From Rathayibacter agropyri (GTDB lineage: Bacteria > Actinomycetota > Actinomycetes > Actinomycetales > Microbacteriaceae), in assembly GCF_013249015.1 (NCBI RefSeq), contig NZ_JABRPL010000004.1, positions 62,001 to 126,000 of the forward strand: a stretch of DNA of 64,000 nt. Direction: 5' to 3'. Position 1 is the first letter of the stretch, and the number at the start of each line of letters is the position of its first letter. The notes beneath the pieces are model-generated. The model did no database searches. It saw only the letters and a program-made list of their open reading frames with translations, and was not told the origin of the DNA. Made by a program: the position numbers and the translations under genes. This document shows, piece after piece, positions 1 through 64,000 of this stretch.

Positions 1-3000
1 TCACGATGCCGTAGCGCTCGAGCAGGGTTTCGCCGAGCGCGTGTCCGCGGACCGTGGCGTCGGATTCGGCCAGGGGCACGATCGACCAGCGGCCGCCCGC
101 TGTCGGGGGACCAACCCGGGTTGCCATCGTGGGGCGCGCGGTCATCCGTCCCCGGGGGGCGCGGGCCCGGGCAGGTGCGCGCGGTTGCCGGTGCGCGCCG
201 CCGGTCGACCCGACGAGCGTGCGCAACGGTGCGAGCGTGTCGTTGGTGACCAGACCCGCCCACACCAGCTCCCAGAGGGACCCGACGAGGCCGGCGTCAT
301 CGGTCGAGCCCACCGCGTCCGAGAGCTGGCGGAAGAAGTAGCCGCCGCCGGAACCGAGTACGCCCACGATCTCCTGCTGCAGATCGCCGAGCGGCACGGT
401 CTCGGCGGGTACGGGCAGGGTCAGACCGGCGGTCTCGGCGAGGTGCAGGCTCACCCAGCCGTCGTTGCCGGGGAGGGTGCCGGCTCCGGCCCAGAGCACC
501 TCGCCGGTGGCGGTCAGCTCGTCGAGCAGGGCGGGGGAGTAGTCGCGCACCCGCGCGGGCAGGATCAGCGACTCCCAGGCTGAGGCGGGGATCGGCGCGC
601 CGGCGAGTTGGTCAATGACGGACGCAACCCCATCGACCCCGCGCAGCGAGCCTCCGACGTGCTGCCAGGCGGGGAGGAAGCGGCCGTACGCGGCGGCATC
701 GACCGGCTCGACCTCTTTGCGGAGCGCGGCGAGCGATCGGCTGCGCAGGCGCCGCAGCACCTCTGCATCGCACCACTCCGTGCCGGTGCCGTTCGGCCTG
801 AACTCACCCTCCGAGACGCGGCGCTCGCCGGCGAGCCGGCGCAGGGTGTCGGCGACGACCGCGACGCCGAGGCCCAGCCTCGCGGCGACTGCGGTGGCGG
901 TGAACGGGCCGTGGGTGCGGGCATAGCGGGCCACGAGGTCGCCGAGCGGATCACGGACCGGGTCGATGAAGGCAACGGGCACGCCGATTGGGAGGGGCAC
1001 GCCGAGCGCATCGCGGAGGCGCGAAGCGTCCTCCATCGCGGCGTAGCGCTGCTCGCCGCCGAGGCCGACCGGCAGTACGCGCTTGGCGCGCACAAGTGCG
1101 GCGACCTGCGCCTCGAGGACATCGCGGTCGATTGGCGCGGCCTTCGCGACGTCGGCGGAGGCGACCGCCTCGTCGACCAGCCGCTCGCCGAGCTCGTCGA
1201 TCGTGAGCGGTCCGAGCAGGCGGAGCAGGTCAGCGGCTCCCTCAAGGCCGCGCAGTCGGCGCTCCGGCTCGACGCGCTGCAATTCCCGCTCGATCTGCGC
1301 GAGGACGAGTGGATCGAGCAGCTCGCGCAGTTCGGCGCGGCCGAGGAGCTCGCCCAGCAGGGCGGCGTCGACCGAGAGCGCGGCGGCGCGTCGCTCGGCC
1401 AGCGGGCTGTCACCCTCGTACATAAAGGCGGCAACGTAGCCGAAGAGCATTGAGCGGGCGAACGGGCTGGCGGTCGGGGTCTCGACCTCGAGGATTCGCA
1501 GTTCGCGTCCGTCGAGGCGCGCTGCGAGGCGCAGCAGCGCGGGCAGGTCGTAGACATCCTGGAGGCACTCGCGCACGGTCTCGAGGATGATCGGGAAGGT
1601 CGGGTACGTGCGCGCCACGTCGAGAAGCTGTGCCGCACGCTGACGCTGCTGCCAGAGCGGGGAGCGCTTGCCGGGGTTGTAGCGAGGGAGCAGCAGCGCC
1701 CGGGCCGCGCACTCGCGGAAGCGGGCGGCGAAGAGGGCCGAGCCACCGACCTCGCTGGTGACCAACTGCTCCAGCTCTTCGCGCTCGAAGAGGAACAGTT
1801 CGGCGCCGGGCGGCTCGGACTCCGTGTCGGGGATCCGCACGACGATGCCGTCGTCGCCCGCCATCGCCGCTCCGTCGACCCCGTGCCGCTCGCGGACGCG
1901 GGCGCCGATGGCGAGCGCCCACGGCGAGTGAACCTGCATGCCGTAGGGGGAGTGCAGGACGAGTCGCCAGTCGCCCAGCTCGTCACGGAAGCGTTCGAGC
2001 ACGAGGGTGCGGTCGTCGGGGATCTGCCCGGTCGCGAGCCGCTGCTCGTCGAGGAAGGAGAGCAGGTTGTTCGTCGCGTACTCGTCAAGCCCGGCCGCGG
2101 TACAGCGCTCGCGGGCCGTCTCCGGCACCGATCCCCCGATCTGGCGGGTGAACGCCCCGATCGCCTCGCCGAGCTCGGCCGGGCGGCCCTGCGAATCGCC
2201 CTTCCAGAAGGGGAGGCGCCCCGGCTCGCCGAATGCGGGCGTCACGATCACGCGGTCGTAGGTGATCTCCTGGATCCGCCAGCTCGTCGCTCCGAGCGCG
2301 AAGACGTCGCCGACACGCGACTCGTAGACCATCTCTTCGTCGAGCTCGCCCACTCGGTTGCCGCTAGACCCTGGCTCGCCGACCATGAACACGCCGAAGA
2401 GCCCGCGGTCAGGGATGGTGCCGCCACTCGTCACGGCGAGGCGCTGGGCGCCCGGGCGGCCCGTGAGCGTGTTCCCGTCGCGGTCCCAGACCAGGCGCGG
2501 GCGCAATTCGGCGAACTGGTCGGAGGGATAGCGACCCGAGAGGAGGTCGAGGGTCGCCTCGTAGGCCGATCTCGGGAGCGATACAAACGGGGCGCTGCGG
2601 CGGACGGTGTCGAACCACTCGTCGACGTCGAGGCTCTCGAGCGCGGTCGCGGCGACGGTCTGCTGGGCGAGGATGTCGAGCGGATTTGCCGGCACCGAAA
2701 TGGCCTCGATCATCCCGGCGCGCATCCGCTCGGTGGTGACGGCGGTGTGCAGCAGGTCGGCACGGTGCTTGGGGTAGAAGGAGCCGCGCGAGACCTCGCC
2801 GACCTGGTGCCCGGCACGGCCGACGCGCTGTAGGGCGCTGGCGACCGACGGCGGCGTTTCGACTTGCACGACGAGGTCGACCGCGCCCATGTCGATGCCG
2901 AGTTCGAGGCTCGAGGTCGCCACGACGCAGCGCAGACGACCCGACTTGAGATCATCCTCGATGATCGCCCGCTGCTCCTTGCTCACGGAGCCGTGATGCG

Positions 3001-4111
3001 CGCGGGCAAGCAGCGGCTCGTCCTCCGGAGCCGACTGTCCGATTCCGCTGGTGCCGCCAGCAGCGCCCATGAGCTCGGCAGGTTCGCGGCGGATGGCGGC
3101 GGTGGCCTCGCCCAGCAGCGCGCCGACCGCAACCGGCTCGCCTGCCCGCTCAACCTCGGCCTCCCGCCGCTCGGCGTGGATCTCGTTCAGCCGCGCGGTC
3201 AACCGTTCGGCGAGTCGTCGGGAGTTGGCAAAGACGATGGAGGACGTGTGCGCGAGCACGCGGTCGACGATCGACTCTTCGACGTGCGGCCAGATCGATC
3301 CGCTCTGCGCGCCGGTCGCCCCCATCGTCGAGCCCTCCTGCGGCGCGGCGGCGCCCAACTCCGACATGTCCTCGACGGGGACGACGACGCTGAGGTCCCA
3401 CTGCTTCTCGGAGGCGGGCGCCACGATCGTGACGGGCGAACGGCCGGCGAGGAACCGCGCCACCTCCTCCCGGGGGCGCACGGTCGCGGAGAGGCCGATC
3501 CGCTGGACAGGCTTGGGGAGCAGCGCGTCGAGCCGCTCGAGCGAGACGGCGAGGTGCGCGCCGCGCTTAGTCGACGCGACCGCGTGCACCTCGTCCACGA
3601 TGACGGTCTCAACCCCGCGCAGCGACTCCCGCGCTGCGGACGTCAGCATGAGGTACAGCGACTCGGGCGTCGTGATCAGGATGTCGGGCGGCGTCTTCTG
3701 CAGTACCCGCCGCTCGGCGGCCGGAGTGTCGCCCGAGCGGACGCCGACCGTCACGGTAGCCGGGGCAGTGCCGACGCCCTCGGCACTGAGCCGGAGCGCG
3801 GTCTGCGTGACGCCGACCAGCGGAGAGCGGAGATTGCGCTCGACGTCGACCCCGAGTGCCTTCAGCGGTGAGACATACAGCACACGCGTGCGATGCTGCG
3901 GATCCTCAGGAGGCGGGCCCTGCACCAGCCGGTCAATCGCCCAGAGGAACGCGGAAAGCGTCTTGCCGGAGCCGGTGGGCGCGACGACGAGGGCGTGCGC
4001 TCCGCTCGAGATGGCCGACCACGCTCCCTCCTGAGCGGCGGTGGGAGCCGGGAACGCACCCTCGAACCACGCCCGCGTGGCGGGGGAGAAGCGATCGAGG
4101 ACGTCCGGCAT
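1..4111 (-). CDS. lhr: Lhr-family ATP-dependent DNA helicase (3' end cut by window edge)
   Basis: Large superfamily-2 helicase of the Lhr type, thought to unwind nucleic acid during DNA repair. The reading frame stays open from an ATG at 4111 down to base 1, so about 1370 residues are visible and the C-terminus is outside the window. Visible motifs: Walker A APTGSGKT near residue 40, the box-II sequence VDEVHA followed by STKRGAHL near residue 170, and motif III GLSAT shortly after. The last visible residues read ETLLERYGIV, which matches the late part of Lhr proteins and shows that the frame is intact throughout. Full-length actinobacterial Lhr is roughly 1500-1600 residues, so a few hundred at most are missing. 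The start is chosen because the protein begins just ahead of the helicase Q-like region (PAPTAAQEGAW). Family assignment is firm; the substrate in this organism is not known. Confidence 0.93.
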   Translation of the reverse strand, partial: MPDVLDRFSPATRAWFEGAFPAPTAAQEGAWSAISSGAHALVVAPTGSGKTLSAFLWAIDRLVQGPPPEDPQHRTRVLYVSPLKALGVDVERNLRSPLVGVTQTALRLSAEGVGTAPATVTVGVRSGDTPAAERRVLQKTPPDILITTPESLYLMLTSAARESLRGVETVIVDEVHAVASTKRGAHLAVSLERLDALLPKPVQRIGLSATVRPREEVARFLAGRSPVTIVAPASEKQWDLSVVVPVEDMSELGAAAPQEGSTMGATGAQSGSIWPHVEESIVDRVLAHTSSIVFANSRRLAERLTARLNEIHAERREAEVERAGEPVAVGALLGEATAAIRREPAELMGAAGGTSGIGQSAPEDEPLLARAHHGSVSKEQRAIIEDDLKSGRLRCVVATSSLELGIDMGAVDLVVQVETPPSVASALQRVGRAGHQVGEVSRGSFYPKHRADLLHTAVTTERMRAGMIEAISVPANPLDILAQQTVAATALESLDVDEWFDTVRRSAPFVSLPRSAYEATLDLLSGRYPSDQFAELRPRLVWDRDGNTLTGRPGAQRLAVTSGGTIPDRGLFGVFMVGEPGSSGNRVGELDEEMVYESRVGDVFALGATSWRIQEITYDRVIVTPAFGEPGRLPFWKGDSQGRPAELGEAIGAFTRQIGGSVPETARERCTAAGLDEYATNNLLSFLDEQRLATGQIPDDRTLVLERFRDELGDWRLVLHSPYGMQVHSPWALAIGARVRERHGVDGAAMAGDDGIVVRIPDTESEPPGAELFLFEREELEQLVTSEVGGSALFAARFRECAARALLLPRYNPGKRSPLWQQRQRAAQLLDVARTYPTFPIILETVRECLQDVYDLPALLRLAARLDGRELRILEVETPTASPFARSMLFGYVAAFMYEGDSPLAERRAAALSVDAALLGELLGRAELRELLDPLVLAQIERELQRVEPERRLRGLEGAADLLRLLGPLTIDELGERLVDEAVASADVAKAAPIDRDVLEAQVAALVRAKRVLPVGLGGEQRYAAMEDASRLRDALGVPLPIGVPVAFIDPVRDPLGDLVARYARTHGPFTATAVAARLGLGVAVVADTLRRLAGERRVSEGEFRPNGTGTEWCDAEVLRRLRSRSLAALRKEVEPVDAAAYGRFLPAWQHVGGSLRGVDGVASVIDQLAGAPIPASAWESLILPARVRDYSPALLDELTATGEVLWAGAGTLPGNDGWVSLHLAETAGLTLPVPAETVPLGDLQQEIVGVLGSGGGYFFRQLSDAVGSTDDAGLVGSLWELVWAGLVTNDTLAPLRTLVGSTGGAHRQPRAPARARAPRGRMTARPTMATRVGPPTAGGRWSIVPLAESDATVRGHALGETLLERYGIV

Positions 4112-4203
4112 GCGTTCATCCTCTCTGCCACCTCCGACATTGCCGGGCACAGGCACCGGGGGCGAGCCCTTGACGGCGAGCCTGGAGCACTCGGTGGCGC
4201 GAG

Positions 4204-4851
4204 TCAGGCGAAACCGAGGCGGACGAAGGTGCCGATGTCGGCGAGTTCCGCCTGGCTCACGCCGTGGGCGACTCCCTCGTAGACGCGCGCGTCCAGGGCC
4301 GTGTGCCCGAGAAACCAGGCCCCCGCCTCTCGGACGAGTTCCTCGGGAATCACGGAGTCGAGCGTGCCGCGCCCCCAGAAGACCGGGGGACGGTCGCGGG
4401 CGAGGCGCTCGTCGGCGTCGTCGCCCTCGGCGAGCGGCACCACGAAGCCCGAGAGCGCGACGGCGAAGGCGAAACGGTCGGATGCGCGCCGCAGCAACTG
4501 CACCGCGAGGGCGGCGCCCTGCGAGAAGCCGAGGAGCCCGACCGGACCCGCGTGTCCGAGGGAGTCGAGCCAGTCGAGGACCCCGCTCACCGCCTCCTCG
4601 ACCCCGGTCGGGTCAGCGCGCGGCTCGTCTGGATCGAGCGGAACGCGCAGCGGCCACCAGGCGTTCGCTCCGCCTCCCAGGGGAAGGGGCGCTCGCAGCG
4701 ACGCGAGCACCGGCTCCAGCGGCAGGTAGGCCCCGAGCGAGAAGAGATCGCCCTCGTGGGAGCCGTAGCCGTGCAGCAGCACCAGGAGGGGACGCCCTCC
4801 ACGATCGCGTTCGGACGAGGACCACAGCACCGCGTTCGCGTCGATTCCCAC
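4204..4851 (-). CDS. Phospholipase/carboxylesterase-type alpha/beta hydrolase
   Basis: Predicted cytoplasmic serine hydrolase of 215 residues, the usual size for the carboxylesterase/phospholipase (Abhydrolase_2) family. Oxyanion region LLHGYG lies at residues 25-30, the nucleophile elbow GFSQGA puts the catalytic Ser at 110, and the rest of the triad is best read as Asp165 (in GTLDSVIP) and His196 (in GVAHG). No signal peptide is visible. It lies about 90 bases downstream of lhr on the same strand and diverges from the Nudix-like gene at 4929. Likely acts on short acyl esters or lysophospholipids, but the substrate cannot be read from the sequence. Confidence 0.85.
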   Translation of the reverse strand: MGIDANAVLWSSSERDRGGRPLLVLLHGYGSHEGDLFSLGAYLPLEPVLASLRAPLPLGGGANAWWPLRVPLDPDEPRADPTGVEEAVSGVLDWLDSLGHAGPVGLLGFSQGAALAVQLLRRASDRFAFAVALSGFVVPLAEGDDADERLARDRPPVFWGRGTLDSVIPEELVREAGAWFLGHTALDARVYEGVAHGVSQAELADIGTFVRLGFA

Positions 4852-4928
4852 CTGACCATCCTCTCCCGAAGCGCCCGTGACGGTTACGCCGGACCGAAGA
4901 GCCTTCCGGGTCGGGTAAGAATGGCACC

Positions 4929-5468
4929 ATGAGCGTGCGAACCCCTGACCCCAACTCCGGGTGGCTGTCTGACGATGAACTCGCCGAGATCCGCCGACGG
5001 CTCCCGCTGCTGTACGTCGAGGCAGTGCCGGTGCGGGTCGATGGACTCGGGCAGGTCACCGAGGTCGGCATGCTGCTGCGCGCGACGCCCTCTGGCCAGA
5101 TCACGCGCACGATCGTCTCGGGCCGTGTGATGTACGGAGAGACCTTGCGCGACGCGCTGTTCCGCCACCTCGAAAAGGACCTCGGCCCGATGGCCTTCCC
5201 CCTCCTCCCGGCGAGTCCCCTGCCCTTCCACGTCGCGGAGTACTTCCCGATGCCGGGAATGGGCCCGTTCACCGACGACCGCCAGCACGCGGTTTCCCTC
5301 GCCTACGTGGTTCCGGTCACCGGCACCTGCGACCCTCGTCAGGACGCGCTCGAACTCACCTGGATGACCCCGGACGAGGCATGCTCCGAGGCTGTCTCCG
5401 CCGAGATGGAGGGCGGTCGCGGCGCCCTGCTGCGCGCCGCACTGGCCTCAGTGGGCAAGCTGGGCTAG
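4929..5468 (+). CDS. Nudix-fold protein of the DUF4916 family
   Basis: A 180-residue protein matching the actinobacterial DUF4916 family, a Nudix-fold group (start SGWLSDDELAEIRRR, then LYVEAVPVRVD and later HLEKDLGPMAFP). The Nudix box can be traced as G-x5-E-x7-R (GRVMYGETLRDALFR), but the metal-binding REUxEExGU portion reads RHLEKDLGP, so one catalytic glutamate is replaced by Lys and one by Asp. Nucleoside-diphosphate hydrolase activity is therefore doubtful; a binding or regulatory role is possible. It is a single gene, convergent with the DEAD-box helicase and separated from it by a strong hairpin. Family call is confident, function unknown. Confidence 0.8.
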   Translation: MSVRTPDPNSGWLSDDELAEIRRRLPLLYVEAVPVRVDGLGQVTEVGMLLRATPSGQITRTIVSGRVMYGETLRDALFRHLEKDLGPMAFPLLPASPLPFHVAEYFPMPGMGPFTDDRQHAVSLAYVVPVTGTCDPRQDALELTWMTPDEACSEAVSAEMEGGRGALLRAALASVGKLG

Positions 5469-5519
5469 CCGCGTGGACGCCGGAGCGTCGTGCCGCGGTT
5501 GCCGCCCTGAGACGCCGAG

Positions 5520-5548
5520 GACGGTGCGCCGCCTCGCGGCGCACCGTC
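5520..5548. terminator. Bidirectional terminator-like hairpin
   Basis: Perfect inverted repeat with 13-base arms (GACGGTGCGCCGC and its complement) around a 3-base loop, placed exactly between the convergent Nudix-like gene (stop 5468) and the DEAD-box helicase gene (stop 5553). There is no long T-run, which is usual in GC-rich actinobacteria. The perfect stem and the position support a terminator for both genes. Confidence 0.8.
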
Positions 5549-5552
5549 ACAC

Positions 5553-7079
5553 TCATCCCTGCGCGCGTCGCCCCCCGCGGCGCTGACCGCCGGCAGACTC
5601 GCGGGCGGGTGCAGTCGAGGACGCCCCACCCGTCGCGGTGCTGTAAAACGAGCGCGATCCGCCGGAGGTCGAGGGTGCGCCGGCCGAGCGGCTGCGGCCG
5701 CCGCGTGCACCGCCGCGGGCGGCTCCCTCGGTGGCGCGGTCGCGGCGGGGACGGTCGGTGTCCGCGGTCGAGCGTCCTCCGCGGGGCGCCGTGGTGCCCT
5801 CGGTGCGCGCTACGCGCTTGCGCTGAGCATTCGCGCCCTGCGAGCGGCCGCCCTGCGACTGGCTGCGGACAGGCTCGACCACGGCGGTCGGCGTGACGTA
5901 CGCGGCGACGTCGCCGACGAGCTTCGCGACGGCGGCCGAGTCAGCCGTGACCTGCTGAGGGGCGACCTGGATCGCGGCCTTGCGGAGAAGCGTCTTCACG
6001 TCGCTACGCTGCGTGGGCAGAACGACGGTGACGACGTCTCCCTCGCTGCCGGCGCGGGCGGTGCGGCCCGAGCGGTGCAGGTACGCCTTGTGTTCCATCG
6101 GCGGGTCGACGTGGATTACGAGCTCGACGTCATCGACGTGCACGCCTCGGGCGGCGACGTCGGTGGCGACGAGGACCTTCACGGTGCCTGCCCCGAATGC
6201 CGCGAGGTTGCGGTCGCGGGCGACCTGCGAGAGGTTGCCGTGCAGATCGACGGCGGGGATTCCCTGGCCAGTGAGCTGCTTGGCGAGCTTCTTCGCGTGG
6301 TGCTTCGTGCGCATGAAGAGGATGCGGCGGCCGGTGCCTGACGCGAGAGTCTTCACGAGGGCATTCTTCGAGTCGAGACCGTCGACCTCGAAGACGTGGT
6401 GGGTCATCAGGGCGACGGGCGAGTTGGCCTCATCGACCGAGTGCAGCACCTCGTTCTGCAGGTACTTCTTGACCAGCTTGTCCACGCCGTTGTCGAGCGT
6501 GGCCGAGAACAGGAGGCGCTGGCCGCCGCGCGGGGTCTTGTCGAGGATCCGCGTGACGACGGGCAGGAAGCCGAGGTCGGCCATGTGGTCGGCCTCGTCG
6601 AGCACGGTGATCTCGACGGCGTCGAGGTTCACGAAGCCCTGCTTCATCAGGTCCTCAAGGCGACCGGGGCAGGCTACGACGATGTCGACGCCCTGCTTGA
6701 GTGCGGCGACCTGACGCTGCTGCGACACGCCTCCGAAGATCGTGGTCGTGACGATGCCGTAGGCGTTGGCGAGGGGCTGCATGGCGGCCGTGATCTGGGT
6801 GGCCAGCTCGCGGGTCGGTGCCAGGATGAGGCCGAGCGGACGGCCAGGGCGACGGCGACCGCCGGAGAGCGCTCCGCCGAGGCGGGCGACCATCGGGATG
6901 GCGAAGGCGAGAGTCTTGCCGGAGCCGGTCTTGCCCCGGCCGAGGACGTCGCGGCCGTTCAGGGTGTCGGGCAGCGTGTCGACCTGGATCGGGAAGGGCT
7001 CGGTGATGCCGTTCGCGGTGAGCGCGGCCACGAGCGGGGCCGGAACGCCGAGAGCGCTGAAGGAGGGGATGTTCGACAT
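5553..7079 (-). CDS. DEAD-box ATP-dependent RNA helicase with RG-rich tail
   Basis: RNA helicase of 508 residues of the DeaD/RhlE-like class, expected to remodel structured RNA such as ribosome assembly intermediates or mRNAs. Visible motifs in order: Q-motif region (FSALGV ... PFPIQ), Walker A GRGKTGSGKT, APTRELA, CPGRLEDL, DEAD (VLDEADHMADLGF), SAT (LFSATLDN), VATDVAARG, and HRSGRTARAG. The last 100 or so residues are rich in Arg, Gly and Ser (GGRSRS, QRRGGRRAQG), a typical RNA-binding tail. Start ATG at 7079 is preferred over a longer reading because AAAGG lies about 9 bases upstream and MSNIPSFSALG aligns with the family start. The 249 bases upstream to the SDR gene contain no gene and no promoter I would defend; cold-inducible helicases often have long leaders, which is only inference here. 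Confidence 0.92.
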   Translation of the reverse strand: MSNIPSFSALGVPAPLVAALTANGITEPFPIQVDTLPDTLNGRDVLGRGKTGSGKTLAFAIPMVARLGGALSGGRRRPGRPLGLILAPTRELATQITAAMQPLANAYGIVTTTIFGGVSQQRQVAALKQGVDIVVACPGRLEDLMKQGFVNLDAVEITVLDEADHMADLGFLPVVTRILDKTPRGGQRLLFSATLDNGVDKLVKKYLQNEVLHSVDEANSPVALMTHHVFEVDGLDSKNALVKTLASGTGRRILFMRTKHHAKKLAKQLTGQGIPAVDLHGNLSQVARDRNLAAFGAGTVKVLVATDVAARGVHVDDVELVIHVDPPMEHKAYLHRSGRTARAGSEGDVVTVVLPTQRSDVKTLLRKAAIQVAPQQVTADSAAVAKLVGDVAAYVTPTAVVEPVRSQSQGGRSQGANAQRKRVARTEGTTAPRGGRSTADTDRPRRDRATEGAARGGARGGRSRSAGAPSTSGGSRSFYSTATGGASSTAPARESAGGQRRGGRRAQG

Positions 7080-7328
7080 GGAGTGGTGCCTTTCAGGGGC
7101 ATCATGCCGATCGAGGACGCGCGGGCGGTGGCCGGGGCACGGGTGATCGGCGTTCGGGCGAAGGTGACGGTGGTCACATCCGTTCGCCGTACGATTCGGT
7201 GCGCGCGGCCGGGGCCTCATGCACGTGCGCCAGATGGTCGGGACGGATCCTCGACGGTCAGAGTCCTAGGGACAAGGGGCGTTCTACGACGCGGGGGAGC
7301 GCAGTCGTTGCGCTCGCACCGTCCCACT

Positions 7329-8177
7329 CTAGCGGGTGGCGATCCATCCGCGCATCGCGGTCTGCACCCGTGAGCCGTCGGTGTCGCTCAGCTTGGCGCC
7401 GACGAACCGTTCCACCCAGTCCGAGGTCTGCACCCGGAACGGTGGCACCTCCTCGCGGAGGGTCCTCAGGATCACGGCGGCGATGTCGCCCGGATCCTGC
7501 GCGTGCGTCGAGGAAAAGGTGGATGCGGCGCGATCGAGGTAAGCACTGAGGGCGGACGCGTACGGGCCTGCCTGGGCGAGCATCGTGTTCGCGTCAATGC
7601 CCGCGTTCTCGACGAAGCTGCTCCGTACGGCGCCCGGCTCGACGAGCGAGACCTGCACGCCGACCGTGGCGGCGACCGGGGCGAGAGACTCGAAGAAGCC
7701 CTCGACCGCGAACTTCGCCGCGCAGTAGGCCTCGGCGAACGGCTGGCCGATGGCCCCGCCGACGCTCGAGACGGTGACGATCCGTCCGCGCGAGCAGCGG
7801 AGCATCGGCAGTGCGGCGCGCGTGACCGCGACCGTGCCGAAGAAGTTGACCTCCATCACCCGGCGCAGCTCGGCCGGATCCTCGTGCTCAACCGTGCCGA
7901 GGTGCCCGACTCCGGCGTTGTTGACGAGAGCGTCGAGTCGGCCGTGCTCCTCCTGCACCGCGTTCACGGCCGCCGCGACCGAGTCAGCATCCGTCACGTC
8001 GAGCGCCCGGATGTCCAGGTGGAGCCGGCCGTCTGCGGCCGCGGCGCGAAGTTCCTCCGCTCGCTCCGGGTCGCGGACTGTCGCGACCACCTGCCAACCG
8101 GATCGGGCGGCCTCGACCGCGGTCACGCGGCCGATCCCAGTGGAGGTTCCGGTCACGAGGAGGACGGGACGGGGCAT
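7329..8177 (-). CDS. Short-chain dehydrogenase/reductase (SDR)
   Basis: Classical SDR oxidoreductase of 282 residues using NAD(P). Cofactor motif TGTSTGIG is at the N-terminus, the structural NNAGVGH motif in the middle, the catalytic Ser in VTVSSVGG, and the catalytic Tyr and Lys in YCAAK. Start ATG at 8177 is chosen over an in-frame upstream ATG at 8276 because AGGA lies about 10 bases before it and the Rossmann strand begins immediately after (PRPVLLVTG). The substrate is not predictable. It is transcribed in the same direction as the DUF1684 gene upstream (about 120 bases apart), so they could be co-transcribed. Confidence 0.9.
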   Translation of the reverse strand: MPRPVLLVTGTSTGIGRVTAVEAARSGWQVVATVRDPERAEELRAAAADGRLHLDIRALDVTDADSVAAAVNAVQEEHGRLDALVNNAGVGHLGTVEHEDPAELRRVMEVNFFGTVAVTRAALPMLRCSRGRIVTVSSVGGAIGQPFAEAYCAAKFAVEGFFESLAPVAATVGVQVSLVEPGAVRSSFVENAGIDANTMLAQAGPYASALSAYLDRAASTFSSTHAQDPGDIAAVILRTLREEVPPFRVQTSDWVERFVGAKLSDTDGSRVQTAMRGWIATR

Positions 8178-8295
8178 GCGTAGTTCCTGCTTCCCGGCGC
8201 TCGGCAGCGCCGTGAGGAGGCTAACGGCCGAGGCTCCGAGCGCGTCCAGCCTCCGGCTGGATGCCGACCCACGCATCTACCATCTGACGCCCGGA

Positions 8296-9027
8296 TCAGC
8301 CGCGGTAGCGCTCGCCCACCGGCACCTCGACCGTCAGCGTGTTGCCCGCTTGGGCGAGAGGGCAGGCCCAGGCGGGGTCGTAAGCGCAGGAGGGGTTGTA
8401 GGCGAAGTTGAAGTCGAGCACGAGGGTTCCGGGCGCGGCACCCGGCCCGAGGTCCGCTCCCTTGACGGTGTCGAGCAGGTAGCGCCCGCCCCCGTAGGTG
8501 CCTCCGGGCGTCCCGGCCAAGGCGTCCTTGACCGGGAGAAACAGGCCGCCGCCATAGGAGGCGAGCCGCCACACGTCGAGGCTGCCGGCGTGGGGCACCT
8601 CGACGGTGCCGATCAGCTCGAACGGCACGGTGCCGTCGGTGCCGGTCTCGACCTCCATCCGACGTGCCTGGTCGGCCGGAACGATCTCGAGCTCGAACCG
8701 CCAGGCAGCGTCGTAGGGCGCGATGGGGAGCGAGCGGAAGTGCGCTCGATCGCCCGGCAGGAGGGGAGTGGACGGATGCTGCGCGAAGAGCGCGTTCCGC
8801 CCGCGGATCCATGAGGCGTGCGCGGCGAGCAGATCGACGTTCGAGAGGCGGCGGACCTCGGCGTAGAGGGCCTGCATGTGGCGGCGCCAGTCTGTGACCT
8901 CGATCGCGCTCGCCAACTTCCGGCTCAGTGAGGTGGTGCCGGTGTCCAGCTCATCCTCCCCCGTCGACGGCCACTGCAAATGCAGGAGCTCGGAGCGCGA
9001 GATCTCCTCCGTGTCCTCGGGACTCAT
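8296..9027 (-). CDS. DUF1684 family protein
   Basis: A 243-residue cytoplasmic protein of the DUF1684 family. The C-terminal half has the family signature: YGGGLFLPVKDA, GTYGGGRYLLDT, LVLDFNFAYNPSCAYD and ACPLAQAGN. No catalytic mechanism has been established for the family to my knowledge. Start ATG at 9027 has GGGAGG five bases upstream and overlaps the stop of the preceding SRPBCC gene as ATGA, implying translational coupling. A much longer open frame continues upstream to 10560, but that part is antisense to other genes and is not coding. Probably made together with the SRPBCC protein. Confidence 0.85.
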   Translation of the reverse strand: MSPEDTEEISRSELLHLQWPSTGEDELDTGTTSLSRKLASAIEVTDWRRHMQALYAEVRRLSNVDLLAAHASWIRGRNALFAQHPSTPLLPGDRAHFRSLPIAPYDAAWRFELEIVPADQARRMEVETGTDGTVPFELIGTVEVPHAGSLDVWRLASYGGGLFLPVKDALAGTPGGTYGGGRYLLDTVKGADLGPGAAPGTLVLDFNFAYNPSCAYDPAWACPLAQAGNTLTVEVPVGERYRG

Positions 9028-9539
9028 GCCGCCTCCCCTCGTGGGCGAGTGTCGGCCCCGACGTCGTGCCGCCACGAGGGCGCGAGCGAGCGGATGCGGA
9101 TGCCCCGCCACTGCCAGAACGCCCACACGGACGGCCAGAGCGCAGCGGAGGCAAGGCCCGCCGAGAACTCGAGCCGGTCGCGGAACAGAGTGCGTCCGTC
9201 GGCAAGCGGTGCGACGGCCATGCGGTGGTCCCAGGCGGTGATCAGGCGGAGGGAGCCCGAGAGCGGTCCGCCGCTGTCGCGGAGGATCCGCACGTCCGGC
9301 ATCGAAGGCACGCGGCGGTAGGACAGGTCGATCTCCTGCGCGCCCACCGGCAGGATTCCGAGCGCGTCCATCGCGACGTCGTGCGGGCCTAACCCCCAGG
9401 TCGGCCGGAAGCCGCCCTCGTCGAGCGAGGCAGCAGTCAGGAGGGGCGACATCACCTCGCGGAACACCGCCGGACTCTGCAGGGCGCGCCAGGCGGAGTC
9501 GGCGTCGGTATCGAGCACGTGCTTGAGCATCACCTTCAC
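9024..9539 (-). CDS. SRPBCC-fold (START-like) protein
   Basis: Protein of about 171 residues with the pattern of the SRPBCC/polyketide-cyclase-like fold: an N-terminal strand LKHVLDTDADSAWRALQSPAVFREV, a central RLITAWDHRMAVAPL region, and a C-terminal helix ending FWQWRGIRIRSLAPSW. Such proteins form a hydrophobic ligand cavity; the ligand is unknown. I favour the GTG at 9539 as start because AGGAGG sits nine bases upstream; an ATG at 9548 lies directly against that ribosome site and an ATG at 9530 is also possible. The stop codon overlaps the ATG of the DUF1684 gene by four bases. Confidence 0.7.
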   Translation of the reverse strand: MKVMLKHVLDTDADSAWRALQSPAVFREVMSPLLTAASLDEGGFRPTWGLGPHDVAMDALGILPVGAQEIDLSYRRVPSMPDVRILRDSGGPLSGSLRLITAWDHRMAVAPLADGRTLFRDRLEFSAGLASAALWPSVWAFWQWRGIRIRSLAPSWRHDVGADTRPRGEAA

Positions 9540-9630
9540 GCAGGACATCCTCCTCTGCCGGTCGCCGCGCAGGAACCGGATGCGCACGCGTGCTCCGACG
9601 TGTATGCACCGCGCTCGGTAGCGTGGCGGC

Positions 9631-10158
9631 GTGAGTGCCGCGTCCTTCGACCAGTCGACCTATCAGATCCGCTTCGAGTGGGGAGCCCGGGCGCTGCGCG
9701 TGCTCGCCCCCGCCGATGTCACTGTCGTCGTGGATGCTCTGCCCGGCGGTCGTGAGCTCGACCTGGGCTCCGTCGGGGGCCGGATGATTCGCGCCGGGCT
9801 GACCGACCGCACCGCTGTCGCCCGTTGGGTCCTCGCCCGCCAGCACGACAACGGCGGCCGCACGAGCATCAACGTCGTCGCGGTGGGCGATGTCGATGAG
9901 CGTGGCCATGTGCGCTTTGCGCTGGAGGACCAGCTCGCCGCGGGCGCCGTCATCGACGCGCTCATCGGGCTCGGCATCGACCATGTGTCGCCCGAGGCCG
10001 CCGTGGCCTGCGCCTCGTACGAGGGACTGCGCCGTGCCTGTGCGCACCTGCTCACGGCGTCCGCCTCCGGACGGCTGCTGGCTGCGGAGGGACGCGCCGA
10101 TCAGGTGCGCGCCGCGGCCCTCGTCGACACGGCCGACGAGGTGTTGGTGCTGCGCTAA
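9631..10158 (+). CDS. 2-phosphosulfolactate phosphatase (ComB)-like protein
   Basis: A 175-residue protein starting at GTG 9631. It resembles ComB-type 2-phosphosulfolactate phosphatases (start FDQSTYQIRFEWGARALRVLAPADVTVVVDAL; later ARQHDNGGRTSINVVAVG). In methanogens ComB hydrolyses 2-phosphosulfolactate in coenzyme M synthesis; many actinobacteria carry a homologue although they lack coenzyme M, so the physiological substrate here is probably different. The protein is shorter than classical ComB (about 230-240 residues). No operon partner: it diverges from the SRPBCC gene and is followed by a repeat element. Confidence 0.68.
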   Translation: MSAASFDQSTYQIRFEWGARALRVLAPADVTVVVDALPGGRELDLGSVGGRMIRAGLTDRTAVARWVLARQHDNGGRTSINVVAVGDVDERGHVRFALEDQLAAGAVIDALIGLGIDHVSPEAAVACASYEGLRRACAHLLTASASGRLLAAEGRADQVRAAALVDTADEVLVLR

Positions 10159-10180
10159 TCCTCGTGCTCCTTCGACTCCG

Positions 10181-10370
10181 GCCTCGTGCGATCTGCAGGG
10201 GACCGTGCGCTGTGCAGGGGGACGTGCGATCTGCAGGGGGATGTGCGTTGTGCAGGAGGACGTGCGAAGGGCAGGGGATTCTGGTCCCGACGTCGCGACG
10301 AGGCGGCGCGATCGGCGTCCGCGGACGCATCCCCTGCACAGCGCACCGTCCCCTGCAGATCGCACGAGGC
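10181..10370. repeat. 19-bp tandem repeats joined to a 40-bp inverted repeat
   Basis: Five consecutive 19-bp units occupy 10186-10280, each beginning GTGCG. Units 1 and 3 share ATCTGCAGGGG and units 2 and 4 share TGTGCAGG, so the array alternates A-B-A-B followed by a degenerate fifth unit. The first 40 bases (10181-10220) reappear as an inverted copy at 10331-10370 with one mismatch, so the whole block can fold into a long hairpin with a 110-base loop. It begins 22 bases after the stop of the ComB-like gene and fills most of the gene-free stretch 10159-10465. No coding potential is apparent. It could be a 3'-end structure, a miniature mobile element or a protein-binding array. Confidence 0.85.
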
Positions 10371-10465
10371 CCCGCCCACCCTCGACCACCGTGCCGACAC
10401 CGGCGTAGCGTTCGGACGGGAGCCGACACTCCGCCGCTCCCGAGCCTCGACCGAAAGCTGGCCCC

Positions 10466-10768
10466 ATGAAAGCCGTCCTCCACGACGTCGTCCTCGCCGA
10501 CGCGCCCGACTCCGACCTGATCTCGATCGAGGGGAACTGGTACTTCCCGCCGTCGAGCATCGCCGAGGGCGTCCTCGTCGAGAGTCCTACCCCCTACACC
10601 TGCCCCTGGAAGGGTGAGTGCCAGTACTTCTCGGTGCAGACCGCCGACGGCCTCGAGAAGGACAGGGCGTGGTCGTACCCGCACCCGTACCCGACCGCGT
10701 TCGACCGCGTCGGTAAGGACTTCTCGGGCTACGTCGCCTTCGACCCCTCGGTCCGCGTCTCCGACTGA
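10466..10768 (+). CDS. DUF427 domain protein
   Basis: A 100-residue protein consisting of one DUF427 domain, with the diagnostic residues NWYFPPSSI, TPYTCPWKGECQYFSV, AWSYPHPYP and DFSGYVAFDP. It is a small beta-rich cytoplasmic domain of unknown biochemical role, common as a single gene in actinobacteria. The start ATG gives the family start (MKAVLHDVVLADAP). Convergent with the CGNR gene, with a hairpin between them. Confidence 0.9.
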   Translation: MKAVLHDVVLADAPDSDLISIEGNWYFPPSSIAEGVLVESPTPYTCPWKGECQYFSVQTADGLEKDRAWSYPHPYPTAFDRVGKDFSGYVAFDPSVRVSD

Positions 10769-10772
10769 CCTG

Positions 10773-10817
10773 CCTGCCGTGGCGTCGACGGGATCACCCC
10801 GACGGCGTCGCGGCAGG
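10773..10817. terminator. Hairpin between convergent genes
   Basis: CCTGCCG pairs with CGGCAGG at the ends of a 45-base near-palindrome (about 16 of 20 positions pair). It starts five bases after the DUF427 stop and runs into the last codons of the CGNR gene on the other strand. Position and stem suggest a terminator, weaker than the one at 5520. Confidence 0.5.
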
Positions 10818-11435
10818 TCGTCTGGAGGCGGCGGCACGCTCCCGATGGGCGCGCACTTTCGCCCGGTTCCCGCAGCGCTGCATCGAGCACCAGCGCCGGG
10901 AGCCCGCACGCGACGTGTCGAGGTAAAGCATCCGGCACTCCGGTGCCGCGCAGCGCCGCAGTCGGCCGGCCGCCGCCGACCCCAGCAGTTCGACCGCCTG
11001 GCGGGCGATGGTCGCGAGCGCCTGCGCGCCCGACGCGCTCGTGCGCCCCGCCTGTCGCGAGCCGCCACTGAGTGCGGGCGGGATGTCGGGCATCGCCGCA
11101 ACGAGATTCACCACGTCGATGTCACGCGGGTCGAGTGCCGTCGCCGCCTCGGTCGCCTCTGCCAGCCGTGCGATCGCGGAGCGGAGCATCAGGGCGTCAT
11201 CAAGCCGGGCGTCGCGGCTTCCCGTGTCCACCGCGTCGAAGCGCTCGGCGAGCCAGACGGTGAGCGCAGCGTCGGAGTCGAACTGCTCGGTCGCCCCGTG
11301 CGGCACAGCTCCGGTCGTCGCGAAATCGAGTGCGAGGCTCCCGGAATCGAACCACCAGCGCCGGCCGTCCGCTTCGGCGAGCCACTGCCCGGTGCTCGGG
11401 GCGTGCCCGCGGATCGTCCGCGACTCCCCGCTCAT
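10794..11435 (-). CDS. CGNR zinc-finger / ABATE-domain regulator
   Basis: A 213-residue probable transcription regulator. The N-terminus (SGSLALDFATTG) matches the ABATE domain, also described as a stress-induced regulator domain. The C-terminus carries the CGNR zinc finger, with CAAPECRMLYLDTSR followed by WCSMQRCGNRAKVRAHR; the four cysteines are at the expected spacing. Start ATG at 11435 overlaps the stop of the SprT-like gene (ATGA), so the pair is translationally coupled. Likely binds DNA or RNA; the target is unknown. Confidence 0.85.
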   Translation of the reverse strand: MSGESRTIRGHAPSTGQWLAEADGRRWWFDSGSLALDFATTGAVPHGATEQFDSDAALTVWLAERFDAVDTGSRDARLDDALMLRSAIARLAEATEAATALDPRDIDVVNLVAAMPDIPPALSGGSRQAGRTSASGAQALATIARQAVELLGSAAAGRLRRCAAPECRMLYLDTSRAGSRRWCSMQRCGNRAKVRAHRERAAASRRPAATPSG

Positions 11436-11893
11436 GGGGCCTGCACCGTCCGACGTCGCCACTGAATCGCGTGTGCCGCGTCGAACCTCCGCGCGCACTT
11501 CCCGCAGGCGAGCGGCCGGGTGGGGCGACGGTGGCGGTAGAAGAGGTGCCCGCCCGGGCAGCTGCCGATCCACGGGGCGAGGTCGTCTGCGGTCGGATTG
11601 CTGTGCGTGCGCTGTCCGGTGTATCCGAGGCGATCCGCGATGTGGCGCCACTGGCTGCCATGCGCCGCGTCCGGTCCGGCCAGTGCGTGAGCGACCTCGT
11701 GCAGCAGAGTCTGGTGCACCTCCTCGTCGCTCCAGCGTGCGGCGAGGTGGCGCGAGACGGTGATCCGGCGTTGCGTCCAGTGGCAGGCGCCGGCCCGGGT
11801 GCGCGCGTGATCGAAACCGAAGCTCCACGAGTCGTCGAGGTGCTCCTGGATCAGTGCATGCGCCCAGCGCGTGACGTCGTCGAGGTCAGCCAC
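11432..11893 (-). CDS. SprT-like zinc metalloprotease domain protein
   Basis: A 153-residue protein with the SprT/SprT-like zinc-peptidase signature: HEVAHALAG with His65, Glu66 and His69, and a C-terminal zinc-ribbon-like segment (CPGGH ... CGKC). In eukaryotes related domains (SPRTN) cleave DNA-protein crosslinks; bacterial members are little characterised. Ordered directly after the TPR gene and overlapping the CGNR gene by four bases, so it belongs to a small minus-strand operon. Confidence 0.85.
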   Translation of the reverse strand: MADLDDVTRWAHALIQEHLDDSWSFGFDHARTRAGACHWTQRRITVSRHLAARWSDEEVHQTLLHEVAHALAGPDAAHGSQWRHIADRLGYTGQRTHSNPTADDLAPWIGSCPGGHLFYRHRRPTRPLACGKCARRFDAAHAIQWRRRTVQAP

Positions 11894-11911
11894 GCAGCGT
11901 CTCCCGGAAGG

Positions 11912-12520
11912 TCAGGACTCGTCGGCCCGGCGGCGGCCGCGGAGAGCGCCGTCAGTGCGCGGGCCGCGTTCGGACTCGTCCTGGAACTCGGAGGCAGCGG
12001 CGAAGCCCAGGCGCGCGACTTCCAGCTCCTCCTCGGAGACGCCGACGCGCTCGCCGAGGGCCGTGGCCGCGTCGAAGTCACGGACGGCGCGGCCGTACTC
12101 GCCGAGCTCGAAGAAAGCCAGCCCGCGGTGCTTGAGCGCAAACGAGTGTTCGAGGTGCCACTCGTGGGTGCGCGCCTCCTCGACGCAGAGGGCGAGCTCG
12201 GAGAGCGCCTCGTCGGGGCGGCCGCGAAGCTGCATCAGGCGGGCACGGCGGACCCGCGCAGTCAGCAGCTCGGCGCGGTCGCCCGAGAAGCGGGTGCGAC
12301 GGACGGCCTCGTTGGCGATGTCCCACGCCTCGTCGATCCGGCCGAGCAGGCGCAGCAACTCTGCCTTCTCGGTGAGTGCGGCGAGGCTGCGCAGCGCTCC
12401 AATCTCCTCCAGGCGGTCCTGGGCGGCGTCGACGTCGATCTCCTCGCGCAGTGTCGCGGGGTCGTGGCGGATGATGATGCTCAGGGCGATGCTTCCTCGT
12501 GGAGTGCGGATCCGGGTCAT
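11912..12520 (-). CDS. Tetratricopeptide-repeat protein
   Basis: A 202-residue all-helical protein with TPR-like repeats: LRSLAALTEKAELLRLLGRIDEAWDIANEAVRR, a second unit through RARLMQLRGRPDEALSELALCVEEA, and a third FALKHRGLAFFELGEYGRAVRDFDAA. TPRs are protein-interaction scaffolds, so it probably binds a partner rather than catalysing a reaction. The ATG at 12520 has no clear ribosome-binding site; AGGAAG lies inside the frame about 20 bases later, so the true start may be internal. It is the first gene of a run with the SprT-like and CGNR genes, 18 bases apart. Confidence 0.72.
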   Translation of the reverse strand: MTRIRTPRGSIALSIIIRHDPATLREEIDVDAAQDRLEEIGALRSLAALTEKAELLRLLGRIDEAWDIANEAVRRTRFSGDRAELLTARVRRARLMQLRGRPDEALSELALCVEEARTHEWHLEHSFALKHRGLAFFELGEYGRAVRDFDAATALGERVGVSEEELEVARLGFAAASEFQDESERGPRTDGALRGRRRADES

Positions 12521-12645
12521 CGGGCACGGTGGACGGTGAGGACGGGCGGCGACGGGTGGGGGCGCCGACCCCCGGCGTCGAGTGTACCGGCGGCCCAGCG
12601 CCGAGGCTCCGTCGCACGGCGCGTTCGGCTCCGGCTGCGGCCTGC

Positions 12646-13536
12646 TCAGCCGCGGCGCACCTGGAAGACGCTGCGCGCCGGGAGTGGCGAGGGAGTCGCC
12701 GTCTCATCGGTGACGGCGAGGGCGCCCGCCATGAAATTCGCGAGTTCCTGCCCGTGCACCAGCTTCGACGGCGCGGGATCGGCGGCGAGGCGCCGGGGCA
12801 GCGAGTCGAGCGGCAGCGGGTCGGCGGAGGCGAGCATCACCACGTTCCCGAACCGCTTCGCCTTCAGCATCTGCGTGTCGGTCATGATCGCGGTGTGCGC
12901 GAAGACGGAGGCGAGTGTCGCGGCCTGCGCCCGGGCGAAGGAGAGCGCACCCCCGTCCGCGACGTTAACCGCCACGACGCCGCCCGGTGCAAGCAGCGGC
13001 CTGATCGCTCCGTAGAACTCGGCGCTGGTCACGTGCGCCGGTGTGCGCGCCCCCGAAAAGATATCCACCACGACGACGTCGACCGCGCCCCGAAGTCCGG
13101 GCGGGAGCGCGCCGAGCACCTCGCGCGCGTCGCCCTGCCGAATGCGGATCTGAGCACCGCGGGGCAGGGGCAGCTCCGCGCGCACCAGGTCGACGAGTAC
13201 CGCTTCGATCTCGACGACCTGCTGGCGGGAGCCCGGCCGCGTCGCGGCGACGTAGCGCGGGAGGGTGAGCGCGCCGGCTCCCAGGTGCAGCGCCGTGATG
13301 CTCTCGCCCTCGGGCGCGACGAGATCGATCGCGTGCCCGATGCGCCGGATGTACTCGAACGAGAGGTGGGTTGGATCGGCCAGGTCGACGTGCGACTGCG
13401 GCGTGCCGTCGACAACCAGCGTGGCCGCCTGGGCCGAGTACCGGTCGGGCTCGATTTGCGCGGTGTATCCGCTCGCGAGCACCGCGCGGGGGTGGTCGGA
13501 GTCGGCGCTACGTCGGCGTCCGGTGCGTTCCTGCAT
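12646..13536 (-). CDS. Spermidine-synthase-like methyltransferase-fold protein (paralog 1)
   Basis: A protein of 296 residues with the Rossmann SAM/decarboxy-SAM-binding fold of the spermidine synthase family: LSFEYIRRIGHAIDLVAP, the nucleotide loop LHLGAGALTLPRYVAATRPGS, VVEIEAVLVDLVRAELPLP, the central VVVVDIFSGARTP, and GGVVAVNVADG. The ribose-binding EIDP motif of true polyamine aminopropyltransferases reads EIEA here, so polyamine synthesis is doubtful. A second gene of the same family lies at 25367. I chose the ATG at 13536 over one at 13677 because the upstream part would translate an 18-bp tandem repeat (FPRHTS-type repeats); the ribosome site at 13536 is weak. The 109 bases downstream (12521-12645 on the plus strand) separate it from the TPR gene and show nothing notable. 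Confidence 0.72.
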   Translation of the reverse strand: MQERTGRRRSADSDHPRAVLASGYTAQIEPDRYSAQAATLVVDGTPQSHVDLADPTHLSFEYIRRIGHAIDLVAPEGESITALHLGAGALTLPRYVAATRPGSRQQVVEIEAVLVDLVRAELPLPRGAQIRIRQGDAREVLGALPPGLRGAVDVVVVDIFSGARTPAHVTSAEFYGAIRPLLAPGGVVAVNVADGGALSFARAQAATLASVFAHTAIMTDTQMLKAKRFGNVVMLASADPLPLDSLPRRLAADPAPSKLVHGQELANFMAGALAVTDETATPSPLPARSVFQVRRG

Positions 13537-13543
13537 CCGCCCA

Positions 13544-13614
13544 GTGTGCCGCGGGAACGACGTGTGCCGCGGGAACGACGTGTGCCGCGGGAACCGGTGT
13601 GCCGCGGGAACGAC
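13544..13614. repeat. Four tandem copies of an 18-bp repeat
   Basis: GTGTGCCGCGGGAACGAC occurs at 13544-13561 and 13562-13579, shortened by one base and altered at its end at 13580-13596, then complete again at 13597-13614. The core holds the palindrome CCGCGG. It lies a few bases upstream of the ATG of the spermidine-synthase-like gene and about 65 bases from the likely rpoB promoter. There are no spacers, so it is not a CRISPR array. Confidence 0.9.
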
Positions 13615-13677
13615 GAGTCGCGCCCGGTGGGAGCCACTCGTATACCCGACCCCGGGGAGCGACGCAAGCGTCTGCAC

Positions 13678-13707
13678 TTGCGCGGCGTGGCGCCGTCCGT
13701 CTATAGT
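13678..13707 (+). promoter_or_regulatory. Probable rpoB promoter
   Basis: TTGCGC at 13678-13683 and TATAGT at 13702-13707 are separated by 18 bases, a fair sigma-70/SigA match. The leader to the rpoB start would be about 220 bases. The gene-free stretch 13537-13931 therefore contains the 18-bp array, this promoter and the leader; nothing else was recognised. Confidence 0.5.
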
Positions 13708-13931
13708 CGTACTTTGCGCTCCCGAGTACCCATGCCCTCATATCGCGGTCGGCAGGTCACCGGAACCCGGCATCAGATGGTGGATGCCGTTGCCACACCC
13801 TAGCTCCGCTCCGAAGACCGAGTCGCCTCGGTCCGCCCGGTTCGGCGGACGAGTGTCGGCCCGCGACGGCGGGAGCCCACTCCACACATCCCACAGATTG
13901 AGACCCGCGAGGGTCTACGGAGGTTCCTTCC

Positions 13932-17423
<3,492 letters not shown>

Positions 17424-17489
17424 TCCGCGCCAGCCTCCGACGACTCCCGTCTCTGACGAGACACCCTGTTTTCCGACAAGGAGAAAACA

Positions 17490-21389
<3,900 letters not shown>

Positions 21390-21410
21390 CTCCAGTGAGC
21401 TGATCGATCG

Positions 21411-21440
21411 AGGGTCCCGCCGGCATGCCGGCGGGGCCCT
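21411..21440 (+). terminator. rpoBC terminator
   Basis: Near-perfect hairpin starting 22 bases after the rpoC stop: arms AGGGTCCCGCCGGC and GCCGGCGGGGCCCT pair at 13 of 14 positions with almost no loop. A short CGTCG follows rather than a T-run. Confidence 0.8.
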
Positions 21441-21593
21441 CGTCGTACCCGGACGCGGTCAACCGCACGGAGGCTTCCAGTTTCACCCGTGGGTGCCCTA
21501 CTCGGGGGGAGGGGTGATTGACTCGAGGGGGCTCGTCTGGTCGAGCCTGTACCCGTTCCCCGCCACGCCCGTGGCACGTGAGGAAACGCGCGG

Positions 21594-22889
21594 ATGAGAG
21601 TCGTGATCATCGTGCTGGCCGCCCTGCTCGTGGTGGTCGGTGCCGTCGTGGTGCCCTTCAGCCGAGCCGACGCGGCGGAGGCAGGTGCGCCCGTGTCCTG
21701 CGGCGTCGCACAGCTCGCTCCGGTCCTCGCCGACGACGACGTGCAGCCGCGCCCGGTCTCCGCCCTGGTCCCGATCGTGCTGCTACACGGCTGGCTCGGC
21801 ACCGCGACCCACGACGCGAGCCGCACCGGTGCGTTCTCGCACCTCGTCGACATGGTCTCGTCGGAGTCGCCGACCGCTCCGCTTGGCGCGCCCGAGCCCT
21901 CTCTTCTCGGCCGTCTCCAGCAGATCGCCGGCGCGGCCGTCTACACCTTCGATTACCGTCGGCTTGCTGCGCGCTGGGTTACCGATCCCGGGATCAGCGA
22001 CGCTCTGGCCGCCTCCGTCGACTGTGTCGTCTCGGCGACCGGGCACCGGGCGATCATCGTCGCTCATTCGATGGGTGGCCTTGCGGCCCGGCAAGCCCTG
22101 AGCGGCACCGTCGATGGCACGGCGGTGGCGTCGATGGTCTCGACCGTCCTCACCTTCGGCACACCGAACACGGGATCGGACGTGGCGTCGCAGCTCGGGC
22201 GGCTGGTCGACGCCGCCCCGCACGCGATCCCGGCTGCGAGTGCGGGGCTCGATCCGCAGGGGCTCGGGTTCTCGTCCTTCCTGGCATCCTGCGGTGATGC
22301 CGTCTCGGAGAACGCGGGCTCCGCCGGGGAGTGCACCGGAGTGCCGATGATCGACGCTCTCTCGTCGGAGGCGGGGCTCGGCCTCCGGACAGGATCCGCT
22401 CAGCTCGGTGCGCTGCCACCGTGGCCGGCCGGCGTGCATGTGCTCGCCCTCGTCGGCGACATCCGCGTGACGGCGGGCGTCGTGCTCGGGCAGGCGACGC
22501 AGCCGGTCGATGTGGGCGACATCATGGTGGCGACCGGCTCGGCCCAGGCGGGGGTCGACGACTACGTCGTCTCGACCTGCCGATACACGCTGCTCGCCAT
22601 GCCGGACATCCCCTCGGTGGTCGCCGAGATCTCGCCGCTCGCGCGACTCGGCACGTCCTTGCGTTTCGCGAAGCTGGTGGTCGACGTCGATGCGAGCCCG
22701 TGCCATCACGCCCGTCTCACGCGCAACGTCGACCTGGTCCGACATGCGACCTCGGCGGTTGCGGAGGCGATCGCGGCGGAGATCTCTGCGCCCCGGCCCG
22801 ACACTGCGGGCACCCGGGGCGCGCCTCGCGCCCAGGAGGCGCGGCGCGTTCGCTGCTCGATTCACGACGAGTGGTCGTGCGCGACCTGA
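21594..22889 (+). CDS. Secreted alpha/beta hydrolase (lipase-like)
   Basis: A 431-residue exported hydrolase. The N-terminus has a hydrophobic signal segment (VVIIVLAALLVVVGAVVV, residues 3-20) followed by a possible Ala-rich cleavage region. The lipase motifs are the oxyanion strand IVLLHGWLG and the nucleophile elbow AHSMGG with Ser at 159. Five or more cysteines in the mature part suggest disulfides, consistent with export. It stands alone, about 200 bases after rpoC and beyond its terminator. The substrate (triglyceride, wax or other ester) cannot be inferred. The C-terminal 40 residues are Arg/Ala-rich and low in complexity. Confidence 0.82.
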   Translation: MRVVIIVLAALLVVVGAVVVPFSRADAAEAGAPVSCGVAQLAPVLADDDVQPRPVSALVPIVLLHGWLGTATHDASRTGAFSHLVDMVSSESPTAPLGAPEPSLLGRLQQIAGAAVYTFDYRRLAARWVTDPGISDALAASVDCVVSATGHRAIIVAHSMGGLAARQALSGTVDGTAVASMVSTVLTFGTPNTGSDVASQLGRLVDAAPHAIPAASAGLDPQGLGFSSFLASCGDAVSENAGSAGECTGVPMIDALSSEAGLGLRTGSAQLGALPPWPAGVHVLALVGDIRVTAGVVLGQATQPVDVGDIMVATGSAQAGVDDYVVSTCRYTLLAMPDIPSVVAEISPLARLGTSLRFAKLVVDVDASPCHHARLTRNVDLVRHATSAVAEAIAAEISAPRPDTAGTRGAPRAQEARRVRCSIHDEWSCAT

Positions 22890-23094
22890 CGAATCGGCGT
22901 CGGGTATCGGCCTGTCTCGAGGGGTGGACGGAACGGGGAGAGCCAGCGCGGCCTGCGCGCCAGCCGAGCCGAGTCCGAGTGCACTAAAGGCCCCCGTTCG
23001 CAGGGTACGGCTCCCCTCCTGCCCCCGCGCCGGGTACGCTCACTGCACATCAGATGTCGGGGGGATCCCCGCTTGTCCCGGCGCCGGAGGCAGT

Positions 23095-23856
23095 ATGAGC
23101 GAGATTTCCGTCGAGGCGCAGCCGCAAGTGCCCGAGCGCACGCGGCTGAGCCGCGAACAGGTCCGCACGAGGCTCCTTGACGCCGCCCTGGCAGTCGTGC
23201 GGGTCGAGGGTCTGCGGGTCGGAGTCGGGCACCTGCCGCTCGAGGACGTGATCCGCTCCGCAGGCGTCCCGCGGAGCACCGTCTACCGGATCTGGCCGAC
23301 CCGGCAGTCGTTCTACAACGATCTGATCGCCGCGGTCCCGGAACGCGTGCTCGCGACCCGGCTCGATCAGCCGTCGCTCGTGGCCGGGGACTCGTATTTG
23401 CACCGCCATCACGTCGAGGAGCCGACCGCCGAGCAGCGCCGAGCGACGTTAGTCGCCTCCGTGCGCGTCGCGGTCGACGCGAACGTCGAGAACGTCTTCG
23501 CCTCGCAGCACTGGCGCAACTTCATCGCGCTGGCTGGGGCGGTCGAGGCGCACCAGGAGCCGGCGCGCACCGGTATCCGGCAGGCGCTGCGAGCGCGGCA
23601 ACTGCACTTCATCGACAACATGGCCAAGTACTACCAACACACGCTCGAGGAGGCGGGGCTGCACCTGCGTCCGGGATTCGGCCACGCGGAGCTGGCCTCC
23701 GCGGTCTCTGCGCTGGTGGAGGGACTCTGTATCGCGCGGATTGCGGCGCCAGAGCTGGTCACAGGCCCGGTCGACCCCGACGATCCTGACTCGCCCTCGC
23801 TCGCCGTCACTGCGGTGCTGATGCTGATCGACGGCTTCACGGAGCCCACGCCCTAG
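23095..23856 (+). CDS. TetR-family regulator (paralog A)
   Basis: A 253-residue TetR-type repressor. The N-terminal helix-turn-helix is LSREQVRTRLLDAALAVV, then PLEDVIRSAGVPRSTVYRIW with the family-typical STVYRIW recognition helix; the rest is an all-helical ligand domain without a recognisable ligand class. ATG at 23095 has GGAGG about six bases upstream. A small inverted repeat ACATC-A-GATGT at 23047-23057 could be an autoregulatory operator (weak). The gene runs tail-to-tail into a paralog on the other strand; the two stop codons share the four bases CTAG. The 205 bases upstream (22890-23094) hold no gene. Confidence 0.88.
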   Translation: MSEISVEAQPQVPERTRLSREQVRTRLLDAALAVVRVEGLRVGVGHLPLEDVIRSAGVPRSTVYRIWPTRQSFYNDLIAAVPERVLATRLDQPSLVAGDSYLHRHHVEEPTAEQRRATLVASVRVAVDANVENVFASQHWRNFIALAGAVEAHQEPARTGIRQALRARQLHFIDNMAKYYQHTLEEAGLHLRPGFGHAELASAVSALVEGLCIARIAAPELVTGPVDPDDPDSPSLAVTAVLMLIDGFTEPTP

Positions 23857-24629
23857 TCCTCCGGATCGACCGGCTCCAGCATCCCGTCGATAATCGAGCG
23901 GATCGTCCAGGCCGCGAGGGTCCACTCCACCGGTTCGCCGTCGAGGCCGGGTGCGGTGATCGCGACGTCGAGGTCGTCATCGAGGAGGAGGCCGCGATGC
24001 GCGAGCCCGTCCACGATGATCGCCGTGAGGTGGGCGAGCTGCAGCGTCGTGAATCCGGGCCGCATCGAGCTGTCGAAGACTGTCAGCATCTGCTCGTAGT
24101 ACGCCTGCATGCGATCGGTCAGCATGCTCTCGATGCGCTTGGCTGTCGCACGTACCGCATCTCGAGCGGGACCCTCCTCCATCGAGAACGTGCAGGCGAG
24201 CAGTGCGTTGTACGAGGACCAGTCGACGGATCGGCGCAACGTCTCCAGATTGGAGTTGGTGCCAATGCGGATGCTTTCCCAGGCCACACGGCGACGGCCT
24301 GCAGCGGTGGCGCGGAGGTCGCCAAAGCGGTAGTACACCTCCCGCATCCGCCGCCGGGCTTCGGGGTCCGGGCCGTCGGCATAGCGGTCTCGCTCGAATA
24401 CCTCGCCGATCAGGTCGGCCACGAACTCCTCGCGGGTGCTCCAGATCCGGTAGACCGAGCTACGTGGGACTTCGGCGAGGCGGATGTACTCCTCCATCGG
24501 GAGATGCGCGAAGCTCACCGTCAAGCCTTTGGTGGAGATGACCGTGCGCGCCGCGTCGATCATGCGGCTTCGGACCTGGTCCGCGGAGATCCTCCTGGCG
24601 CGGGTCGGGACTTGTGCGCTGTCGCTCAT
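23853..24629 (-). CDS. TetR-family regulator (paralog B)
   Basis: A 258-residue TetR regulator closely related to its convergent neighbour: RISADQVRSRMIDAARTV aligns with RLSREQVRTRLLDAALAV of paralog A, and PRSSVYRIWSTREEF with PRSTVYRIWPTRQSF. The ligand domain is diverged. Start ATG at 24629 was chosen over one at 24731 because the HTH begins about 12 residues later, as in its paralog. Divergent from the LuxR-type gene at 24803; the 173 bases between them contain a weak TGTC-GCAA-GACA dyad at 24719-24730 that might bind one of the regulators (inference). Confidence 0.88.
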   Translation of the reverse strand: MSDSAQVPTRARRISADQVRSRMIDAARTVISTKGLTVSFAHLPMEEYIRLAEVPRSSVYRIWSTREEFVADLIGEVFERDRYADGPDPEARRRMREVYYRFGDLRATAAGRRRVAWESIRIGTNSNLETLRRSVDWSSYNALLACTFSMEEGPARDAVRATAKRIESMLTDRMQAYYEQMLTVFDSSMRPGFTTLQLAHLTAIIVDGLAHRGLLLDDDLDVAITAPGLDGEPVEWTLAAWTIRSIIDGMLEPVDPED

Positions 24630-24802
24630 GCGTACGGACACTAGTCGGCTGCGTCTCCGGACAACCTCCACGGCAGGCTCCTGGCACATTCCTGACGAGT
24701 CGCGAAATTGAGACGGAATGTCGCAAGACATGCGGATCGCGACACGTAGCCGCTACCGTGCAGCCGGGGCGGACCCGGACCTGTCCCTGCAAGGGGATCT
24801 CA

Positions 24803-25489
24803 GTGACCGAATTTCATCGCTTCGCGTTGGCCGTCGTCGACGGCCCGGCGATCAGCCGCGCTGCGCTGCGCGCGCTACTCCTGGAACTGCTGCCGCAGTT
24901 CTCCCGAGCGGAGGGCGAGGCCGGGATCGAGACGATCGCGGTCCTCGACCTCGACGGCGTGCCGGGGGACGAGATCGCGGCCGCGATCGAGAGCGCCTCC
25001 GAGCGCGCCGTCGGCCTCGTCGTCCTCTCCTCCTCCGACTCGATGCAGCCGGCGCGCGCCGTGCTGCGCCGCGAACGCTCGGCCTTCGTCTGGAAGGGCG
25101 ATGACCCCACCGAGCTCGCCGCCGCCGTCGTCTCGGTGGCGTCGGGCCGGACCTGGGTCTCGGACACCGCCCGCCACCGCCTCGTGCACGGCCTTGAGGA
25201 GCGTCGACCGGTGCTGAGCCCGCAGGAAAGCCGCGTGATGCGCGCCTACGGATCGGGTGCCGCTGTGCGGACGGTCGCGCTCGACCTCGACGTCGCAGAG
25301 CACACCGTGCGGACCTACATCAAGCGGATCCGAGCGAAGTTCCTCGAGGCCGGGGTCGTCCTGGAGTCACGGATCGACTTCTACCGGCACCTCGGTGACC
25401 ACGACGTCGCGATCCGGCGCAGCAGCGACCGGGTGCGGTCCGGCGCGCAGCAGATGGCCAGCGATCCGCGAGGCACGTCCGGAGCGTGA
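24803..25489 (+). CDS. LuxR-type (NarL-like) regulator with degenerate receiver domain
   Basis: A 228-residue regulator starting at GTG 24803, with AAGGGG about ten bases upstream. The C-terminal HTH is of LuxR type: LSPQESRVMRAYGSGAAVRTVALDLDVAEHTVRTYIKRIRAKF. The N-terminal 130 residues look like a response-regulator receiver: ALAVVDGP in place of the usual acidic pair, IAVLDLDG for the phosphoacceptor strand, and WKGDDP for the conserved Lys. No sensor kinase is adjacent. Phosphorylation is therefore uncertain. Its last 123 bases overlap the spermidine-synthase-like gene on the opposite strand. Confidence 0.78.
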   Translation: MTEFHRFALAVVDGPAISRAALRALLLELLPQFSRAEGEAGIETIAVLDLDGVPGDEIAAAIESASERAVGLVVLSSSDSMQPARAVLRRERSAFVWKGDDPTELAAAVVSVASGRTWVSDTARHRLVHGLEERRPVLSPQESRVMRAYGSGAAVRTVALDLDVAEHTVRTYIKRIRAKFLEAGVVLESRIDFYRHLGDHDVAIRRSSDRVRSGAQQMASDPRGTSGA

Positions 25490-26140
25490 GCCGAGCAGGA
25501 TCGCGTTGCCGCTCGTGCGTCCCTCGAGGAACGCTGTCGAGGCGACCGCGACCGTGACCGGAAGCGAGGTCTCCAGGGCCGCGCGCAGCCGCTCGAGTCG
25601 GCGGTGGTCGGCATCGTCGGCGACGTTGACCGCGAGCAGGCCATGTTCGCCGCAGTGTGCGGTGAGGCGCGCGAGGACATCGGCCGCGTAGAACGCCTCG
25701 GGGATCTCGTCGCCGTCGTAGACATCGAGCACGACGAGGTCTGCATTCCATTCGGGAAGCGGACTCGCCGCGTCCCCTGTTACCAGTCGCAGTCGGGCGC
25801 CGGGAGGGAGTGGAGCGTGAGCGAGCACGAACTCGACCAGGCCCTCTGCCCGCTCCACCGCAAGCTGCTCGGACCCAGGACGGGTTGCCGCGACGTACCG
25901 AACGAGCGAGAGGCCACCCGCGCCCAGGTGCAGCACGCGGAGCGGGTGGTTTGCAGGCGCAATGGCGTCGACCACCGCGCCGAGTCGAGCCATGTACTCC
26001 AGGGGGAGCGCCCGAGGATCGCGCGGGTCGATCAGCGACTGCTCCGCGCCGTCGACGGTGAGCAGCAGGGCATCGGGGCGTACCGGGTCCGGCTCGAGCG
26101 TAGCCACACGGCCGTCGGATAGCACGAGCGAGGGAGGCAT
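25367..26140 (-). CDS. Spermidine-synthase-like methyltransferase-fold protein (paralog 2)
   Basis: A 257-residue protein of the same family as the gene at 12646: LPLEYMARLGAVVDAIAP, LHLGAGGLSLVRYVAATRPGS, VERAEGLVEFVLAHAPLPPG, LVVLDVYDGDEIPEAFY and GLLAVNVADDADH. The cofactor loop and central Asp are kept, but the EIDP motif of aminopropyltransferases reads VERA, so the protein is unlikely to make polyamines. The 3' end overlaps the convergent LuxR-type gene by 123 bases; both frames look genuine in the overlap because each gives the family-typical C-terminus length. Confidence 0.75.
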   Translation of the reverse strand: MPPSLVLSDGRVATLEPDPVRPDALLLTVDGAEQSLIDPRDPRALPLEYMARLGAVVDAIAPANHPLRVLHLGAGGLSLVRYVAATRPGSEQLAVERAEGLVEFVLAHAPLPPGARLRLVTGDAASPLPEWNADLVVLDVYDGDEIPEAFYAADVLARLTAHCGEHGLLAVNVADDADHRRLERLRAALETSLPVTVAVASTAFLEGRTSGNAILLGSRSGRASRIAGHLLRAGPHPVAAAPDRDVVVTEVPVEVDP

Positions 26141-26198
26141 CCCGTCACGCTACCGCGCGCCTCGCGGTGTACGTCCCGCCGCCGCTACGGTGGCAGGC

Positions 26199-26708
26199 AT
26201 GGCCGCGCTGATCCTGCTCGACGTCGACGGCGTCCTCAACCCCTCCGTCCGTAGTGACCGCGCCGCAAGCAGCCACCGTCTCGAGCTGACGCCCGCTCGG
26301 GAGGAGCTGGTTCGCCGCCTCGCCGCGGTGGGGACTGTCGTCTGGGCCACAACCTGGCCGCCCCGGCTCACCTCCGTCCTCGCACGCGACCTCGGTCTCC
26401 CGAGCAGTACCGAGGCGATTGTGTTTGACGGCGGTCTCCCGCGCGACCCGCGCTTCCCCGGGCAGACCGGAAAGCTGCAGCCGGTCGCCGCCTGGCTCGA
26501 CGAAGCACGCGAACGCGGTCCGATCGACGCGGTGGTCTGGATCGACGACAATCTCCGCGAGGACGCCTACGCCTGGGCGCGCGAGCAGAGCACGCCGTTC
26601 CACCTCGTCCGGCCGGACTCGGTCGCGGGTTTGACGAGCGACGAGGTGGCCGGTGCAGAGGATTTCCTTGCCGCGCTGCTGCCGTCACGCAGCGACATCC
26701 GGGAATAG
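26199..26708 (+). CDS. HAD-like hydrolase domain protein
   Basis: A 169-residue protein with HAD-superfamily elements: motif I LILLDVDGVLNP (Asp8 and Asp10), a Thr in VVWATTWPPRL near motif II, and acidic VVWIDDNLRED resembling motif IV. The cap domain is absent, as in small HAD phosphatases or polynucleotide-phosphatase-like domains. The substrate is unknown. It is divergent from the spermidine-synthase-like gene (58 bases apart) and followed by the ABC transporter operon after about 150 bases. Confidence 0.78.
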   Translation: MAALILLDVDGVLNPSVRSDRAASSHRLELTPAREELVRRLAAVGTVVWATTWPPRLTSVLARDLGLPSSTEAIVFDGGLPRDPRFPGQTGKLQPVAAWLDEARERGPIDAVVWIDDNLREDAYAWAREQSTPFHLVRPDSVAGLTSDEVAGAEDFLAALLPSRSDIRE

Positions 26709-26856
26709 GTGCGACCCCTCTGCCGGTTACTGTCACCTTGGGCGGTACCGCGGGGATGCGGTCGCCTCCCGGACGACCCGTCCCGTCGTTGACCCCCTCG
26801 CCCCTCTGGTGCAGCGGGGTCGCGACGACTCCGTGATGCACCGAAGGACAGACACT

Positions 26857-27720
26857 GTGACCCTCTCCGCCCGCCCGCCTCTGCGCGTCCTGCTCGGCAC
26901 GACCATCGCCGCCGCCGCCCTGGTCCTTGCCGGCTGCGCCCCTGCCTCGACGAACGATGTCGTCTCGGGGTCCTCGGGCGAGAGCACGGCATCCGCGAAC
27001 TCCGGGCTGACTCTGGCGGAGGTCAAGGAGGCCGGGAAGCTGACCATCGGCACCGAGGGTACCTACCAGCCCTTCTCGTTTCATGCCGACGGCGGCACCG
27101 GCGCGCTGACCGGCTACGACGTCGATGTCATCACCGCGGTCGCGGGGAAGCTCGGCGTTGAGCCCGAGTTCGAGGAGACCCAGTGGGACGCGATGTTCGC
27201 GGGTCTGGATGGCGACCGCTTCGATGTCATCGCGAATCAGGTCTCCATCAACGACGAGCGCAAGGCGAAGTATGACCTCTCGGAGCCCTATTCCCTCAGC
27301 CCCGGCGTCGTGATCGTCCCTGCCAGCGACACCTCGATCACCGACCTCGCGGGCCTGTCGGGCAAGACCACTGCGCAGTCGCTCTCGAGCAATTGGTCCA
27401 CTGTGGCAAAGGAGAACGGCGCCGAGGTCGAGGGAGTAGAGGGCTGGGCTCAGGCCATCGCCCTCGTTGAGCAGGGCCGAGTCGACGCGACGGTCAACGA
27501 CCGCCTCACCTGGCTCGACTGGTCCACGAACTACCCCGATCAGGCCGCCGGCCTCAAGGTCGCCGTCACTATCGACGACACCTCTGCAAGTGCCTTTGCC
27601 TTCCCGAAGGGCTCGGACGATCTCGTCGCCGCCGTCGATTCCGCCCTCGACGAGCTGCGGGCCGACGGCACTCTCGCCTCCATTTCAACCCGCTACTTCG
27701 GAACCGATATCACCCAGTAG
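26857..27720 (+). CDS. Polar amino-acid ABC transporter substrate-binding lipoprotein
   Basis: Solute-binding protein family 3, 287 residues. Start GTG at 26857 has AAGGA about eight bases upstream. The signal peptide RVLLGTTIAAAALVLAGC ends in a lipobox, so Cys at residue 27 is lipidated and the protein is anchored outside the membrane. Family features: LTIGTEGTYQPFSFHADGGTGALTGYDVDVI, QWDAMFAGLDGDRFDVIANQV and the hinge region DLAGLSGKTTAQSL. It likely binds an amino acid or small polar solute. The permease and ATPase follow; the 210-base gap to the permease suggests the binding protein is made in excess. Confidence 0.92.
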   Translation: MTLSARPPLRVLLGTTIAAAALVLAGCAPASTNDVVSGSSGESTASANSGLTLAEVKEAGKLTIGTEGTYQPFSFHADGGTGALTGYDVDVITAVAGKLGVEPEFEETQWDAMFAGLDGDRFDVIANQVSINDERKAKYDLSEPYSLSPGVVIVPASDTSITDLAGLSGKTTAQSLSSNWSTVAKENGAEVEGVEGWAQAIALVEQGRVDATVNDRLTWLDWSTNYPDQAAGLKVAVTIDDTSASAFAFPKGSDDLVAAVDSALDELRADGTLASISTRYFGTDITQ

Positions 27721-27930
27721 CCCTCCCTCCGAGCATGTCCGGGGGAGCGTCCGCGACCCGCTCTGTGCGACACCGTCATCTGTGCGAGCCGACCGCGGAG
27801 GACTCCATTGCGCGCAGTTCACGTGCGAGTATCGATGCGTGCCTGCTGAGAGCAGACGCGACCCGTTCTGCTCACCACCATCACCCGACCAAGCCAACCG
27901 CGGTCTTTTCGCGCTGAGGTGGGAGAAGAC

Positions 27931-28584
27931 ATGGATCTAGCACTGCGGTCGTTGTGGCCGATCCTCTCCGGGGGCATCGTCGGGACGATCCCGCTCGCTC
28001 TCGCGAGCTTTGTCCTCGGTCTGGCGATCGCGTTGGCCGTCGCGCTGATGCGCCTGTCGCGGGTGCGGATCCTGTCGTGGATCGCGCGGGCGTACGTCTC
28101 CATCATTCGCGGGACGCCGCTCCTGGTGCAGCTGTTCGTGATCTTCTACGGACTGCCGAGCTTGGGAATCAAGATCGATCCGTGGCCGAGCGCGATCATC
28201 GCCTTTGCCCTCAACGTCGGCGGTTATGCAGCGGAGGTGATTCGCGCCGCCATTCTCAGCGTCCCGAAGGGGCAGTGGGAGGCAGCGCACACCATCGGCA
28301 TGGGTCGTTCGCTGGCGTTACGGCGGATCATCCTGCCTCAGGCCGCGCGGGTGTCGGTGCCGCCGCTTTCGAACACCTTCATTTCGCTGGTGAAGGACAC
28401 CTCACTCGCGTCGCTCATCCTGGTGACGGAACTTTTCCGGCAGGCGCAGAAGATCGCGACCGCCTCCAGCGAGTTCATGCTGCTCTACCTCGAGGCGGCT
28501 CTGATCTACTGGGTGATCTGCCTGGTGCTCTCAAGTGGCCAGGGTCTGCTCGAGAAGCGATTGGACCGCTATGTCGCCCGCTGA
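27931..28584 (+). CDS. Amino-acid ABC transporter permease
   Basis: Membrane permease of the His/Glu/Gln/Arg class, 217 residues with about five membrane segments (for example ILSGGIVGTIPLALASFVLG and AIIAFALNVGGYAAEVIRAA). The cytoplasmic EAA loop EVIRAAILSVPKGQWEAAHTIGM, which docks on the ATPase, is intact. ATG at 27931 follows GGGAGAAG by a few bases. Its end overlaps the ATPase gene by 14 bases. A single permease gene implies a homodimer, as in other systems of this class. Confidence 0.93.
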   Translation: MDLALRSLWPILSGGIVGTIPLALASFVLGLAIALAVALMRLSRVRILSWIARAYVSIIRGTPLLVQLFVIFYGLPSLGIKIDPWPSAIIAFALNVGGYAAEVIRAAILSVPKGQWEAAHTIGMGRSLALRRIILPQAARVSVPPLSNTFISLVKDTSLASLILVTELFRQAQKIATASSEFMLLYLEAALIYWVICLVLSSGQGLLEKRLDRYVAR

Positions 28585-29356
28585 TACTCCGACTGATGCG
28601 CGTCCCGTTCTGACCGCCCACGGCCTCCGCAAGTCCTTCGGCGGCGTGGAGGTGCTCCGTGGCATCGACATCCAGGTGCGCCGGGGCGAGGTTGTCGCCC
28701 TGATTGGTCCCTCCGGATCGGGCAAGACCACTGTGCTGCGCTCGCTCAATGGCCTCGACGTGCCCGACGGCGGAGTCGTCGAGCTCGCCGACGGCAGTGT
28801 GCTCGACTTCGCACGTCCTGTCGGTAAGAAGGCATTGACCGTGCTGCGCGACCGCTCCGCGATGGTCTTCCAGCACTTCAATCTCTTCCCGCACCTGACC
28901 GTGCTGCAGAACGTGACCGAGGGGCCGGTCCGCGTGCAGCGCCGCCCAGCGACAGAGGTGGTCGCCCAGGCGGAGCAGCTGCTTGAGCGAGTGGGTCTCG
29001 GTGGCCGCGGCGGCGCGTACCCCTTCGAGCTCTCCGGAGGACAGCAGCAACGGGTGGGCATCGTCCGAGCGCTCGCCCTTCGCCCCGATCTTTTGCTCTT
29101 CGACGAGCCCACCTCCGCACTCGACCCGGAGCTGGTCGGCGACGTCCTGTCTCTGATGCGGGAGCTGGCGGGGGAGGGCTGGACGATGCTCGTCGTAACC
29201 CATGAGCTCGAGTTCGCCCGGCAGGTGGCGTCGGAGGTCGTTTTCATGGCAGAGGGCGCGGTCGTGGAGCGCGGCACTCCTGCGCAGGTGCTCCGGGAGC
29301 CGCGCGAGCCGCGGACCCGGCAGTTCCTGCACCGCCTCCTCCACCCGCTGGAGTAG
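28571..29356 (+). CDS. Amino-acid ABC transporter ATP-binding protein
   Basis: ATPase subunit of 261 residues that powers the transporter encoded upstream. Walker A GPSGSGKT, Q-loop region FQHFNLFPHLTV, signature LSGGQQQR, Walker B LLFDEPTSALDPE and switch His (VTHELEFARQVA) are all present. Start ATG at 28571 lies inside the permease gene's last codons, giving translational coupling; an in-frame ATG at 28535 would only add permease-coding sequence. Confidence 0.94.
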   Translation: MSPADTPTDARPVLTAHGLRKSFGGVEVLRGIDIQVRRGEVVALIGPSGSGKTTVLRSLNGLDVPDGGVVELADGSVLDFARPVGKKALTVLRDRSAMVFQHFNLFPHLTVLQNVTEGPVRVQRRPATEVVAQAEQLLERVGLGGRGGAYPFELSGGQQQRVGIVRALALRPDLLLFDEPTSALDPELVGDVLSLMRELAGEGWTMLVVTHELEFARQVASEVVFMAEGAVVERGTPAQVLREPREPRTRQFLHRLLHPLE

Positions 29357-29437
29357 GCGCAGAGGTTCTCTCCCTCGTGAGGCGCAGAACCGCGCGGCGC
29401 ACCGGGCGGACGAGGGACCCGTGCCTATGCTGTCCGG

Positions 29438-30142
29438 GTGACCTGGAGCAGCGACGCCGAGACCCCGCGGATACCCGCCGCGACCGAGACGTCCGGCGGA
29501 ACCGGACCCGAGCCGACCCGGGAGTACGTCTGGCCCGAACCCGAGACCGAACGACCATCGACCTCCGAGTCCGCGGAGGCTCCGACGACTGTCGCTCCCA
29601 CCACCCTCGGAGTGGTCGAGGCAGAGCCGGAGCCGGTGGTGCGCTCCGGGAACCGCGTCGCGGGCGTCGCTCTTGCCCTGCTGACCACGGCGTTCTTCGC
29701 AGCGCTCTACCTCATCGCCCTCACCGTGATCCGCCTCCTCGGCGACCGGACCGGCGGCGATCCCGTCGCCCTCGGCCTCGCTCAGGCGCTGACGGCCCTG
29801 TTCCTCGCGCCGGTGGCCGCCTTCTTTATCGGCCTCGCCCTGATCGTGCTGGTTGTGAACCGCGCAGGATGGTGGGCCTACGTCCTCGGCGGCTTCCTCG
29901 TCGCCGTGCTCACCGCCGCAGCTGCTTTCGTCGGCAGCTGGAGCGCCGTCGGCGGACTCGCCGTTCCGGCCGCCTCCTCGCCGCTCGTCGACCACCTCCG
30001 CGATCCCGTCGTCCTCGCATCCGTCCTCGCTGCGGGCGTCCTCGGCCGCGAAGCCACTGTCTGGGGCGGCGCTCTCATCGCCGCTCGCGCTCGCGGGGTT
30101 AAGCGTCGCAACGCTGAGCGGGAAGCCGCCGCGTCGTCGTGA
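29438..30142 (+). CDS. Four-helix membrane protein of unknown function
   Basis: A 234-residue protein starting at GTG 29438. The first 70 residues are Pro/Glu/Thr-rich and probably disordered in the cytoplasm. Four hydrophobic segments follow (starting near GVALALLTTAFFAALYLIAL, ALTALFLAPVAAFFIGLALI, WWAYVLGGFLVAVLTAAAAF and VVLASVLAAGVLG), then a basic C-terminus (ARARGVKRRNAER). It resembles the uncharacterised small membrane proteins common in Microbacteriaceae. The stop overlaps the next gene's GTG, so the pair is co-expressed. Confidence 0.72.
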   Translation: MTWSSDAETPRIPAATETSGGTGPEPTREYVWPEPETERPSTSESAEAPTTVAPTTLGVVEAEPEPVVRSGNRVAGVALALLTTAFFAALYLIALTVIRLLGDRTGGDPVALGLAQALTALFLAPVAAFFIGLALIVLVVNRAGWWAYVLGGFLVAVLTAAAAFVGSWSAVGGLAVPAASSPLVDHLRDPVVLASVLAAGVLGREATVWGGALIAARARGVKRRNAEREAAASS

Positions 30143-30642
30143 GCGCCCCGGGGCAGGGGCGCGGGTCGGGGTTGGGCTACGGTCTCGCTCTCGCTGGCTT
30201 CGCCGCCTTCCTCTACCTCGCGCTCGTTGTCTGCGCATTCGGAGTACTCAGCCTGCTCCTCGATCAGGATGTCGTGCCTGAGCGCGATGCTGGGCCGATT
30301 CTCGGGCCGGTGTCCGTCGCCGTGTGCGTGGTCGCCGTGCTGATCGCGATGATCACGCTCGCCGCGCGCCCGGCGGTGCATCGCGTGATTGGTCCGTCGC
30401 TGCTCACAGGAGTCGTCGTCTACCTGCTCTTCCTCCTCACCGGAGGTGCGCTCTACGGTCTCGGGAAGCAGGAGCCGAGCGAGATCTTCGGCTGGATGCT
30501 GCACCATGCGCCGACCGCGTTCGCCCTCGCGGCAGGGGTGCTCGCTGCAGCGGTGCAGACCGCCTTCCTGCTGCTCCTCGCCCGACGTGATGCGGGCGGT
30601 GGAACGCCGCACTGGGGCTGGGAGGGCGACGAGCGCGAATGA
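30139..30642 (+). CDS. Four-helix membrane protein of unknown function
   Basis: A 167-residue protein starting at GTG 30139, overlapping the previous stop by four bases. About four membrane segments can be seen (GLALAGFAAFLYLALVVCAF, VSVAVCVVAVLIAMITLAAR, LLTGVVVYLLFLLTGGALYG, TAFALAAGVLAAAVQTAFLL) with a short charged tail. No catalytic or binding motif is visible. It may form a complex with the membrane protein encoded just upstream; this is inferred from the overlap alone. Confidence 0.7.
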   Translation: MSAPGQGRGSGLGYGLALAGFAAFLYLALVVCAFGVLSLLLDQDVVPERDAGPILGPVSVAVCVVAVLIAMITLAARPAVHRVIGPSLLTGVVVYLLFLLTGGALYGLGKQEPSEIFGWMLHHAPTAFALAAGVLAAAVQTAFLLLLARRDAGGGTPHWGWEGDERE

Positions 30643-30684
30643 CCAGCGCGGAGGCGGTGCTCTCCGCAGGCGAACGCCCGTCGG

Positions 30685-30713
30685 TTGACCGGCCCCGTCA
30701 CTCCCCGTAATAT
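30685..30713 (+). promoter_or_regulatory. str operon (rpsL) promoter
   Basis: TTGACC at 30685-30690 and TAATAT at 30708-30713 with an ideal 17-base spacer, the best consensus promoter in the window. It starts 43 bases after the preceding gene and drives rpsL-rpsG-fusA. Confidence 0.75.
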
Positions 30714-30974
30714 TCTCCGGGTGTGCGCTGTGCCGTGCGCTTGTGTCGTGCCTTCGGGCCGACGCAATCGCCGCATGTCGCTCCACCGGGTCCGCAAGGA
30801 TCCGCGGGTTCGTCCGCTCGGGCGGCCCCCACGGCATACCCCTCACTCTCCTTGGCCCGCTCGCGGGCGTGAGGAGTGCGTCGGGTCCAGATGAACTCGG
30901 CCGTTCCGGAGACGGGCAGGCCGAATGTCGACCATCGATCCGCTGTCACCGTGCAGCATCCAAGGAGCAAACCA
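30714..30974 (+). promoter_or_regulatory. Long str operon leader with a stem-loop
   Basis: The 330-base gene-free stretch before rpsL consists of the promoter and this leader of roughly 250 bases. It contains a stem-loop at 30841-30874: outer arms CCTCAC/GTGAGG and inner arms GCCCGC/GCGGGC with a two-base loop. Ribosomal-protein feedback sites often lie in such leaders; I cannot match this one to a known site. AAGGAG precedes the rpsL GTG. Confidence 0.45.
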
Positions 30975-31349
30975 GTGCCAACGATTCAGCAGTTGGTCCG
31001 CAAGGGACGCACGCCGAAGGTCACCAAGACCAAGGCTCCCGCCCTGAAGGCCAACCCCCAGCAGCGCGGCGTCTGCACGCGCGTCTACACGACCACGCCC
31101 AAGAAGCCGAACTCGGCCCTCCGCAAGGTGGCCCGCGTGAAGCTCTCCAACGGCACCGAGGTCACCGCCTACATCCCCGGCGAGGGCCACAACCTGCAGG
31201 AGCACTCGATGGTGCTCGTGCGCGGCGGTCGCGTGAAGGACCTCCCCGGTGTCCGCTACAAGATCGTTCGCGGCGCCCTGGACACCCAGGCCGTCAAGAA
31301 CCGCAAGCAGGCTCGCAGCCGCTACGGCGCGAAGATGGAGAAGAAGTAA
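30975..31349 (+). CDS. rpsL: 30S ribosomal protein S12
   Basis: S12 of 124 residues, near the decoding centre. Start GTG at 30975 gives [11 protein letters not shown]. The streptomycin-determining segments are wild type: [18 protein letters not shown] with both lysines, and [13 protein letters not shown] later, so no resistance substitution is visible. First gene of the str operon; its stop and the rpsG start overlap as TAATG. Confidence 0.98.
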
Positions 31350-31819
31350 TGCCTCGTAAGGGCCCCGCTCCCAAGCGCCCCGTCGTCGCAGACCCCGTCT
31401 ACGGCGCTCCGATCGTCAGCCAGCTCGTCAACAAGATCCTTCTGGACGGCAAGAAGGGCCTCGCCGAGCGCATCGTCTACGGTGCCCTCGAAGGCGTCTC
31501 TGCCAAGAACGGCCAGGATGCGGTCGTCACCCTCAAGAAGGCGCTCGACAACGTCCGTCCGACCCTCGAGGTCCGCAGCCGCCGCGTCGGCGGCTCGACC
31601 TACCAGGTCCCGGTCGAGGTCAAGCCGCACCGCGCCAACACCCTCGCGCTGCGCTGGCTCACCAGCTACGCGAAGGCCCGTCGCGAGAAGACGATGACCG
31701 AGCGTCTTATGAACGAGATCCTCGACGCGTCGAACGGTCTGGGCGCCGCTGTGAAGCGTCGCGAGGACACCCACAAGATGGCCGAGTCGAACAAGGCCTT
31801 CGCGCACTACCGCTGGTAG
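31349..31819 (+). CDS. rpsG: 30S ribosomal protein S7
   Basis: S7 of 156 residues, the head-domain assembly initiator that binds 16S rRNA. Recognised from [54 protein letters not shown] and the C-terminal [15 protein letters not shown]. The ATG overlaps the rpsL stop. Followed by two consecutive hairpins before fusA. Confidence 0.98.
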
Positions 31820-31855
31820 CGCACCCCGCGGCCGTCTCTGGCGACCGCGACCGCC

Positions 31856-31929
31856 GGGTCCGCAGCGGCAGCGCTGCGGACCCGGTCCCGGCGGCGGATC
31901 TCCCGATCCCCGCGACCGGGAGATCCGCC
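31856..31929 (+). terminator. Two tandem perfect hairpins between rpsG and fusA
   Basis: First hairpin: GGGTCCGCAGC at 31856-31866 pairs with GCTGCGGACCC at 31873-31883 around six bases. Second: GGCGGATCTCCC at 31893-31904 pairs with GGGAGATCCGCC at 31918-31929 around 13 bases. Both stems are perfect. They lie inside an operon that normally reads through, so they are more likely an attenuator or processing site that sets the ratio of S12/S7 to EF-G than a full terminator. Confidence 0.75.
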
Positions 31930-31998
31930 ACCACAAGACCCCCAGCCATTCGGCCAAGAACCCGGTGCGCTGGCTCCATCACCTATCGGAGGAACTCC

Positions 31999-34113
31999 GT
32001 GGCACAAGATGTGCTCACCGACCTGAACAAGGTCCGCAACATCGGCATCATGGCCCACATCGATGCTGGCAAGACCACCACCACCGAGCGCATCCTGTTC
32101 TACACGGGTATCACGCACAAGATCGGCGAGGTCCACGACGGCGCCGCGACGATGGACTGGATGGCGCAGGAGCAGGAGCGCGGCATCACGATCACGTCCG
32201 CCGCGACCACCTGCTTCTGGAACAAGAACCAGATCAACATCATCGACACCCCGGGCCACGTCGACTTCACGGTCGAGGTCGAGCGCTCGCTTCGCGTCCT
32301 TGACGGCGCCGTTGCCGTCTTCGATGGCAAGGAGGGCGTCGAGCCCCAGTCCGAGACCGTCTGGCGTCAGGCCGACAAGTACGATGTCCCGCGCATCTGC
32401 TTCGTCAACAAGATGGACAAGCTCGGCGCCGACTTCTACTACACGGTCGACACCATCATCAACCGCCTCGGCGCGAAGCCGCTGGTCATCCAGCTCCCGA
32501 TCGGCGCCGAGTCGTCGTTCGAGGGAGTCATCGACCTGGTCGAGATGCGCGCGCTCACCTGGCGCGGTGACTCCAAGGGAGACGTCGCGCTCGGCGCCAA
32601 GTACGAGATCGAGGAGATCCCCGCGGATCTCGCCGACAAGGCAGCCGAGTACCGTCACAAGCTCCTCGAGACGGTCGCCGAGACCTCCGACGAGTTGCTC
32701 GAGAAGTACTTCGGCGGCGAGGAGCTGACCGTGGCCGAGATCAAGGCCGCGATCCGCAAGCTCACCGTCAACTCGGACATCTACCCCGTGCTGTGCGGTT
32801 CCGCGTTCAAGAACCGCGGCGTTCAGCCGATGCTCGACGCGGTCATCGATTACCTCCCCTCCCCGCTCGACGTCCCCGCCATCGAGGCACACGACGTTCG
32901 CGATGAGGAGAAGGTCATCCTGCGTCACGCCGACTCGACCGAGCCCTTCTCGGCGCTCGCATTCAAGGTCGCTGTGCACCCGTTCTTCGGGCGCCTCACC
33001 TATGTCCGGGTGTACTCGGGCAAGCTCGACTCCGGTGCTCAGGTCATCAACTCGACCAAGGGCAAGAAGGAGCGCATCGGCAAGATCTTCCAGATGCACT
33101 CCAACAAGGAGAACCCGGTCGACTCGGTCACCGCCGGCCACATCTACGCGGTCATCGGCCTCAAGGACACCACCACCGGTGACACCCTGAGCGACCCGCA
33201 GGCGCAGGTCGTCCTCGAGTCGATGACCTTCCCGGAGCCCGTTATCGAGGTCGCCATCGAGCCCAAGACGAAGGCCGACCAGGAGAAGCTCGGTACCGCG
33301 ATCCAGAAGCTCGCGGAGGAGGATCCCACCTTCCGCACCGAGCAGAACCAGGAGACCGGTCAGACGGTCATCAAGGGAATGGGCGAGCTGCACCTCGACA
33401 TTCTCGTGGACCGCATGAAGCGCGAGTTCAATGTCGAGGCGAACGTCGGCAAGCCGCAGGTGGCGTATCGCGAGACGATTCGCCGCACGGTCGAGAAGTA
33501 CGACTACACCCACAAGAAGCAGACGGGTGGCTCCGGCCAGTTCGCGAAGGTCCAGATCACCATCGAGCCGATGGAGGTCGACGCCGACAAGACCTACGAG
33601 TTCGTCAACGGCGTCTCGGGTGGACGCGTGCCCCGCGAGTACATCCCTTCGGTCGACGCGGGCATCCGCGACGCCATGCAGGTGGGCGTTCTCGCCGGAT
33701 ACCCGATGGTGGGCGTCAAGGCGACCCTCGTTGACGGAGCCGCGCACGACGTCGACTCATCCGAAATGGCGTTCAAGATTGCCGGCTCGATCGCGTTCAA
33801 GGAGGCTTCGCGCAAGGCGCAGCCCGTCCTCCTCGAGCCGCTCATGGCCGTCGAGGTCCGTACTCCCGAGGAGTACATGGGCGATGTCATCGGCGACCTC
33901 AACTCGCGTCGCGGCATGATCCAGTCGATGGAGGACGCGACCGGCATCAAGGTCATCCGGGCCAACGTCCCGCTGTCCGAGATGTTCGGCTACATCGGTG
34001 ACCTGCGCTCGAAGACCTCGGGCCGGGCCGTCTATTCGATGACCTTCGAAACCTACTCCGAGGTCCCTAAGGCCGTGGCCGAGGAGATCGTTCAGAAGAA
34101 CAAGGGCGAGTAG
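31999..34113 (+). CDS. fusA: Elongation factor G
   Basis: Translocation GTPase of 704 residues. Start GTG at 31999, with GGAGG about ten bases upstream, gives [21 protein letters not shown]1 is [12 protein letters not shown], switch II region [21 protein letters not shown], and NKMD is the G4 motif. All five EF-G domains are covered at normal length, through domain IV ([12 protein letters not shown]) and domain V ([28 protein letters not shown]). Third gene of the str operon; a hairpin follows at 34125. Confidence 0.98.
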
Positions 34114-34124
34114 CTCCGCTCTGG

Positions 34125-34156
34125 GGCCGTCGCCGTTCCCCGGAGCGGCGGCGGCC
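34125..34156 (+). terminator. Hairpin after fusA
   Basis: Stem GGCCGTCGCCG / CGGCGGCGGCC pairs 10 of 11 positions with a 10-base loop, 12 bases after the fusA stop. With 180 further bases before tuf it suggests that tuf is also transcribed from its own promoter; no clear -35/-10 pair stood out (a TAACAT at 34235 lacks a good -35). Confidence 0.6.
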
Positions 34157-34336
34157 TGGTAGTGTCGTGCGGGTTTGCTGCCGAGTGCAGCGCGCCCCCC
34201 TGTCGCAGCGGGACGGCCGCACGACCACTGCCGGTAACATCACTACACAAACCCCCGCAAGTCCTCCTGTCCTCATGCCGCCCCGTGCGGTGATCGGATG
34301 CGGATGCTTGCACCTAAGTCCTGAGGAGGACCCACA

Positions 34337-35530
34337 GTGGCTAAGGCCAAGTTCGAGCGGACCAAGCCGCACGTCAACATCGGAACCATCGGTCACGTCG
34401 ACCACGGAAAGACCACGCTCACGGCGGCGATCTCGAAGGTTCTTGCGGACAAGTTCCCGTCCGCGACCAACGTCCAGCGTGACTTCGCGTCGATCGACTC
34501 CGCTCCTGAGGAGCGCCAGCGCGGCATCACGATCAACATCTCGCACGTCGAGTACGAGACGCCGAAGCGCCACTACGCGCACGTCGACGCCCCCGGTCAC
34601 GCTGACTACATCAAGAACATGATCACCGGCGCGGCTCAGATGGACGGCGCGATCCTCGTGGTTGCCGCTACCGACGGCCCGATGGCTCAGACCCGCGAGC
34701 ACGTCCTCCTCGCCAAGCAGGTCGGCGTCCCCTACCTCCTGGTCGCCCTGAACAAGGCCGACATGGTGGACGACGAGGAGATCCTGGAGCTCGTTGAGCT
34801 TGAGGTCCGCGAGCTCCTCTCGTCCCAGGGCTTCCCGGGCGACGACGCTCCGGTCGTCCGTGTCTCCGGCCTTAAGGCCCTCGAGGGCGACGAGGCCTGG
34901 ACCCAGTCGATCCTCGACCTGATGGACGCGGTTGACGAGTCGATCCCGGACCCGGTGCGCGACAAGGACAAGCCGTTCCTCATGCCGATCGAGGACGTCT
35001 TCACGATCACCGGTCGTGGAACCGTCGTCACCGGCCGTGCGGAGCGTGGAACCCTCGCTCTGAACTCCGAGGTCGAGATCGTCGGTATCCGTCCGACGCA
35101 GAAGACCACGGTCACCGGTATCGAGATGTTCCACAAGCAGCTCGACGAGGCCTGGGCCGGCGAGAACTGCGGTCTGCTCCTGCGCGGTACCAAGCGCGAG
35201 GACGTCGAGCGCGGCCAGGTCGTCGTCAAGCCGGGTTCGGTCACGCCGCACACCGACTTCGAGGGCACCGCGTACATCCTGTCGAAGGACGAGGGTGGGC
35301 GTCACAACCCGTTCTACGCGAACTACCGCCCGCAGTTCTACTTCCGCACCACCGACGTCACCGGCGTCATCACGCTGCCTGAGGGCACCGAGATGGTCAT
35401 GCCCGGCGACACCACCGACATGACCGTCGCGCTGATTCAGCCGATCGCCATGGAGGAGGGCCTCGGCTTCGCCATCCGTGAGGGTGGACGCACCGTGGGT
35501 GCCGGAACGGTTACCAAGATCATCAAGTAG
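34337..35530 (+). CDS. tuf: Elongation factor Tu
   Basis: EF-Tu of 397 residues, which brings aminoacyl-tRNA to the ribosome. Start GTG at 34337 after GAGGA gives [21 protein letters not shown]1 [21 protein letters not shown] and NKAD are intact, as are the domain II/III segments ([26 protein letters not shown]). The sequence [19 protein letters not shown] is the kirromycin-site region and looks ordinary. Strong terminator follows; no second tuf is in the window. Confidence 0.98.
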
Positions 35531-35549
35531 GTCCGTCCTACCGATCTCT

Positions 35550-35588
35550 CGAGAGGGGTCGTCCGCGTTGTGCGGGCGGCCCCTCTCG
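35550..35588 (+). terminator. tuf terminator
   Basis: CGAGAGGGGTCGTCCGC pairs with GCGGGCGGCCCCTCTCG (two mismatches) around a five-base loop, 19 bases after the tuf stop. Ends the str operon. Confidence 0.85.
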
Positions 35589-35633
35589 TCGTTCCCGGTG
35601 TCGTGCAGCGCAGAGCCTGGCTAGCGTGATCGC

Positions 35634-36398
35634 ATGTCCTTCGTGAAGAGCGACCCCGACGCACGCCCGCAGTTTTTCGAGTGGGAGGCAGCCGGCCTCG
35701 ACTGGCTGCGCGAGGCCCGCGGGGGAGCGGCCTGCGTCGACGTGCTCGCGGTCTCGTCGGAGCGGATAGAGCTGGAGGAGGTGCGCTCAGTGCGGCCCAC
35801 GGCCGAAGCGGCACGGGCGTTCGGCCGGGCGCTCGCCCGGACGCACGGCGCCGGGGCGGAGGCGTTCGGCGCCCCTCCCGCGGGCTGGTCCGGTCCCGCC
35901 TACATTGGTCGGCGGTCGATGCCGTGCGAGCCCGAGATGTCCTGGGGGCGCTTCTACGCGGAGCAGCGGGTGCGACCGTTCCTCGCTCCCGCCGTCGACG
36001 CCGGCAACCTCGCCCCGGACGGCGCCCGGACCGTCGAGCGCGCTCTGGACAGGGTGGCAGACGGCGCCCTCGACGATGACTCCGCCCCCGCCAGGATCCA
36101 CGGTGACCTCTGGACCGGCAATGTGCTCTGGTCCGCCAAGGGCGCCGTGCTGATCGATCCCGCCGCGCACGGCGGCCATCGCGAGACCGACCTGGCGATG
36201 CTCGCCCTGTTCGGGGCGCCACACCTTGACGTGATTCTCGAGGGCTACCGCGACGAGCATCCGCTCGCTGCAGGTCTCAAGGAGCGGGTACCGCTGCACC
36301 AGCTCCATCCGCTCGCAGTACACGCTGCCGGTCACGGCCCCTCCTACGGCCGTGCCCTGTCCGAGGCCGCGGCTCGAGTGCTCGCGCTGACGAGCTGA
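35634..36398 (+). CDS. Fructosamine-kinase-family phosphotransferase
   Basis: A 254-residue kinase-fold protein matching fructosamine/ketosamine 3-kinases, which phosphorylate glycated amines for deglycation. The catalytic loop RIHGDLWTGNVLW and metal-binding VLIDPAAHGGHRETDLAML are intact. Other family segments: SMPCEPEMSWGRFYAEQRV and LFGAP. At about 254 residues it is somewhat shorter than typical members (near 290), mainly at the N-terminus. Single gene after tuf. The substrate is inferred from family only. Confidence 0.85.
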   Translation: MSFVKSDPDARPQFFEWEAAGLDWLREARGGAACVDVLAVSSERIELEEVRSVRPTAEAARAFGRALARTHGAGAEAFGAPPAGWSGPAYIGRRSMPCEPEMSWGRFYAEQRVRPFLAPAVDAGNLAPDGARTVERALDRVADGALDDDSAPARIHGDLWTGNVLWSAKGAVLIDPAAHGGHRETDLAMLALFGAPHLDVILEGYRDEHPLAAGLKERVPLHQLHPLAVHAAGHGPSYGRALSEAAARVLALTS

Positions 36399-36482
36399 CC
36401 GGCGCGCCGCCCCATTCGCTCAATTGGTGCGCCACACTGAGGCACGCGTCACTGCCGTGCGCGTCGACAAGGAGGCATCATC

Positions 36483-36692
36483 GTGGATTTCGGGAAGCTT
36501 GGACAGAAGGCCGGCGAACTGCTGAACAGTGAGAAGGCACAGGAGGCGCTTCGGAGCGAGAAGGCCGAGGAGGTCTCTGACCAGGTGCTCGAGAAGACCA
36601 GTGAGATTGCCAGCCGCCTCACCAATGGCCAGTACGACGAGCGCATCGAGGATGTTAAGCGTCAGGCCGACAAGCGCGTGGGGAACGACTGA
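36483..36692 (+). CDS. MT0933/Rv0909-like small antitoxin-type protein
   Basis: A 69-residue charged helical protein starting at GTG 36483 with AAGGAGG about seven bases upstream. Sequence such as DFGKLGQKAGELLNSEKAQEAL and DERIEDVKRQADKRVG resembles the MT0933-like antitoxin family of actinobacteria. In mycobacteria the partner toxin is an SRPBCC-fold protein encoded next door; none is adjacent here, the neighbours being a fructosamine kinase and topoisomerase IB. It may therefore be a solitary member or a general stress protein of similar composition. Assignment is moderate because the sequence is short and low in complexity. Confidence 0.55.
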   Translation: MDFGKLGQKAGELLNSEKAQEALRSEKAEEVSDQVLEKTSEIASRLTNGQYDERIEDVKRQADKRVGND

Positions 36693-36767
36693 CTCCTCTC
36701 CTCGCGCTGATCCGCCCCGGCGTCAAGCGGGTGCGGCCGCCTGCGATGGCACCCTAGGGTCGCAGCG

Positions 36768-37751
36768 ATGGCTGACACTCGTGCTCAACGACTCCGCAGG
36801 ACCGACTCAAGCGGACGTGGCTACACCCGGGTCAGGGCGGGATCCGGGTTCAGTTACCGCGATCCTCGGGGCGCGACGGTCACCGACCAGGAACTGCGCT
36901 CGCGGTTCGATGCGCTGGGTATTCCGCCGGCCTGGAAGGACGTCTGGATCGCGCCGTACCCCAACGGCCACATCCAGGCGATGGGCATCGACGCGGCAGG
37001 GCGGCGGCAGTACATCTACCATCCCACCTGGCGCGAGCAGAAAGACCGGATCAAGTTCGACCGGGCGCTGAGGCTGGCGGAGGCCCTGCCCGGCGCTCGG
37101 CGCGCGGTCACCCTGGCACTGCGATCCGAGGGACCGACGCGCGATCGCGCCCTCGCGACCGCCTTCCGCATGCTCGACACCGGTTCCCTCCGCGTCGGCA
37201 GCGAGCGCTACGCAAAGGAGCACGGCAGCATCGGCCTCTCGACGTTGCTCTGCTCGCACGCGACGACGCACGGCGACCGGGTGGCGCTGGCGTTCCCCGG
37301 CAAGAGCCATCAGGCCTGGACGAGCGAAATTCTCGACCGCGATCTCTCGCGAGTGGTTCGTGCGCTCAAACGCCGCGGCCCGAACGCGCGCCTGCTGGCC
37401 TGGAAGGACGGGCGGGTGTGGCGGCCCATCGGAGCTTCCGAGATCAACGACTACGTGCGCGAGCGCGCCGGCGACGACTTCACCGCGAAGGACTTCCGCA
37501 CACTGCACGGCACGGTCGCCGCCGCCCTGAGCCTCGCCAAGGCAGGCCCGCAGCCCACCCAGCGCGCACGGAACGCTGCAATCGCGCAGGCCATGCGCGA
37601 CGCGTCCGACGTCCTCGGCAACACCCCCACCGTGGCCCGCACCAGCTACGTCGACCCCCGCCTGCTTGACCACTTCCGAGCGGGCGAGACGATCGATCCC
37701 TCCCGCCCCAACTCCGCCGAAACCACAATCCGCGCCCTCCTCTTCGAGTAG
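36768..37751 (+). CDS. DNA topoisomerase IB
   Basis: Poxvirus-like type IB topoisomerase of 327 residues, which relaxes supercoils by transient 3'-phosphotyrosine links. Visible segments: GIPPAWKDVWIAPYPNGHIQAMGID in the N-terminal domain, the catalytic Arg region GSLRVGSERYAKEHGSIGLSTL, KDFRTLHGTVAAA with catalytic Arg and His, and the nucleophile Tyr in ARTSYVDPRLLDHF. Normal length. Not essential in bacteria that also have gyrase and Topo IA. An 80-bp palindromic element begins 12 bases after its stop. Confidence 0.92.
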   Translation: MADTRAQRLRRTDSSGRGYTRVRAGSGFSYRDPRGATVTDQELRSRFDALGIPPAWKDVWIAPYPNGHIQAMGIDAAGRRQYIYHPTWREQKDRIKFDRALRLAEALPGARRAVTLALRSEGPTRDRALATAFRMLDTGSLRVGSERYAKEHGSIGLSTLLCSHATTHGDRVALAFPGKSHQAWTSEILDRDLSRVVRALKRRGPNARLLAWKDGRVWRPIGASEINDYVRERAGDDFTAKDFRTLHGTVAAALSLAKAGPQPTQRARNAAIAQAMRDASDVLGNTPTVARTSYVDPRLLDHFRAGETIDPSRPNSAETTIRALLFE

Positions 37752-37763
37752 CCCTTGTTCTCG

Positions 37764-37843
37764 CGAAATGTCGCGAGATGTGCTCAAACGGTCGAGAGAG
37801 GGCGCCGTGGTGGACGATCTCGACCGCTACGGGCGATCTCGCG
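37764..37843 (-). repeat. 80-bp nested palindromic element, copy 1 (minus orientation)
   Basis: Read on the minus strand: CGCGAGAT (37843-37836), 10 bases, a 9-base inner arm ATCTCGACC on the plus strand at 37817-37825 pairing with GGTCGAGAG at 37790-37798 (8 of 9, extended by one pair outward), an 18-base centre, 10 bases, then ATCTCGCG and the tail ACATTTCG ending at 37764. Outer and inner arms are each self-complementary. Geometry is identical to the copies at 38883 and 61045, but the third base of the inner arm is swapped (A to T) together with its partner, so pairing is kept. Confidence 0.88.
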
Positions 37844-37944
37844 AGGTTCGAGGCCACTCCTCCACATGGAGCGTGGCGGGGCGCTGTCCACAGAGACGCG
37901 GGCGTGGCGAGCGTGAGCAGGAGGTGGCGCGGCAGGGTGCCCTC

Positions 37945-38892
37945 ATGAATCAGATGCCCGACCTCCTCATTGCTCGCGAACTGAGCAGTCTCGGTGCCGA
38001 TGCGCGCCGGCTCCGACCCGACAGATCGAAGGGGCGTCACCGTCGTCTCGCGCCGGGCGTCTTCGTGGAGGCGCGCGCGTTCGGGGAACTCCCCGACCGA
38101 GAGCAGCACCTGCTGAGGGCACGTGCGATCGCCCGAGTGCGCGGCGGCGAGGAGCCGGTCCTCGCTCTGCACTCTGCAGCGGCGGTGTGGGCGCTGCCGC
38201 TCCTCTCGCGCAGCCCTGCCCAGGTGCATCTCCTCGGGGCGCCAGGTGTCGCCGATGGGGTGGACACTGTTCGGCACCGCGAGCGGGTCCGGGACGGCGA
38301 CATCGTCGAGCGCGACGGCCATCTTGTCACCAGCCTTGAGCGGACTGTGCTCGATCTGGCGCGCCTCGCTTCCCGCGAGGACGCGATCAGCGCCATCGAC
38401 CATGCGCTTCACGAGGAGTCGGGCGGGCTCGACAAGGGCGACCTACTCGAGCGAATCGAGGACTTCCGCGGGTACCGCGGAGTCAAGCAGGCGCGCTTCC
38501 TGCTCGCGCTGGGGGAGGGAGCGGCGGGCTCAGCGGGGGAGAGCGTGAGCAGATTGCGGATGGTCGACTGCGGTGTCCCCATGCCGACGCTGCAGAGCAC
38601 TTTCCACGACCATCGCGGCTTCATCGGCAGGGTCGACTTCGACTGGCCGGGCTGCTCGGCTGTCGGCGAGTTCGATGGTCTCGCGAAGTACCGCCAACCC
38701 CGGATGCTCGCGGGTGCGGATCCGGCGGACGTCGTCATCAGGGAAAAGCTCCGCGAGGATCGCCTCCGGGCGCTCGGCCTGCGCGTGATCCGGTGGACCT
38801 TCGCTGATCTCCACGGTCGGCATGCGCTGTGCGCTCTGTTGCGAACCGCAGGCCTGCCGCCCACTCACCGGGGCGTGCCCTCCGCGAGATAG
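37945..38892 (+). CDS. AbiEi-like winged-helix protein with C-terminal nuclease-like domain
   Basis: A 315-residue protein. The N-terminus (DLLIARELSSLGADARRLR ... HRRLAPGVFVEA) resembles the winged-helix domain of AbiEi-type antitoxins, followed by a central region (LALHSAAAVWALPLL, ERTVLDLARLASREDAI). The C-terminal 90 residues resemble the DUF559/Vsr-type restriction-endonuclease fold: VDFDWPG, VGEFDGLAKY with acidic residues and Lys near 241-247, then VIREKLREDRLRALGLRVIRWTFADL. Nuclease activity is an inference. Such genes are frequent, usually solitary, in actinobacteria. It lies between two oppositely oriented 80-bp palindromic elements, and its stop codon (38890-38892) falls inside the second. 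Start ATG at 37945 aligns with the family start; a weak GGCAGGG precedes it. Confidence 0.7.
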   Translation: MNQMPDLLIARELSSLGADARRLRPDRSKGRHRRLAPGVFVEARAFGELPDREQHLLRARAIARVRGGEEPVLALHSAAAVWALPLLSRSPAQVHLLGAPGVADGVDTVRHRERVRDGDIVERDGHLVTSLERTVLDLARLASREDAISAIDHALHEESGGLDKGDLLERIEDFRGYRGVKQARFLLALGEGAAGSAGESVSRLRMVDCGVPMPTLQSTFHDHRGFIGRVDFDWPGCSAVGEFDGLAKYRQPRMLAGADPADVVIREKLREDRLRALGLRVIRWTFADLHGRHALCALLRTAGLPPTHRGVPSAR

Positions 38893-38962
38893 CACGGATC
38901 GGACGAGATTTGGCTCCGTGGCAGGGTATCTCGTCCGCGAAGTGGAATCTCGCGACATTTCG
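38883..38962 (+). repeat. 80-bp nested palindromic element, copy 2 (plus orientation)
   Basis: CGCGAGAT 38883-38890, 10 bases, GGACGAGAT 38901-38909, 18-base centre, ATCTCGTCC 38928-38936, 10 bases, ATCTCGCG 38947-38954 and tail ACATTTCG 38955-38962. Both arm pairs are perfect complements. The element starts within the last codons of the AbiEi/nuclease-like gene. Confidence 0.92.
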
Positions 38963-39384
38963 GGGAGCAGGAGGGCCGGGGCCGGAGACGCGACACGCCC
39001 GGGTTGCACGGGTGGCGCATCTGTGGGAGACTCCTCTAGTTCAAAATTTCTTCCCGCGCGGCCTGCCGCACAAGGAGGAACACTGCCAGGCAGTGCCGAG
39101 ACCGCATCGCGGAGGCTCGACCCGAGAGGGCGGCCCAGCGGGTGCGACGTTGAGGCGGCGGGTAGCAGAACGACAACAACCGACATCTCAACGGGCTCTC
39201 CGTGCGTCGTGCGTTCTGCATGCCGATCGGAGCGCTCCAGGTGCGGTGCTTTTGACAGAAGAACACTGGTTGCACGTATCCGGGTCACCGGAGTTCCTTC
39301 GCGAGCGCGTCCAATGCGAGACGAGTCCGGCTTCGGTCGGGGGAGTCGCGTACGACGCAATAACAAGAGAGTGAGAGATCACAC
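38963..39384 (+). promoter_or_regulatory. S10 operon promoter region and leader
   Basis: Gene-free stretch of 422 bases before rpsJ (492 counting copy 2 of the palindromic element). Promoter candidates: TTGCAC 39004-39009 with GAGACT 39027-39032 (17-base spacer), and TTGACA 39252-39257 with GTATCC 39276-39281 (18-base spacer). Between them lies the AT-rich patch TTCAAAATTTC and a hairpin CACTGCC-A-GGCAGTG at 39081-39095 preceded by GGAGG. No leader peptide is convincing. It may contain an r-protein (L4-type) control site, but I cannot recognise one. Confidence 0.4.
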
Positions 39385-39693
39385 ATGGCGGGACAGAAGA
39401 TCCGCATCCGACTGAAGTCGTACGACCACGAGGTCATCGACACGTCGGCGCGCAAGATCGTCGACACGGTCACCCGTGCCGGCGCCACGGTCGTCGGCCC
39501 CGTGCCGCTGCCAACCGAGAAGAACGTGGTCTGCGTGATCCGTTCGCCTCACAAGTACAAGGACAGCCGCGAGCACTTCGAGATGCGCACCCACAAGCGC
39601 CTCATCGACATCATCGACCCGACGCCCAAGGCGGTCGACTCCCTCATGCGTCTCGACCTGCCGGCCGACGTCAACATCGAGATCAAGCTCTAA
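39385..39693 (+). CDS. rpsJ: 30S ribosomal protein S10
   Basis: S10 (also NusE in antitermination complexes), 102 residues, normal length. Recognised from [55 protein letters not shown] and VNIEIKL. First gene of the S10 operon; the preceding gene is not tuf, unlike in many bacteria, because 3.3 kb of accessory genes lie between. Confidence 0.98.
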
Positions 39694-39707
39694 GGAGGAG
39701 TGCCACC

Positions 39708-40376
39708 ATGTCTGTCACTGTTTCCCCCACGCTGAAGACCAGCAAGGGCCTCCTCGGCACCAAGCTCGGAATGACCCAGGTCTGGGACGAGAACAACAAG
39801 CTCGTGCCGGTCACCGTCATCGAGATCAGCCCCAACGTCGTGACCCAGGTCCGCACGGAGGAGAAGGACGGCTACACCGCCGTTCAGCTCGCTGCCGGCG
39901 CCGTCGACCCGCGCAAGGTGAACAAGCCCGCCGCCGGTCACTTCGAGGCCGCTGGCGTCACGCCCCGTCGCCACCTCACCGAGGTCCGCACCTCTGACGC
40001 GTCCGACTACTCGGCCGGCCAGGAGCTGACCGTCGATGCCGTCTTCGAGGCCGGCACCAAGGTCGATGTCGTCGGCACCAGCAAGGGCAAGGGCTTCGCC
40101 GGTGTCATGAAGCGTCACAACTTCAAGGGCGTCTCGGCTTCGCACGGTTCGCACCGCAACCATCGCAAGCCCGGCTCCATTGGCGCCTCCTCGACCCCCA
40201 GCCGCGTGTTCAAGGGCATGCGCATGGCCGGTCGCATGGGTGGCGAGCGCGTCACCGTGCTCAACCTCAAGGTGCATTCCGTCGACGCCGAGAAGGGCCT
40301 GCTGCTCGTCAAGGGCGCTGTCCCCGGTGCCCGCGGTCGCCTCGTGTTCGTTCGCAACGCCGTGAAGGGAGCGTAG
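39708..40376 (+). CDS. rplC: 50S ribosomal protein L3
   Basis: L3 of 222 residues, an early assembly protein close to the peptidyl-transferase centre. Family marks: [64 protein letters not shown] and the C-terminal VFVRNAV. AAGGAGGAG precedes the ATG by about six bases, a strong ribosome site. Confidence 0.98.
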
Positions 40377-40380
40377 TTTC

Positions 40381-41043
40381 ATGGCTACCTCTGTCGACAT
40401 CATCGACGTCAAGGGCCAGAAGGCGGGCTCGATCGAGCTTCCCGCCGCGCTCTTCGATGTTCAGACCAACGTCCCTCTGATCCACCAGGTCGTCGTGGCC
40501 CAGCTGGCCGCAGCGCGTCAAGGAACCCACTCCACGAAGAACCGCGGTGAGGTCTCCGGAGCCGGTCGCAAGCCGTTCAAGCAGAAGGGAACCGGTCGCG
40601 CACGTCAGGGCTCGATCCGCGCCCCGCACATGACCGGTGGTGGCGTGGTCCACGGACCGACACCCCGCAACTACTCGCAGCGGACCCCCAAGAAGATGAT
40701 CGCCGCCGCGCTGCTCGGCGCTCTCTCGGATCGCGCGCGCGGTGCCCGCATCCATGTGGTCGAGTCCCTCGCCCTCGGCGACACCCCGAAGACCAAGGAC
40801 GTCCTCGTCCTCCTCGACTCCCTCCAGGTGTCGCGGAACGTCCTCGTGGTCCTCGAGCGCGACGACTTCATCGCCGAGCTCTCGCTTCGCAACGTGCCGT
40901 TCGTGCACATCCTGCCGGCCGACCAGCTCAACGCGTACGACGTGCTCGTCTCCGACGACATCGTGTTCTCGAAGGGCGCGCTCGACGCGTTCATCGCGGC
41001 CAAGTCGGGCGTCGAGTCCAACAAGGAAGAGGTGAACGCATGA
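40381..41043 (+). CDS. rplD: 50S ribosomal protein L4
   Basis: L4 of 220 residues. The exit-tunnel loop is [31 protein letters not shown] in family pattern, intact, so no macrolide-resistance change is obvious. In E. coli L4 also represses the S10 operon; whether it does so here is unknown. Starts four bases after rplC and its stop overlaps the rplW ATG. Confidence 0.97.
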
Positions 41044-41348
41044 GCCAGTCCGCCGCGTTCAACAAGGACCCCCGCGACGTCATCATCTCCCCGGTGGTCT
41101 CGGAAAAGTCCTACGGCCTGATCGACGAGGGCAAGTACACCTTCGTGGTCGACCCGCGCTCGAACAAGACCGAGATCAAGCTCGCCATCGAGAAGATCTT
41201 CGGCGTCGAGGTCGCATCGATCAACACGCTGAACCGCCAGGGCAAGACCCGCCGCACCAAGTTCGGCACCGGCAAGCGCAAGGACACCAAGCGCGCGATC
41301 GTCACGCTGAAGTCCGGCTCCATCGACATCTTCACGAGCGTCGGCTGA
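41040..41348 (+). CDS. rplW: 50S ribosomal protein L23
   Basis: L23 of 102 residues at the tunnel exit, docking site for trigger factor and SRP. Family marks: [39 protein letters not shown] and [20 protein letters not shown]. The ATG overlaps the rplD stop (ATGA). The stop codon sits in the loop of a small stem TCGGC-TGA-GCCGA at 41341-41353. Confidence 0.97.
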
Positions 41349-41375
41349 GCCGAAGAAGCGTAGAGGAAACAGACA

Positions 41376-42215
41376 ATGGCTATTCGTAAGTACAAGCCCA
41401 CGACCCCCGGTCGCCGCGGCTCCAGCGTTGCCGACTTCGCCGAGATCACTCGCTCGACGCCCGAGAAGTCGCTCCTGCGCCCGCTGTCCAAGACCGGTGG
41501 CCGCAACAACTCCGGCCGCATCACGACGCGTCACATCGGTGGTGGCCACAAGCGCCAGTACCGCCTGATCGACTTCCGTCGCAACGACAAGGACGGCGTC
41601 AACGCCAAGGTCGCTCACATCGAGTACGACCCCAACCGCACGGCGCGCATCGCGCTGCTCCACTTCGTGGACGGCACCAAGCGCTACATCCTGGCCCCGA
41701 ACAAGCTCTCGCAGGGCGACATCGTGGAGTCGGGTGCCGGCGCCGACATCAAGCCCGGCAACAATTTGCCGCTGCGTAACATCCCGACCGGTACGGTCAT
41801 CCACGCCATCGAGATCAAGCCGGGAGGCGGCGCCAAGCTCGCCCGCTCGGCCGGCACCTCGGTGCGCCTCGTCGCCAAGGACGGTCCCTACGCGCAGCTC
41901 CGCCTGCCGTCGGGTGAGATCCGCAACGTCGATGCGCGCTGCCGCGCCACGATCGGCGAGGTCGGCAACGCCGAGCAGTCGAACATCAACTGGGGCAAGG
42001 CCGGTCGCATGCGCTGGAAGGGCGTTCGCCCGACCGTCCGCGGCGTCGCGATGAACCCGGTCGACCACCCGCACGGTGGTGGAGAGGGCAAGACGTCCGG
42101 TGGACGCCACCCGGTCAGCCCCTGGGGTCAGTCCGAGGGACGCACCCGTCGCCCCAATAAGGAAAGCGACAAGCTCATCGTTCGCCGCCGCACCGCCGGT
42201 AAGAAGCGCAAGTAG
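41376..42215 (+). CDS. rplB: 50S ribosomal protein L2
   Basis: L2 of 279 residues, one of the most conserved ribosomal proteins, needed for subunit association and peptidyl transfer. Marks: [40 protein letters not shown], and the catalytic-centre loop [20 protein letters not shown] with the conserved histidine. Fully intact. Confidence 0.98.
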
Positions 42216-42227
42216 GAGTTGTAGAAG

Positions 42228-42509
42228 ATGCCTCGCAGTCTCAAGAAGGGCCCCTTCGTTGACGACCACCTGCTCCGCAAGGTGTTCACCGCTAACGAAG
42301 CCGGCAACAAGAACGTCATCAAGACCTGGTCGCGCCGATCGATGATCATCCCGGCGATGCTGGGTCACACCATCGCGGTCCACGACGGTCGCAAGCACAT
42401 CCCTGTGTTCGTCACCGAGACCATGGTCGGCCACAAGCTCGGCGAGTTCGCCCCTACTCGGACCTTCCGCGGTCACGAGAAGGACGACAAGAAGGGCCGT
42501 CGCCGCTAA
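42228..42509 (+). CDS. rpsS: 30S ribosomal protein S19
   Basis: S19 of 93 residues in the 30S head. Marks: [47 protein letters not shown] and [13 protein letters not shown]. Its TAA stop is exactly the loop of a hairpin with nine-base perfect arms (42499-42519). Confidence 0.98.
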
Positions 42510-42519
42510 GCGGCGACGA
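42499..42519 (+). promoter_or_regulatory. Hairpin with the rpsS stop codon as its loop
   Basis: CGTCGCCGC, then TAA (the rpsS stop), then GCGGCGACG: perfect nine-base arms with a three-base loop. It lies 15 bases before the rplV start in mid-operon. Could act in mRNA processing, pausing or termination-reinitiation. Confidence 0.7.
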
Positions 42520-42533
42520 GAAGGAGGAGAGAA

Positions 42534-42899
42534 ATGGTGGAGTCGATCGCACGCGTGCGACACATCCGCGTCACCCCCCAGAAGGCTCGCCGTGTCGTGA
42601 ACCTGATCCGCGGGAAGCAGGCTCAGGAGGCACTTGCCATCCTGAAGTTCGCGCCGCAGGGCGCGTCCGAGCCCGTCTACAAGCTCGTCGCCTCGGCGAT
42701 GGCCAACGCTCGCGTCAAGGCCGATGCCTCGAACGAGTACCTCGACGACCAGGACCTGTTCGTGTCCCGCGCCTTCGTCGATGAGGGAACCACCCTCAAG
42801 CGATTCCAGCCCCGTGCTCAGGGTCGTGCCTTCCGCATCAACAAGCGCACCAGCCACATCACCGTCGTGCTGGCCACTCCTGAGGAGGGGACCAAGTAA
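42534..42899 (+). CDS. rplV: 50S ribosomal protein L22
   Basis: L22 of 121 residues, lining the exit tunnel. Marks: [25 protein letters not shown], and the beta-hairpin tip region [26 protein letters not shown] without deletion. Strong AAGGAGGAG site upstream. Stop and rpsC start overlap as TAATG. Confidence 0.97.
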
Positions 42900-43657
42900 T
42901 GGGTCAGAAAGTAAACCCCTACGGTTTCCGTCTGGGAATCACCACCGACCACGTGTCGCGCTGGTTCTCCGACAGCACCAAGAAGGGCCAGCGGTACAGC
43001 GACTACCTCGCCGAGGACGTCAAGATCCGCCGTCTCCTCGCGACGCAGCTCGACCGTGCAGGCGTTGCCCGCATCGAGATCGAGCGCACCCGCGATCGCG
43101 TCCGCGTCGACATCCACACCGCCCGCCCGGGCATCGTGATCGGTCGTCGTGGCGCCGAGGCCGAGCGCATTCGCGCCGACCTCGAAAAGCTCACGGGCAA
43201 GCAGATTCAGCTCAACATCCTCGAGGTCAAGAACCCCGAGGCCGAGGCTCAGCTGGTCGCTCAGGGCATTGCCGAGCAGCTCTCCGCCCGTGTGGCTTTC
43301 CGCCGCGCGATGCGTAAGGGTCTGCAGGGCGCGCAGCGCGCTGGCGCCAAGGGCGTCCGCATCCAGGTCTCCGGCCGCCTCGGTGGCGCCGAGATGAGCC
43401 GCTCGGAGTTCTACCGCGAAGGACGCGTGCCGCTGCACACTCTCCGCGCGAACATCGACTACGGCTTCTACGAGGCGAAGACGACCTTCGGCCGCATTGG
43501 CGTGAAGGTCTGGATCTACAAGGGCGACATCACCAACAAGGAGCTCGCCCGCGAGCAGGCGAACAGCAAGTCGTCGCGCCCCGAGCGCAGCGACCGTCCC
43601 CGCCGTGCACCCCGCCAGCAGAGCGAGGCGCCGGTCGCAGCAGGAGTTGAGGCATAA
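42899..43657 (+). CDS. rpsC: 30S ribosomal protein S3
   Basis: S3 of 252 residues, part of the mRNA entry channel and helicase activity. Marks: [22 protein letters not shown], the KH domain with [17 protein letters not shown], and [35 protein letters not shown]-terminal extension of about 40 residues ([23 protein letters not shown]) is Arg/Ser/Pro-rich and likely disordered, as in other actinobacteria. Confidence 0.98.
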
Positions 43658-43659
43658 CC

Positions 43660-44079
43660 ATGTTGATTCCGCGTCGAGTCAAGCACCGCAAGCAGCACCA
43701 CCCGGGCCGCTCCGGCCAGGCCACCGGCGGCACCAAGGTGTCGTTCGGTGAGTTCGGCATCCAGGCCCTCACCCCCGCCTATGTGACCAACCGGCAGATC
43801 GAGTCCGCTCGTATTGCCATGACGCGCCACATCAAGCGCGGCGGGAAGGTGTGGATCAACATCTACCCCGACCGCCCGCTGACCAAGAAGCCCGCCGAGA
43901 CCCGCATGGGTTCCGGTAAGGGCTCGCCGGAGTGGTGGGTCGCGAACGTCAAGCCGGGCCGCGTCCTCTTCGAGGTCGCCGGTGTCGATGAGCAGCTTGC
44001 TCGCGAGGCCATGACCCGTGCCATCCACAAGCTGCCCCTCAAGGCACGCATCATCAAGCGCGAGGAGGGAGACGCGTAA
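43660..44079 (+). CDS. rplP: 50S ribosomal protein L16
   Basis: L16 of 139 residues, which helps position A-site tRNA. Marks: [58 protein letters not shown] and [25 protein letters not shown]. Two bases after rpsC; its stop overlaps the rpmC ATG. Confidence 0.98.
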
Positions 44080-44405
44080 TGGCGATCGGATCCAAGGAGC
44101 TCGTACCCGCCGAGCTCGACACTTTCGAGGACGAGCGTCTCGTCACCGAGCTGAAGAAAGCCAAGGAAGAGCTGTTTAACCTTCGCTTCCAGTCGGCCAC
44201 CGGCCAGCTCGACACCAACGGCCGCCTCCGTGCCGTCAAGCGCGATATCGCCCGCATCTACACGGTCATCCGTGAGCGCGAGCTGGGTATCCGCGCCACC
44301 CCCGCACCCGTCGAGGCCCCGGCCAAGGCGGAGAAGAAGCCCAAGACCAAGAAGGCCGCCAAGGCCGAGGTCGAGGCGACCGAGTCGACAGAGGAGGCCA
44401 AGTAA
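44079..44405 (+). CDS. rpmC: 50S ribosomal protein L29 with long C-terminal extension
   Basis: L29 near the tunnel exit. The core ([58 protein letters not shown]) is normal, but the protein is 108 residues instead of about 65-80. The extra tail after residue 72 is Ala/Lys/Glu/Pro-rich ([20 protein letters not shown], then acidic [10 protein letters not shown]) and probably disordered. Its position by the exit could allow contact with nascent chains or targeting factors; this is only inference. Confidence 0.96.
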
Positions 44406-44719
44406 TGGCAACCGTCAATGACACCGCCGGCCACGAGTCGGCCGCCCATGACGTCAAGCAGGAGGGCGCTCGCGGATACCGCAAGACCCGCCGCGGCTAC
44501 GTCACCAGCGACAAGATGGACAAGACCATCACCGTCGAGGTCGAGGACCGCGTGAAGCACCCCCTCTACGGCAAGGTCATCCGCCGCACCTCGAAGGTCA
44601 AGGCTCACGACGAGCTGAACACCGCGGGAATCGGTGACCTCGTCGTCATCAGCGAGACCCGTCCCCTCAGCGCCTCCAAGCGCTGGCGCCTGGTCGAGAT
44701 CCTCGAGAAGGCCAAGTAG
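44405..44719 (+). CDS. rpsQ: 30S ribosomal protein S17
   Basis: S17 of 104 residues, a primary 16S-binding protein. The core ([44 protein letters not shown]) is preceded by a roughly 25-residue N-terminal extension ([20 protein letters not shown]). The stop codon lies in a perfect 22-bp palindrome. ATG overlaps the rpmC stop. Confidence 0.97.
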
Positions 44720-44734
44720 GCCGCGGCCTACTTG
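44713..44734. promoter_or_regulatory. Perfect 22-bp palindrome across the rpsQ stop codon
   Basis: CAAGTAGGCCG is followed directly by its exact reverse complement CGGCCTACTTG. The rpsQ TAG is in the left arm. It is 18 bases before the rplN ATG. As RNA it forms an 9-10 bp stem with a minimal loop; possible processing or pausing site between rpsQ and rplN. Confidence 0.7.
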
Positions 44735-44752
44735 AGTTAGCAGGAGAGACAC

Positions 44753-45121
44753 ATGCTTCAGCAAGAATCCCGAGTCAAGGTCGCCGACAACACCGGCGCC
44801 AAGATGCTCCTCACCATCCGAGTCCTCGGAGGCTCCGGCCGCCGATACGCCGGTCTCGGTGACGTCATCGTTGCCACCGTCAAGGACGCGATCCCCGGTG
44901 GGAACGTCAAGAAGGGCGATGTGGTCAAGGCCGTCATCATCCGAACCATCAAGCAGACCCGTCGATCGGACGGCTCGTACATCAAGTTTGACGAGAACGC
45001 CGCCGTCATCCTCAAGAACGACGGGGACCCCCGCGGTACCCGCATCTTCGGACCGGTCGGTCGCGAGCTCCGCGACAAGAAGTTCATGAAGATCGTCTCG
45101 CTGGCACCGGAGGTTATCTAG
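44753..45121 (+). CDS. rplN: 50S ribosomal protein L14
   Basis: L14 of 122 residues at the subunit interface. Marks: [60 protein letters not shown] and [31 protein letters not shown] site upstream. Begins the spc part of the cluster. Confidence 0.98.
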
Positions 45122-45123
45122 TC

Positions 45124-45483
45124 ATGGCCAAGATCAAGAAGGGTGACCTCGTCCAGGTCATCTCGGGGGCTACCCAGGAGCGCGGCGGAGACCGCGGCAA
45201 GCAGGGCAAGGTCCTCGAGGTACTGGTCGAGCGCAACCGCGTTGTCGTCGAGGGTGTGAACTTCGTCAAGAAGCACACTCGCGTCGGCCAGACGCAGCGA
45301 GGCTCGAAGGAGGGCGGCATCGAGACCGTCGAGGCGTCGATCCACATCTCGAACGTCGCGCTCGTCGACCCGAAGACCAAGAAGCCGACCAGGGTCGGCC
45401 ACCGCAACGTGGCCGTCACCAAGGACGGCGTGACCAAGACCGTTCGCGTGCGCTACGCGAAGGCGTCGGGTGAGGAACTGTAA
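45124..45483 (+). CDS. rplX: 50S ribosomal protein L24
   Basis: L24 of 119 residues, an assembly initiator at the tunnel exit. Marks: [31 protein letters not shown] (KOW motif), [13 protein letters not shown] and [20 protein letters not shown]. Two bases after rplN; stop overlaps rplE (TAATG). Confidence 0.97.
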
Positions 45484-46067
45484 TGACTGACACCACCGCA
45501 GTGGCTGCGAAGGTTCAGCCGCGGCTCAAGGCCAAGTACCAGGCCGACATCATCCCCGCTCTCAAGGAGCAGTTCGGTTTCGGCAATGTGCACCAGGTCC
45601 CCGGCCTGGTCAAGGTCGTCGTGAACACGGGCGTCGGCGAGGCTGCCCGCGACGGCAAGATCATCGACGGCGCGGTCAAGGACCTCACCGCCATCACCGG
45701 TCAGAAGCCGCAGGTCACGAAGGCCCGCAAGTCGATCGCCCAGTTCAAGCTGCGCGAGGGTCAGGCCATCGGCGCGCACGTCACCCTCCGGGGCGACCGC
45801 GCGTGGGAGTTCCTGGACCGCCTGCTCTCGGTGGCGCTGCCGCGTATCCGCGACTTCCGTGGTCTCTCGGACCGCCAGTTTGACGGCAACGGCAACTACA
45901 CCTTCGGCATCACGGAGCAGTCGATCTTCCACGAGATCGACCAGGACCGCATTGACCGCGTTCGCGGCTTCGACGTGACCGTCGTGACCACCGCGAAGAC
46001 CGATGACGAGGGACGCGCGCTGCTCAAGCAGCTCGGCTTCCCGTTCAAGTCCTCGGACAACGCGTAA
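45483..46067 (+). CDS. rplE: 50S ribosomal protein L5
   Basis: L5 of 194 residues, binding 5S rRNA. Marks: [87 protein letters not shown] and the C-terminal FPFKS. In most operons rpsN follows; here a strong terminator and a 290-base gap follow instead. Confidence 0.98.
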
Positions 46068-46077
46068 GCAATAGCCT

Positions 46078-46114
46078 CGAGGCCGGGGGACGGTGAGAAC
46101 CGCCCCCGGCCTCG
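46078..46114 (+). terminator. Strong hairpin between rplE and rpsH
   Basis: CGAGGCCGGGGG (46078-46089) pairs perfectly with CCCCCGGCCTCG (46103-46114); CGG/CCG can extend the stem inside the loop. It lies ten bases after the rplE stop. The remaining stretch to rpsH (46115-46359) has no gene; TCGACC at 46217 and TACCAT at about 46231 onward form only a weak promoter candidate for the second half of the spc operon. Confidence 0.78.
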
Positions 46115-46359
46115 TGGTGTGTCGGCCGTCGGTCCAGCTCCGTTCGGCCGGCGTCATCGTGCACCACAGCCTGCCGCGATCTTCGGATCGTCGCAGGCAC
46201 AAACGGTCCTCGACCGCAGACCATCGGCCATGTACCATTGCTCGTTGGCCTGCGTTCGCGCGGCCGCATTGGGCGTCGACGTCGTCGGCGCCGTCCCACA
46301 CCACAGGTCGGCACTCTTGTAAAGGGTGTCGAAACCAGGCGAGAAAGGCACCATCAGCC

Positions 46360-46758
46360 ATGACCATGACTGATCCGGTCGCAGATCTGCTGACCAGAAT
46401 CCGTAACGCGAACTCCGCGCACCACGACTCCATCACTCTCCCCGGCTCGAAGCTCAAGGCGAACATCGCCGAGATCCTCAAGACCGAGGGCTATATCGCC
46501 GACTGGAAGGTCGAGGAGGCGCGCGTCGGCACGACGCTCTCCATCTCCCTCAAGTACGGCCCCAACCGCGAGCGCTCCATCGCGGGCATCAAGCGGGTCT
46601 CGAAGCCCGGCCTCCGCGTGTACGCGAAGTCGGCCGAGATCCCCACCGTGCTCGGCGGCCTCGGCGTCGCCATCCTGTCCACGTCGAGCGGTCTGCTGAC
46701 CGACCGCCAGGCCGAGAAGAAGGGCGTGGGTGGGGAAGTCCTCGCCTACGTGTGGTAA
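46360..46758 (+). CDS. rpsH: 30S ribosomal protein S8
   Basis: S8 of 132 residues, a 16S-binding protein and, in E. coli, repressor of the spc operon. Marks: [40 protein letters not shown], and the C-terminal [29 protein letters not shown] chose the first ATG (46360) with GAAAGG about 11 bases upstream; the ATG at 46366 is an alternative. First gene after the unusual gap. Confidence 0.97.
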
Positions 46759-46764
46759 TCCCTC

Positions 46765-47301
46765 ATGTCGCGTATTGGAAGACTCCCCATCGAGATCCCG
46801 GCGGGCGTCGATGTCTCCGTCGCCGGCTCCGCGGTGACCGTCAAGGGCCCGAAGGGCGAGCTGACCGTCCCGGTCGCCAGCCCCATTCAGGTCTCCGTCG
46901 AGAACGGTCAGGTCCTGGTCTCACGGCCTGACGACGAGCGCGAGTCGCGCTCGCTTCACGGCCTCACCCGGACGCTCATTGCAAATGACATCATCGGTGT
47001 CACGCAGGGCTACTCCAAGGGCCTCGAGGTCGTCGGTACCGGTTACCGCGTTTTGGCGAAGGGCTCGGACATCGAGTTCGCGCTCGGTTTCTCGCACCCG
47101 GTCGTCGTCACCCCGCCCGTAGGCATTTCGTTCACGGTCGAGGGCAACAACAAGCTCACTGTGCACGGCATCTCGAAGCAGGCCGTCGGTGAGGTGGCCG
47201 CCAACATTCGTAAGATCCGCAAGCCCGAGCCCTATAAGGGCAAGGGCGTGCGCTACGCCGGCGAGGTCGTTCGCCGCAAGGCCGGAAAGAGCGGTAAGTG
47301 A
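46765..47301 (+). CDS. rplF: 50S ribosomal protein L6
   Basis: L6 of 178 residues near the sarcin-ricin loop. Marks: [32 protein letters not shown], and the C-terminal [30 protein letters not shown]. Six bases after rpsH. Confidence 0.98.
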
Positions 47302-47303
47302 TC

Positions 47304-47675
47304 ATGGGACTCGGAACCAGAGGAAAGAGCAAGTCCGCTGCGCGCGGTCGTCGTCACGACCGTCTGCGCAAGAGGGTCGTCGGATCCGCCGAGCGCCCCC
47401 GCCTCGTCGTCAACCGCTCGGCTCGTCACGTCTTCGTGCAGATCGTCGACGACGCACAGGGCCGCACCCTCGTGTCGGCGTCGACCCTCGAGGCCGACCT
47501 GCGCGTGTTCGACGGTGACAAGACCGCCAAGGCCCGCAAGGTCGGCGAGCTCGTCGCCGAGCGCGCCAAGAACGCCGGTGTCGAGGCGGTCGTCTTCGAC
47601 CGCGGAGGCAACAAGTACGCCGGTCGCGTCGCCGCGATCGCCGATGGAGCACGAGAGGCAGGGCTCAACCTGTGA
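47304..47675 (+). CDS. rplR: 50S ribosomal protein L18
   Basis: L18 of 123 residues, binding 5S rRNA with L5. Marks: [77 protein letters not shown] take the ATG at 47304; a GTG at 47298 overlapping the rplF stop would add two residues and is also possible. Confidence 0.96.
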
Positions 47676-48376
47676 GCGCCGCAGAAAACAAGGAACCCGA
47701 GGTCGTCGCTGTGTCGGAGGCCCCCGTCGAAACCGCTGCATCCACGCAGCCGCAGCAGGAGGCTCGTGAGCCCCGCCGCGGCGGCCGCGACCGCAACCAG
47801 GGTGGCCGCGACCGCGGCGGCCGTGACGCCGAGAAGAGCCAGTTCCTCGAGCGCGTCGTGACCATCAACCGCGTGTCGAAGGTCGTCAAGGGCGGTCGTC
47901 GCTTTAGCTTCACCGCGCTCGTCGTCGTCGGAGACGGCAACGGACTGGTGGGCGTCGGCTACGGCAAGGCCCGCGAGGTCCCGACCGCGATCTCCAAGGG
48001 CGTCGAGGAGGCGAAGAAGAACTTCTTCCGTGTTCCGCGCGTCGGATCGACCATCCCGCACCCCGTCCAGGGTGAGGCCGCTGCCGGTGTCGTGCTCCTG
48101 CGCCCCGCCGCCGCGGGTACCGGTGTTATCGCCGGTGGTCCCGTCCGCGCCGTCCTCGAGTGCGCCGGCATCCATGACGTCCTGAGCAAGTCGCTCGGCT
48201 CGTCGAACACCATCAACATCGTCCACGCGACCGTCGAGGCTCTCCAGCAGCTCGAGGAGCCGCGCGCCGTCGCCGCTCGTCGTGGTCTCGACTTCGACCG
48301 GGTCGCTCCGGCCCGTCTCGTCCGTGCCGAGGCCGACGCCCTCGCCGCCGCGTCCAACGCGAAGGCAGGTGCCTGA
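47672..48376 (+). CDS. rpsE: 30S ribosomal protein S5 with N-terminal extension
   Basis: S5 of 234 residues, involved in accuracy and mRNA unwinding. The core begins [34 protein letters not shown], with [20 protein letters not shown] and [13 protein letters not shown] following. About 55 residues of N-terminal extension are first acidic/Ala-rich and then Arg-Gly-rich ([18 protein letters not shown]), an RNA-binding-like composition typical for actinobacterial S5. Start GTG overlaps the rplR stop. Confidence 0.97.
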
Positions 48377-48558
48377 TGGCCCAGCTCAAGGTGACCCAGG
48401 TCAAGTCGAAGGTCAGCGAGAAGCAGTACCAGCGAGACACGCTGCGCTCGCTCGGCCTCAGGAAGATCGGTCAGAGCGTGGTCCGCGAGGACAACGCCCA
48501 GAACCGCGGATACGTGAAGACCGTCGCCCATCTGGTGAAGGTCGAGGAGATTGACTAA
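48376..48558 (+). CDS. rpmD: 50S ribosomal protein L30
   Basis: L30 of 60 residues: [37 protein letters not shown] and [16 protein letters not shown], normal length. Stop codons overlap start codons on both sides (TGATG with rpsE, TAATG with rplO). Confidence 0.97.
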
Positions 48559-49082
48559 TGGCTGAGACGAACAACGCCGCCGCGGAGTCCACGACTCCCG
48601 CGTCGGCGTCCACCACCAAGGGCGCGGCGGCGCCGACGACCAGGGAGCACGTGCTCAAGGTCCACCACCTCCGCCCCGCTGCCGGAGCCAAGAAGGCCAA
48701 GACCCGCGTCGGTCGCGGCGAGGGCTCGAAGGGCAAGACCGCCGGGCGCGGCACCAAGGGCACCAAGGCTCGCTACACGGTGCGCATCGGCTTCGAGGGT
48801 GGGCAGATGCCGCTGCACATGCGCACCCCGAAGCTCCGCGGCTTCAAGAACCCGTTCCGGGTCGAGTACCAGGTCGTGAACCTGTCCGCTCTCGCGGATC
48901 TCTACCCCCAGGGTGGGGAGGTCACCGTCAGCGACCTCGTCGCCAAGGGTGCCGTCCGCAAGAACGAGAAGGTCAAAGTCCTCGGGGACGGCGACATTGC
49001 GGTTAAGCTGAACGTCGCGGTCGACAAGGTCTCCAGCTCCGCCGAGCAGAAGATCGTCGCTGCGGGCGGATCTATCAAGTAG
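48558..49082 (+). CDS. rplO: 50S ribosomal protein L15
   Basis: L15 of 174 residues, a late-assembly protein. The core starts at [36 protein letters not shown] and continues through [29 protein letters not shown] 30-residue N-terminal extension rich in Ala, Thr and Ser ([20 protein letters not shown]) precedes it, longer than in most bacteria. Followed by a large hairpin before secY. Confidence 0.97.
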
Positions 49083-49097
49083 CACCAGCAGCTTGCC

Positions 49098-49148
49098 GGT
49101 CGAGCTTGTCACGCCGACTCCCTCAGGGAGCGCGTGGCAAGCTCGACC
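49098..49148 (+). terminator. Large hairpin between rplO and secY
   Basis: GGTCGAGCTTGTCACG (49098-49113) pairs with CGTGGCAAGCTCGACC (49133-49148) at 15 of 16 positions, and the loop holds a second perfect hairpin CTCCC-TCA-GGGAG. It begins 16 bases after the rplO stop. Probably a partial terminator that lowers expression of secY-adk-map relative to ribosomal proteins. Confidence 0.75.
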
Positions 49149-49188
49149 TGTATCCCGCACCACAGAACTGAGCAGGAGACCCTAGGTA

Positions 49189-50511
49189 GTGTTTGGCGCC
49201 GTAGCGCGGATCTTCCGCACCCCCGACCTCCGCCGCAAGATCGGCTTCACTCTCGCGATCGTGGCGATCTTCCGGCTGGGGTCCTTCATCCCTGCTCCGT
49301 TCGTCAGCTTCAGCGCCGTGCAGGCGTGTCTCGCGGGTAACCAGGGCACCTCGGGGCTCTACGAGCTGGTGAACCTCTTCAGCGGCGGGGCCCTGCTCCA
49401 GTTGTCGATCTTCGCGCTCGGGATCATGCCGTACATCACGGCGTCGATCATCGTCCAGCTGCTGCGCGTGGTCATCCCGCACTTCGAGACCCTGTACAAG
49501 GAAGGTCAGTCTGGTCAGGGCAAGCTCACGCAGTACACGCGTTACCTCACGATCGCGCTCGGCGTCCTCCAGTCGACCACTCTCATCACCGTCGCCCGCT
49601 CGGGTGCGCTGTTCGGCAACTCCGGAGTGCCGGAGTGCTCGGCGCTCATCATCACCGATGAGTGGTACTCCATCCTGCTCATGGTCATCACCATGACCGC
49701 CGGCACCGGAATCATCATGTGGATGGGCGAGCTCATCACCGAGCGCGGAATCGGCAACGGCATGTCGTTGCTGATCTTCACCTCGATCGCCGCCCAGTTC
49801 CCGACCTCCCTCTGGTCGATCGCGCAGTCGCGCGGCTTCGAGACCTTCCTCCTCGTTCTCGGTGTGGGGCTCGTGCTCGTCGTCGCCGTCGTGTTCGTGG
49901 AGCAGTCGCAACGGCGGATCCCGGTGCAGTACGCCAAGCGGATGGTCGGCAGGCGCACGTACGGCGGCAACAACACCTACATCCCGATCAAGGTCAACAT
50001 GGCCGGCGTCGTCCCCGTCATCTTCGCCTCGTCCCTTCTGTACCTGCCCGCGCTCATCGCGCAGTTCAACCAGCCGGGCGCAGGCCAGGCGGCCCCGGGT
50101 TGGGTGTCGTGGATCACGAGTTACCTCACCAAGGGCGACCACCCGCTCTACATGGCGTTGTATTTCCTCCTGATCGTTGGATTCACCTACTTCTACGTCG
50201 CGATCACCTTCAACCCCGACGAGGTAGCCGACAACATGAAGCGTTACGGCGGCTTCATCCCCGGCATCCGCGCCGGCCGCCCGACCGCCGAGTACCTCAA
50301 CTACGTGCTCACGCGCGTGACCCTGCCCGGGTCGGTCTACCTGGGCCTCATTGCGCTGGTCCCGCTCGTCGCTCTCGCGCTGGTCGGTGCGAACCAGAAC
50401 TTCCCGTTCGGTGGCACCTCGATCCTCATCATCGTCGGAGTCGGACTGGAGACGGTCAAGCAGATCGACTCCCAGCTGCAGCAACGCCACTACGAAGGAC
50501 TCCTCCGATGA
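49189..50511 (+). CDS. secY: Protein translocase subunit SecY
   Basis: Channel subunit of the Sec translocon, 440 residues with about ten membrane helices. Start GTG at 49189; FGAVARIFRTPDLRRKIGFTLAIV is the N-terminus. Marks: the lateral gate region FSGGALLQLSIFALGIMPYITASIIVQLL, the GNGMSLLIFTSI segment, VQYAKRMVGRRTYGGNNTYIPIKVNMAGVVPVIFASSLL and GIRAGRPTAEYLNYVLTRVT. The stop overlaps the adk ATG (ATGA). Confidence 0.98.
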   Translation: MFGAVARIFRTPDLRRKIGFTLAIVAIFRLGSFIPAPFVSFSAVQACLAGNQGTSGLYELVNLFSGGALLQLSIFALGIMPYITASIIVQLLRVVIPHFETLYKEGQSGQGKLTQYTRYLTIALGVLQSTTLITVARSGALFGNSGVPECSALIITDEWYSILLMVITMTAGTGIIMWMGELITERGIGNGMSLLIFTSIAAQFPTSLWSIAQSRGFETFLLVLGVGLVLVVAVVFVEQSQRRIPVQYAKRMVGRRTYGGNNTYIPIKVNMAGVVPVIFASSLLYLPALIAQFNQPGAGQAAPGWVSWITSYLTKGDHPLYMALYFLLIVGFTYFYVAITFNPDEVADNMKRYGGFIPGIRAGRPTAEYLNYVLTRVTLPGSVYLGLIALVPLVALALVGANQNFPFGGTSILIIVGVGLETVKQIDSQLQQRHYEGLLR

Positions 50512-51125
50512 GCTCAGATCCGGTCGGCTTCCGTCTCCTGCTGATCGGCCCTCCGGGCGCAGGCAAGGGGACCCAGGCCGCCCGGCTCAGCGACATTCTC
50601 GAGGTGCCGGCCATCTCGACCGGCGACATCTTCCGCGCGAATGTCGCGAACGAGACCGAGCTCGGTCTCCAGGCGAAGACTTACCTCGACGCGGGCCGCT
50701 ACGTGCCCGACGAGCTGACCAACGCGATCGTGCACGACCGGCTGCAGGAGGCCGACGTGTCCACCGGGTTCCTGCTCGACGGCTACCCGCGGACGACGGA
50801 ACAGGTCGACGAGCTCGACAGGATCCTCGCCGCCGATCACAACCGCCTCGACGCGGTCGTCCAGCTCACCGCAGACCCCGACGAGGTCGTCACCCGCCTG
50901 CTCAAGCGCTCGCACGAGCAGGGTCGTAGTGACGACACCGAGGAGGTCATCCGCCGCCGTCTCGCGCTCTACGAGGAGCAGACTGCTCCGCTGATCGACG
51001 TCTACGCCGCCCGCGGTATCGTCGTCGTCGTCGACGGGCTCGGCCCGGTCGAGGAGGTCACCGAACGGATTGTCGTCGCGCTTGAGGGTCACCGTGTGGG
51101 CCGTCTCGACAATCCGGCCGCCTGA
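50508..51125 (+). CDS. adk: Adenylate kinase
   Basis: Interconverts ATP, AMP and ADP; 205 residues. P-loop IGPPGAGKGTQAARL, AMP-binding STGDIFRANV and LDGYPRTTEQVDELD, and a short LID (RLLKRSHEQGRSDDTEEVIRRRL) without zinc cysteines, the actinobacterial short form. N-terminus MSSDPVGFRLLLIG chosen at the ATG overlapping secY. Confidence 0.97.
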   Translation: MSSDPVGFRLLLIGPPGAGKGTQAARLSDILEVPAISTGDIFRANVANETELGLQAKTYLDAGRYVPDELTNAIVHDRLQEADVSTGFLLDGYPRTTEQVDELDRILAADHNRLDAVVQLTADPDEVVTRLLKRSHEQGRSDDTEEVIRRRLALYEEQTAPLIDVYAARGIVVVVDGLGPVEEVTERIVVALEGHRVGRLDNPAA

Positions 51126-51127
51126 TC

Positions 51128-51973
51128 GTGGCGCTGCGCTCTTCCCTCTATAAGACGCCCGCCCAACTGCGGGCAATGATCTCTCCCGGACTGGCGACGG
51201 CCGCGTCGCTGGACGCGGTGCGCGCCGCACTTCGTCCTGGCGTCACGACCCTCGAACTCGACGCCATCGCCGAAGCGGCGATCGTAGAGCGCGGAGGGCG
51301 CTCGAACTTTCAGCTCGTCCCGGGCTACCGGCACACGATCTGCGCGTCGGTCAATGACGAGGTCGTGCACGGCATCCCGGGCGACCGTGTGCTCGAGCCG
51401 GGCGACATCGTTTCGATCGACAGTGGCGCCGAGGTCGACGGCTGGAACGGCGACTCCGCGATGACCCTGGTTCTGCCCGATCCGTCCCGACAGCAGGAGG
51501 TTGCGGCGCGCGCCGAACTGTCGCGGGTGACCGAGGGCTCGCTCTGGCGTGGGATCGCGGCGCTCGCCTCCGCCCGGCACCTCAATGAGGTCGGCGCTGC
51601 GATCGAGGGGTACGTCGAGGACGAGGCGGAGCGGACCGGTCGCGTGTACGGGATCCTCACCGACTACATAGGCCACGGCATCGGTCGGTCGATGCATGAG
51701 GCGCCGCCGGTTTTCAACTACCGGGTTCGTCAGCGCGGTCCGGAGGTGAAGCCCGGTCTCGTCGTCGCGATCGAGCCGATGGTCACCGCGGGCGGCGCCG
51801 AGACTGTGGTGCGCGAGGACGAGTGGACGGTGGCGACCGAGGATGGCAGCGCGGCCGCGCACTGGGAGCACTCCGTTGCCGTGCACCGCGACGGTATCTG
51901 GGTCACGACGCTTGCCGACGGCGGCGCTGCGGGGCTCGCGCAGTACGGGATCGTACCGACGCCGATCGCTTGA
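51128..51973 (+). CDS. map: Type I methionine aminopeptidase
   Basis: Removes the initiator methionine from nascent proteins; 281 residues. Start GTG at 51128, two bases after adk. Metal ligands follow the family pattern: SIDSGAEVDGWNGDSAM (two Asp), YIGHGIGRSMHEAPPVFNY (His), VVAIEPM (Glu) and HWEHSVAV (Glu). N-terminal SLYKTPAQLRAMISPGLATAASLDAVRAAL is typical. It is normally followed by infA; here a 10-kb block intervenes. Confidence 0.97.
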   Translation: MALRSSLYKTPAQLRAMISPGLATAASLDAVRAALRPGVTTLELDAIAEAAIVERGGRSNFQLVPGYRHTICASVNDEVVHGIPGDRVLEPGDIVSIDSGAEVDGWNGDSAMTLVLPDPSRQQEVAARAELSRVTEGSLWRGIAALASARHLNEVGAAIEGYVEDEAERTGRVYGILTDYIGHGIGRSMHEAPPVFNYRVRQRGPEVKPGLVVAIEPMVTAGGAETVVREDEWTVATEDGSAAAHWEHSVAVHRDGIWVTTLADGGAAGLAQYGIVPTPIA

Positions 51974-51986
51974 GGATCGGCCGTCC

Positions 51987-52778
51987 CTACTCCGGAACGC
52001 AGATCGACAGGAGTTCGAACGAGAACTCGGACGATGTGCCGAACCGAGGGATGCCGTAGCCGAGGCGCACGAACTCGACCGGTCCGTCTTCGTCAACCAG
52101 GGCGACACTCTCGGGGGCGCGCAGCGGCTCGTAGCCCCGGTCGCGCCACAGGGCTGCAACGGCGTCGAGCGCGGCCTGAGGATCGGTGGGCAGTTCCGAG
52201 TGCTCCGACGTGACCGTGGTGATCCGACGACCAGATGACGTGTTACTGAGCACGCAGGACTCGGTCGTGAGGGAGACAGCGTCGTGCGTGGAGTCCACAC
52301 CGGTCACGCCGGTGGTCCGGTCGACAAGCTCCTGAACGGTTGTGGTCAGCTCGTCAAGGCTGATCGAGGACTCCGTGGCGGTCAGCGGGCGGCTCAGCCT
52401 CTCCTGCAACCGGTGGAAATCGGGGATCGCCCAGGCGAGGGGCGGGCCGAGGGTGACGGCGAGGAGGAGGAGGCAGCTCATGCTGGTCACGCTGGCGCCG
52501 ACGCTCTGCCGGCGGGCGGGGTGAAGGCGCAGGATGGCTTCCACGAGCAGGACGAGCGCAGGAACGGCAGCGACGGCCACGGCCACGAGCATCGTCCAGA
52601 AGAAGGCGCGGGTCGAGGCATCGGACGAGCTGCTGAACACTCGTCTGAACACACCGACGAAGCCGGTGATCCAGCCGACACCCAATCCGACGAAGGAGAG
52701 GACGATGCGGGCTACCGGAATCTGAGCGCGCTGGTTGTGCTGGGCATCCGGTTTGGGGCTGCGCTCGGTGGTGGTCAT
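51987..52778 (-). CDS. Membrane protein of unknown function
   Basis: A 263-residue protein, convergent with map (13 bases apart). Three hydrophobic segments can be seen: ARIVLSFVGLGVGWITGFVG, FFWTMLVAVAVAAVPALVLL and MSCLLLLAVTLGPPLAWAIP. The C-terminal half (from LTATESSISLDELTTTVQEL) is a soluble domain, probably outside, ending SFELLSICVPE, with two cysteines that could pair. No homology recognised. The ATG at 52778 has AGGACAGG just upstream; an in-frame ATG at 52883 would translate a short direct repeat. Confidence 0.62.
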   Translation of the reverse strand: MTTTERSPKPDAQHNQRAQIPVARIVLSFVGLGVGWITGFVGVFRRVFSSSSDASTRAFFWTMLVAVAVAAVPALVLLVEAILRLHPARRQSVGASVTSMSCLLLLAVTLGPPLAWAIPDFHRLQERLSRPLTATESSISLDELTTTVQELVDRTTGVTGVDSTHDAVSLTTESCVLSNTSSGRRITTVTSEHSELPTDPQAALDAVAALWRDRGYEPLRAPESVALVDEDGPVEFVRLGYGIPRFGTSSEFSFELLSICVPE

Positions 52779-52779
52779 C

Positions 52780-52817
52780 GCCTGTCCTGTCGTTGCTGTC
52801 GTTGCCTGTCCTGTCGT
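52780..52817. repeat. Short direct repeat upstream of a membrane protein gene
   Basis: GCCTGTCCTGTCGT occurs at 52780-52793 and again at 52804-52817, separated by ten bases that partly repeat it (TGCTGTCGTT). It overlaps the ribosome-binding region of the minus-strand gene at 52778. Probably replication slippage; small. Confidence 0.7.
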
Positions 52818-52961
52818 CGGAATCACGACCGAGTGTGCCGAGCCGCCAGGGGCGCGGGGCGATCGCGACACGCACTGTGCCACGGGAGGGCTCCTCGACG
52901 CGATGGCGATGTGGGCGACGCACTCGACAGGCCCTCCGACCGGGCTGGCGGGGTCAGCCGG

Positions 52962-54881
52962 TCAGCTGTCGATCACCCGGACCAGCTCCTCGATGAACGC
53001 TGCGAAGTCGGTGGAGCGACGGACCAGGCGCTGCACCTCCGCTCGCTCCGCGAAGACCTCGACGAACTGGTCGAAGACCGACTGGAAGGTGCTGCGCCCT
53101 GCCGACGCGAACGCGATCATCGCGATGACGTTGACCCGCTGCTCGCCCCACTCCATCGGAGCGTCGTTGACAACGATTGCGATGGACGTGCGGCGCGCGC
53201 TCATTGCCATCGCGTGCGGCACGGCGAGGTTATCCGTGAATGCCGTCGAACTCATCCGTTCCCGCTCGATCGCCCCGGCGACGTAGTCCTCGTCGATGAT
53301 GCCGCCGGCGATCATGCGTCGACCGAGCATCCGGATCATCGCCGCTTCGTCGCGGGCGTGCACGTTGCGATAGAACAGTGACTCGTCGAAGAACTGCAGC
53401 AGCTCGTCCTTAATCTGCGCCCGGCGCCGGTGTCTGCGGACGCGCGCGATCGCCCGGCGCACCGTCTCCACGTCGTGATCGGTGAGAAAGGGCTGCACGA
53501 CGACCACGTCATCGGCGTAGGGCCGCTCGGCGATCGTTGTGAGCACGAGGTCGGCGGTCAGCCGATCCCAATCGACATCGCTGCGCGTTATCAGGGAGCG
53601 GACCTCGACCTCGGTTCCCAGCGACCGTTCGACCCGGAGCCGCAGCATGTGCGCGAGGTCGTAGTAGTTCGGGCACACGATGACGCACGAGAGCCGCTCC
53701 TCCCGCCGCGAGACGCGCTCCAGGAAGGATCCGACGTGCAGGGCGATGTAGGCGATCTCGTCCTCATTCACCGCGATACCGCGCCGGCGCTGCAATCCAC
53801 TGGCGAGGAACACCGCGATCTCGTATGTCATCGGGTAGCTGGTCTTGATGGAGCGCGTCAGCGGGTTTCGCGAGTAGCCGCCCTCGGAGGCGCGGGCGAC
53901 GAGATTGCGGACGTGCAGGGCGAGCCGCACGATGAAACCCTCATCGTCCAGGTCGACGAGGTACTCGCGGTGGACGTCAGCGACGAGGGCGCGGACCACG
54001 GCCAGGTCCTCCGGGTCGAGATAGTTCTCGGCTACCGAGGCGACCGGCTCGTTCTGCCCGGGGGTCGCCACGCGGGTCGTCATCAGGATCGCGAGCTGCG
54101 CGAGCTCGGCGTCGGTCAAACGCGTCACGAAGTGCCGCTCGACCAGTTCCGCCAGCAGCGCGGCCAGCTCGCCGTGGACCGCGGGGGAGGGGCGGGAGCC
54201 GGAGGGGTCCCCGATGCCTCGCGCGACCCGGTCGACCGCGATCGCGATGTGCAACAGGACGCTGTTCACTCCGTAGTCATTGATGTAGTAGCCGCGGCTC
54301 TCGAGCGCGGCCAACAGCTCGGTCTTGAACGCGCCAAGGCCGGGGGAGGCGAACTCGCGCTGCACATCGTCAAGCGTGAACACACCCTGCGCGCTCTCGT
54401 CGCGGAACATCCGTGAGATCAAGCGGCGACGCGCCTCCTCGCTGCCCTCCAGCCGCACGGCGGGGCCGCGGCGGAGCAGGCTGAGTCCTGCTTCGTCGGC
54501 GAGTGCCTTCACCCGCCGCAGATCCGCATCGATGGTCGACTCGCTCACGGACAGCACCTCGGCGAGGGGGACCACGTCAAGTCCCTCGTCATTCTCGACC
54601 AGCCGGCGCACGATGCTGTACAGCCGGTCGCGTGGGGTATCCGGCTCCACGTCCCGGCTGCGCTGCGCGTCGAGGAACGCGGCGTAGGCATCGCGCGCGA
54701 GACGGTAGCCGTTGGCGGAGGACTCGACGGGCTCCAGCGGAGCGGCCTGCGCCTTGACCGCGGTGACGTAGCTGCGGACGCTGCGGGTCGTCACCCCGAG
54801 CCGGTCGGCCAGCTCGTGCGCGGTCACCCAGCCGTCGGCACGGGAGAGGTACTCCAGCAGTCGTTCGCGGTTGTCAGGCAT
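52962..54881 (-). CDS. mtlR: PRD-containing PTS regulator (MtlR-like activator)
   Basis: Transcription activator of 639 residues controlled by PTS phosphorylation. Domains in order: N-terminal HTH (LLEYLSRADGWVTAHELADRLGVTTRSVRSYV), a second HTH near residue 100 (VPLAEVLSVSESTIDADLRRV), two PRD domains with histidines (VNSVLLHIAIAVDRV, VERHFVTRLT, LALHVRNLVARA, IAYIALHVGSFL), an EIIB-like domain beginning SCVIVCPNYYDLAHMLRLRV with a Cys, and a C-terminal EIIA-like domain with the His in NLAVPHAMAMS. This is the MtlR architecture. Divergent from the EIIB-HPr-EI-mtlAFD genes, so it most likely activates them; the 236 bases between (54882-55117) should hold its operator, which I could not define. 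The gene symbol is inferred from architecture plus context. Confidence 0.85.
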   Translation of the reverse strand: MPDNRERLLEYLSRADGWVTAHELADRLGVTTRSVRSYVTAVKAQAAPLEPVESSANGYRLARDAYAAFLDAQRSRDVEPDTPRDRLYSIVRRLVENDEGLDVVPLAEVLSVSESTIDADLRRVKALADEAGLSLLRRGPAVRLEGSEEARRRLISRMFRDESAQGVFTLDDVQREFASPGLGAFKTELLAALESRGYYINDYGVNSVLLHIAIAVDRVARGIGDPSGSRPSPAVHGELAALLAELVERHFVTRLTDAELAQLAILMTTRVATPGQNEPVASVAENYLDPEDLAVVRALVADVHREYLVDLDDEGFIVRLALHVRNLVARASEGGYSRNPLTRSIKTSYPMTYEIAVFLASGLQRRRGIAVNEDEIAYIALHVGSFLERVSRREERLSCVIVCPNYYDLAHMLRLRVERSLGTEVEVRSLITRSDVDWDRLTADLVLTTIAERPYADDVVVVQPFLTDHDVETVRRAIARVRRHRRRAQIKDELLQFFDESLFYRNVHARDEAAMIRMLGRRMIAGGIIDEDYVAGAIERERMSSTAFTDNLAVPHAMAMSARRTSIAIVVNDAPMEWGEQRVNVIAMIAFASAGRSTFQSVFDQFVEVFAERAEVQRLVRRSTDFAAFIEELVRVIDS

Positions 54882-55117
54882 CAGGCTCCAGGCGTGCGGA
54901 CCGGAGCGGACGCGAGGAGCGCCATGACCCCGCCGCGGGCCCGCTCGGAGCGGGCAGCGGGTCGTACGTCCTGGCAGTCAATCACCTCGGTAGGACACGG
55001 GGGAGCCCCCGCGCCGCCGTGGCTTCCGCCCCCGCGGAAGATTGTCTCCGTCACTCCCGCACTCCTCGTCGCGGATGCTTGGATGGACCACGACCCGGAC
55101 GCGAGGAGGCGAACGCG

Positions 55118-55498
55118 GTGCGGAAGATCCTTATCGTCTGCGGTGCGGGCGCATCGAGCACGTTTCTGGCCCACCGGCTCAGAGCGGGCGCGAAGGAACA
55201 CGGCATGGATGCTGTGTTCCGATCCGAGACCCTCACGGGTCTCGAGGAGTCTCTCCCCGATGCGGACGTCCTGCTGGTGGGTCCGCACCTCGAGTCGCAG
55301 TTCGACGTACTCCGCCTCCGCGCGGAGAATGTGGGAGCCGCGGCTGCCCTCCTCCCGCACGACGTCTTCGGAGCGCACGGTGCCGATGCCGTGCTCGAGA
55401 ACCTGCCCATCCTCTTCGCCGCTCGCGCGGTCGTCGCGGGAACGGACAGGGACTCCTCCACCCGCCCGGACGCCGAGCCCGACTCCGGGCACCACTGA
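55118..55498 (+). CDS. Stand-alone PTS EIIB subunit (lactose/cellobiose-like)
   Basis: A 126-residue EIIB protein starting at GTG 55118 with GAGGAGG about eight bases upstream. Phosphorylation site Cys8 lies in ILIVCGAGASSTFLAHRL; then DVLLVGPHLESQFDVLRLRA, as in lactose/cellobiose-type IIB. The last 20 residues (TDRDSSTRPDAEPDSGHH) are disordered. There is no matching stand-alone EIIC or EIIA in the window: MtlA carries its own B domain. It may serve as a phosphoryl carrier to MtlR, or belong to a lost transporter. First gene of the PTS cassette. Confidence 0.82.
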   Translation: MRKILIVCGAGASSTFLAHRLRAGAKEHGMDAVFRSETLTGLEESLPDADVLLVGPHLESQFDVLRLRAENVGAAAALLPHDVFGAHGADAVLENLPILFAARAVVAGTDRDSSTRPDAEPDSGHH

Positions 55499-55533
55499 TG
55501 CAGTCATCGCTGCAAATTCAAGGAGAAACGTTC

Positions 55534-55800
55534 ATGGTTGAACGCACCGTGCAGGTTGCATCATCAAAGGGCCTTCACGCCCGCCCCGCCTCGCTCTTCA
55601 GCCAGGCCGCGGCGAAGTCGGGTCAGAAGGTCCTGATCGCGAAGGGCGACGCCACCCCGGTCAACGCCGCGTCGATCCTCGGGATTATCTCTCTCGGCAT
55701 CGAGCACGGCGACGCGCTCACTGTCAGCGTCGAGGGCGACAACGAGGAGGCCGTGCTCGAGGAGCTCGCCACGTTCCTTTCGACGGATCACGACTCCTGA
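55534..55800 (+). CDS. ptsH: Phosphocarrier protein HPr
   Basis: General PTS phosphocarrier, 88 residues, passing phosphate from EI to EIIA domains. His15 is in GLHARPAS. The Ser46-type site (Ser47 here, in NAASILGIISLGIEHG) is present, though HPr kinase is generally absent from actinobacteria. ATG at 55534 follows AAGGAG by about eight bases. Located 36 bases after the EIIB gene and 166 before ptsI, so it belongs to this operon. Confidence 0.95.
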   Translation: MVERTVQVASSKGLHARPASLFSQAAAKSGQKVLIAKGDATPVNAASILGIISLGIEHGDALTVSVEGDNEEAVLEELATFLSTDHDS

Positions 55801-55966
55801 CGGCGTCATAATCCGTCGGGGACGATCGCGGTCCGCGAGGGCGATCCTCACGAGGTCGCATCCCACCCCTTCTGAGTAGGACGACCCGGCCGCGGTCTCG
55901 ATTCCGACTCCCTCCACTCGATTACCCAGCTCCTCACCCAGGAGAGCACGACAGGAACGAGCACCC

Positions 55967-57658
55967 ATGACGCTGTCCACTCCTCAGACCGCCTACGCCT
56001 CCGCCAAGCTCCAGGGCACCGGAGTCGGACGAGGACTGGCCCTCGGGCCGGTTCTGCGCATGCCCGAGCCTCTCCCCGAGCCGGAGGACGTCGCCAGCAC
56101 CCGCACCGTCGTCCAGGAGGAGGAGCGCGCGGTCTCGTCGCTTTCTGCCACCGCCGCGACGATTCGCCACCGTGGTGAGCGGGCCGGTGGGTCGGCGAAG
56201 GACGTTCTCGACGCACAGGCCCTCATGGCCGAGGACCCATCGCTCGCCGAGGACGTGAAGGCGCGGATCGCCGGGGGCAAGACCGCCGAGCGCGCCGTGC
56301 ACGAGGCCTTCGCCGGCTTTCGTGACCTTCTCGTGGCGATGGGCGGCTACATGGCCGAGCGCGCGACCGACCTCGACGATGTCTCCCAGCGCGTCGTCGC
56401 CCATCTGCGCGGCGTCGCCGCTCCCGGTGTTCCTGAGTCGGACGAGCCGTTCGTGCTCGTCGCCCGCGATCTCGCTCCGGCTGACACCGCCCTGCTCGAT
56501 CTCGATAAGGTGCTCGGCCTGATCACCAGCGACGGCGGTCCGACCTCGCACACCGCGATCCTTGCCCGGGAGAAGTCGATCACCGCGATCGTCGGCACAT
56601 CCGGCGCCCTCGACTTGCGAGACGCGCAGCTCGTGATCCTCGACGCCTCCTCCGGCGTCGTGACGGTGAACCCATCCGATACCGAGATCAGCGCCGCCAA
56701 GACCTCGATTGCCGAGCGCGCGGCGATGCTCGCCGCTCCGGTCATCCCTGGCGCCCTCGCCGACGGCCACGCCGTGCCGCTGCTCGCGAACCTCGGCTCG
56801 GCCGACGGAGCCGCGAATGCAGTGGAGCTCGGAGCCGAAGGCGTTGGCCTGTTCCGGACCGAGTTCCTCTTCCTTGACGCGAAGCAAGCGCCGACCGTCG
56901 CCGAGCAGGCCGAGCAGTACACCCGCCTGCTCGCCGCCTTCCCCGGCCGCAAGGTCGTCGTCCGCGCACTCGACGCGGGTGCCGACAAGCCGCTGAGCTT
57001 CCTCAACGACAACCACGAGGAGAACCCGGCGCTGGGGCTGCGCGGGTTGCGCGCCCTCCGTGCCAGCGAGCAGATCCTGCGCGACCAGCTCACCGCCCTT
57101 GCGCAGGCCGACGCCGCCACCGATGCCGACCTGTGGGTCATGGCGCCGATGGTCGCGACCGTCGACGAGACCCGCTATTTCACGTCGATGGCGCGGGAGC
57201 TCGGCATCCGCACCGCTGGTGTGATGGTGGAAGTCCCCTCCTCCGCGCTGCTCGCCGACCGGATCCTCGGAGTCGCTGACTTCGCCTCGATCGGCACCAA
57301 CGATCTCACCCAGTACACGCTTGCTGCGGACCGGATGCTCGGCACCGTCTCGGCGTTCCAGGACCCGTGGCACCCGGCCGTGCTCCGCCTCGTCGGCGAG
57401 GTCGGCCGCGCGGGAGCGGCGCTGGGCAAACCCGTCGGTATCTGCGGCGAGGCCGCAGCAGATCCGCTGCTCGCCGTGGTCCTCGTCGGCCTCGGTGCGA
57501 CGACCCTCTCGATGTCGCCGTCAGCTCTCGCAGACGTGCGCGCCGAGTTGGCCGAGCACACCCTCGCCGATGCGAAACGGTACGCGGAGCTCGCGCTCGC
57601 GGCCGATAGCGCCGCCGACGCCCGTTCCGCGGTGACGGAGGCGATCGCCGCCTCCTGA
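55967..57658 (+). CDS. ptsI: PTS enzyme I
   Basis: Phosphoenolpyruvate-protein phosphotransferase, 563 residues. Phosphorylated His195 is in SDGGPTSHTAILARE. PEP-binding segments: EGVGLFRTEFLFLD, NPALGLRGLRA, VMAPMVATVDETRY, SIGTNDLTQYTLAADR, and the Cys region GKPVGICGEAAADP near the C-terminus. Normal length. Enzyme I is normally single-copy, so its presence inside a mannitol cassette is noteworthy. Confidence 0.97.
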   Translation: MTLSTPQTAYASAKLQGTGVGRGLALGPVLRMPEPLPEPEDVASTRTVVQEEERAVSSLSATAATIRHRGERAGGSAKDVLDAQALMAEDPSLAEDVKARIAGGKTAERAVHEAFAGFRDLLVAMGGYMAERATDLDDVSQRVVAHLRGVAAPGVPESDEPFVLVARDLAPADTALLDLDKVLGLITSDGGPTSHTAILAREKSITAIVGTSGALDLRDAQLVILDASSGVVTVNPSDTEISAAKTSIAERAAMLAAPVIPGALADGHAVPLLANLGSADGAANAVELGAEGVGLFRTEFLFLDAKQAPTVAEQAEQYTRLLAAFPGRKVVVRALDAGADKPLSFLNDNHEENPALGLRGLRALRASEQILRDQLTALAQADAATDADLWVMAPMVATVDETRYFTSMARELGIRTAGVMVEVPSSALLADRILGVADFASIGTNDLTQYTLAADRMLGTVSAFQDPWHPAVLRLVGEVGRAGAALGKPVGICGEAAADPLLAVVLVGLGATTLSMSPSALADVRAELAEHTLADAKRYAELALAADSAADARSAVTEAIAAS

Positions 57659-57779
57659 TCCGTGGACCCGCTCGACCCACCCCCAGCACCACCACTACTG
57701 CACCACCCCGCCATTCGGGAGTCGGGACGCCTCAGGAAGGTCTCGGTCACCCGGCCCTAGAAATCGGAGAACACACCAC

Positions 57780-59342
57780 ATGACAACGACGTCAGCGACG
57801 TCGACGCGCGGTGGAGCGCGCGTCCACGTCCAGCGCTTCGGCACCTTCCTCTCGGGAATGGTCATGCCGAACATCGCGGCCTTCATCGCCTGGGGCTTCA
57901 TCACGGCCCTCTTCATCCAGACCGGATGGCTCCCGCTTCTCGGTGTCGACGCCACCTGGGTTCAGCAGCTTGGCGGCTGGAGCACCGACCCCGACGTGGT
58001 GAACGTCGGACTCGTCGGCCCGATGATCACCTACCTCCTCCCGCTCCTCATTGCGAACACCGGTGGCCGCATGGTCTACGGCGCGCGCGGAGGAGTGGTT
58101 GGCACCATCGCGACCATGGGCGTCATCGTCGGCGCTGGCATTCCAATGTTTATCGGGGCCATGATCATGGGCCCGCTCTCGGCATGGCTGATGAAGAAGG
58201 TCGACGCGCTCTGGGACGGCAAGATCAAGCCCGGCTTCGAGATGCTGGTCAACAACTTCTCGGCCGGAATTCTCGGCCTGCTTCTTGCGGTCCTCGCCTT
58301 CCTCGGCGTCGCGCCGGTCATCGCTGCCTTCTCCGGTGCACTCGGAGTCGGCGTGGAGTGGCTGGTCAACGCCGGTCTGCTCCCGCTGACGTCGATCTTC
58401 ATCGAGCCGGCGAAGATCCTGTTCCTCAATAACGCGATCAACCACGGCGTGCTTACCCCGCTGGGCGTGCAGCAGGCGGAGGAGACGGGCAAGTCCTTCC
58501 TCTTCCTCCTCGAGGCCAACCCCGGCCCCGGAATGGGCGTCCTGCTCGCGTTCTCGATCTTCGGCGTCGGCGCCGCCCGCGCCTCCGCTCCCGGTGCAGC
58601 GATCATCCACTTCATCGGCGGTATCCACGAGATCTACTTCCCGTACGTGCTGATGAAGCCGGCCCTGCTCGCCGCCGTTATCCTCGGCGGCATGACCGGA
58701 GTCGCGACGAACGTCGCTTTCAACTCCGGCCTCCGCGCCCCCGCCTCGCCCGGTTCGATCATCGCGGTGCTCCTGCAGACCGCGAACGACAGCTTCCTCG
58801 GCGTGATCCTCTCGGTGATTCTCGCCACCGCCGTGTCGTTCCTCGTCGCCTCGGTGATCCTGCGAGCGAGCCGCACGCGCGACCTCGCCGCTGCGGAGGA
58901 GAACGACGACAAGCTCGCCGCCGCCGTCGCCGCGAACGAGGCCAACAAGGGCAAGGACAGCGCCGTCGGCTCGCTCATCAACGCCCGCGGAGCTAATGCC
59001 CCGCAGGACTCCACCGGCGCCTCGACCGCGGGGGCCACGGTGACCGCGACCCAGGTCCGCTCCATCGTGTTCGCCTGCGACGCCGGCATGGGATCCTCCG
59101 CCATGGGCGCCTCGGTGCTGCGCAACAAAATGAAGAAGGCGGGCTATGAGGACGTCACGGTCACCAACAAGGCGATCGCGGCGCTCGAGGACGACGTGGA
59201 CCTGGTCATCACCCAGGCCGAACTCACGGAGCGCGCCCGCCAGCGCACTCCGGGCGCCATCCACGTCTCCGTCGATAACTTCATGAACAGCCCGAAGTAC
59301 GACGAGGTCGTCTCGCTGGTCGCGGAGCAGCACGGCAAGTAG
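57780..59342 (+). CDS. mtlA: PTS mannitol transporter EIICB
   Basis: Mannitol permease of 520 residues that imports and phosphorylates mannitol. EIIC (residues 15-350, several membrane helices) starts VQRFGTFLSGMVMPNIAAFIAWGFITALFI and contains the GGIHEIYFPYVLMKP motif characteristic of MtlA. After a linker rich in Ala and Asn, EIIB follows with phosphocysteine 433 in IVFACDAGMGSSAMGASVLR. The EIIA is separate (mtlF). ATG at 57780; 121 bases after ptsI. Confidence 0.95.
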   Translation: MTTTSATSTRGGARVHVQRFGTFLSGMVMPNIAAFIAWGFITALFIQTGWLPLLGVDATWVQQLGGWSTDPDVVNVGLVGPMITYLLPLLIANTGGRMVYGARGGVVGTIATMGVIVGAGIPMFIGAMIMGPLSAWLMKKVDALWDGKIKPGFEMLVNNFSAGILGLLLAVLAFLGVAPVIAAFSGALGVGVEWLVNAGLLPLTSIFIEPAKILFLNNAINHGVLTPLGVQQAEETGKSFLFLLEANPGPGMGVLLAFSIFGVGAARASAPGAAIIHFIGGIHEIYFPYVLMKPALLAAVILGGMTGVATNVAFNSGLRAPASPGSIIAVLLQTANDSFLGVILSVILATAVSFLVASVILRASRTRDLAAAEENDDKLAAAVAANEANKGKDSAVGSLINARGANAPQDSTGASTAGATVTATQVRSIVFACDAGMGSSAMGASVLRNKMKKAGYEDVTVTNKAIAALEDDVDLVITQAELTERARQRTPGAIHVSVDNFMNSPKYDEVVSLVAEQHGK

Positions 59343-59359
59343 TACGCCACCTCCTCGAA

Positions 59360-59415
59360 GGGAACCCGTAGGGTGCGACAGAGCGGACCCGCTCCGCTCG
59401 CCCCCGCGGGTTCCC
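59360..59415 (+). promoter_or_regulatory. Intercistronic nested stem-loop between mtlA and mtlF
   Basis: GGGAACCCG at 59360-59368 pairs with CGGGTTCCC at 59407-59415, and the long loop contains a second stem GAGCGGA/TCCGCTC. Located 17 bases after mtlA and 35 before mtlF, it may protect or process the mRNA so that EIIA and the dehydrogenase are made at levels different from the membrane permease. Confidence 0.55.
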
Positions 59416-59449
59416 TCGCTGTCAGCACCTTTACGGAAGGACGCACGCC

Positions 59450-59884
59450 ATGAGCGAAGTGCTCACCATCGGACAGATCAACGCCTCCGGCACCGCCACG
59501 ACGAAGGAGGCCGCCATCAAGGAGGCCGCCGACATGCTCGTGGGAGTCGGCGCGGTCACCCCCGCCTACTACGAGGCCATGCTCGCCCGCGAGGCGACCG
59601 TCTCGACCTATATGGGTAACCTCCTCGCCATTCCGCACGGCACCAATGACGCGAAGGACGAGATCCGCTCGTCTGCCCTCTCGTTCGTCCGCTACGCGCA
59701 GCCGATTGACTGGGACGGCAACGAGGTGCGCTTCGTCGTCGGCATCGCCGGGGTCAACAATGAGCACCTCGAGATCCTCTCCAAGATCGCCATCATCTTT
59801 TCGGAGGAGGACGAGGTGCAGAAGCTTCTCGATGCCCCCGATGCGCAAGCGCTCTACAGCCTGCTGGGCGAGGTCAACTCCTGA
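59450..59884 (+). CDS. mtlF: PTS mannitol EIIA
   Basis: Cytoplasmic EIIA of 144 residues that passes phosphate from HPr to the MtlA B domain. Active His63 in [10 protein letters not shown], preceded by the family-typical [14 protein letters not shown] and followed by [31 protein letters not shown] about 11 bases before the ATG. Its stop overlaps the mtlD start (TGATG). Confidence 0.95.
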
Positions 59885-61023
59885 TGGCCACCGCCGTCCA
59901 TTTTGGCGCCGGCAACATCGGCCGCGGCTTCGTTGGCCTGATCCTGCACGGCGCCGGATATGAAATCGTCTTCGCCGATGTCAATGCGGACCTTATTGGT
60001 CAGCTTGCCGCCGCCGACGGTTACGAGGTGCACGAGGTGGGGGAGGAGCCGACGACCCACTTCGTTGACCGCTTCCGCGCGATCGACTCCTCCGCCGACG
60101 AGGAGGCGCTCGTGCGTGAGATCGCCGCCGCCGACATTGTGACGACGGCCGTCGGACCGAACATCCTCCGCTTCGTCGCGCCGGTCATTGCGAAGGGCCT
60201 CGCCGCCCGCGCGGAGTCGGCACCGCGGCTGGCGGTCATGGCCTGCGAGAACGCGATCAGCGCGACCCGCTTGCTCCAGGCCGAAGTCGCGGCGAACCTG
60301 GGCGCGGACGAGTGGGAGCTCGTGCGCTCGCGGGCCGTCTTTGCCGACACGGCGGTCGACCGCATTGTGCCGAACCAGGAGCCGGGTCAGGGCTTGGACG
60401 TTACCGTCGAGACATTCTTCGAGTGGGTCATTGATCGCACGCCCTTCGAGGGCAGCGAGCCGGAGCTCCCGGGCGCGACCTACGTGGACGACCTGGAGCC
60501 GTTTATTGAGCGCAAGCTCTTCACGGTGAACACGGGCCACGCGACGGCGGCCTACGTCGGCTTCGCAGCGGGAGCGCACAAGCTCTCGGATGCGCTCGCG
60601 CTGCCCGAGGTGCGCGACGCGGTGAGGGCGGCGCTCGAGGACACGAAGGCGCTCATCGTTGCGAAGCACGGCTTCAGCGATGCGGAGCAGCAGGCGTACC
60701 TCGAGAAGACGCTGAAGCGCTTCGCTAATCCGTACTTGACGGATACGGTTGATCGGGTGGGCCGCCAGCCGCTGCGGAAGCTCTCGCGGCATGAGCGGTT
60801 CATCGGGCCGGCGGCCGAGCTCGCGGAGCGCGGGCGGGTTCCCGAAGGGCTGATTGCGGCCATTGGCGCTGCGCTGCGCTTTGACGTGCCGGAGGATCCG
60901 CAAAGCGTTGAGTTGAAGCAGAAGCTGGCGGCGCTCTCGCCGGAGGAGTTCGTCGCCGACGTCACGGGCCTGTCCGCCGAGCATCCGCTGTTCCCCCACC
61001 TCGTGGCAATCCTCCGCCCCTGA
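59884..61023 (+). CDS. mtlD: Mannitol-1-phosphate 5-dehydrogenase
   Basis: Oxidises mannitol-1-phosphate to fructose-6-phosphate with NAD; 379 residues. NAD-binding [17 protein letters not shown] at the N-terminus; catalytic region [18 protein letters not shown]; the conserved Lys/Asn segment is represented by [14 protein letters not shown] context (visible as [13 protein letters not shown]). C-terminal helices are complete. Last gene of the cassette; an 80-bp palindromic element starts 22 bases after its stop. Codon choice in the 3' half (more GCGG-ending codons) looks slightly different from the 5' half, but this is an impression only. Confidence 0.95.
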
Positions 61024-61044
61024 CCCCTCAACCCCTCCGCGGTC

Positions 61045-61124
61045 CGCGAGATCGTGGTGAACGGACGAGATCCTCTGCCGAGGCGGGGGATCTCGTCCGT
61101 TCGGGGGCATCTCGCGACATTTCG
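61045..61124 (+). repeat. 80-bp nested palindromic element, copy 3 (plus orientation)
   Basis: CGCGAGAT 61045-61052, 10 bases, GGACGAGAT 61063-61071, 18-base centre, ATCTCGTCC 61090-61098, 10 bases, ATCTCGCG 61109-61116, tail ACATTTCG 61117-61124. All arms are perfect. It fills the gap between the convergent mtlD and lepB genes, where a terminator would be expected. Confidence 0.92.
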
Positions 61125-61150
61125 CGGGCGGGAGGGGAGGGGGAGGGGCG

Positions 61151-61864
61151 CTAGAAGAGGTGCCAGCGGGTGAGTGGCCAGGCGACAGCGAAGACACGGC
61201 CGGTGACGCGGTCGAGAGGGACGGTCTTGACGCAGGAGTCGACTGGGCCGGAGGCTCCGCGGCACTCGCCGAGGGAGTCGTTCGAGTTGGAGCGGTGGTC
61301 GCCGAGGACGAAGAGGGAGTTCTCGGGCACCGTGTACTCCTGGAAGCACCGCAAGGAAGCGGGACTGGTGGTGCAGTCAAGGGTTCCCGGCGTGAACGGG
61401 AAGTTCTCGAAGACGTAGGACTCGTCGAGCGGCTGACCGTCCACGAGGACGTGGCCCTCCGCGTCGCAGCACGAGACGGTATGCCCGCCCTCGGCAATCA
61501 GCCGCTTGACGAGGAACTCCTCGTGCGAGGGGCCGATGCTGGTGACGTCGCCGAAGGTCTTGACCACCTCGGACAGGGCGCTGCCGGGGGAGTCGCTCGC
61601 TCCCCACCGCGCATCGCGCGAGAAGACGACGATCTGCCCCTGCTCGGGACCGCCCTGGAGTTCCAGGGTCCGGTCGACCAGGATCCGATCGCCGAAGAAG
61701 CCTCCGCCCTGGAGCGTGTTCTCCATCGATCCCGAGGGGACCGTGTACACCTTCACGAAGAAGGTCTGCACCAGCGCGATGACCACGATCGCCACCACCA
61801 CAGTGACCACCGGATGCGCGTACCAGCGTCGTCCCCCGGTTGTCGTCCTCGTCCTGCGCGCCAT
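61151..61864 (-). CDS. lepB: Signal peptidase I
   Basis: Removes signal peptides from exported proteins; 237 residues. One N-terminal membrane anchor ([19 protein letters not shown]), catalytic Ser46 in [12 protein letters not shown], general-base Lys120 in [15 protein letters not shown], and the C-terminal [15 protein letters not shown] box. Start ATG at 61864 has GGAGGG upstream; a longer open frame to 62275 is antisense to infA and its leader. Diverges from infA and converges on mtlD. A Cys pair near CCDAEG and [13 protein letters not shown] may form disulfides outside the cell. Confidence 0.95.
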
Positions 61865-61996
61865 CTGCTGTCCCTCCGCTCGACGGGGCAAGCCTAGGCG
61901 GAGCGACCAGGGAGCCCGGCGCAAGGCACCGGATCCGGCGACGAGGCGCCGTGCCGGAGTGCACTCCGCGCCGCCACGAGCAGCGACACGCCCGAG

Positions 61997-62025
61997 CTGG
62001 CGAATCGTCGACGATTCGCGTATTA
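61997..62025 (+). promoter_or_regulatory. Probable infA promoter overlapped by a perfect 20-bp palindrome
   Basis: TATTAT at 62020-62025 is a good -10 element; the -35 (TGGCGA at 61997-62002) is weak at 17 bases. The exact palindrome GCGAATCGTCGACGATTCGC occupies 61999-62018, that is the whole spacer, ideal for an operator. It could also act on the divergent lepB. The 292 bases between lepB and infA further hold a leader hairpin CCGGGC-TCTC-GCCCGG at 62075-62090; no gene. Confidence 0.6.
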
Positions 62026-62156
62026 TCGACCCTTGGTGTTTTGCGCGTGCTCTGGCATGCCCGCGAACCCCGATCCGGGCTCTCGCCCGGTGGTGGATCG
62101 TCGCGGAAACATTCGCACGACCAGTACACACACTACTTCCGAACGACAGTGAGGCT

Positions 62157-62378
62157 ATGGCCAAAAAAGACGGTGTCATCGAAATCGAAGGTGCGGTTGT
62201 CGAGGCGCTCCCCAACGCGATGTTCCGCGTGGAGCTGACCAACGGACACAAAGTTCTCGCCCATATCTCGGGCAAGATGCGTCAGCACTACATCAGGATC
62301 CTCCCCGAGGACCGGGTGATCGTGGAGCTGAGCCCCTACGACCTGACCCGCGGCCGGATCGTCTACCGCTACAAGTAG
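62157..62378 (+). CDS. infA: Translation initiation factor IF-1
   Basis: IF-1 of 73 residues, binding the ribosomal A site during initiation. [46 protein letters not shown] and the end [18 protein letters not shown] match the family throughout. Begins the alpha-operon part of the cluster after a leader of about 130 bases. Confidence 0.98.
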
Positions 62379-62476
62379 GCGTTCGCTCCGCTGACGTTCG
62401 CGACGTGTGTGTCCTGTAAGGAACGGCCCCGGCATCCGCCGGGAGCACGACGCCAGCGAAATCAAGGACAAGAACA

Positions 62477-62593
62477 ATGAAGGTCAACCCCAGCGTCAAG
62501 CGCATCTGCGATCACTGCAAGATCATCCGCCGCCACGGCAACGTGATGGTCATCTGCAGTAGCAACCCGCGCCACAAGCAGCGACAGGGCTAG
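62477..62593 (+). CDS. rpmJ: 50S ribosomal protein L36
   Basis: L36 of 38 residues: [20 protein letters not shown], then [18 protein letters not shown]. It is the zinc-binding (C+) type, with Cys11, Cys14, Cys27 and His. One residue (Ser) longer than the usual 37. ATG at 62477, 98 bases after infA with AAGGACAAG upstream. Confidence 0.95.
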
Positions 62594-62790
62594 TCCCGCC
62601 GCTTCGGCAAGGAAGCGCCAGGGTGGCACGCCGCCCCGACTGAGCACGACGAGCAAGTGAATACCCCCGCAGCACCAGAAATCGCGCAGCACTCCGGCTT
62701 CGGCCGGGGTGGACGGCGAGGACACCTTCGGTCGGAGGCCGAGGCACCGGTGCTGCTTCATACCTCCACTCACTCACAGGAGAAGCCACA

Positions 62791-63171
62791 ATGGCACGTC
62801 TGGCAGGAGTAGACATCCCGCGCGAGAAGCGCGTGGAGGTCGCACTGACCTACATCTACGGTGTCGGCCGCACTCGCGCGCTCGCGACCCTCAGCGACAC
62901 CGGGATCGACGGCAACACCCGCGTCAAGGATCTGAGCGACGACCAGCTCATCGCCCTCCGCGACCATATCGAGGGCAACTACAAGGTGGAGGGTGACCTC
63001 CGCCGTGAGGTCGCCGCCGATATCCGCCGCAAGGTCGAGATCGGCTCGTACCAGGGCCTCCGTCACCGTCGCGGCCTCCCGGTCCGTGGACAGCGCACCA
63101 AGACGAACGCGCGCACCCGCAAGGGACCCAAGCGCACCGTCGCCGGCAAGAAGAAGGCCGGCCGCAAGTAA
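62791..63171 (+). CDS. rpsM: 30S ribosomal protein S13
   Basis: S13 of 126 residues in the 30S head, contacting P-site tRNA. Marks: [76 protein letters not shown] site before the ATG. The 197 bases upstream (62594-62790) contain only small imperfect stems. Confidence 0.98.
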
Positions 63172-63204
63172 CGCGGGCGACACGGACCTAGAGGAGATAC
63201 AGAA

Positions 63205-63603
63205 TTGGCTACCCCCAAGTCGGCTGCGCGCAAGCCGCGCCGCAAGGAGAAGAAGAACATCGCAGTGGGTCAGGCCCACATCAAGTCGACGTTCAACAAC
63301 ACGATCGTCTCGATCACCGACCCCGCCGGGGCCGTCATCAGCTGGGCCTCGTCCGGCGGAGTCGGCTTCAAAGGCTCGCGCAAGTCAACGCCGTTCGCGG
63401 CGCAGCTCGCCGCCGAGTCGGCTGCGCGTCAGGCGCAGGAGCACGGCATGAAGAAGGTCGACGTCTTCGTCAAGGGCCCGGGCTCGGGTCGTGAGACCGC
63501 GATCCGCTCGCTCCAGGCCGCCGGCCTCGAGGTCGGCTCGATCAACGACGTCACTCCGCAGGCGCACAACGGCTGCCGCCCGCCGAAGCGTCGCCGCGTC
63601 TAA
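63205..63603 (+). CDS. rpsK: 30S ribosomal protein S11
   Basis: S11 of 132 residues on the 30S platform. Start TTG at 63205 with GAGGAG about eight bases upstream gives [38 protein letters not shown]. Further marks: [22 protein letters not shown] and the end [18 protein letters not shown]. rpsD, often next, is absent; rpoA follows. Confidence 0.97.
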
Positions 63604-63709
63604 GCAGCACTCGCAGCCGTCGGTCGGCCGCACGATCCGCTGGTACAGCGGGGAGTGGGGCCGTCCGGCGGATCGCGCATTTCTTTCACAACTCCACACC
63701 TCGTAAACG

Positions 63710-63733
63710 CACGTGTCATATAGCGGACACGTG
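63710..63733 (+). promoter_or_regulatory. Perfect hairpin just upstream of rpoA
   Basis: CACGTGTC (63710-63717) and GACACGTG (63726-63733) are perfect arms with an eight-base AT-containing loop. It ends 17 bases before the rpoA GTG, directly next to the ribosome site GAAAGGAA, so it could affect rpoA translation. Confidence 0.55.
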
Positions 63734-63750
63734 ATCGAAAGGAATCATCA

Positions 63751-64000
63751 GTGCTTATCGCACAGCGTCCGACGCTCACCGAGGAGAACATCTCGGAGTT
63801 CCGTTCCCGCTTCGTCATCGAGCCCCTCGAGCCCGGCTTCGGCTACACGCTCGGCAACTCGCTGCGTCGCACCCTGCTGTCCTCCATCCCCGGCGCCGCT
63901 GTCACCAGCATCCGCATCGACGGAGTCCTGCACGAGTTCACGACCGTTCCCGGGGTCCGCGAGGACGTCACCGAGATCATCCTGAATATCAAGGGACTCG
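63751..64000 (+). CDS. rpoA: DNA-directed RNA polymerase subunit alpha (3' end cut by window edge)
   Basis: First 83 residues of the alpha subunit, which dimerises to start RNAP assembly. Start GTG at 63751 with AAAGGAA upstream gives [72 protein letters not shown], the standard N-terminal domain with the dimer-contact [14 protein letters not shown]. About 75% of the protein lies beyond the window. Confidence 0.97.

Follow-up and report, generated by a model that had tools for sequence, protein, structure and literature searches.

Three nested palindromes and a bracketed gene

The window analysed here is a stretch of 64,000 nucleotides from Rathayibacter agropyri (contig NZ_JABRPL010000004.1). 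It contains three nested palindromes of 80 bp, two of which bracket a gene. Copy 1 (37764..37843, minus strand) turns its tail toward the stop codon of the preceding gene (36768-37751, plus strand, read as topoisomerase IB), 12 nt away according to our own gene finder. The next gene (37945..38892, plus strand) encodes a 315-aa protein, a candidate palindrome-specific nuclease judging from its open reading frame, structure model and fold matches. The gene ends within copy 2 (38883..38962, plus strand): the head of the palindrome overlaps the stop, and the tail is directed away from the gene. Copy 3 (61045..61124, plus strand) is a dispersed copy between convergent genes, with its head 21 nt and its tail 26 nt from stop codons by the same gene finder; an orthologous copy exists in R. 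iranicus.

All three share the plan CGCGAGAT-N10-GG(A/T)CGAGAT-N18-(A/C)TCTCG(T/A)CC-N10-ATCTCGCG-ACATTTCG, which reproduces the coordinates and architecture of the initial annotation with one extra mismatch in copy 1, whose right inner arm starts with C. Rfam gave 0 matches in the window at the gathering threshold. Across aligned copies of the family, 80-bp elements with outer and inner arms, the tail reads ACATTTCG or AAATTTCG, and the strand that follows it is G/A-rich. The arms change more slowly than the spacers. The latter had been described as freely variable in sequence and fixed in length: the length is indeed fixed, but a weak consensus persists next to the inner arm and in the centre (GCCGCGGC).

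At one inner-arm pair copy 1 has T/A where the other copies have A/T, previously interpreted as a compensatory change and as evidence that pairing is selected. Among 42 copies this pair is A-T in 27, A-A in 8, T-T in 4 and T-A in 3; it is mismatched in 12 of them, and its two sides vary independently (Fisher p=0.35). The further compensatory changes expected in the arms did not appear either, covariation being no greater than in shuffles, and we rejected compensatory pairing as a signature of the family. This is despite a slight pairing excess in spacers and centre (56.3% versus 53.6% when shuffled, equalled by 21/500; covariation score equalled by 6/500), which leaves room for some selection on hairpin pairing.

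A dispersed family near gene ends

In R. iranicus, the nearest genome met, a covariance model finds 37 distinct full-length places with the same spacing, each of 88 positions on the better strand, and two weak ones; a further Rathayibacter congener carries dozens of copies. The many-copy family foreseen by the initial annotation is thus real, and neither outcome it had named as contrary, a lack of further copies or variable spacers, was observed. R. iranicus has 33 occurrences of the 16-mer ATCTCGCGACATTTCG and 0 of its reversed control, so the family exceeds chance. No two copies in R. iranicus are identical, and fresh copying is not visible there.

Copies had been expected always in intergenic 3' positions. 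Most do lie near gene 3' ends, but not all: no more than 60 nt separate the tail from a stop codon for 25 of the 37 copies in R. iranicus and 21 of the 31 in genome G013, and a stop lies as close as this to 20 of the 25 intergenic elements in other genera. Such positions would suit host elements, namely terminators or mRNA 3'-end hairpins of one sequence family, with the nuclease gene lying between two since every gene end has one. The slot of copy 3 favours a host role: by eye, a GC hairpin is present in all 11 other readable genomes of the genus, other species carrying different GC hairpins and two of them the inner hairpin alone. We nevertheless judge this explanation unlikely. The 37 R. 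iranicus and 31 G013 copies, when aligned, have neither a T-rich stretch 3' nor an A-rich one 5', and so differ from an intrinsic terminator as GC hairpins devoid of a U-tract; the arms show no covariation; and a generic terminator needs neither a 19-bp ruler nor a lineage-specific word.

The bracketed gene and its predicted product

The block formed by copy 1, the nuclease gene and copy 2 (37752..38988, ends approximate) is missing from 12 of 15 genomes of the genus, where a short intergenic region takes its place. No target-site duplication or excision product was seen, the empty sites being too divergent to fix the block ends. A sequence found in some of these sites, CGGGATTCCGCGG, was rejected as a further repeat family, with 1-4 matches in 12/15 genomes. 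The gene itself is under purifying selection as judged from its codons (dN/dS of 0.14 versus the R. iranicus orthologue).

Structure modelling predicts two halves. The N-terminal one matches the AbiEi antitoxin structure, and the other adopts in the model the catalytic fold of Vsr and the homing nuclease I-Bth0305I, with a Foldseek E of only 0.8 for both matches. Conserved residues of the protein include D231 and E242. Residues 2-191 and 194-305 align in the model to folds other than the Y1/HUH transposase; likewise, the Y1/IS200-type transposase family of Pfam matches 0 of 15 members of the protein family at E<=0.5. The window protein has no match in Pfam or NCBIfam, and the only Pfam families matched by the 15 members are AbiEi_4, AbiEi_1 and two at chance level, with one member each.

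AbiEi binds to inverted repeats in the promoter of its own gene. Given the predicted AbiEi-like half and a copy upstream of the gene, the palindromes could be operators of an AbiEi-type regulator, controlling its own gene and a gene set genome-wide. We find this improbable: dispersed copies are mainly at 3' ends, the downstream copy equals the upstream one in regularity, and the conserved nuclease half would be left unexplained. AbiE type IV toxin-antitoxin systems pair the AbiEi antitoxin with an AbiEii nucleotidyltransferase toxin encoded next to it; compared with that antitoxin, the protein described here adds a predicted nuclease half and has palindromes on both sides. Homing endonucleases of the Vsr-like (EDxHD) class, I-Bth0305I among them, cut an allele that is unoccupied and are copied into it. 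Compared with these, the protein comes from a chromosomal gene that stands on its own between palindromes, and its predicted nuclease half is joined to an AbiEi-like one; no intron or intein was noticed.

Palindrome pairs accompany related genes

A matching palindrome pair flanks 24 of 36 such genes in Microbacteriaceae and 1 of 140 control genes, the latter chosen away from the nuclease and outside loci L011 and L012; p-values are nominal, because the 36 genes include several orthologues and are not independent. So rare a pair at control genes again argues against host hairpins. The pair is spaced about 170 bp upstream and 45 bp downstream of the gene, with equal regularity on both sides. Twelve of the 36 genes score below 16 in this flank test, in which one R. 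iranicus locus (L161) scores 15 yet is truly bracketed, and a second R. iranicus gene (L253) scores 7. Two loci with too little flank for the test, L316 and L313, score 25 and 9 with wider flanks. Among distant DUF559-type relatives, 9 of 14 have a matching pair (16 loci, less L238 and L241, in which our gene finder called no central gene).

Searched family-wide with the single spacing 15/22/15, the skeleton CGAG-N15-CGAG-N22-CTCG-N15-CTCG is present in 68 of 398 genomes, versus 5 for a reversed control. Geometry and protein co-occur in a test that ignores kinship and genome size: 5 of the 68 genomes have no protein at E<=1e-30 among the candidates scored (up to five per genome). One genome, G006, has 15 geometry places and no close relative of the nuclease; another, G003, has family-1 palindromes and lacks the family-1 nuclease. 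At two loci, L322 and L325, a geometry pair spaced 1.1-1.4 kb apart encloses no recognisable nuclease. Such cases would fit palindromes moved by another, unseen transposase, the nuclease gene being cargo trapped between two copies. We give this little credence: across many genomes, members of one gene family have palindromes at regular distances on both sides, with words that differ, whereas random cargo would vary.

In R. iranicus, G013, G392 and, for a second palindrome family, G010, the palindromes on either side of the gene are the ones that also lie scattered through the genome; the window contains two flanking copies and one dispersed copy. G010 has the gene but no family-1 elements, which had raised doubt about a palindrome-flanked cassette; the doubt was lifted by that second family in its flanks. 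The palindrome word varies by lineage and, in one supported case, tracks the nuclease against the species tree, a further point against host hairpins.

A proposed palindrome-nuclease system

We now propose, as more likely than not, that the palindromes serve a selfish nuclease system as its recognition sequences: REP/RAYT-like, but driven by an unrelated AbiEi-Vsr nuclease. The initial suggestion that they are targets of a dedicated protein is plausible, copies 1 and 2 bracketing a strong candidate gene. The full unit would be palindrome-gene-palindrome. The AbiEi-like half of the gene product may read a short word that recurs every 19 bp in two arrays inverted to each other, and the Vsr/I-Bth0305I-type half would nick the palindrome or cut there. 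Palindromes standing alone would be non-autonomous copies, gathering just 3' of stop codons, where they may be tolerated; this position suggests a possible second role as end-of-gene hairpins. Word and nuclease would change jointly between lineages. The association between palindromes and gene is shown, and from it we infer that the system binds, cuts, moves and copies the palindromes; as a whole it has the look of a DNA system that spreads itself and has so far gone undescribed.

PMC3733652 describes REP/REPIN with RAYT (TnpA-REP), or 'REPtrons', as short many-copy palindromes mostly downstream of coding regions; the RAYT gene has these palindromes on its two sides, and their families differ between species. 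Our system resembles them in its many-copy palindromes mostly 3' of genes, in the placing of the enzyme gene between such palindromes and in its lineage-specific families. In contrast, the enzyme here models as an AbiEi-like plus Vsr/I-Bth0305I fold, whereas RAYT is a tyrosine (HUH) transposase; the elements measure about 60-90 bp and follow a 19-bp ruler, whereas REPs are 20-40 bp long and tagged by an unpaired GTAG or CGTC. Insertion sequences with MITE derivatives likewise have a gene between repeats and dispersed non-coding copies, but here each end is a complete palindrome and no known transposase fold was recognised. Titles and abstract openings in the literature, mostly outside subscription journals, hold no report of AbiEi, DUF559 or Vsr-type genes set between palindromes.

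To our knowledge, REP/RAYT is the known example of bacterial palindromes that have an enzyme of their own. If our reading is true, a second, independent solution would stand beside it, from another enzyme class, and proteins annotated only as DUF559 or MTES_1575 restriction endonuclease would gain a role. We hold the chances about evenly balanced for a broader claim: in Microbacteriaceae, and perhaps throughout the actinobacteria, AbiEi-Vsr (DUF559/MTES_1575-type) proteins would drive a large class of selfish palindromes instead of being plain toxin-antitoxin components or orphans, each lineage with its own nuclease and word, often with an invariant 19-bp ruler, with enzyme-word co-evolution and with different units in the same chromosomal slot. 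Since lineages pair different words with different proteins, these natural pairs, often on the same ruler, would offer a direct route to the DNA specificity of the AbiEi-like fold and to the spread of palindromic repeats.

A phage or plasmid origin was considered and rejected, relatives of the protein being absent from viral contigs and phage records. Plasmid searches returned one partial match with the protein (Collinsella), three Arthrobacter records with a distant relative and no match with the DNA of copy 3. The geometry pattern matches 8 viral contigs and the tail 16-mer 3, where the adjoining bases look unrelated.

The window also carries a second palindromic array on the same 19-bp ruler (10180..10371): GTGCGATCTGCAGGGG or variants stand at 10186, 10205, 10224, 10243 and 10262, and inverted at 10333 and 10352. 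Its first word lies 27 nt past a stop codon.

A nuclease gene bracketed by lineage-specific palindromes

Across the family sampled, an AbiEi-Vsr nuclease gene and the lineage-specific palindrome that brackets it form an unexpected pairing; this palindrome is also dispersed in several genomes and, in many, lies on a fixed ruler, a 19-bp step between the repeated words of each arm. The terms "genus" and "family" denote genome groups centred on Rathayibacter iranicus NCPPB 2253 (G001), the nearest genome met, with 91% identity over a gene read as topoisomerase IB; this name, like rpsJ, mtlD and lepB, was read from the translation with no search behind it.

The window is a chromosome segment of 68% GC. 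Its nuclease gene (37945-38892, plus strand) stands between palindrome copies 1 (37764-37843, minus) and 2 (38883-38962, plus). Against window 36768-39693, 12 of 15 genus genomes align to about position 984 of the segment and resume near 2222, the two parts being joined by a short stretch; these 12 are therefore missing a block at ~37752-38988 that comprises copy 1, the gene and copy 2. The entire block is present in R. iranicus, and the congener G013 has a related gene (57%) with both palindromic elements. At the same chromosomal place, G010 carries a distant relative (33%) with a palindrome of another kind, GCTGTCGTTTTCACCGCGCGC-N-GCGCGCGGTGAAAACGACAGC, on either side. The word of this second palindrome family is itself dispersed, with 26 matches in G010 and 12 in G013, and is absent from the remaining 13 genomes. 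Another locus of G013 (L202, 1554-2469) holds a second, frameshifted nuclease relative between family-2 palindromes. The nuclease dN/dS is 0.14-0.30 in five pairs; the gene is under purifying selection.

We aligned the 300 bp upstream of each nuclease gene with the 200 bp downstream, direct or inverted, at 16 genus loci (E<1e-60), the window and 21 loci outside the genus; two of these 38 had too little flank, leaving 36. Scores were at least 16 in 24 of the 36 and at least 20 in 20, versus 1/140 and 0/140 control genes (Fisher p=1e-19, nominal since several of the 36 are orthologues). Flanks swapped between loci reached 16 in 23 of 1260 cases, 15 of them inside one word family. In the 24 positive loci, the upstream copy is centred a median of 171 bp before the match; for the downstream copy the median is 45 bp past it. 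Of 16 loci with distant DUF559/MTES_1575-type homologues, two showed no gene at the centre by our own gene finder; 9 of the other 14 scored at least 16, with words including CGCGAGATGCCACTT and GGTGCCCGAGAATGC. R. iranicus locus L161 scored 15, yet has family-1 elements on both sides; on reading the flanks, no bracketing palindromes were seen at R. iranicus L253 (score 7) and others among the 12 close relatives below 16. Separately, two palindrome pairs of perfect geometry (L322 659-1850 in G117; L325 9619-11076 in G289), whose members lie 1.1-1.4 kb from each other, enclose no recognisable nuclease.

Geometry and copy number

The initial annotation described a common geometry for the three 80-bp window copies (copy 3: 61045-61124, plus), with spacers of fixed length and free sequence, and re-reading bears the geometry out. 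Scanning 84,980 genomes, each representing one species, for ATCTCG(A/T)CC-N5..20-ATCTCGCGACATTT returned 20 stretches, all in R. iranicus, and the spacer was N10 in every one though 5-20 was permitted. The proposed covariance-model check also found the many copies expected in relatives: by our own count 37 distinct full-length places in R. iranicus plus two weak ones, and 128 matches over both strands in G013. Each of the 37 spans 88 positions on its better strand; two double elements have opposite-strand matches that are exactly 19 longer. The exact tail 16-mer occurs 33 times in R. iranicus, its reversed control not once. Double elements with a tail at both ends were seen at L004, L010, L015, L018 and L042, the extra length at L004 and L010 being exactly one 19-bp module.

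In G013 (31 copies within 20 stretches examined) the geometry is kept and the tail differs: AAATTTCG, which turns ATCTCGCGAAATTTCGCGAGAT into a perfect palindrome. Among 398 family genomes, the tail word is present in G001, G003 and G013. Three orthologous palindromes of the window and R. iranicus differ at 9/126 arm or tail sites versus 37/114 spacer sites.

Word families on a 19-bp ruler

Close relatives in the genus carry five word families (our numbering): family 1, ATCTCG (window, G001, G013); family 2, GTCGTTTTCACC (G010, G013); family 3, CTTGCGAGGGACCCC (G010); family 4, CGAGRCGTCC (G005, G011, G012); and family 5, GAGGGAACCCCGG (G002, G003, G014). Families 1, 4 and 5 have in common the skeleton CGAG-N15-CGAG-N22-CTCG-N15-CTCG: its words advance in 19-bp steps, and 18 bp separate the inner six-base arms. 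It was found in 68 of 398 family genomes, at up to 41 places per genome; the reversed control gave 5/398, one place each. Among the matches listed, up to the first ten per genome, letters adjoining CGAG recur within a genome and vary between many genomes; G392, for instance, repeats CGAGCGCTACC, and both G289 and G398 repeat CGAGTTGCCCC. In G392 and G092, the nuclease gene sits between two skeleton elements.

The nuclease-type protein (E<=1e-30, up to five candidates scored per genome) occurs in 63/68 skeleton-positive versus 181/330 skeleton-negative genomes (p=4e-10, ignoring kinship and genome size); its presence in the latter is expected, because the skeleton pattern is limited to CGAG words. 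In one case word and nuclease also segregate together. In the species tree (topoisomerase IB gene) G005 joins G002 (100/99), and both join G014 (100/100); in the nuclease tree, where two long branches (G010 and G010c) lie outside this case, G005 joins G011 and G012 (95/95), whose kind of palindrome it also carries.

The AbiEi-Vsr protein probably reads the palindrome word and spreads it. Such a system would work in a manner like REP/RAYT, the known bacterial palindromes with their tyrosine transposase, but falls outside it by enzyme class and repeat form.

A second palindromic array in the window (10180-10371) has GTGCGATCTGCAGGGG-type words, five forward and two inverted, set at steps of exactly 19 bp; its first word stands 27 nt past a stop codon. 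R. iranicus locus L008 has two inverted copies of a related word (1931, 2002). Each of eight viral contigs (L366-L373) bears one palindrome of perfect geometry.

Pairing of the arms

A compensatory change proposed for the inner arm of copy 1 did not hold: the position reads A-T in 27 copies, A-A in 8, T-T in 4 and T-A in 3, so that 12 of 42 are mismatched (independence p=0.35). No arm covariation beyond shuffles was found in a 33-copy alignment, and on both counts we set aside the reading of family 1 as a covarying RNA. Hairpin formation may still be of importance, because spacers and centre pair slightly above shuffled sequences and the entire element is a near-perfect palindrome in some other families.

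Position relative to genes

Gene ends were taken from our own simple gene finder, not from curated annotation. A stop codon lies within 60 nt of the tail in 25/37 R. iranicus and 21/31 G013 copies, and within 60 nt of the head in 10 copies of each. At 30 loci of other family genomes, 25 of 31 elements are intergenic; a stop falls no more than 60 nt away in 20 of these 25, and a start in 7.

Copy 3 lies between convergent genes, and 11/11 other readable genus genomes have some GC hairpin, judged by eye, in its slot; in G005 and G002 it is the family-1 inner hairpin, with outer arms and tail absent. R. iranicus, G003, G010 and G013 have a several-kb insert there, and this site next to the palindrome looks like a hotspot for islands. 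A hairpin of one sequence or another therefore tends to occupy the 3'-end slot. A copy in this position may act as an end-of-gene hairpin even where it came as a selfish element. The inserts measure ~13 kb in R. iranicus (G001:C3:288900-302046), 14 kb in G003, 7 kb in G013 and 3.5 kb in G010; in the window, copy 3 alone lies between the two convergent genes.
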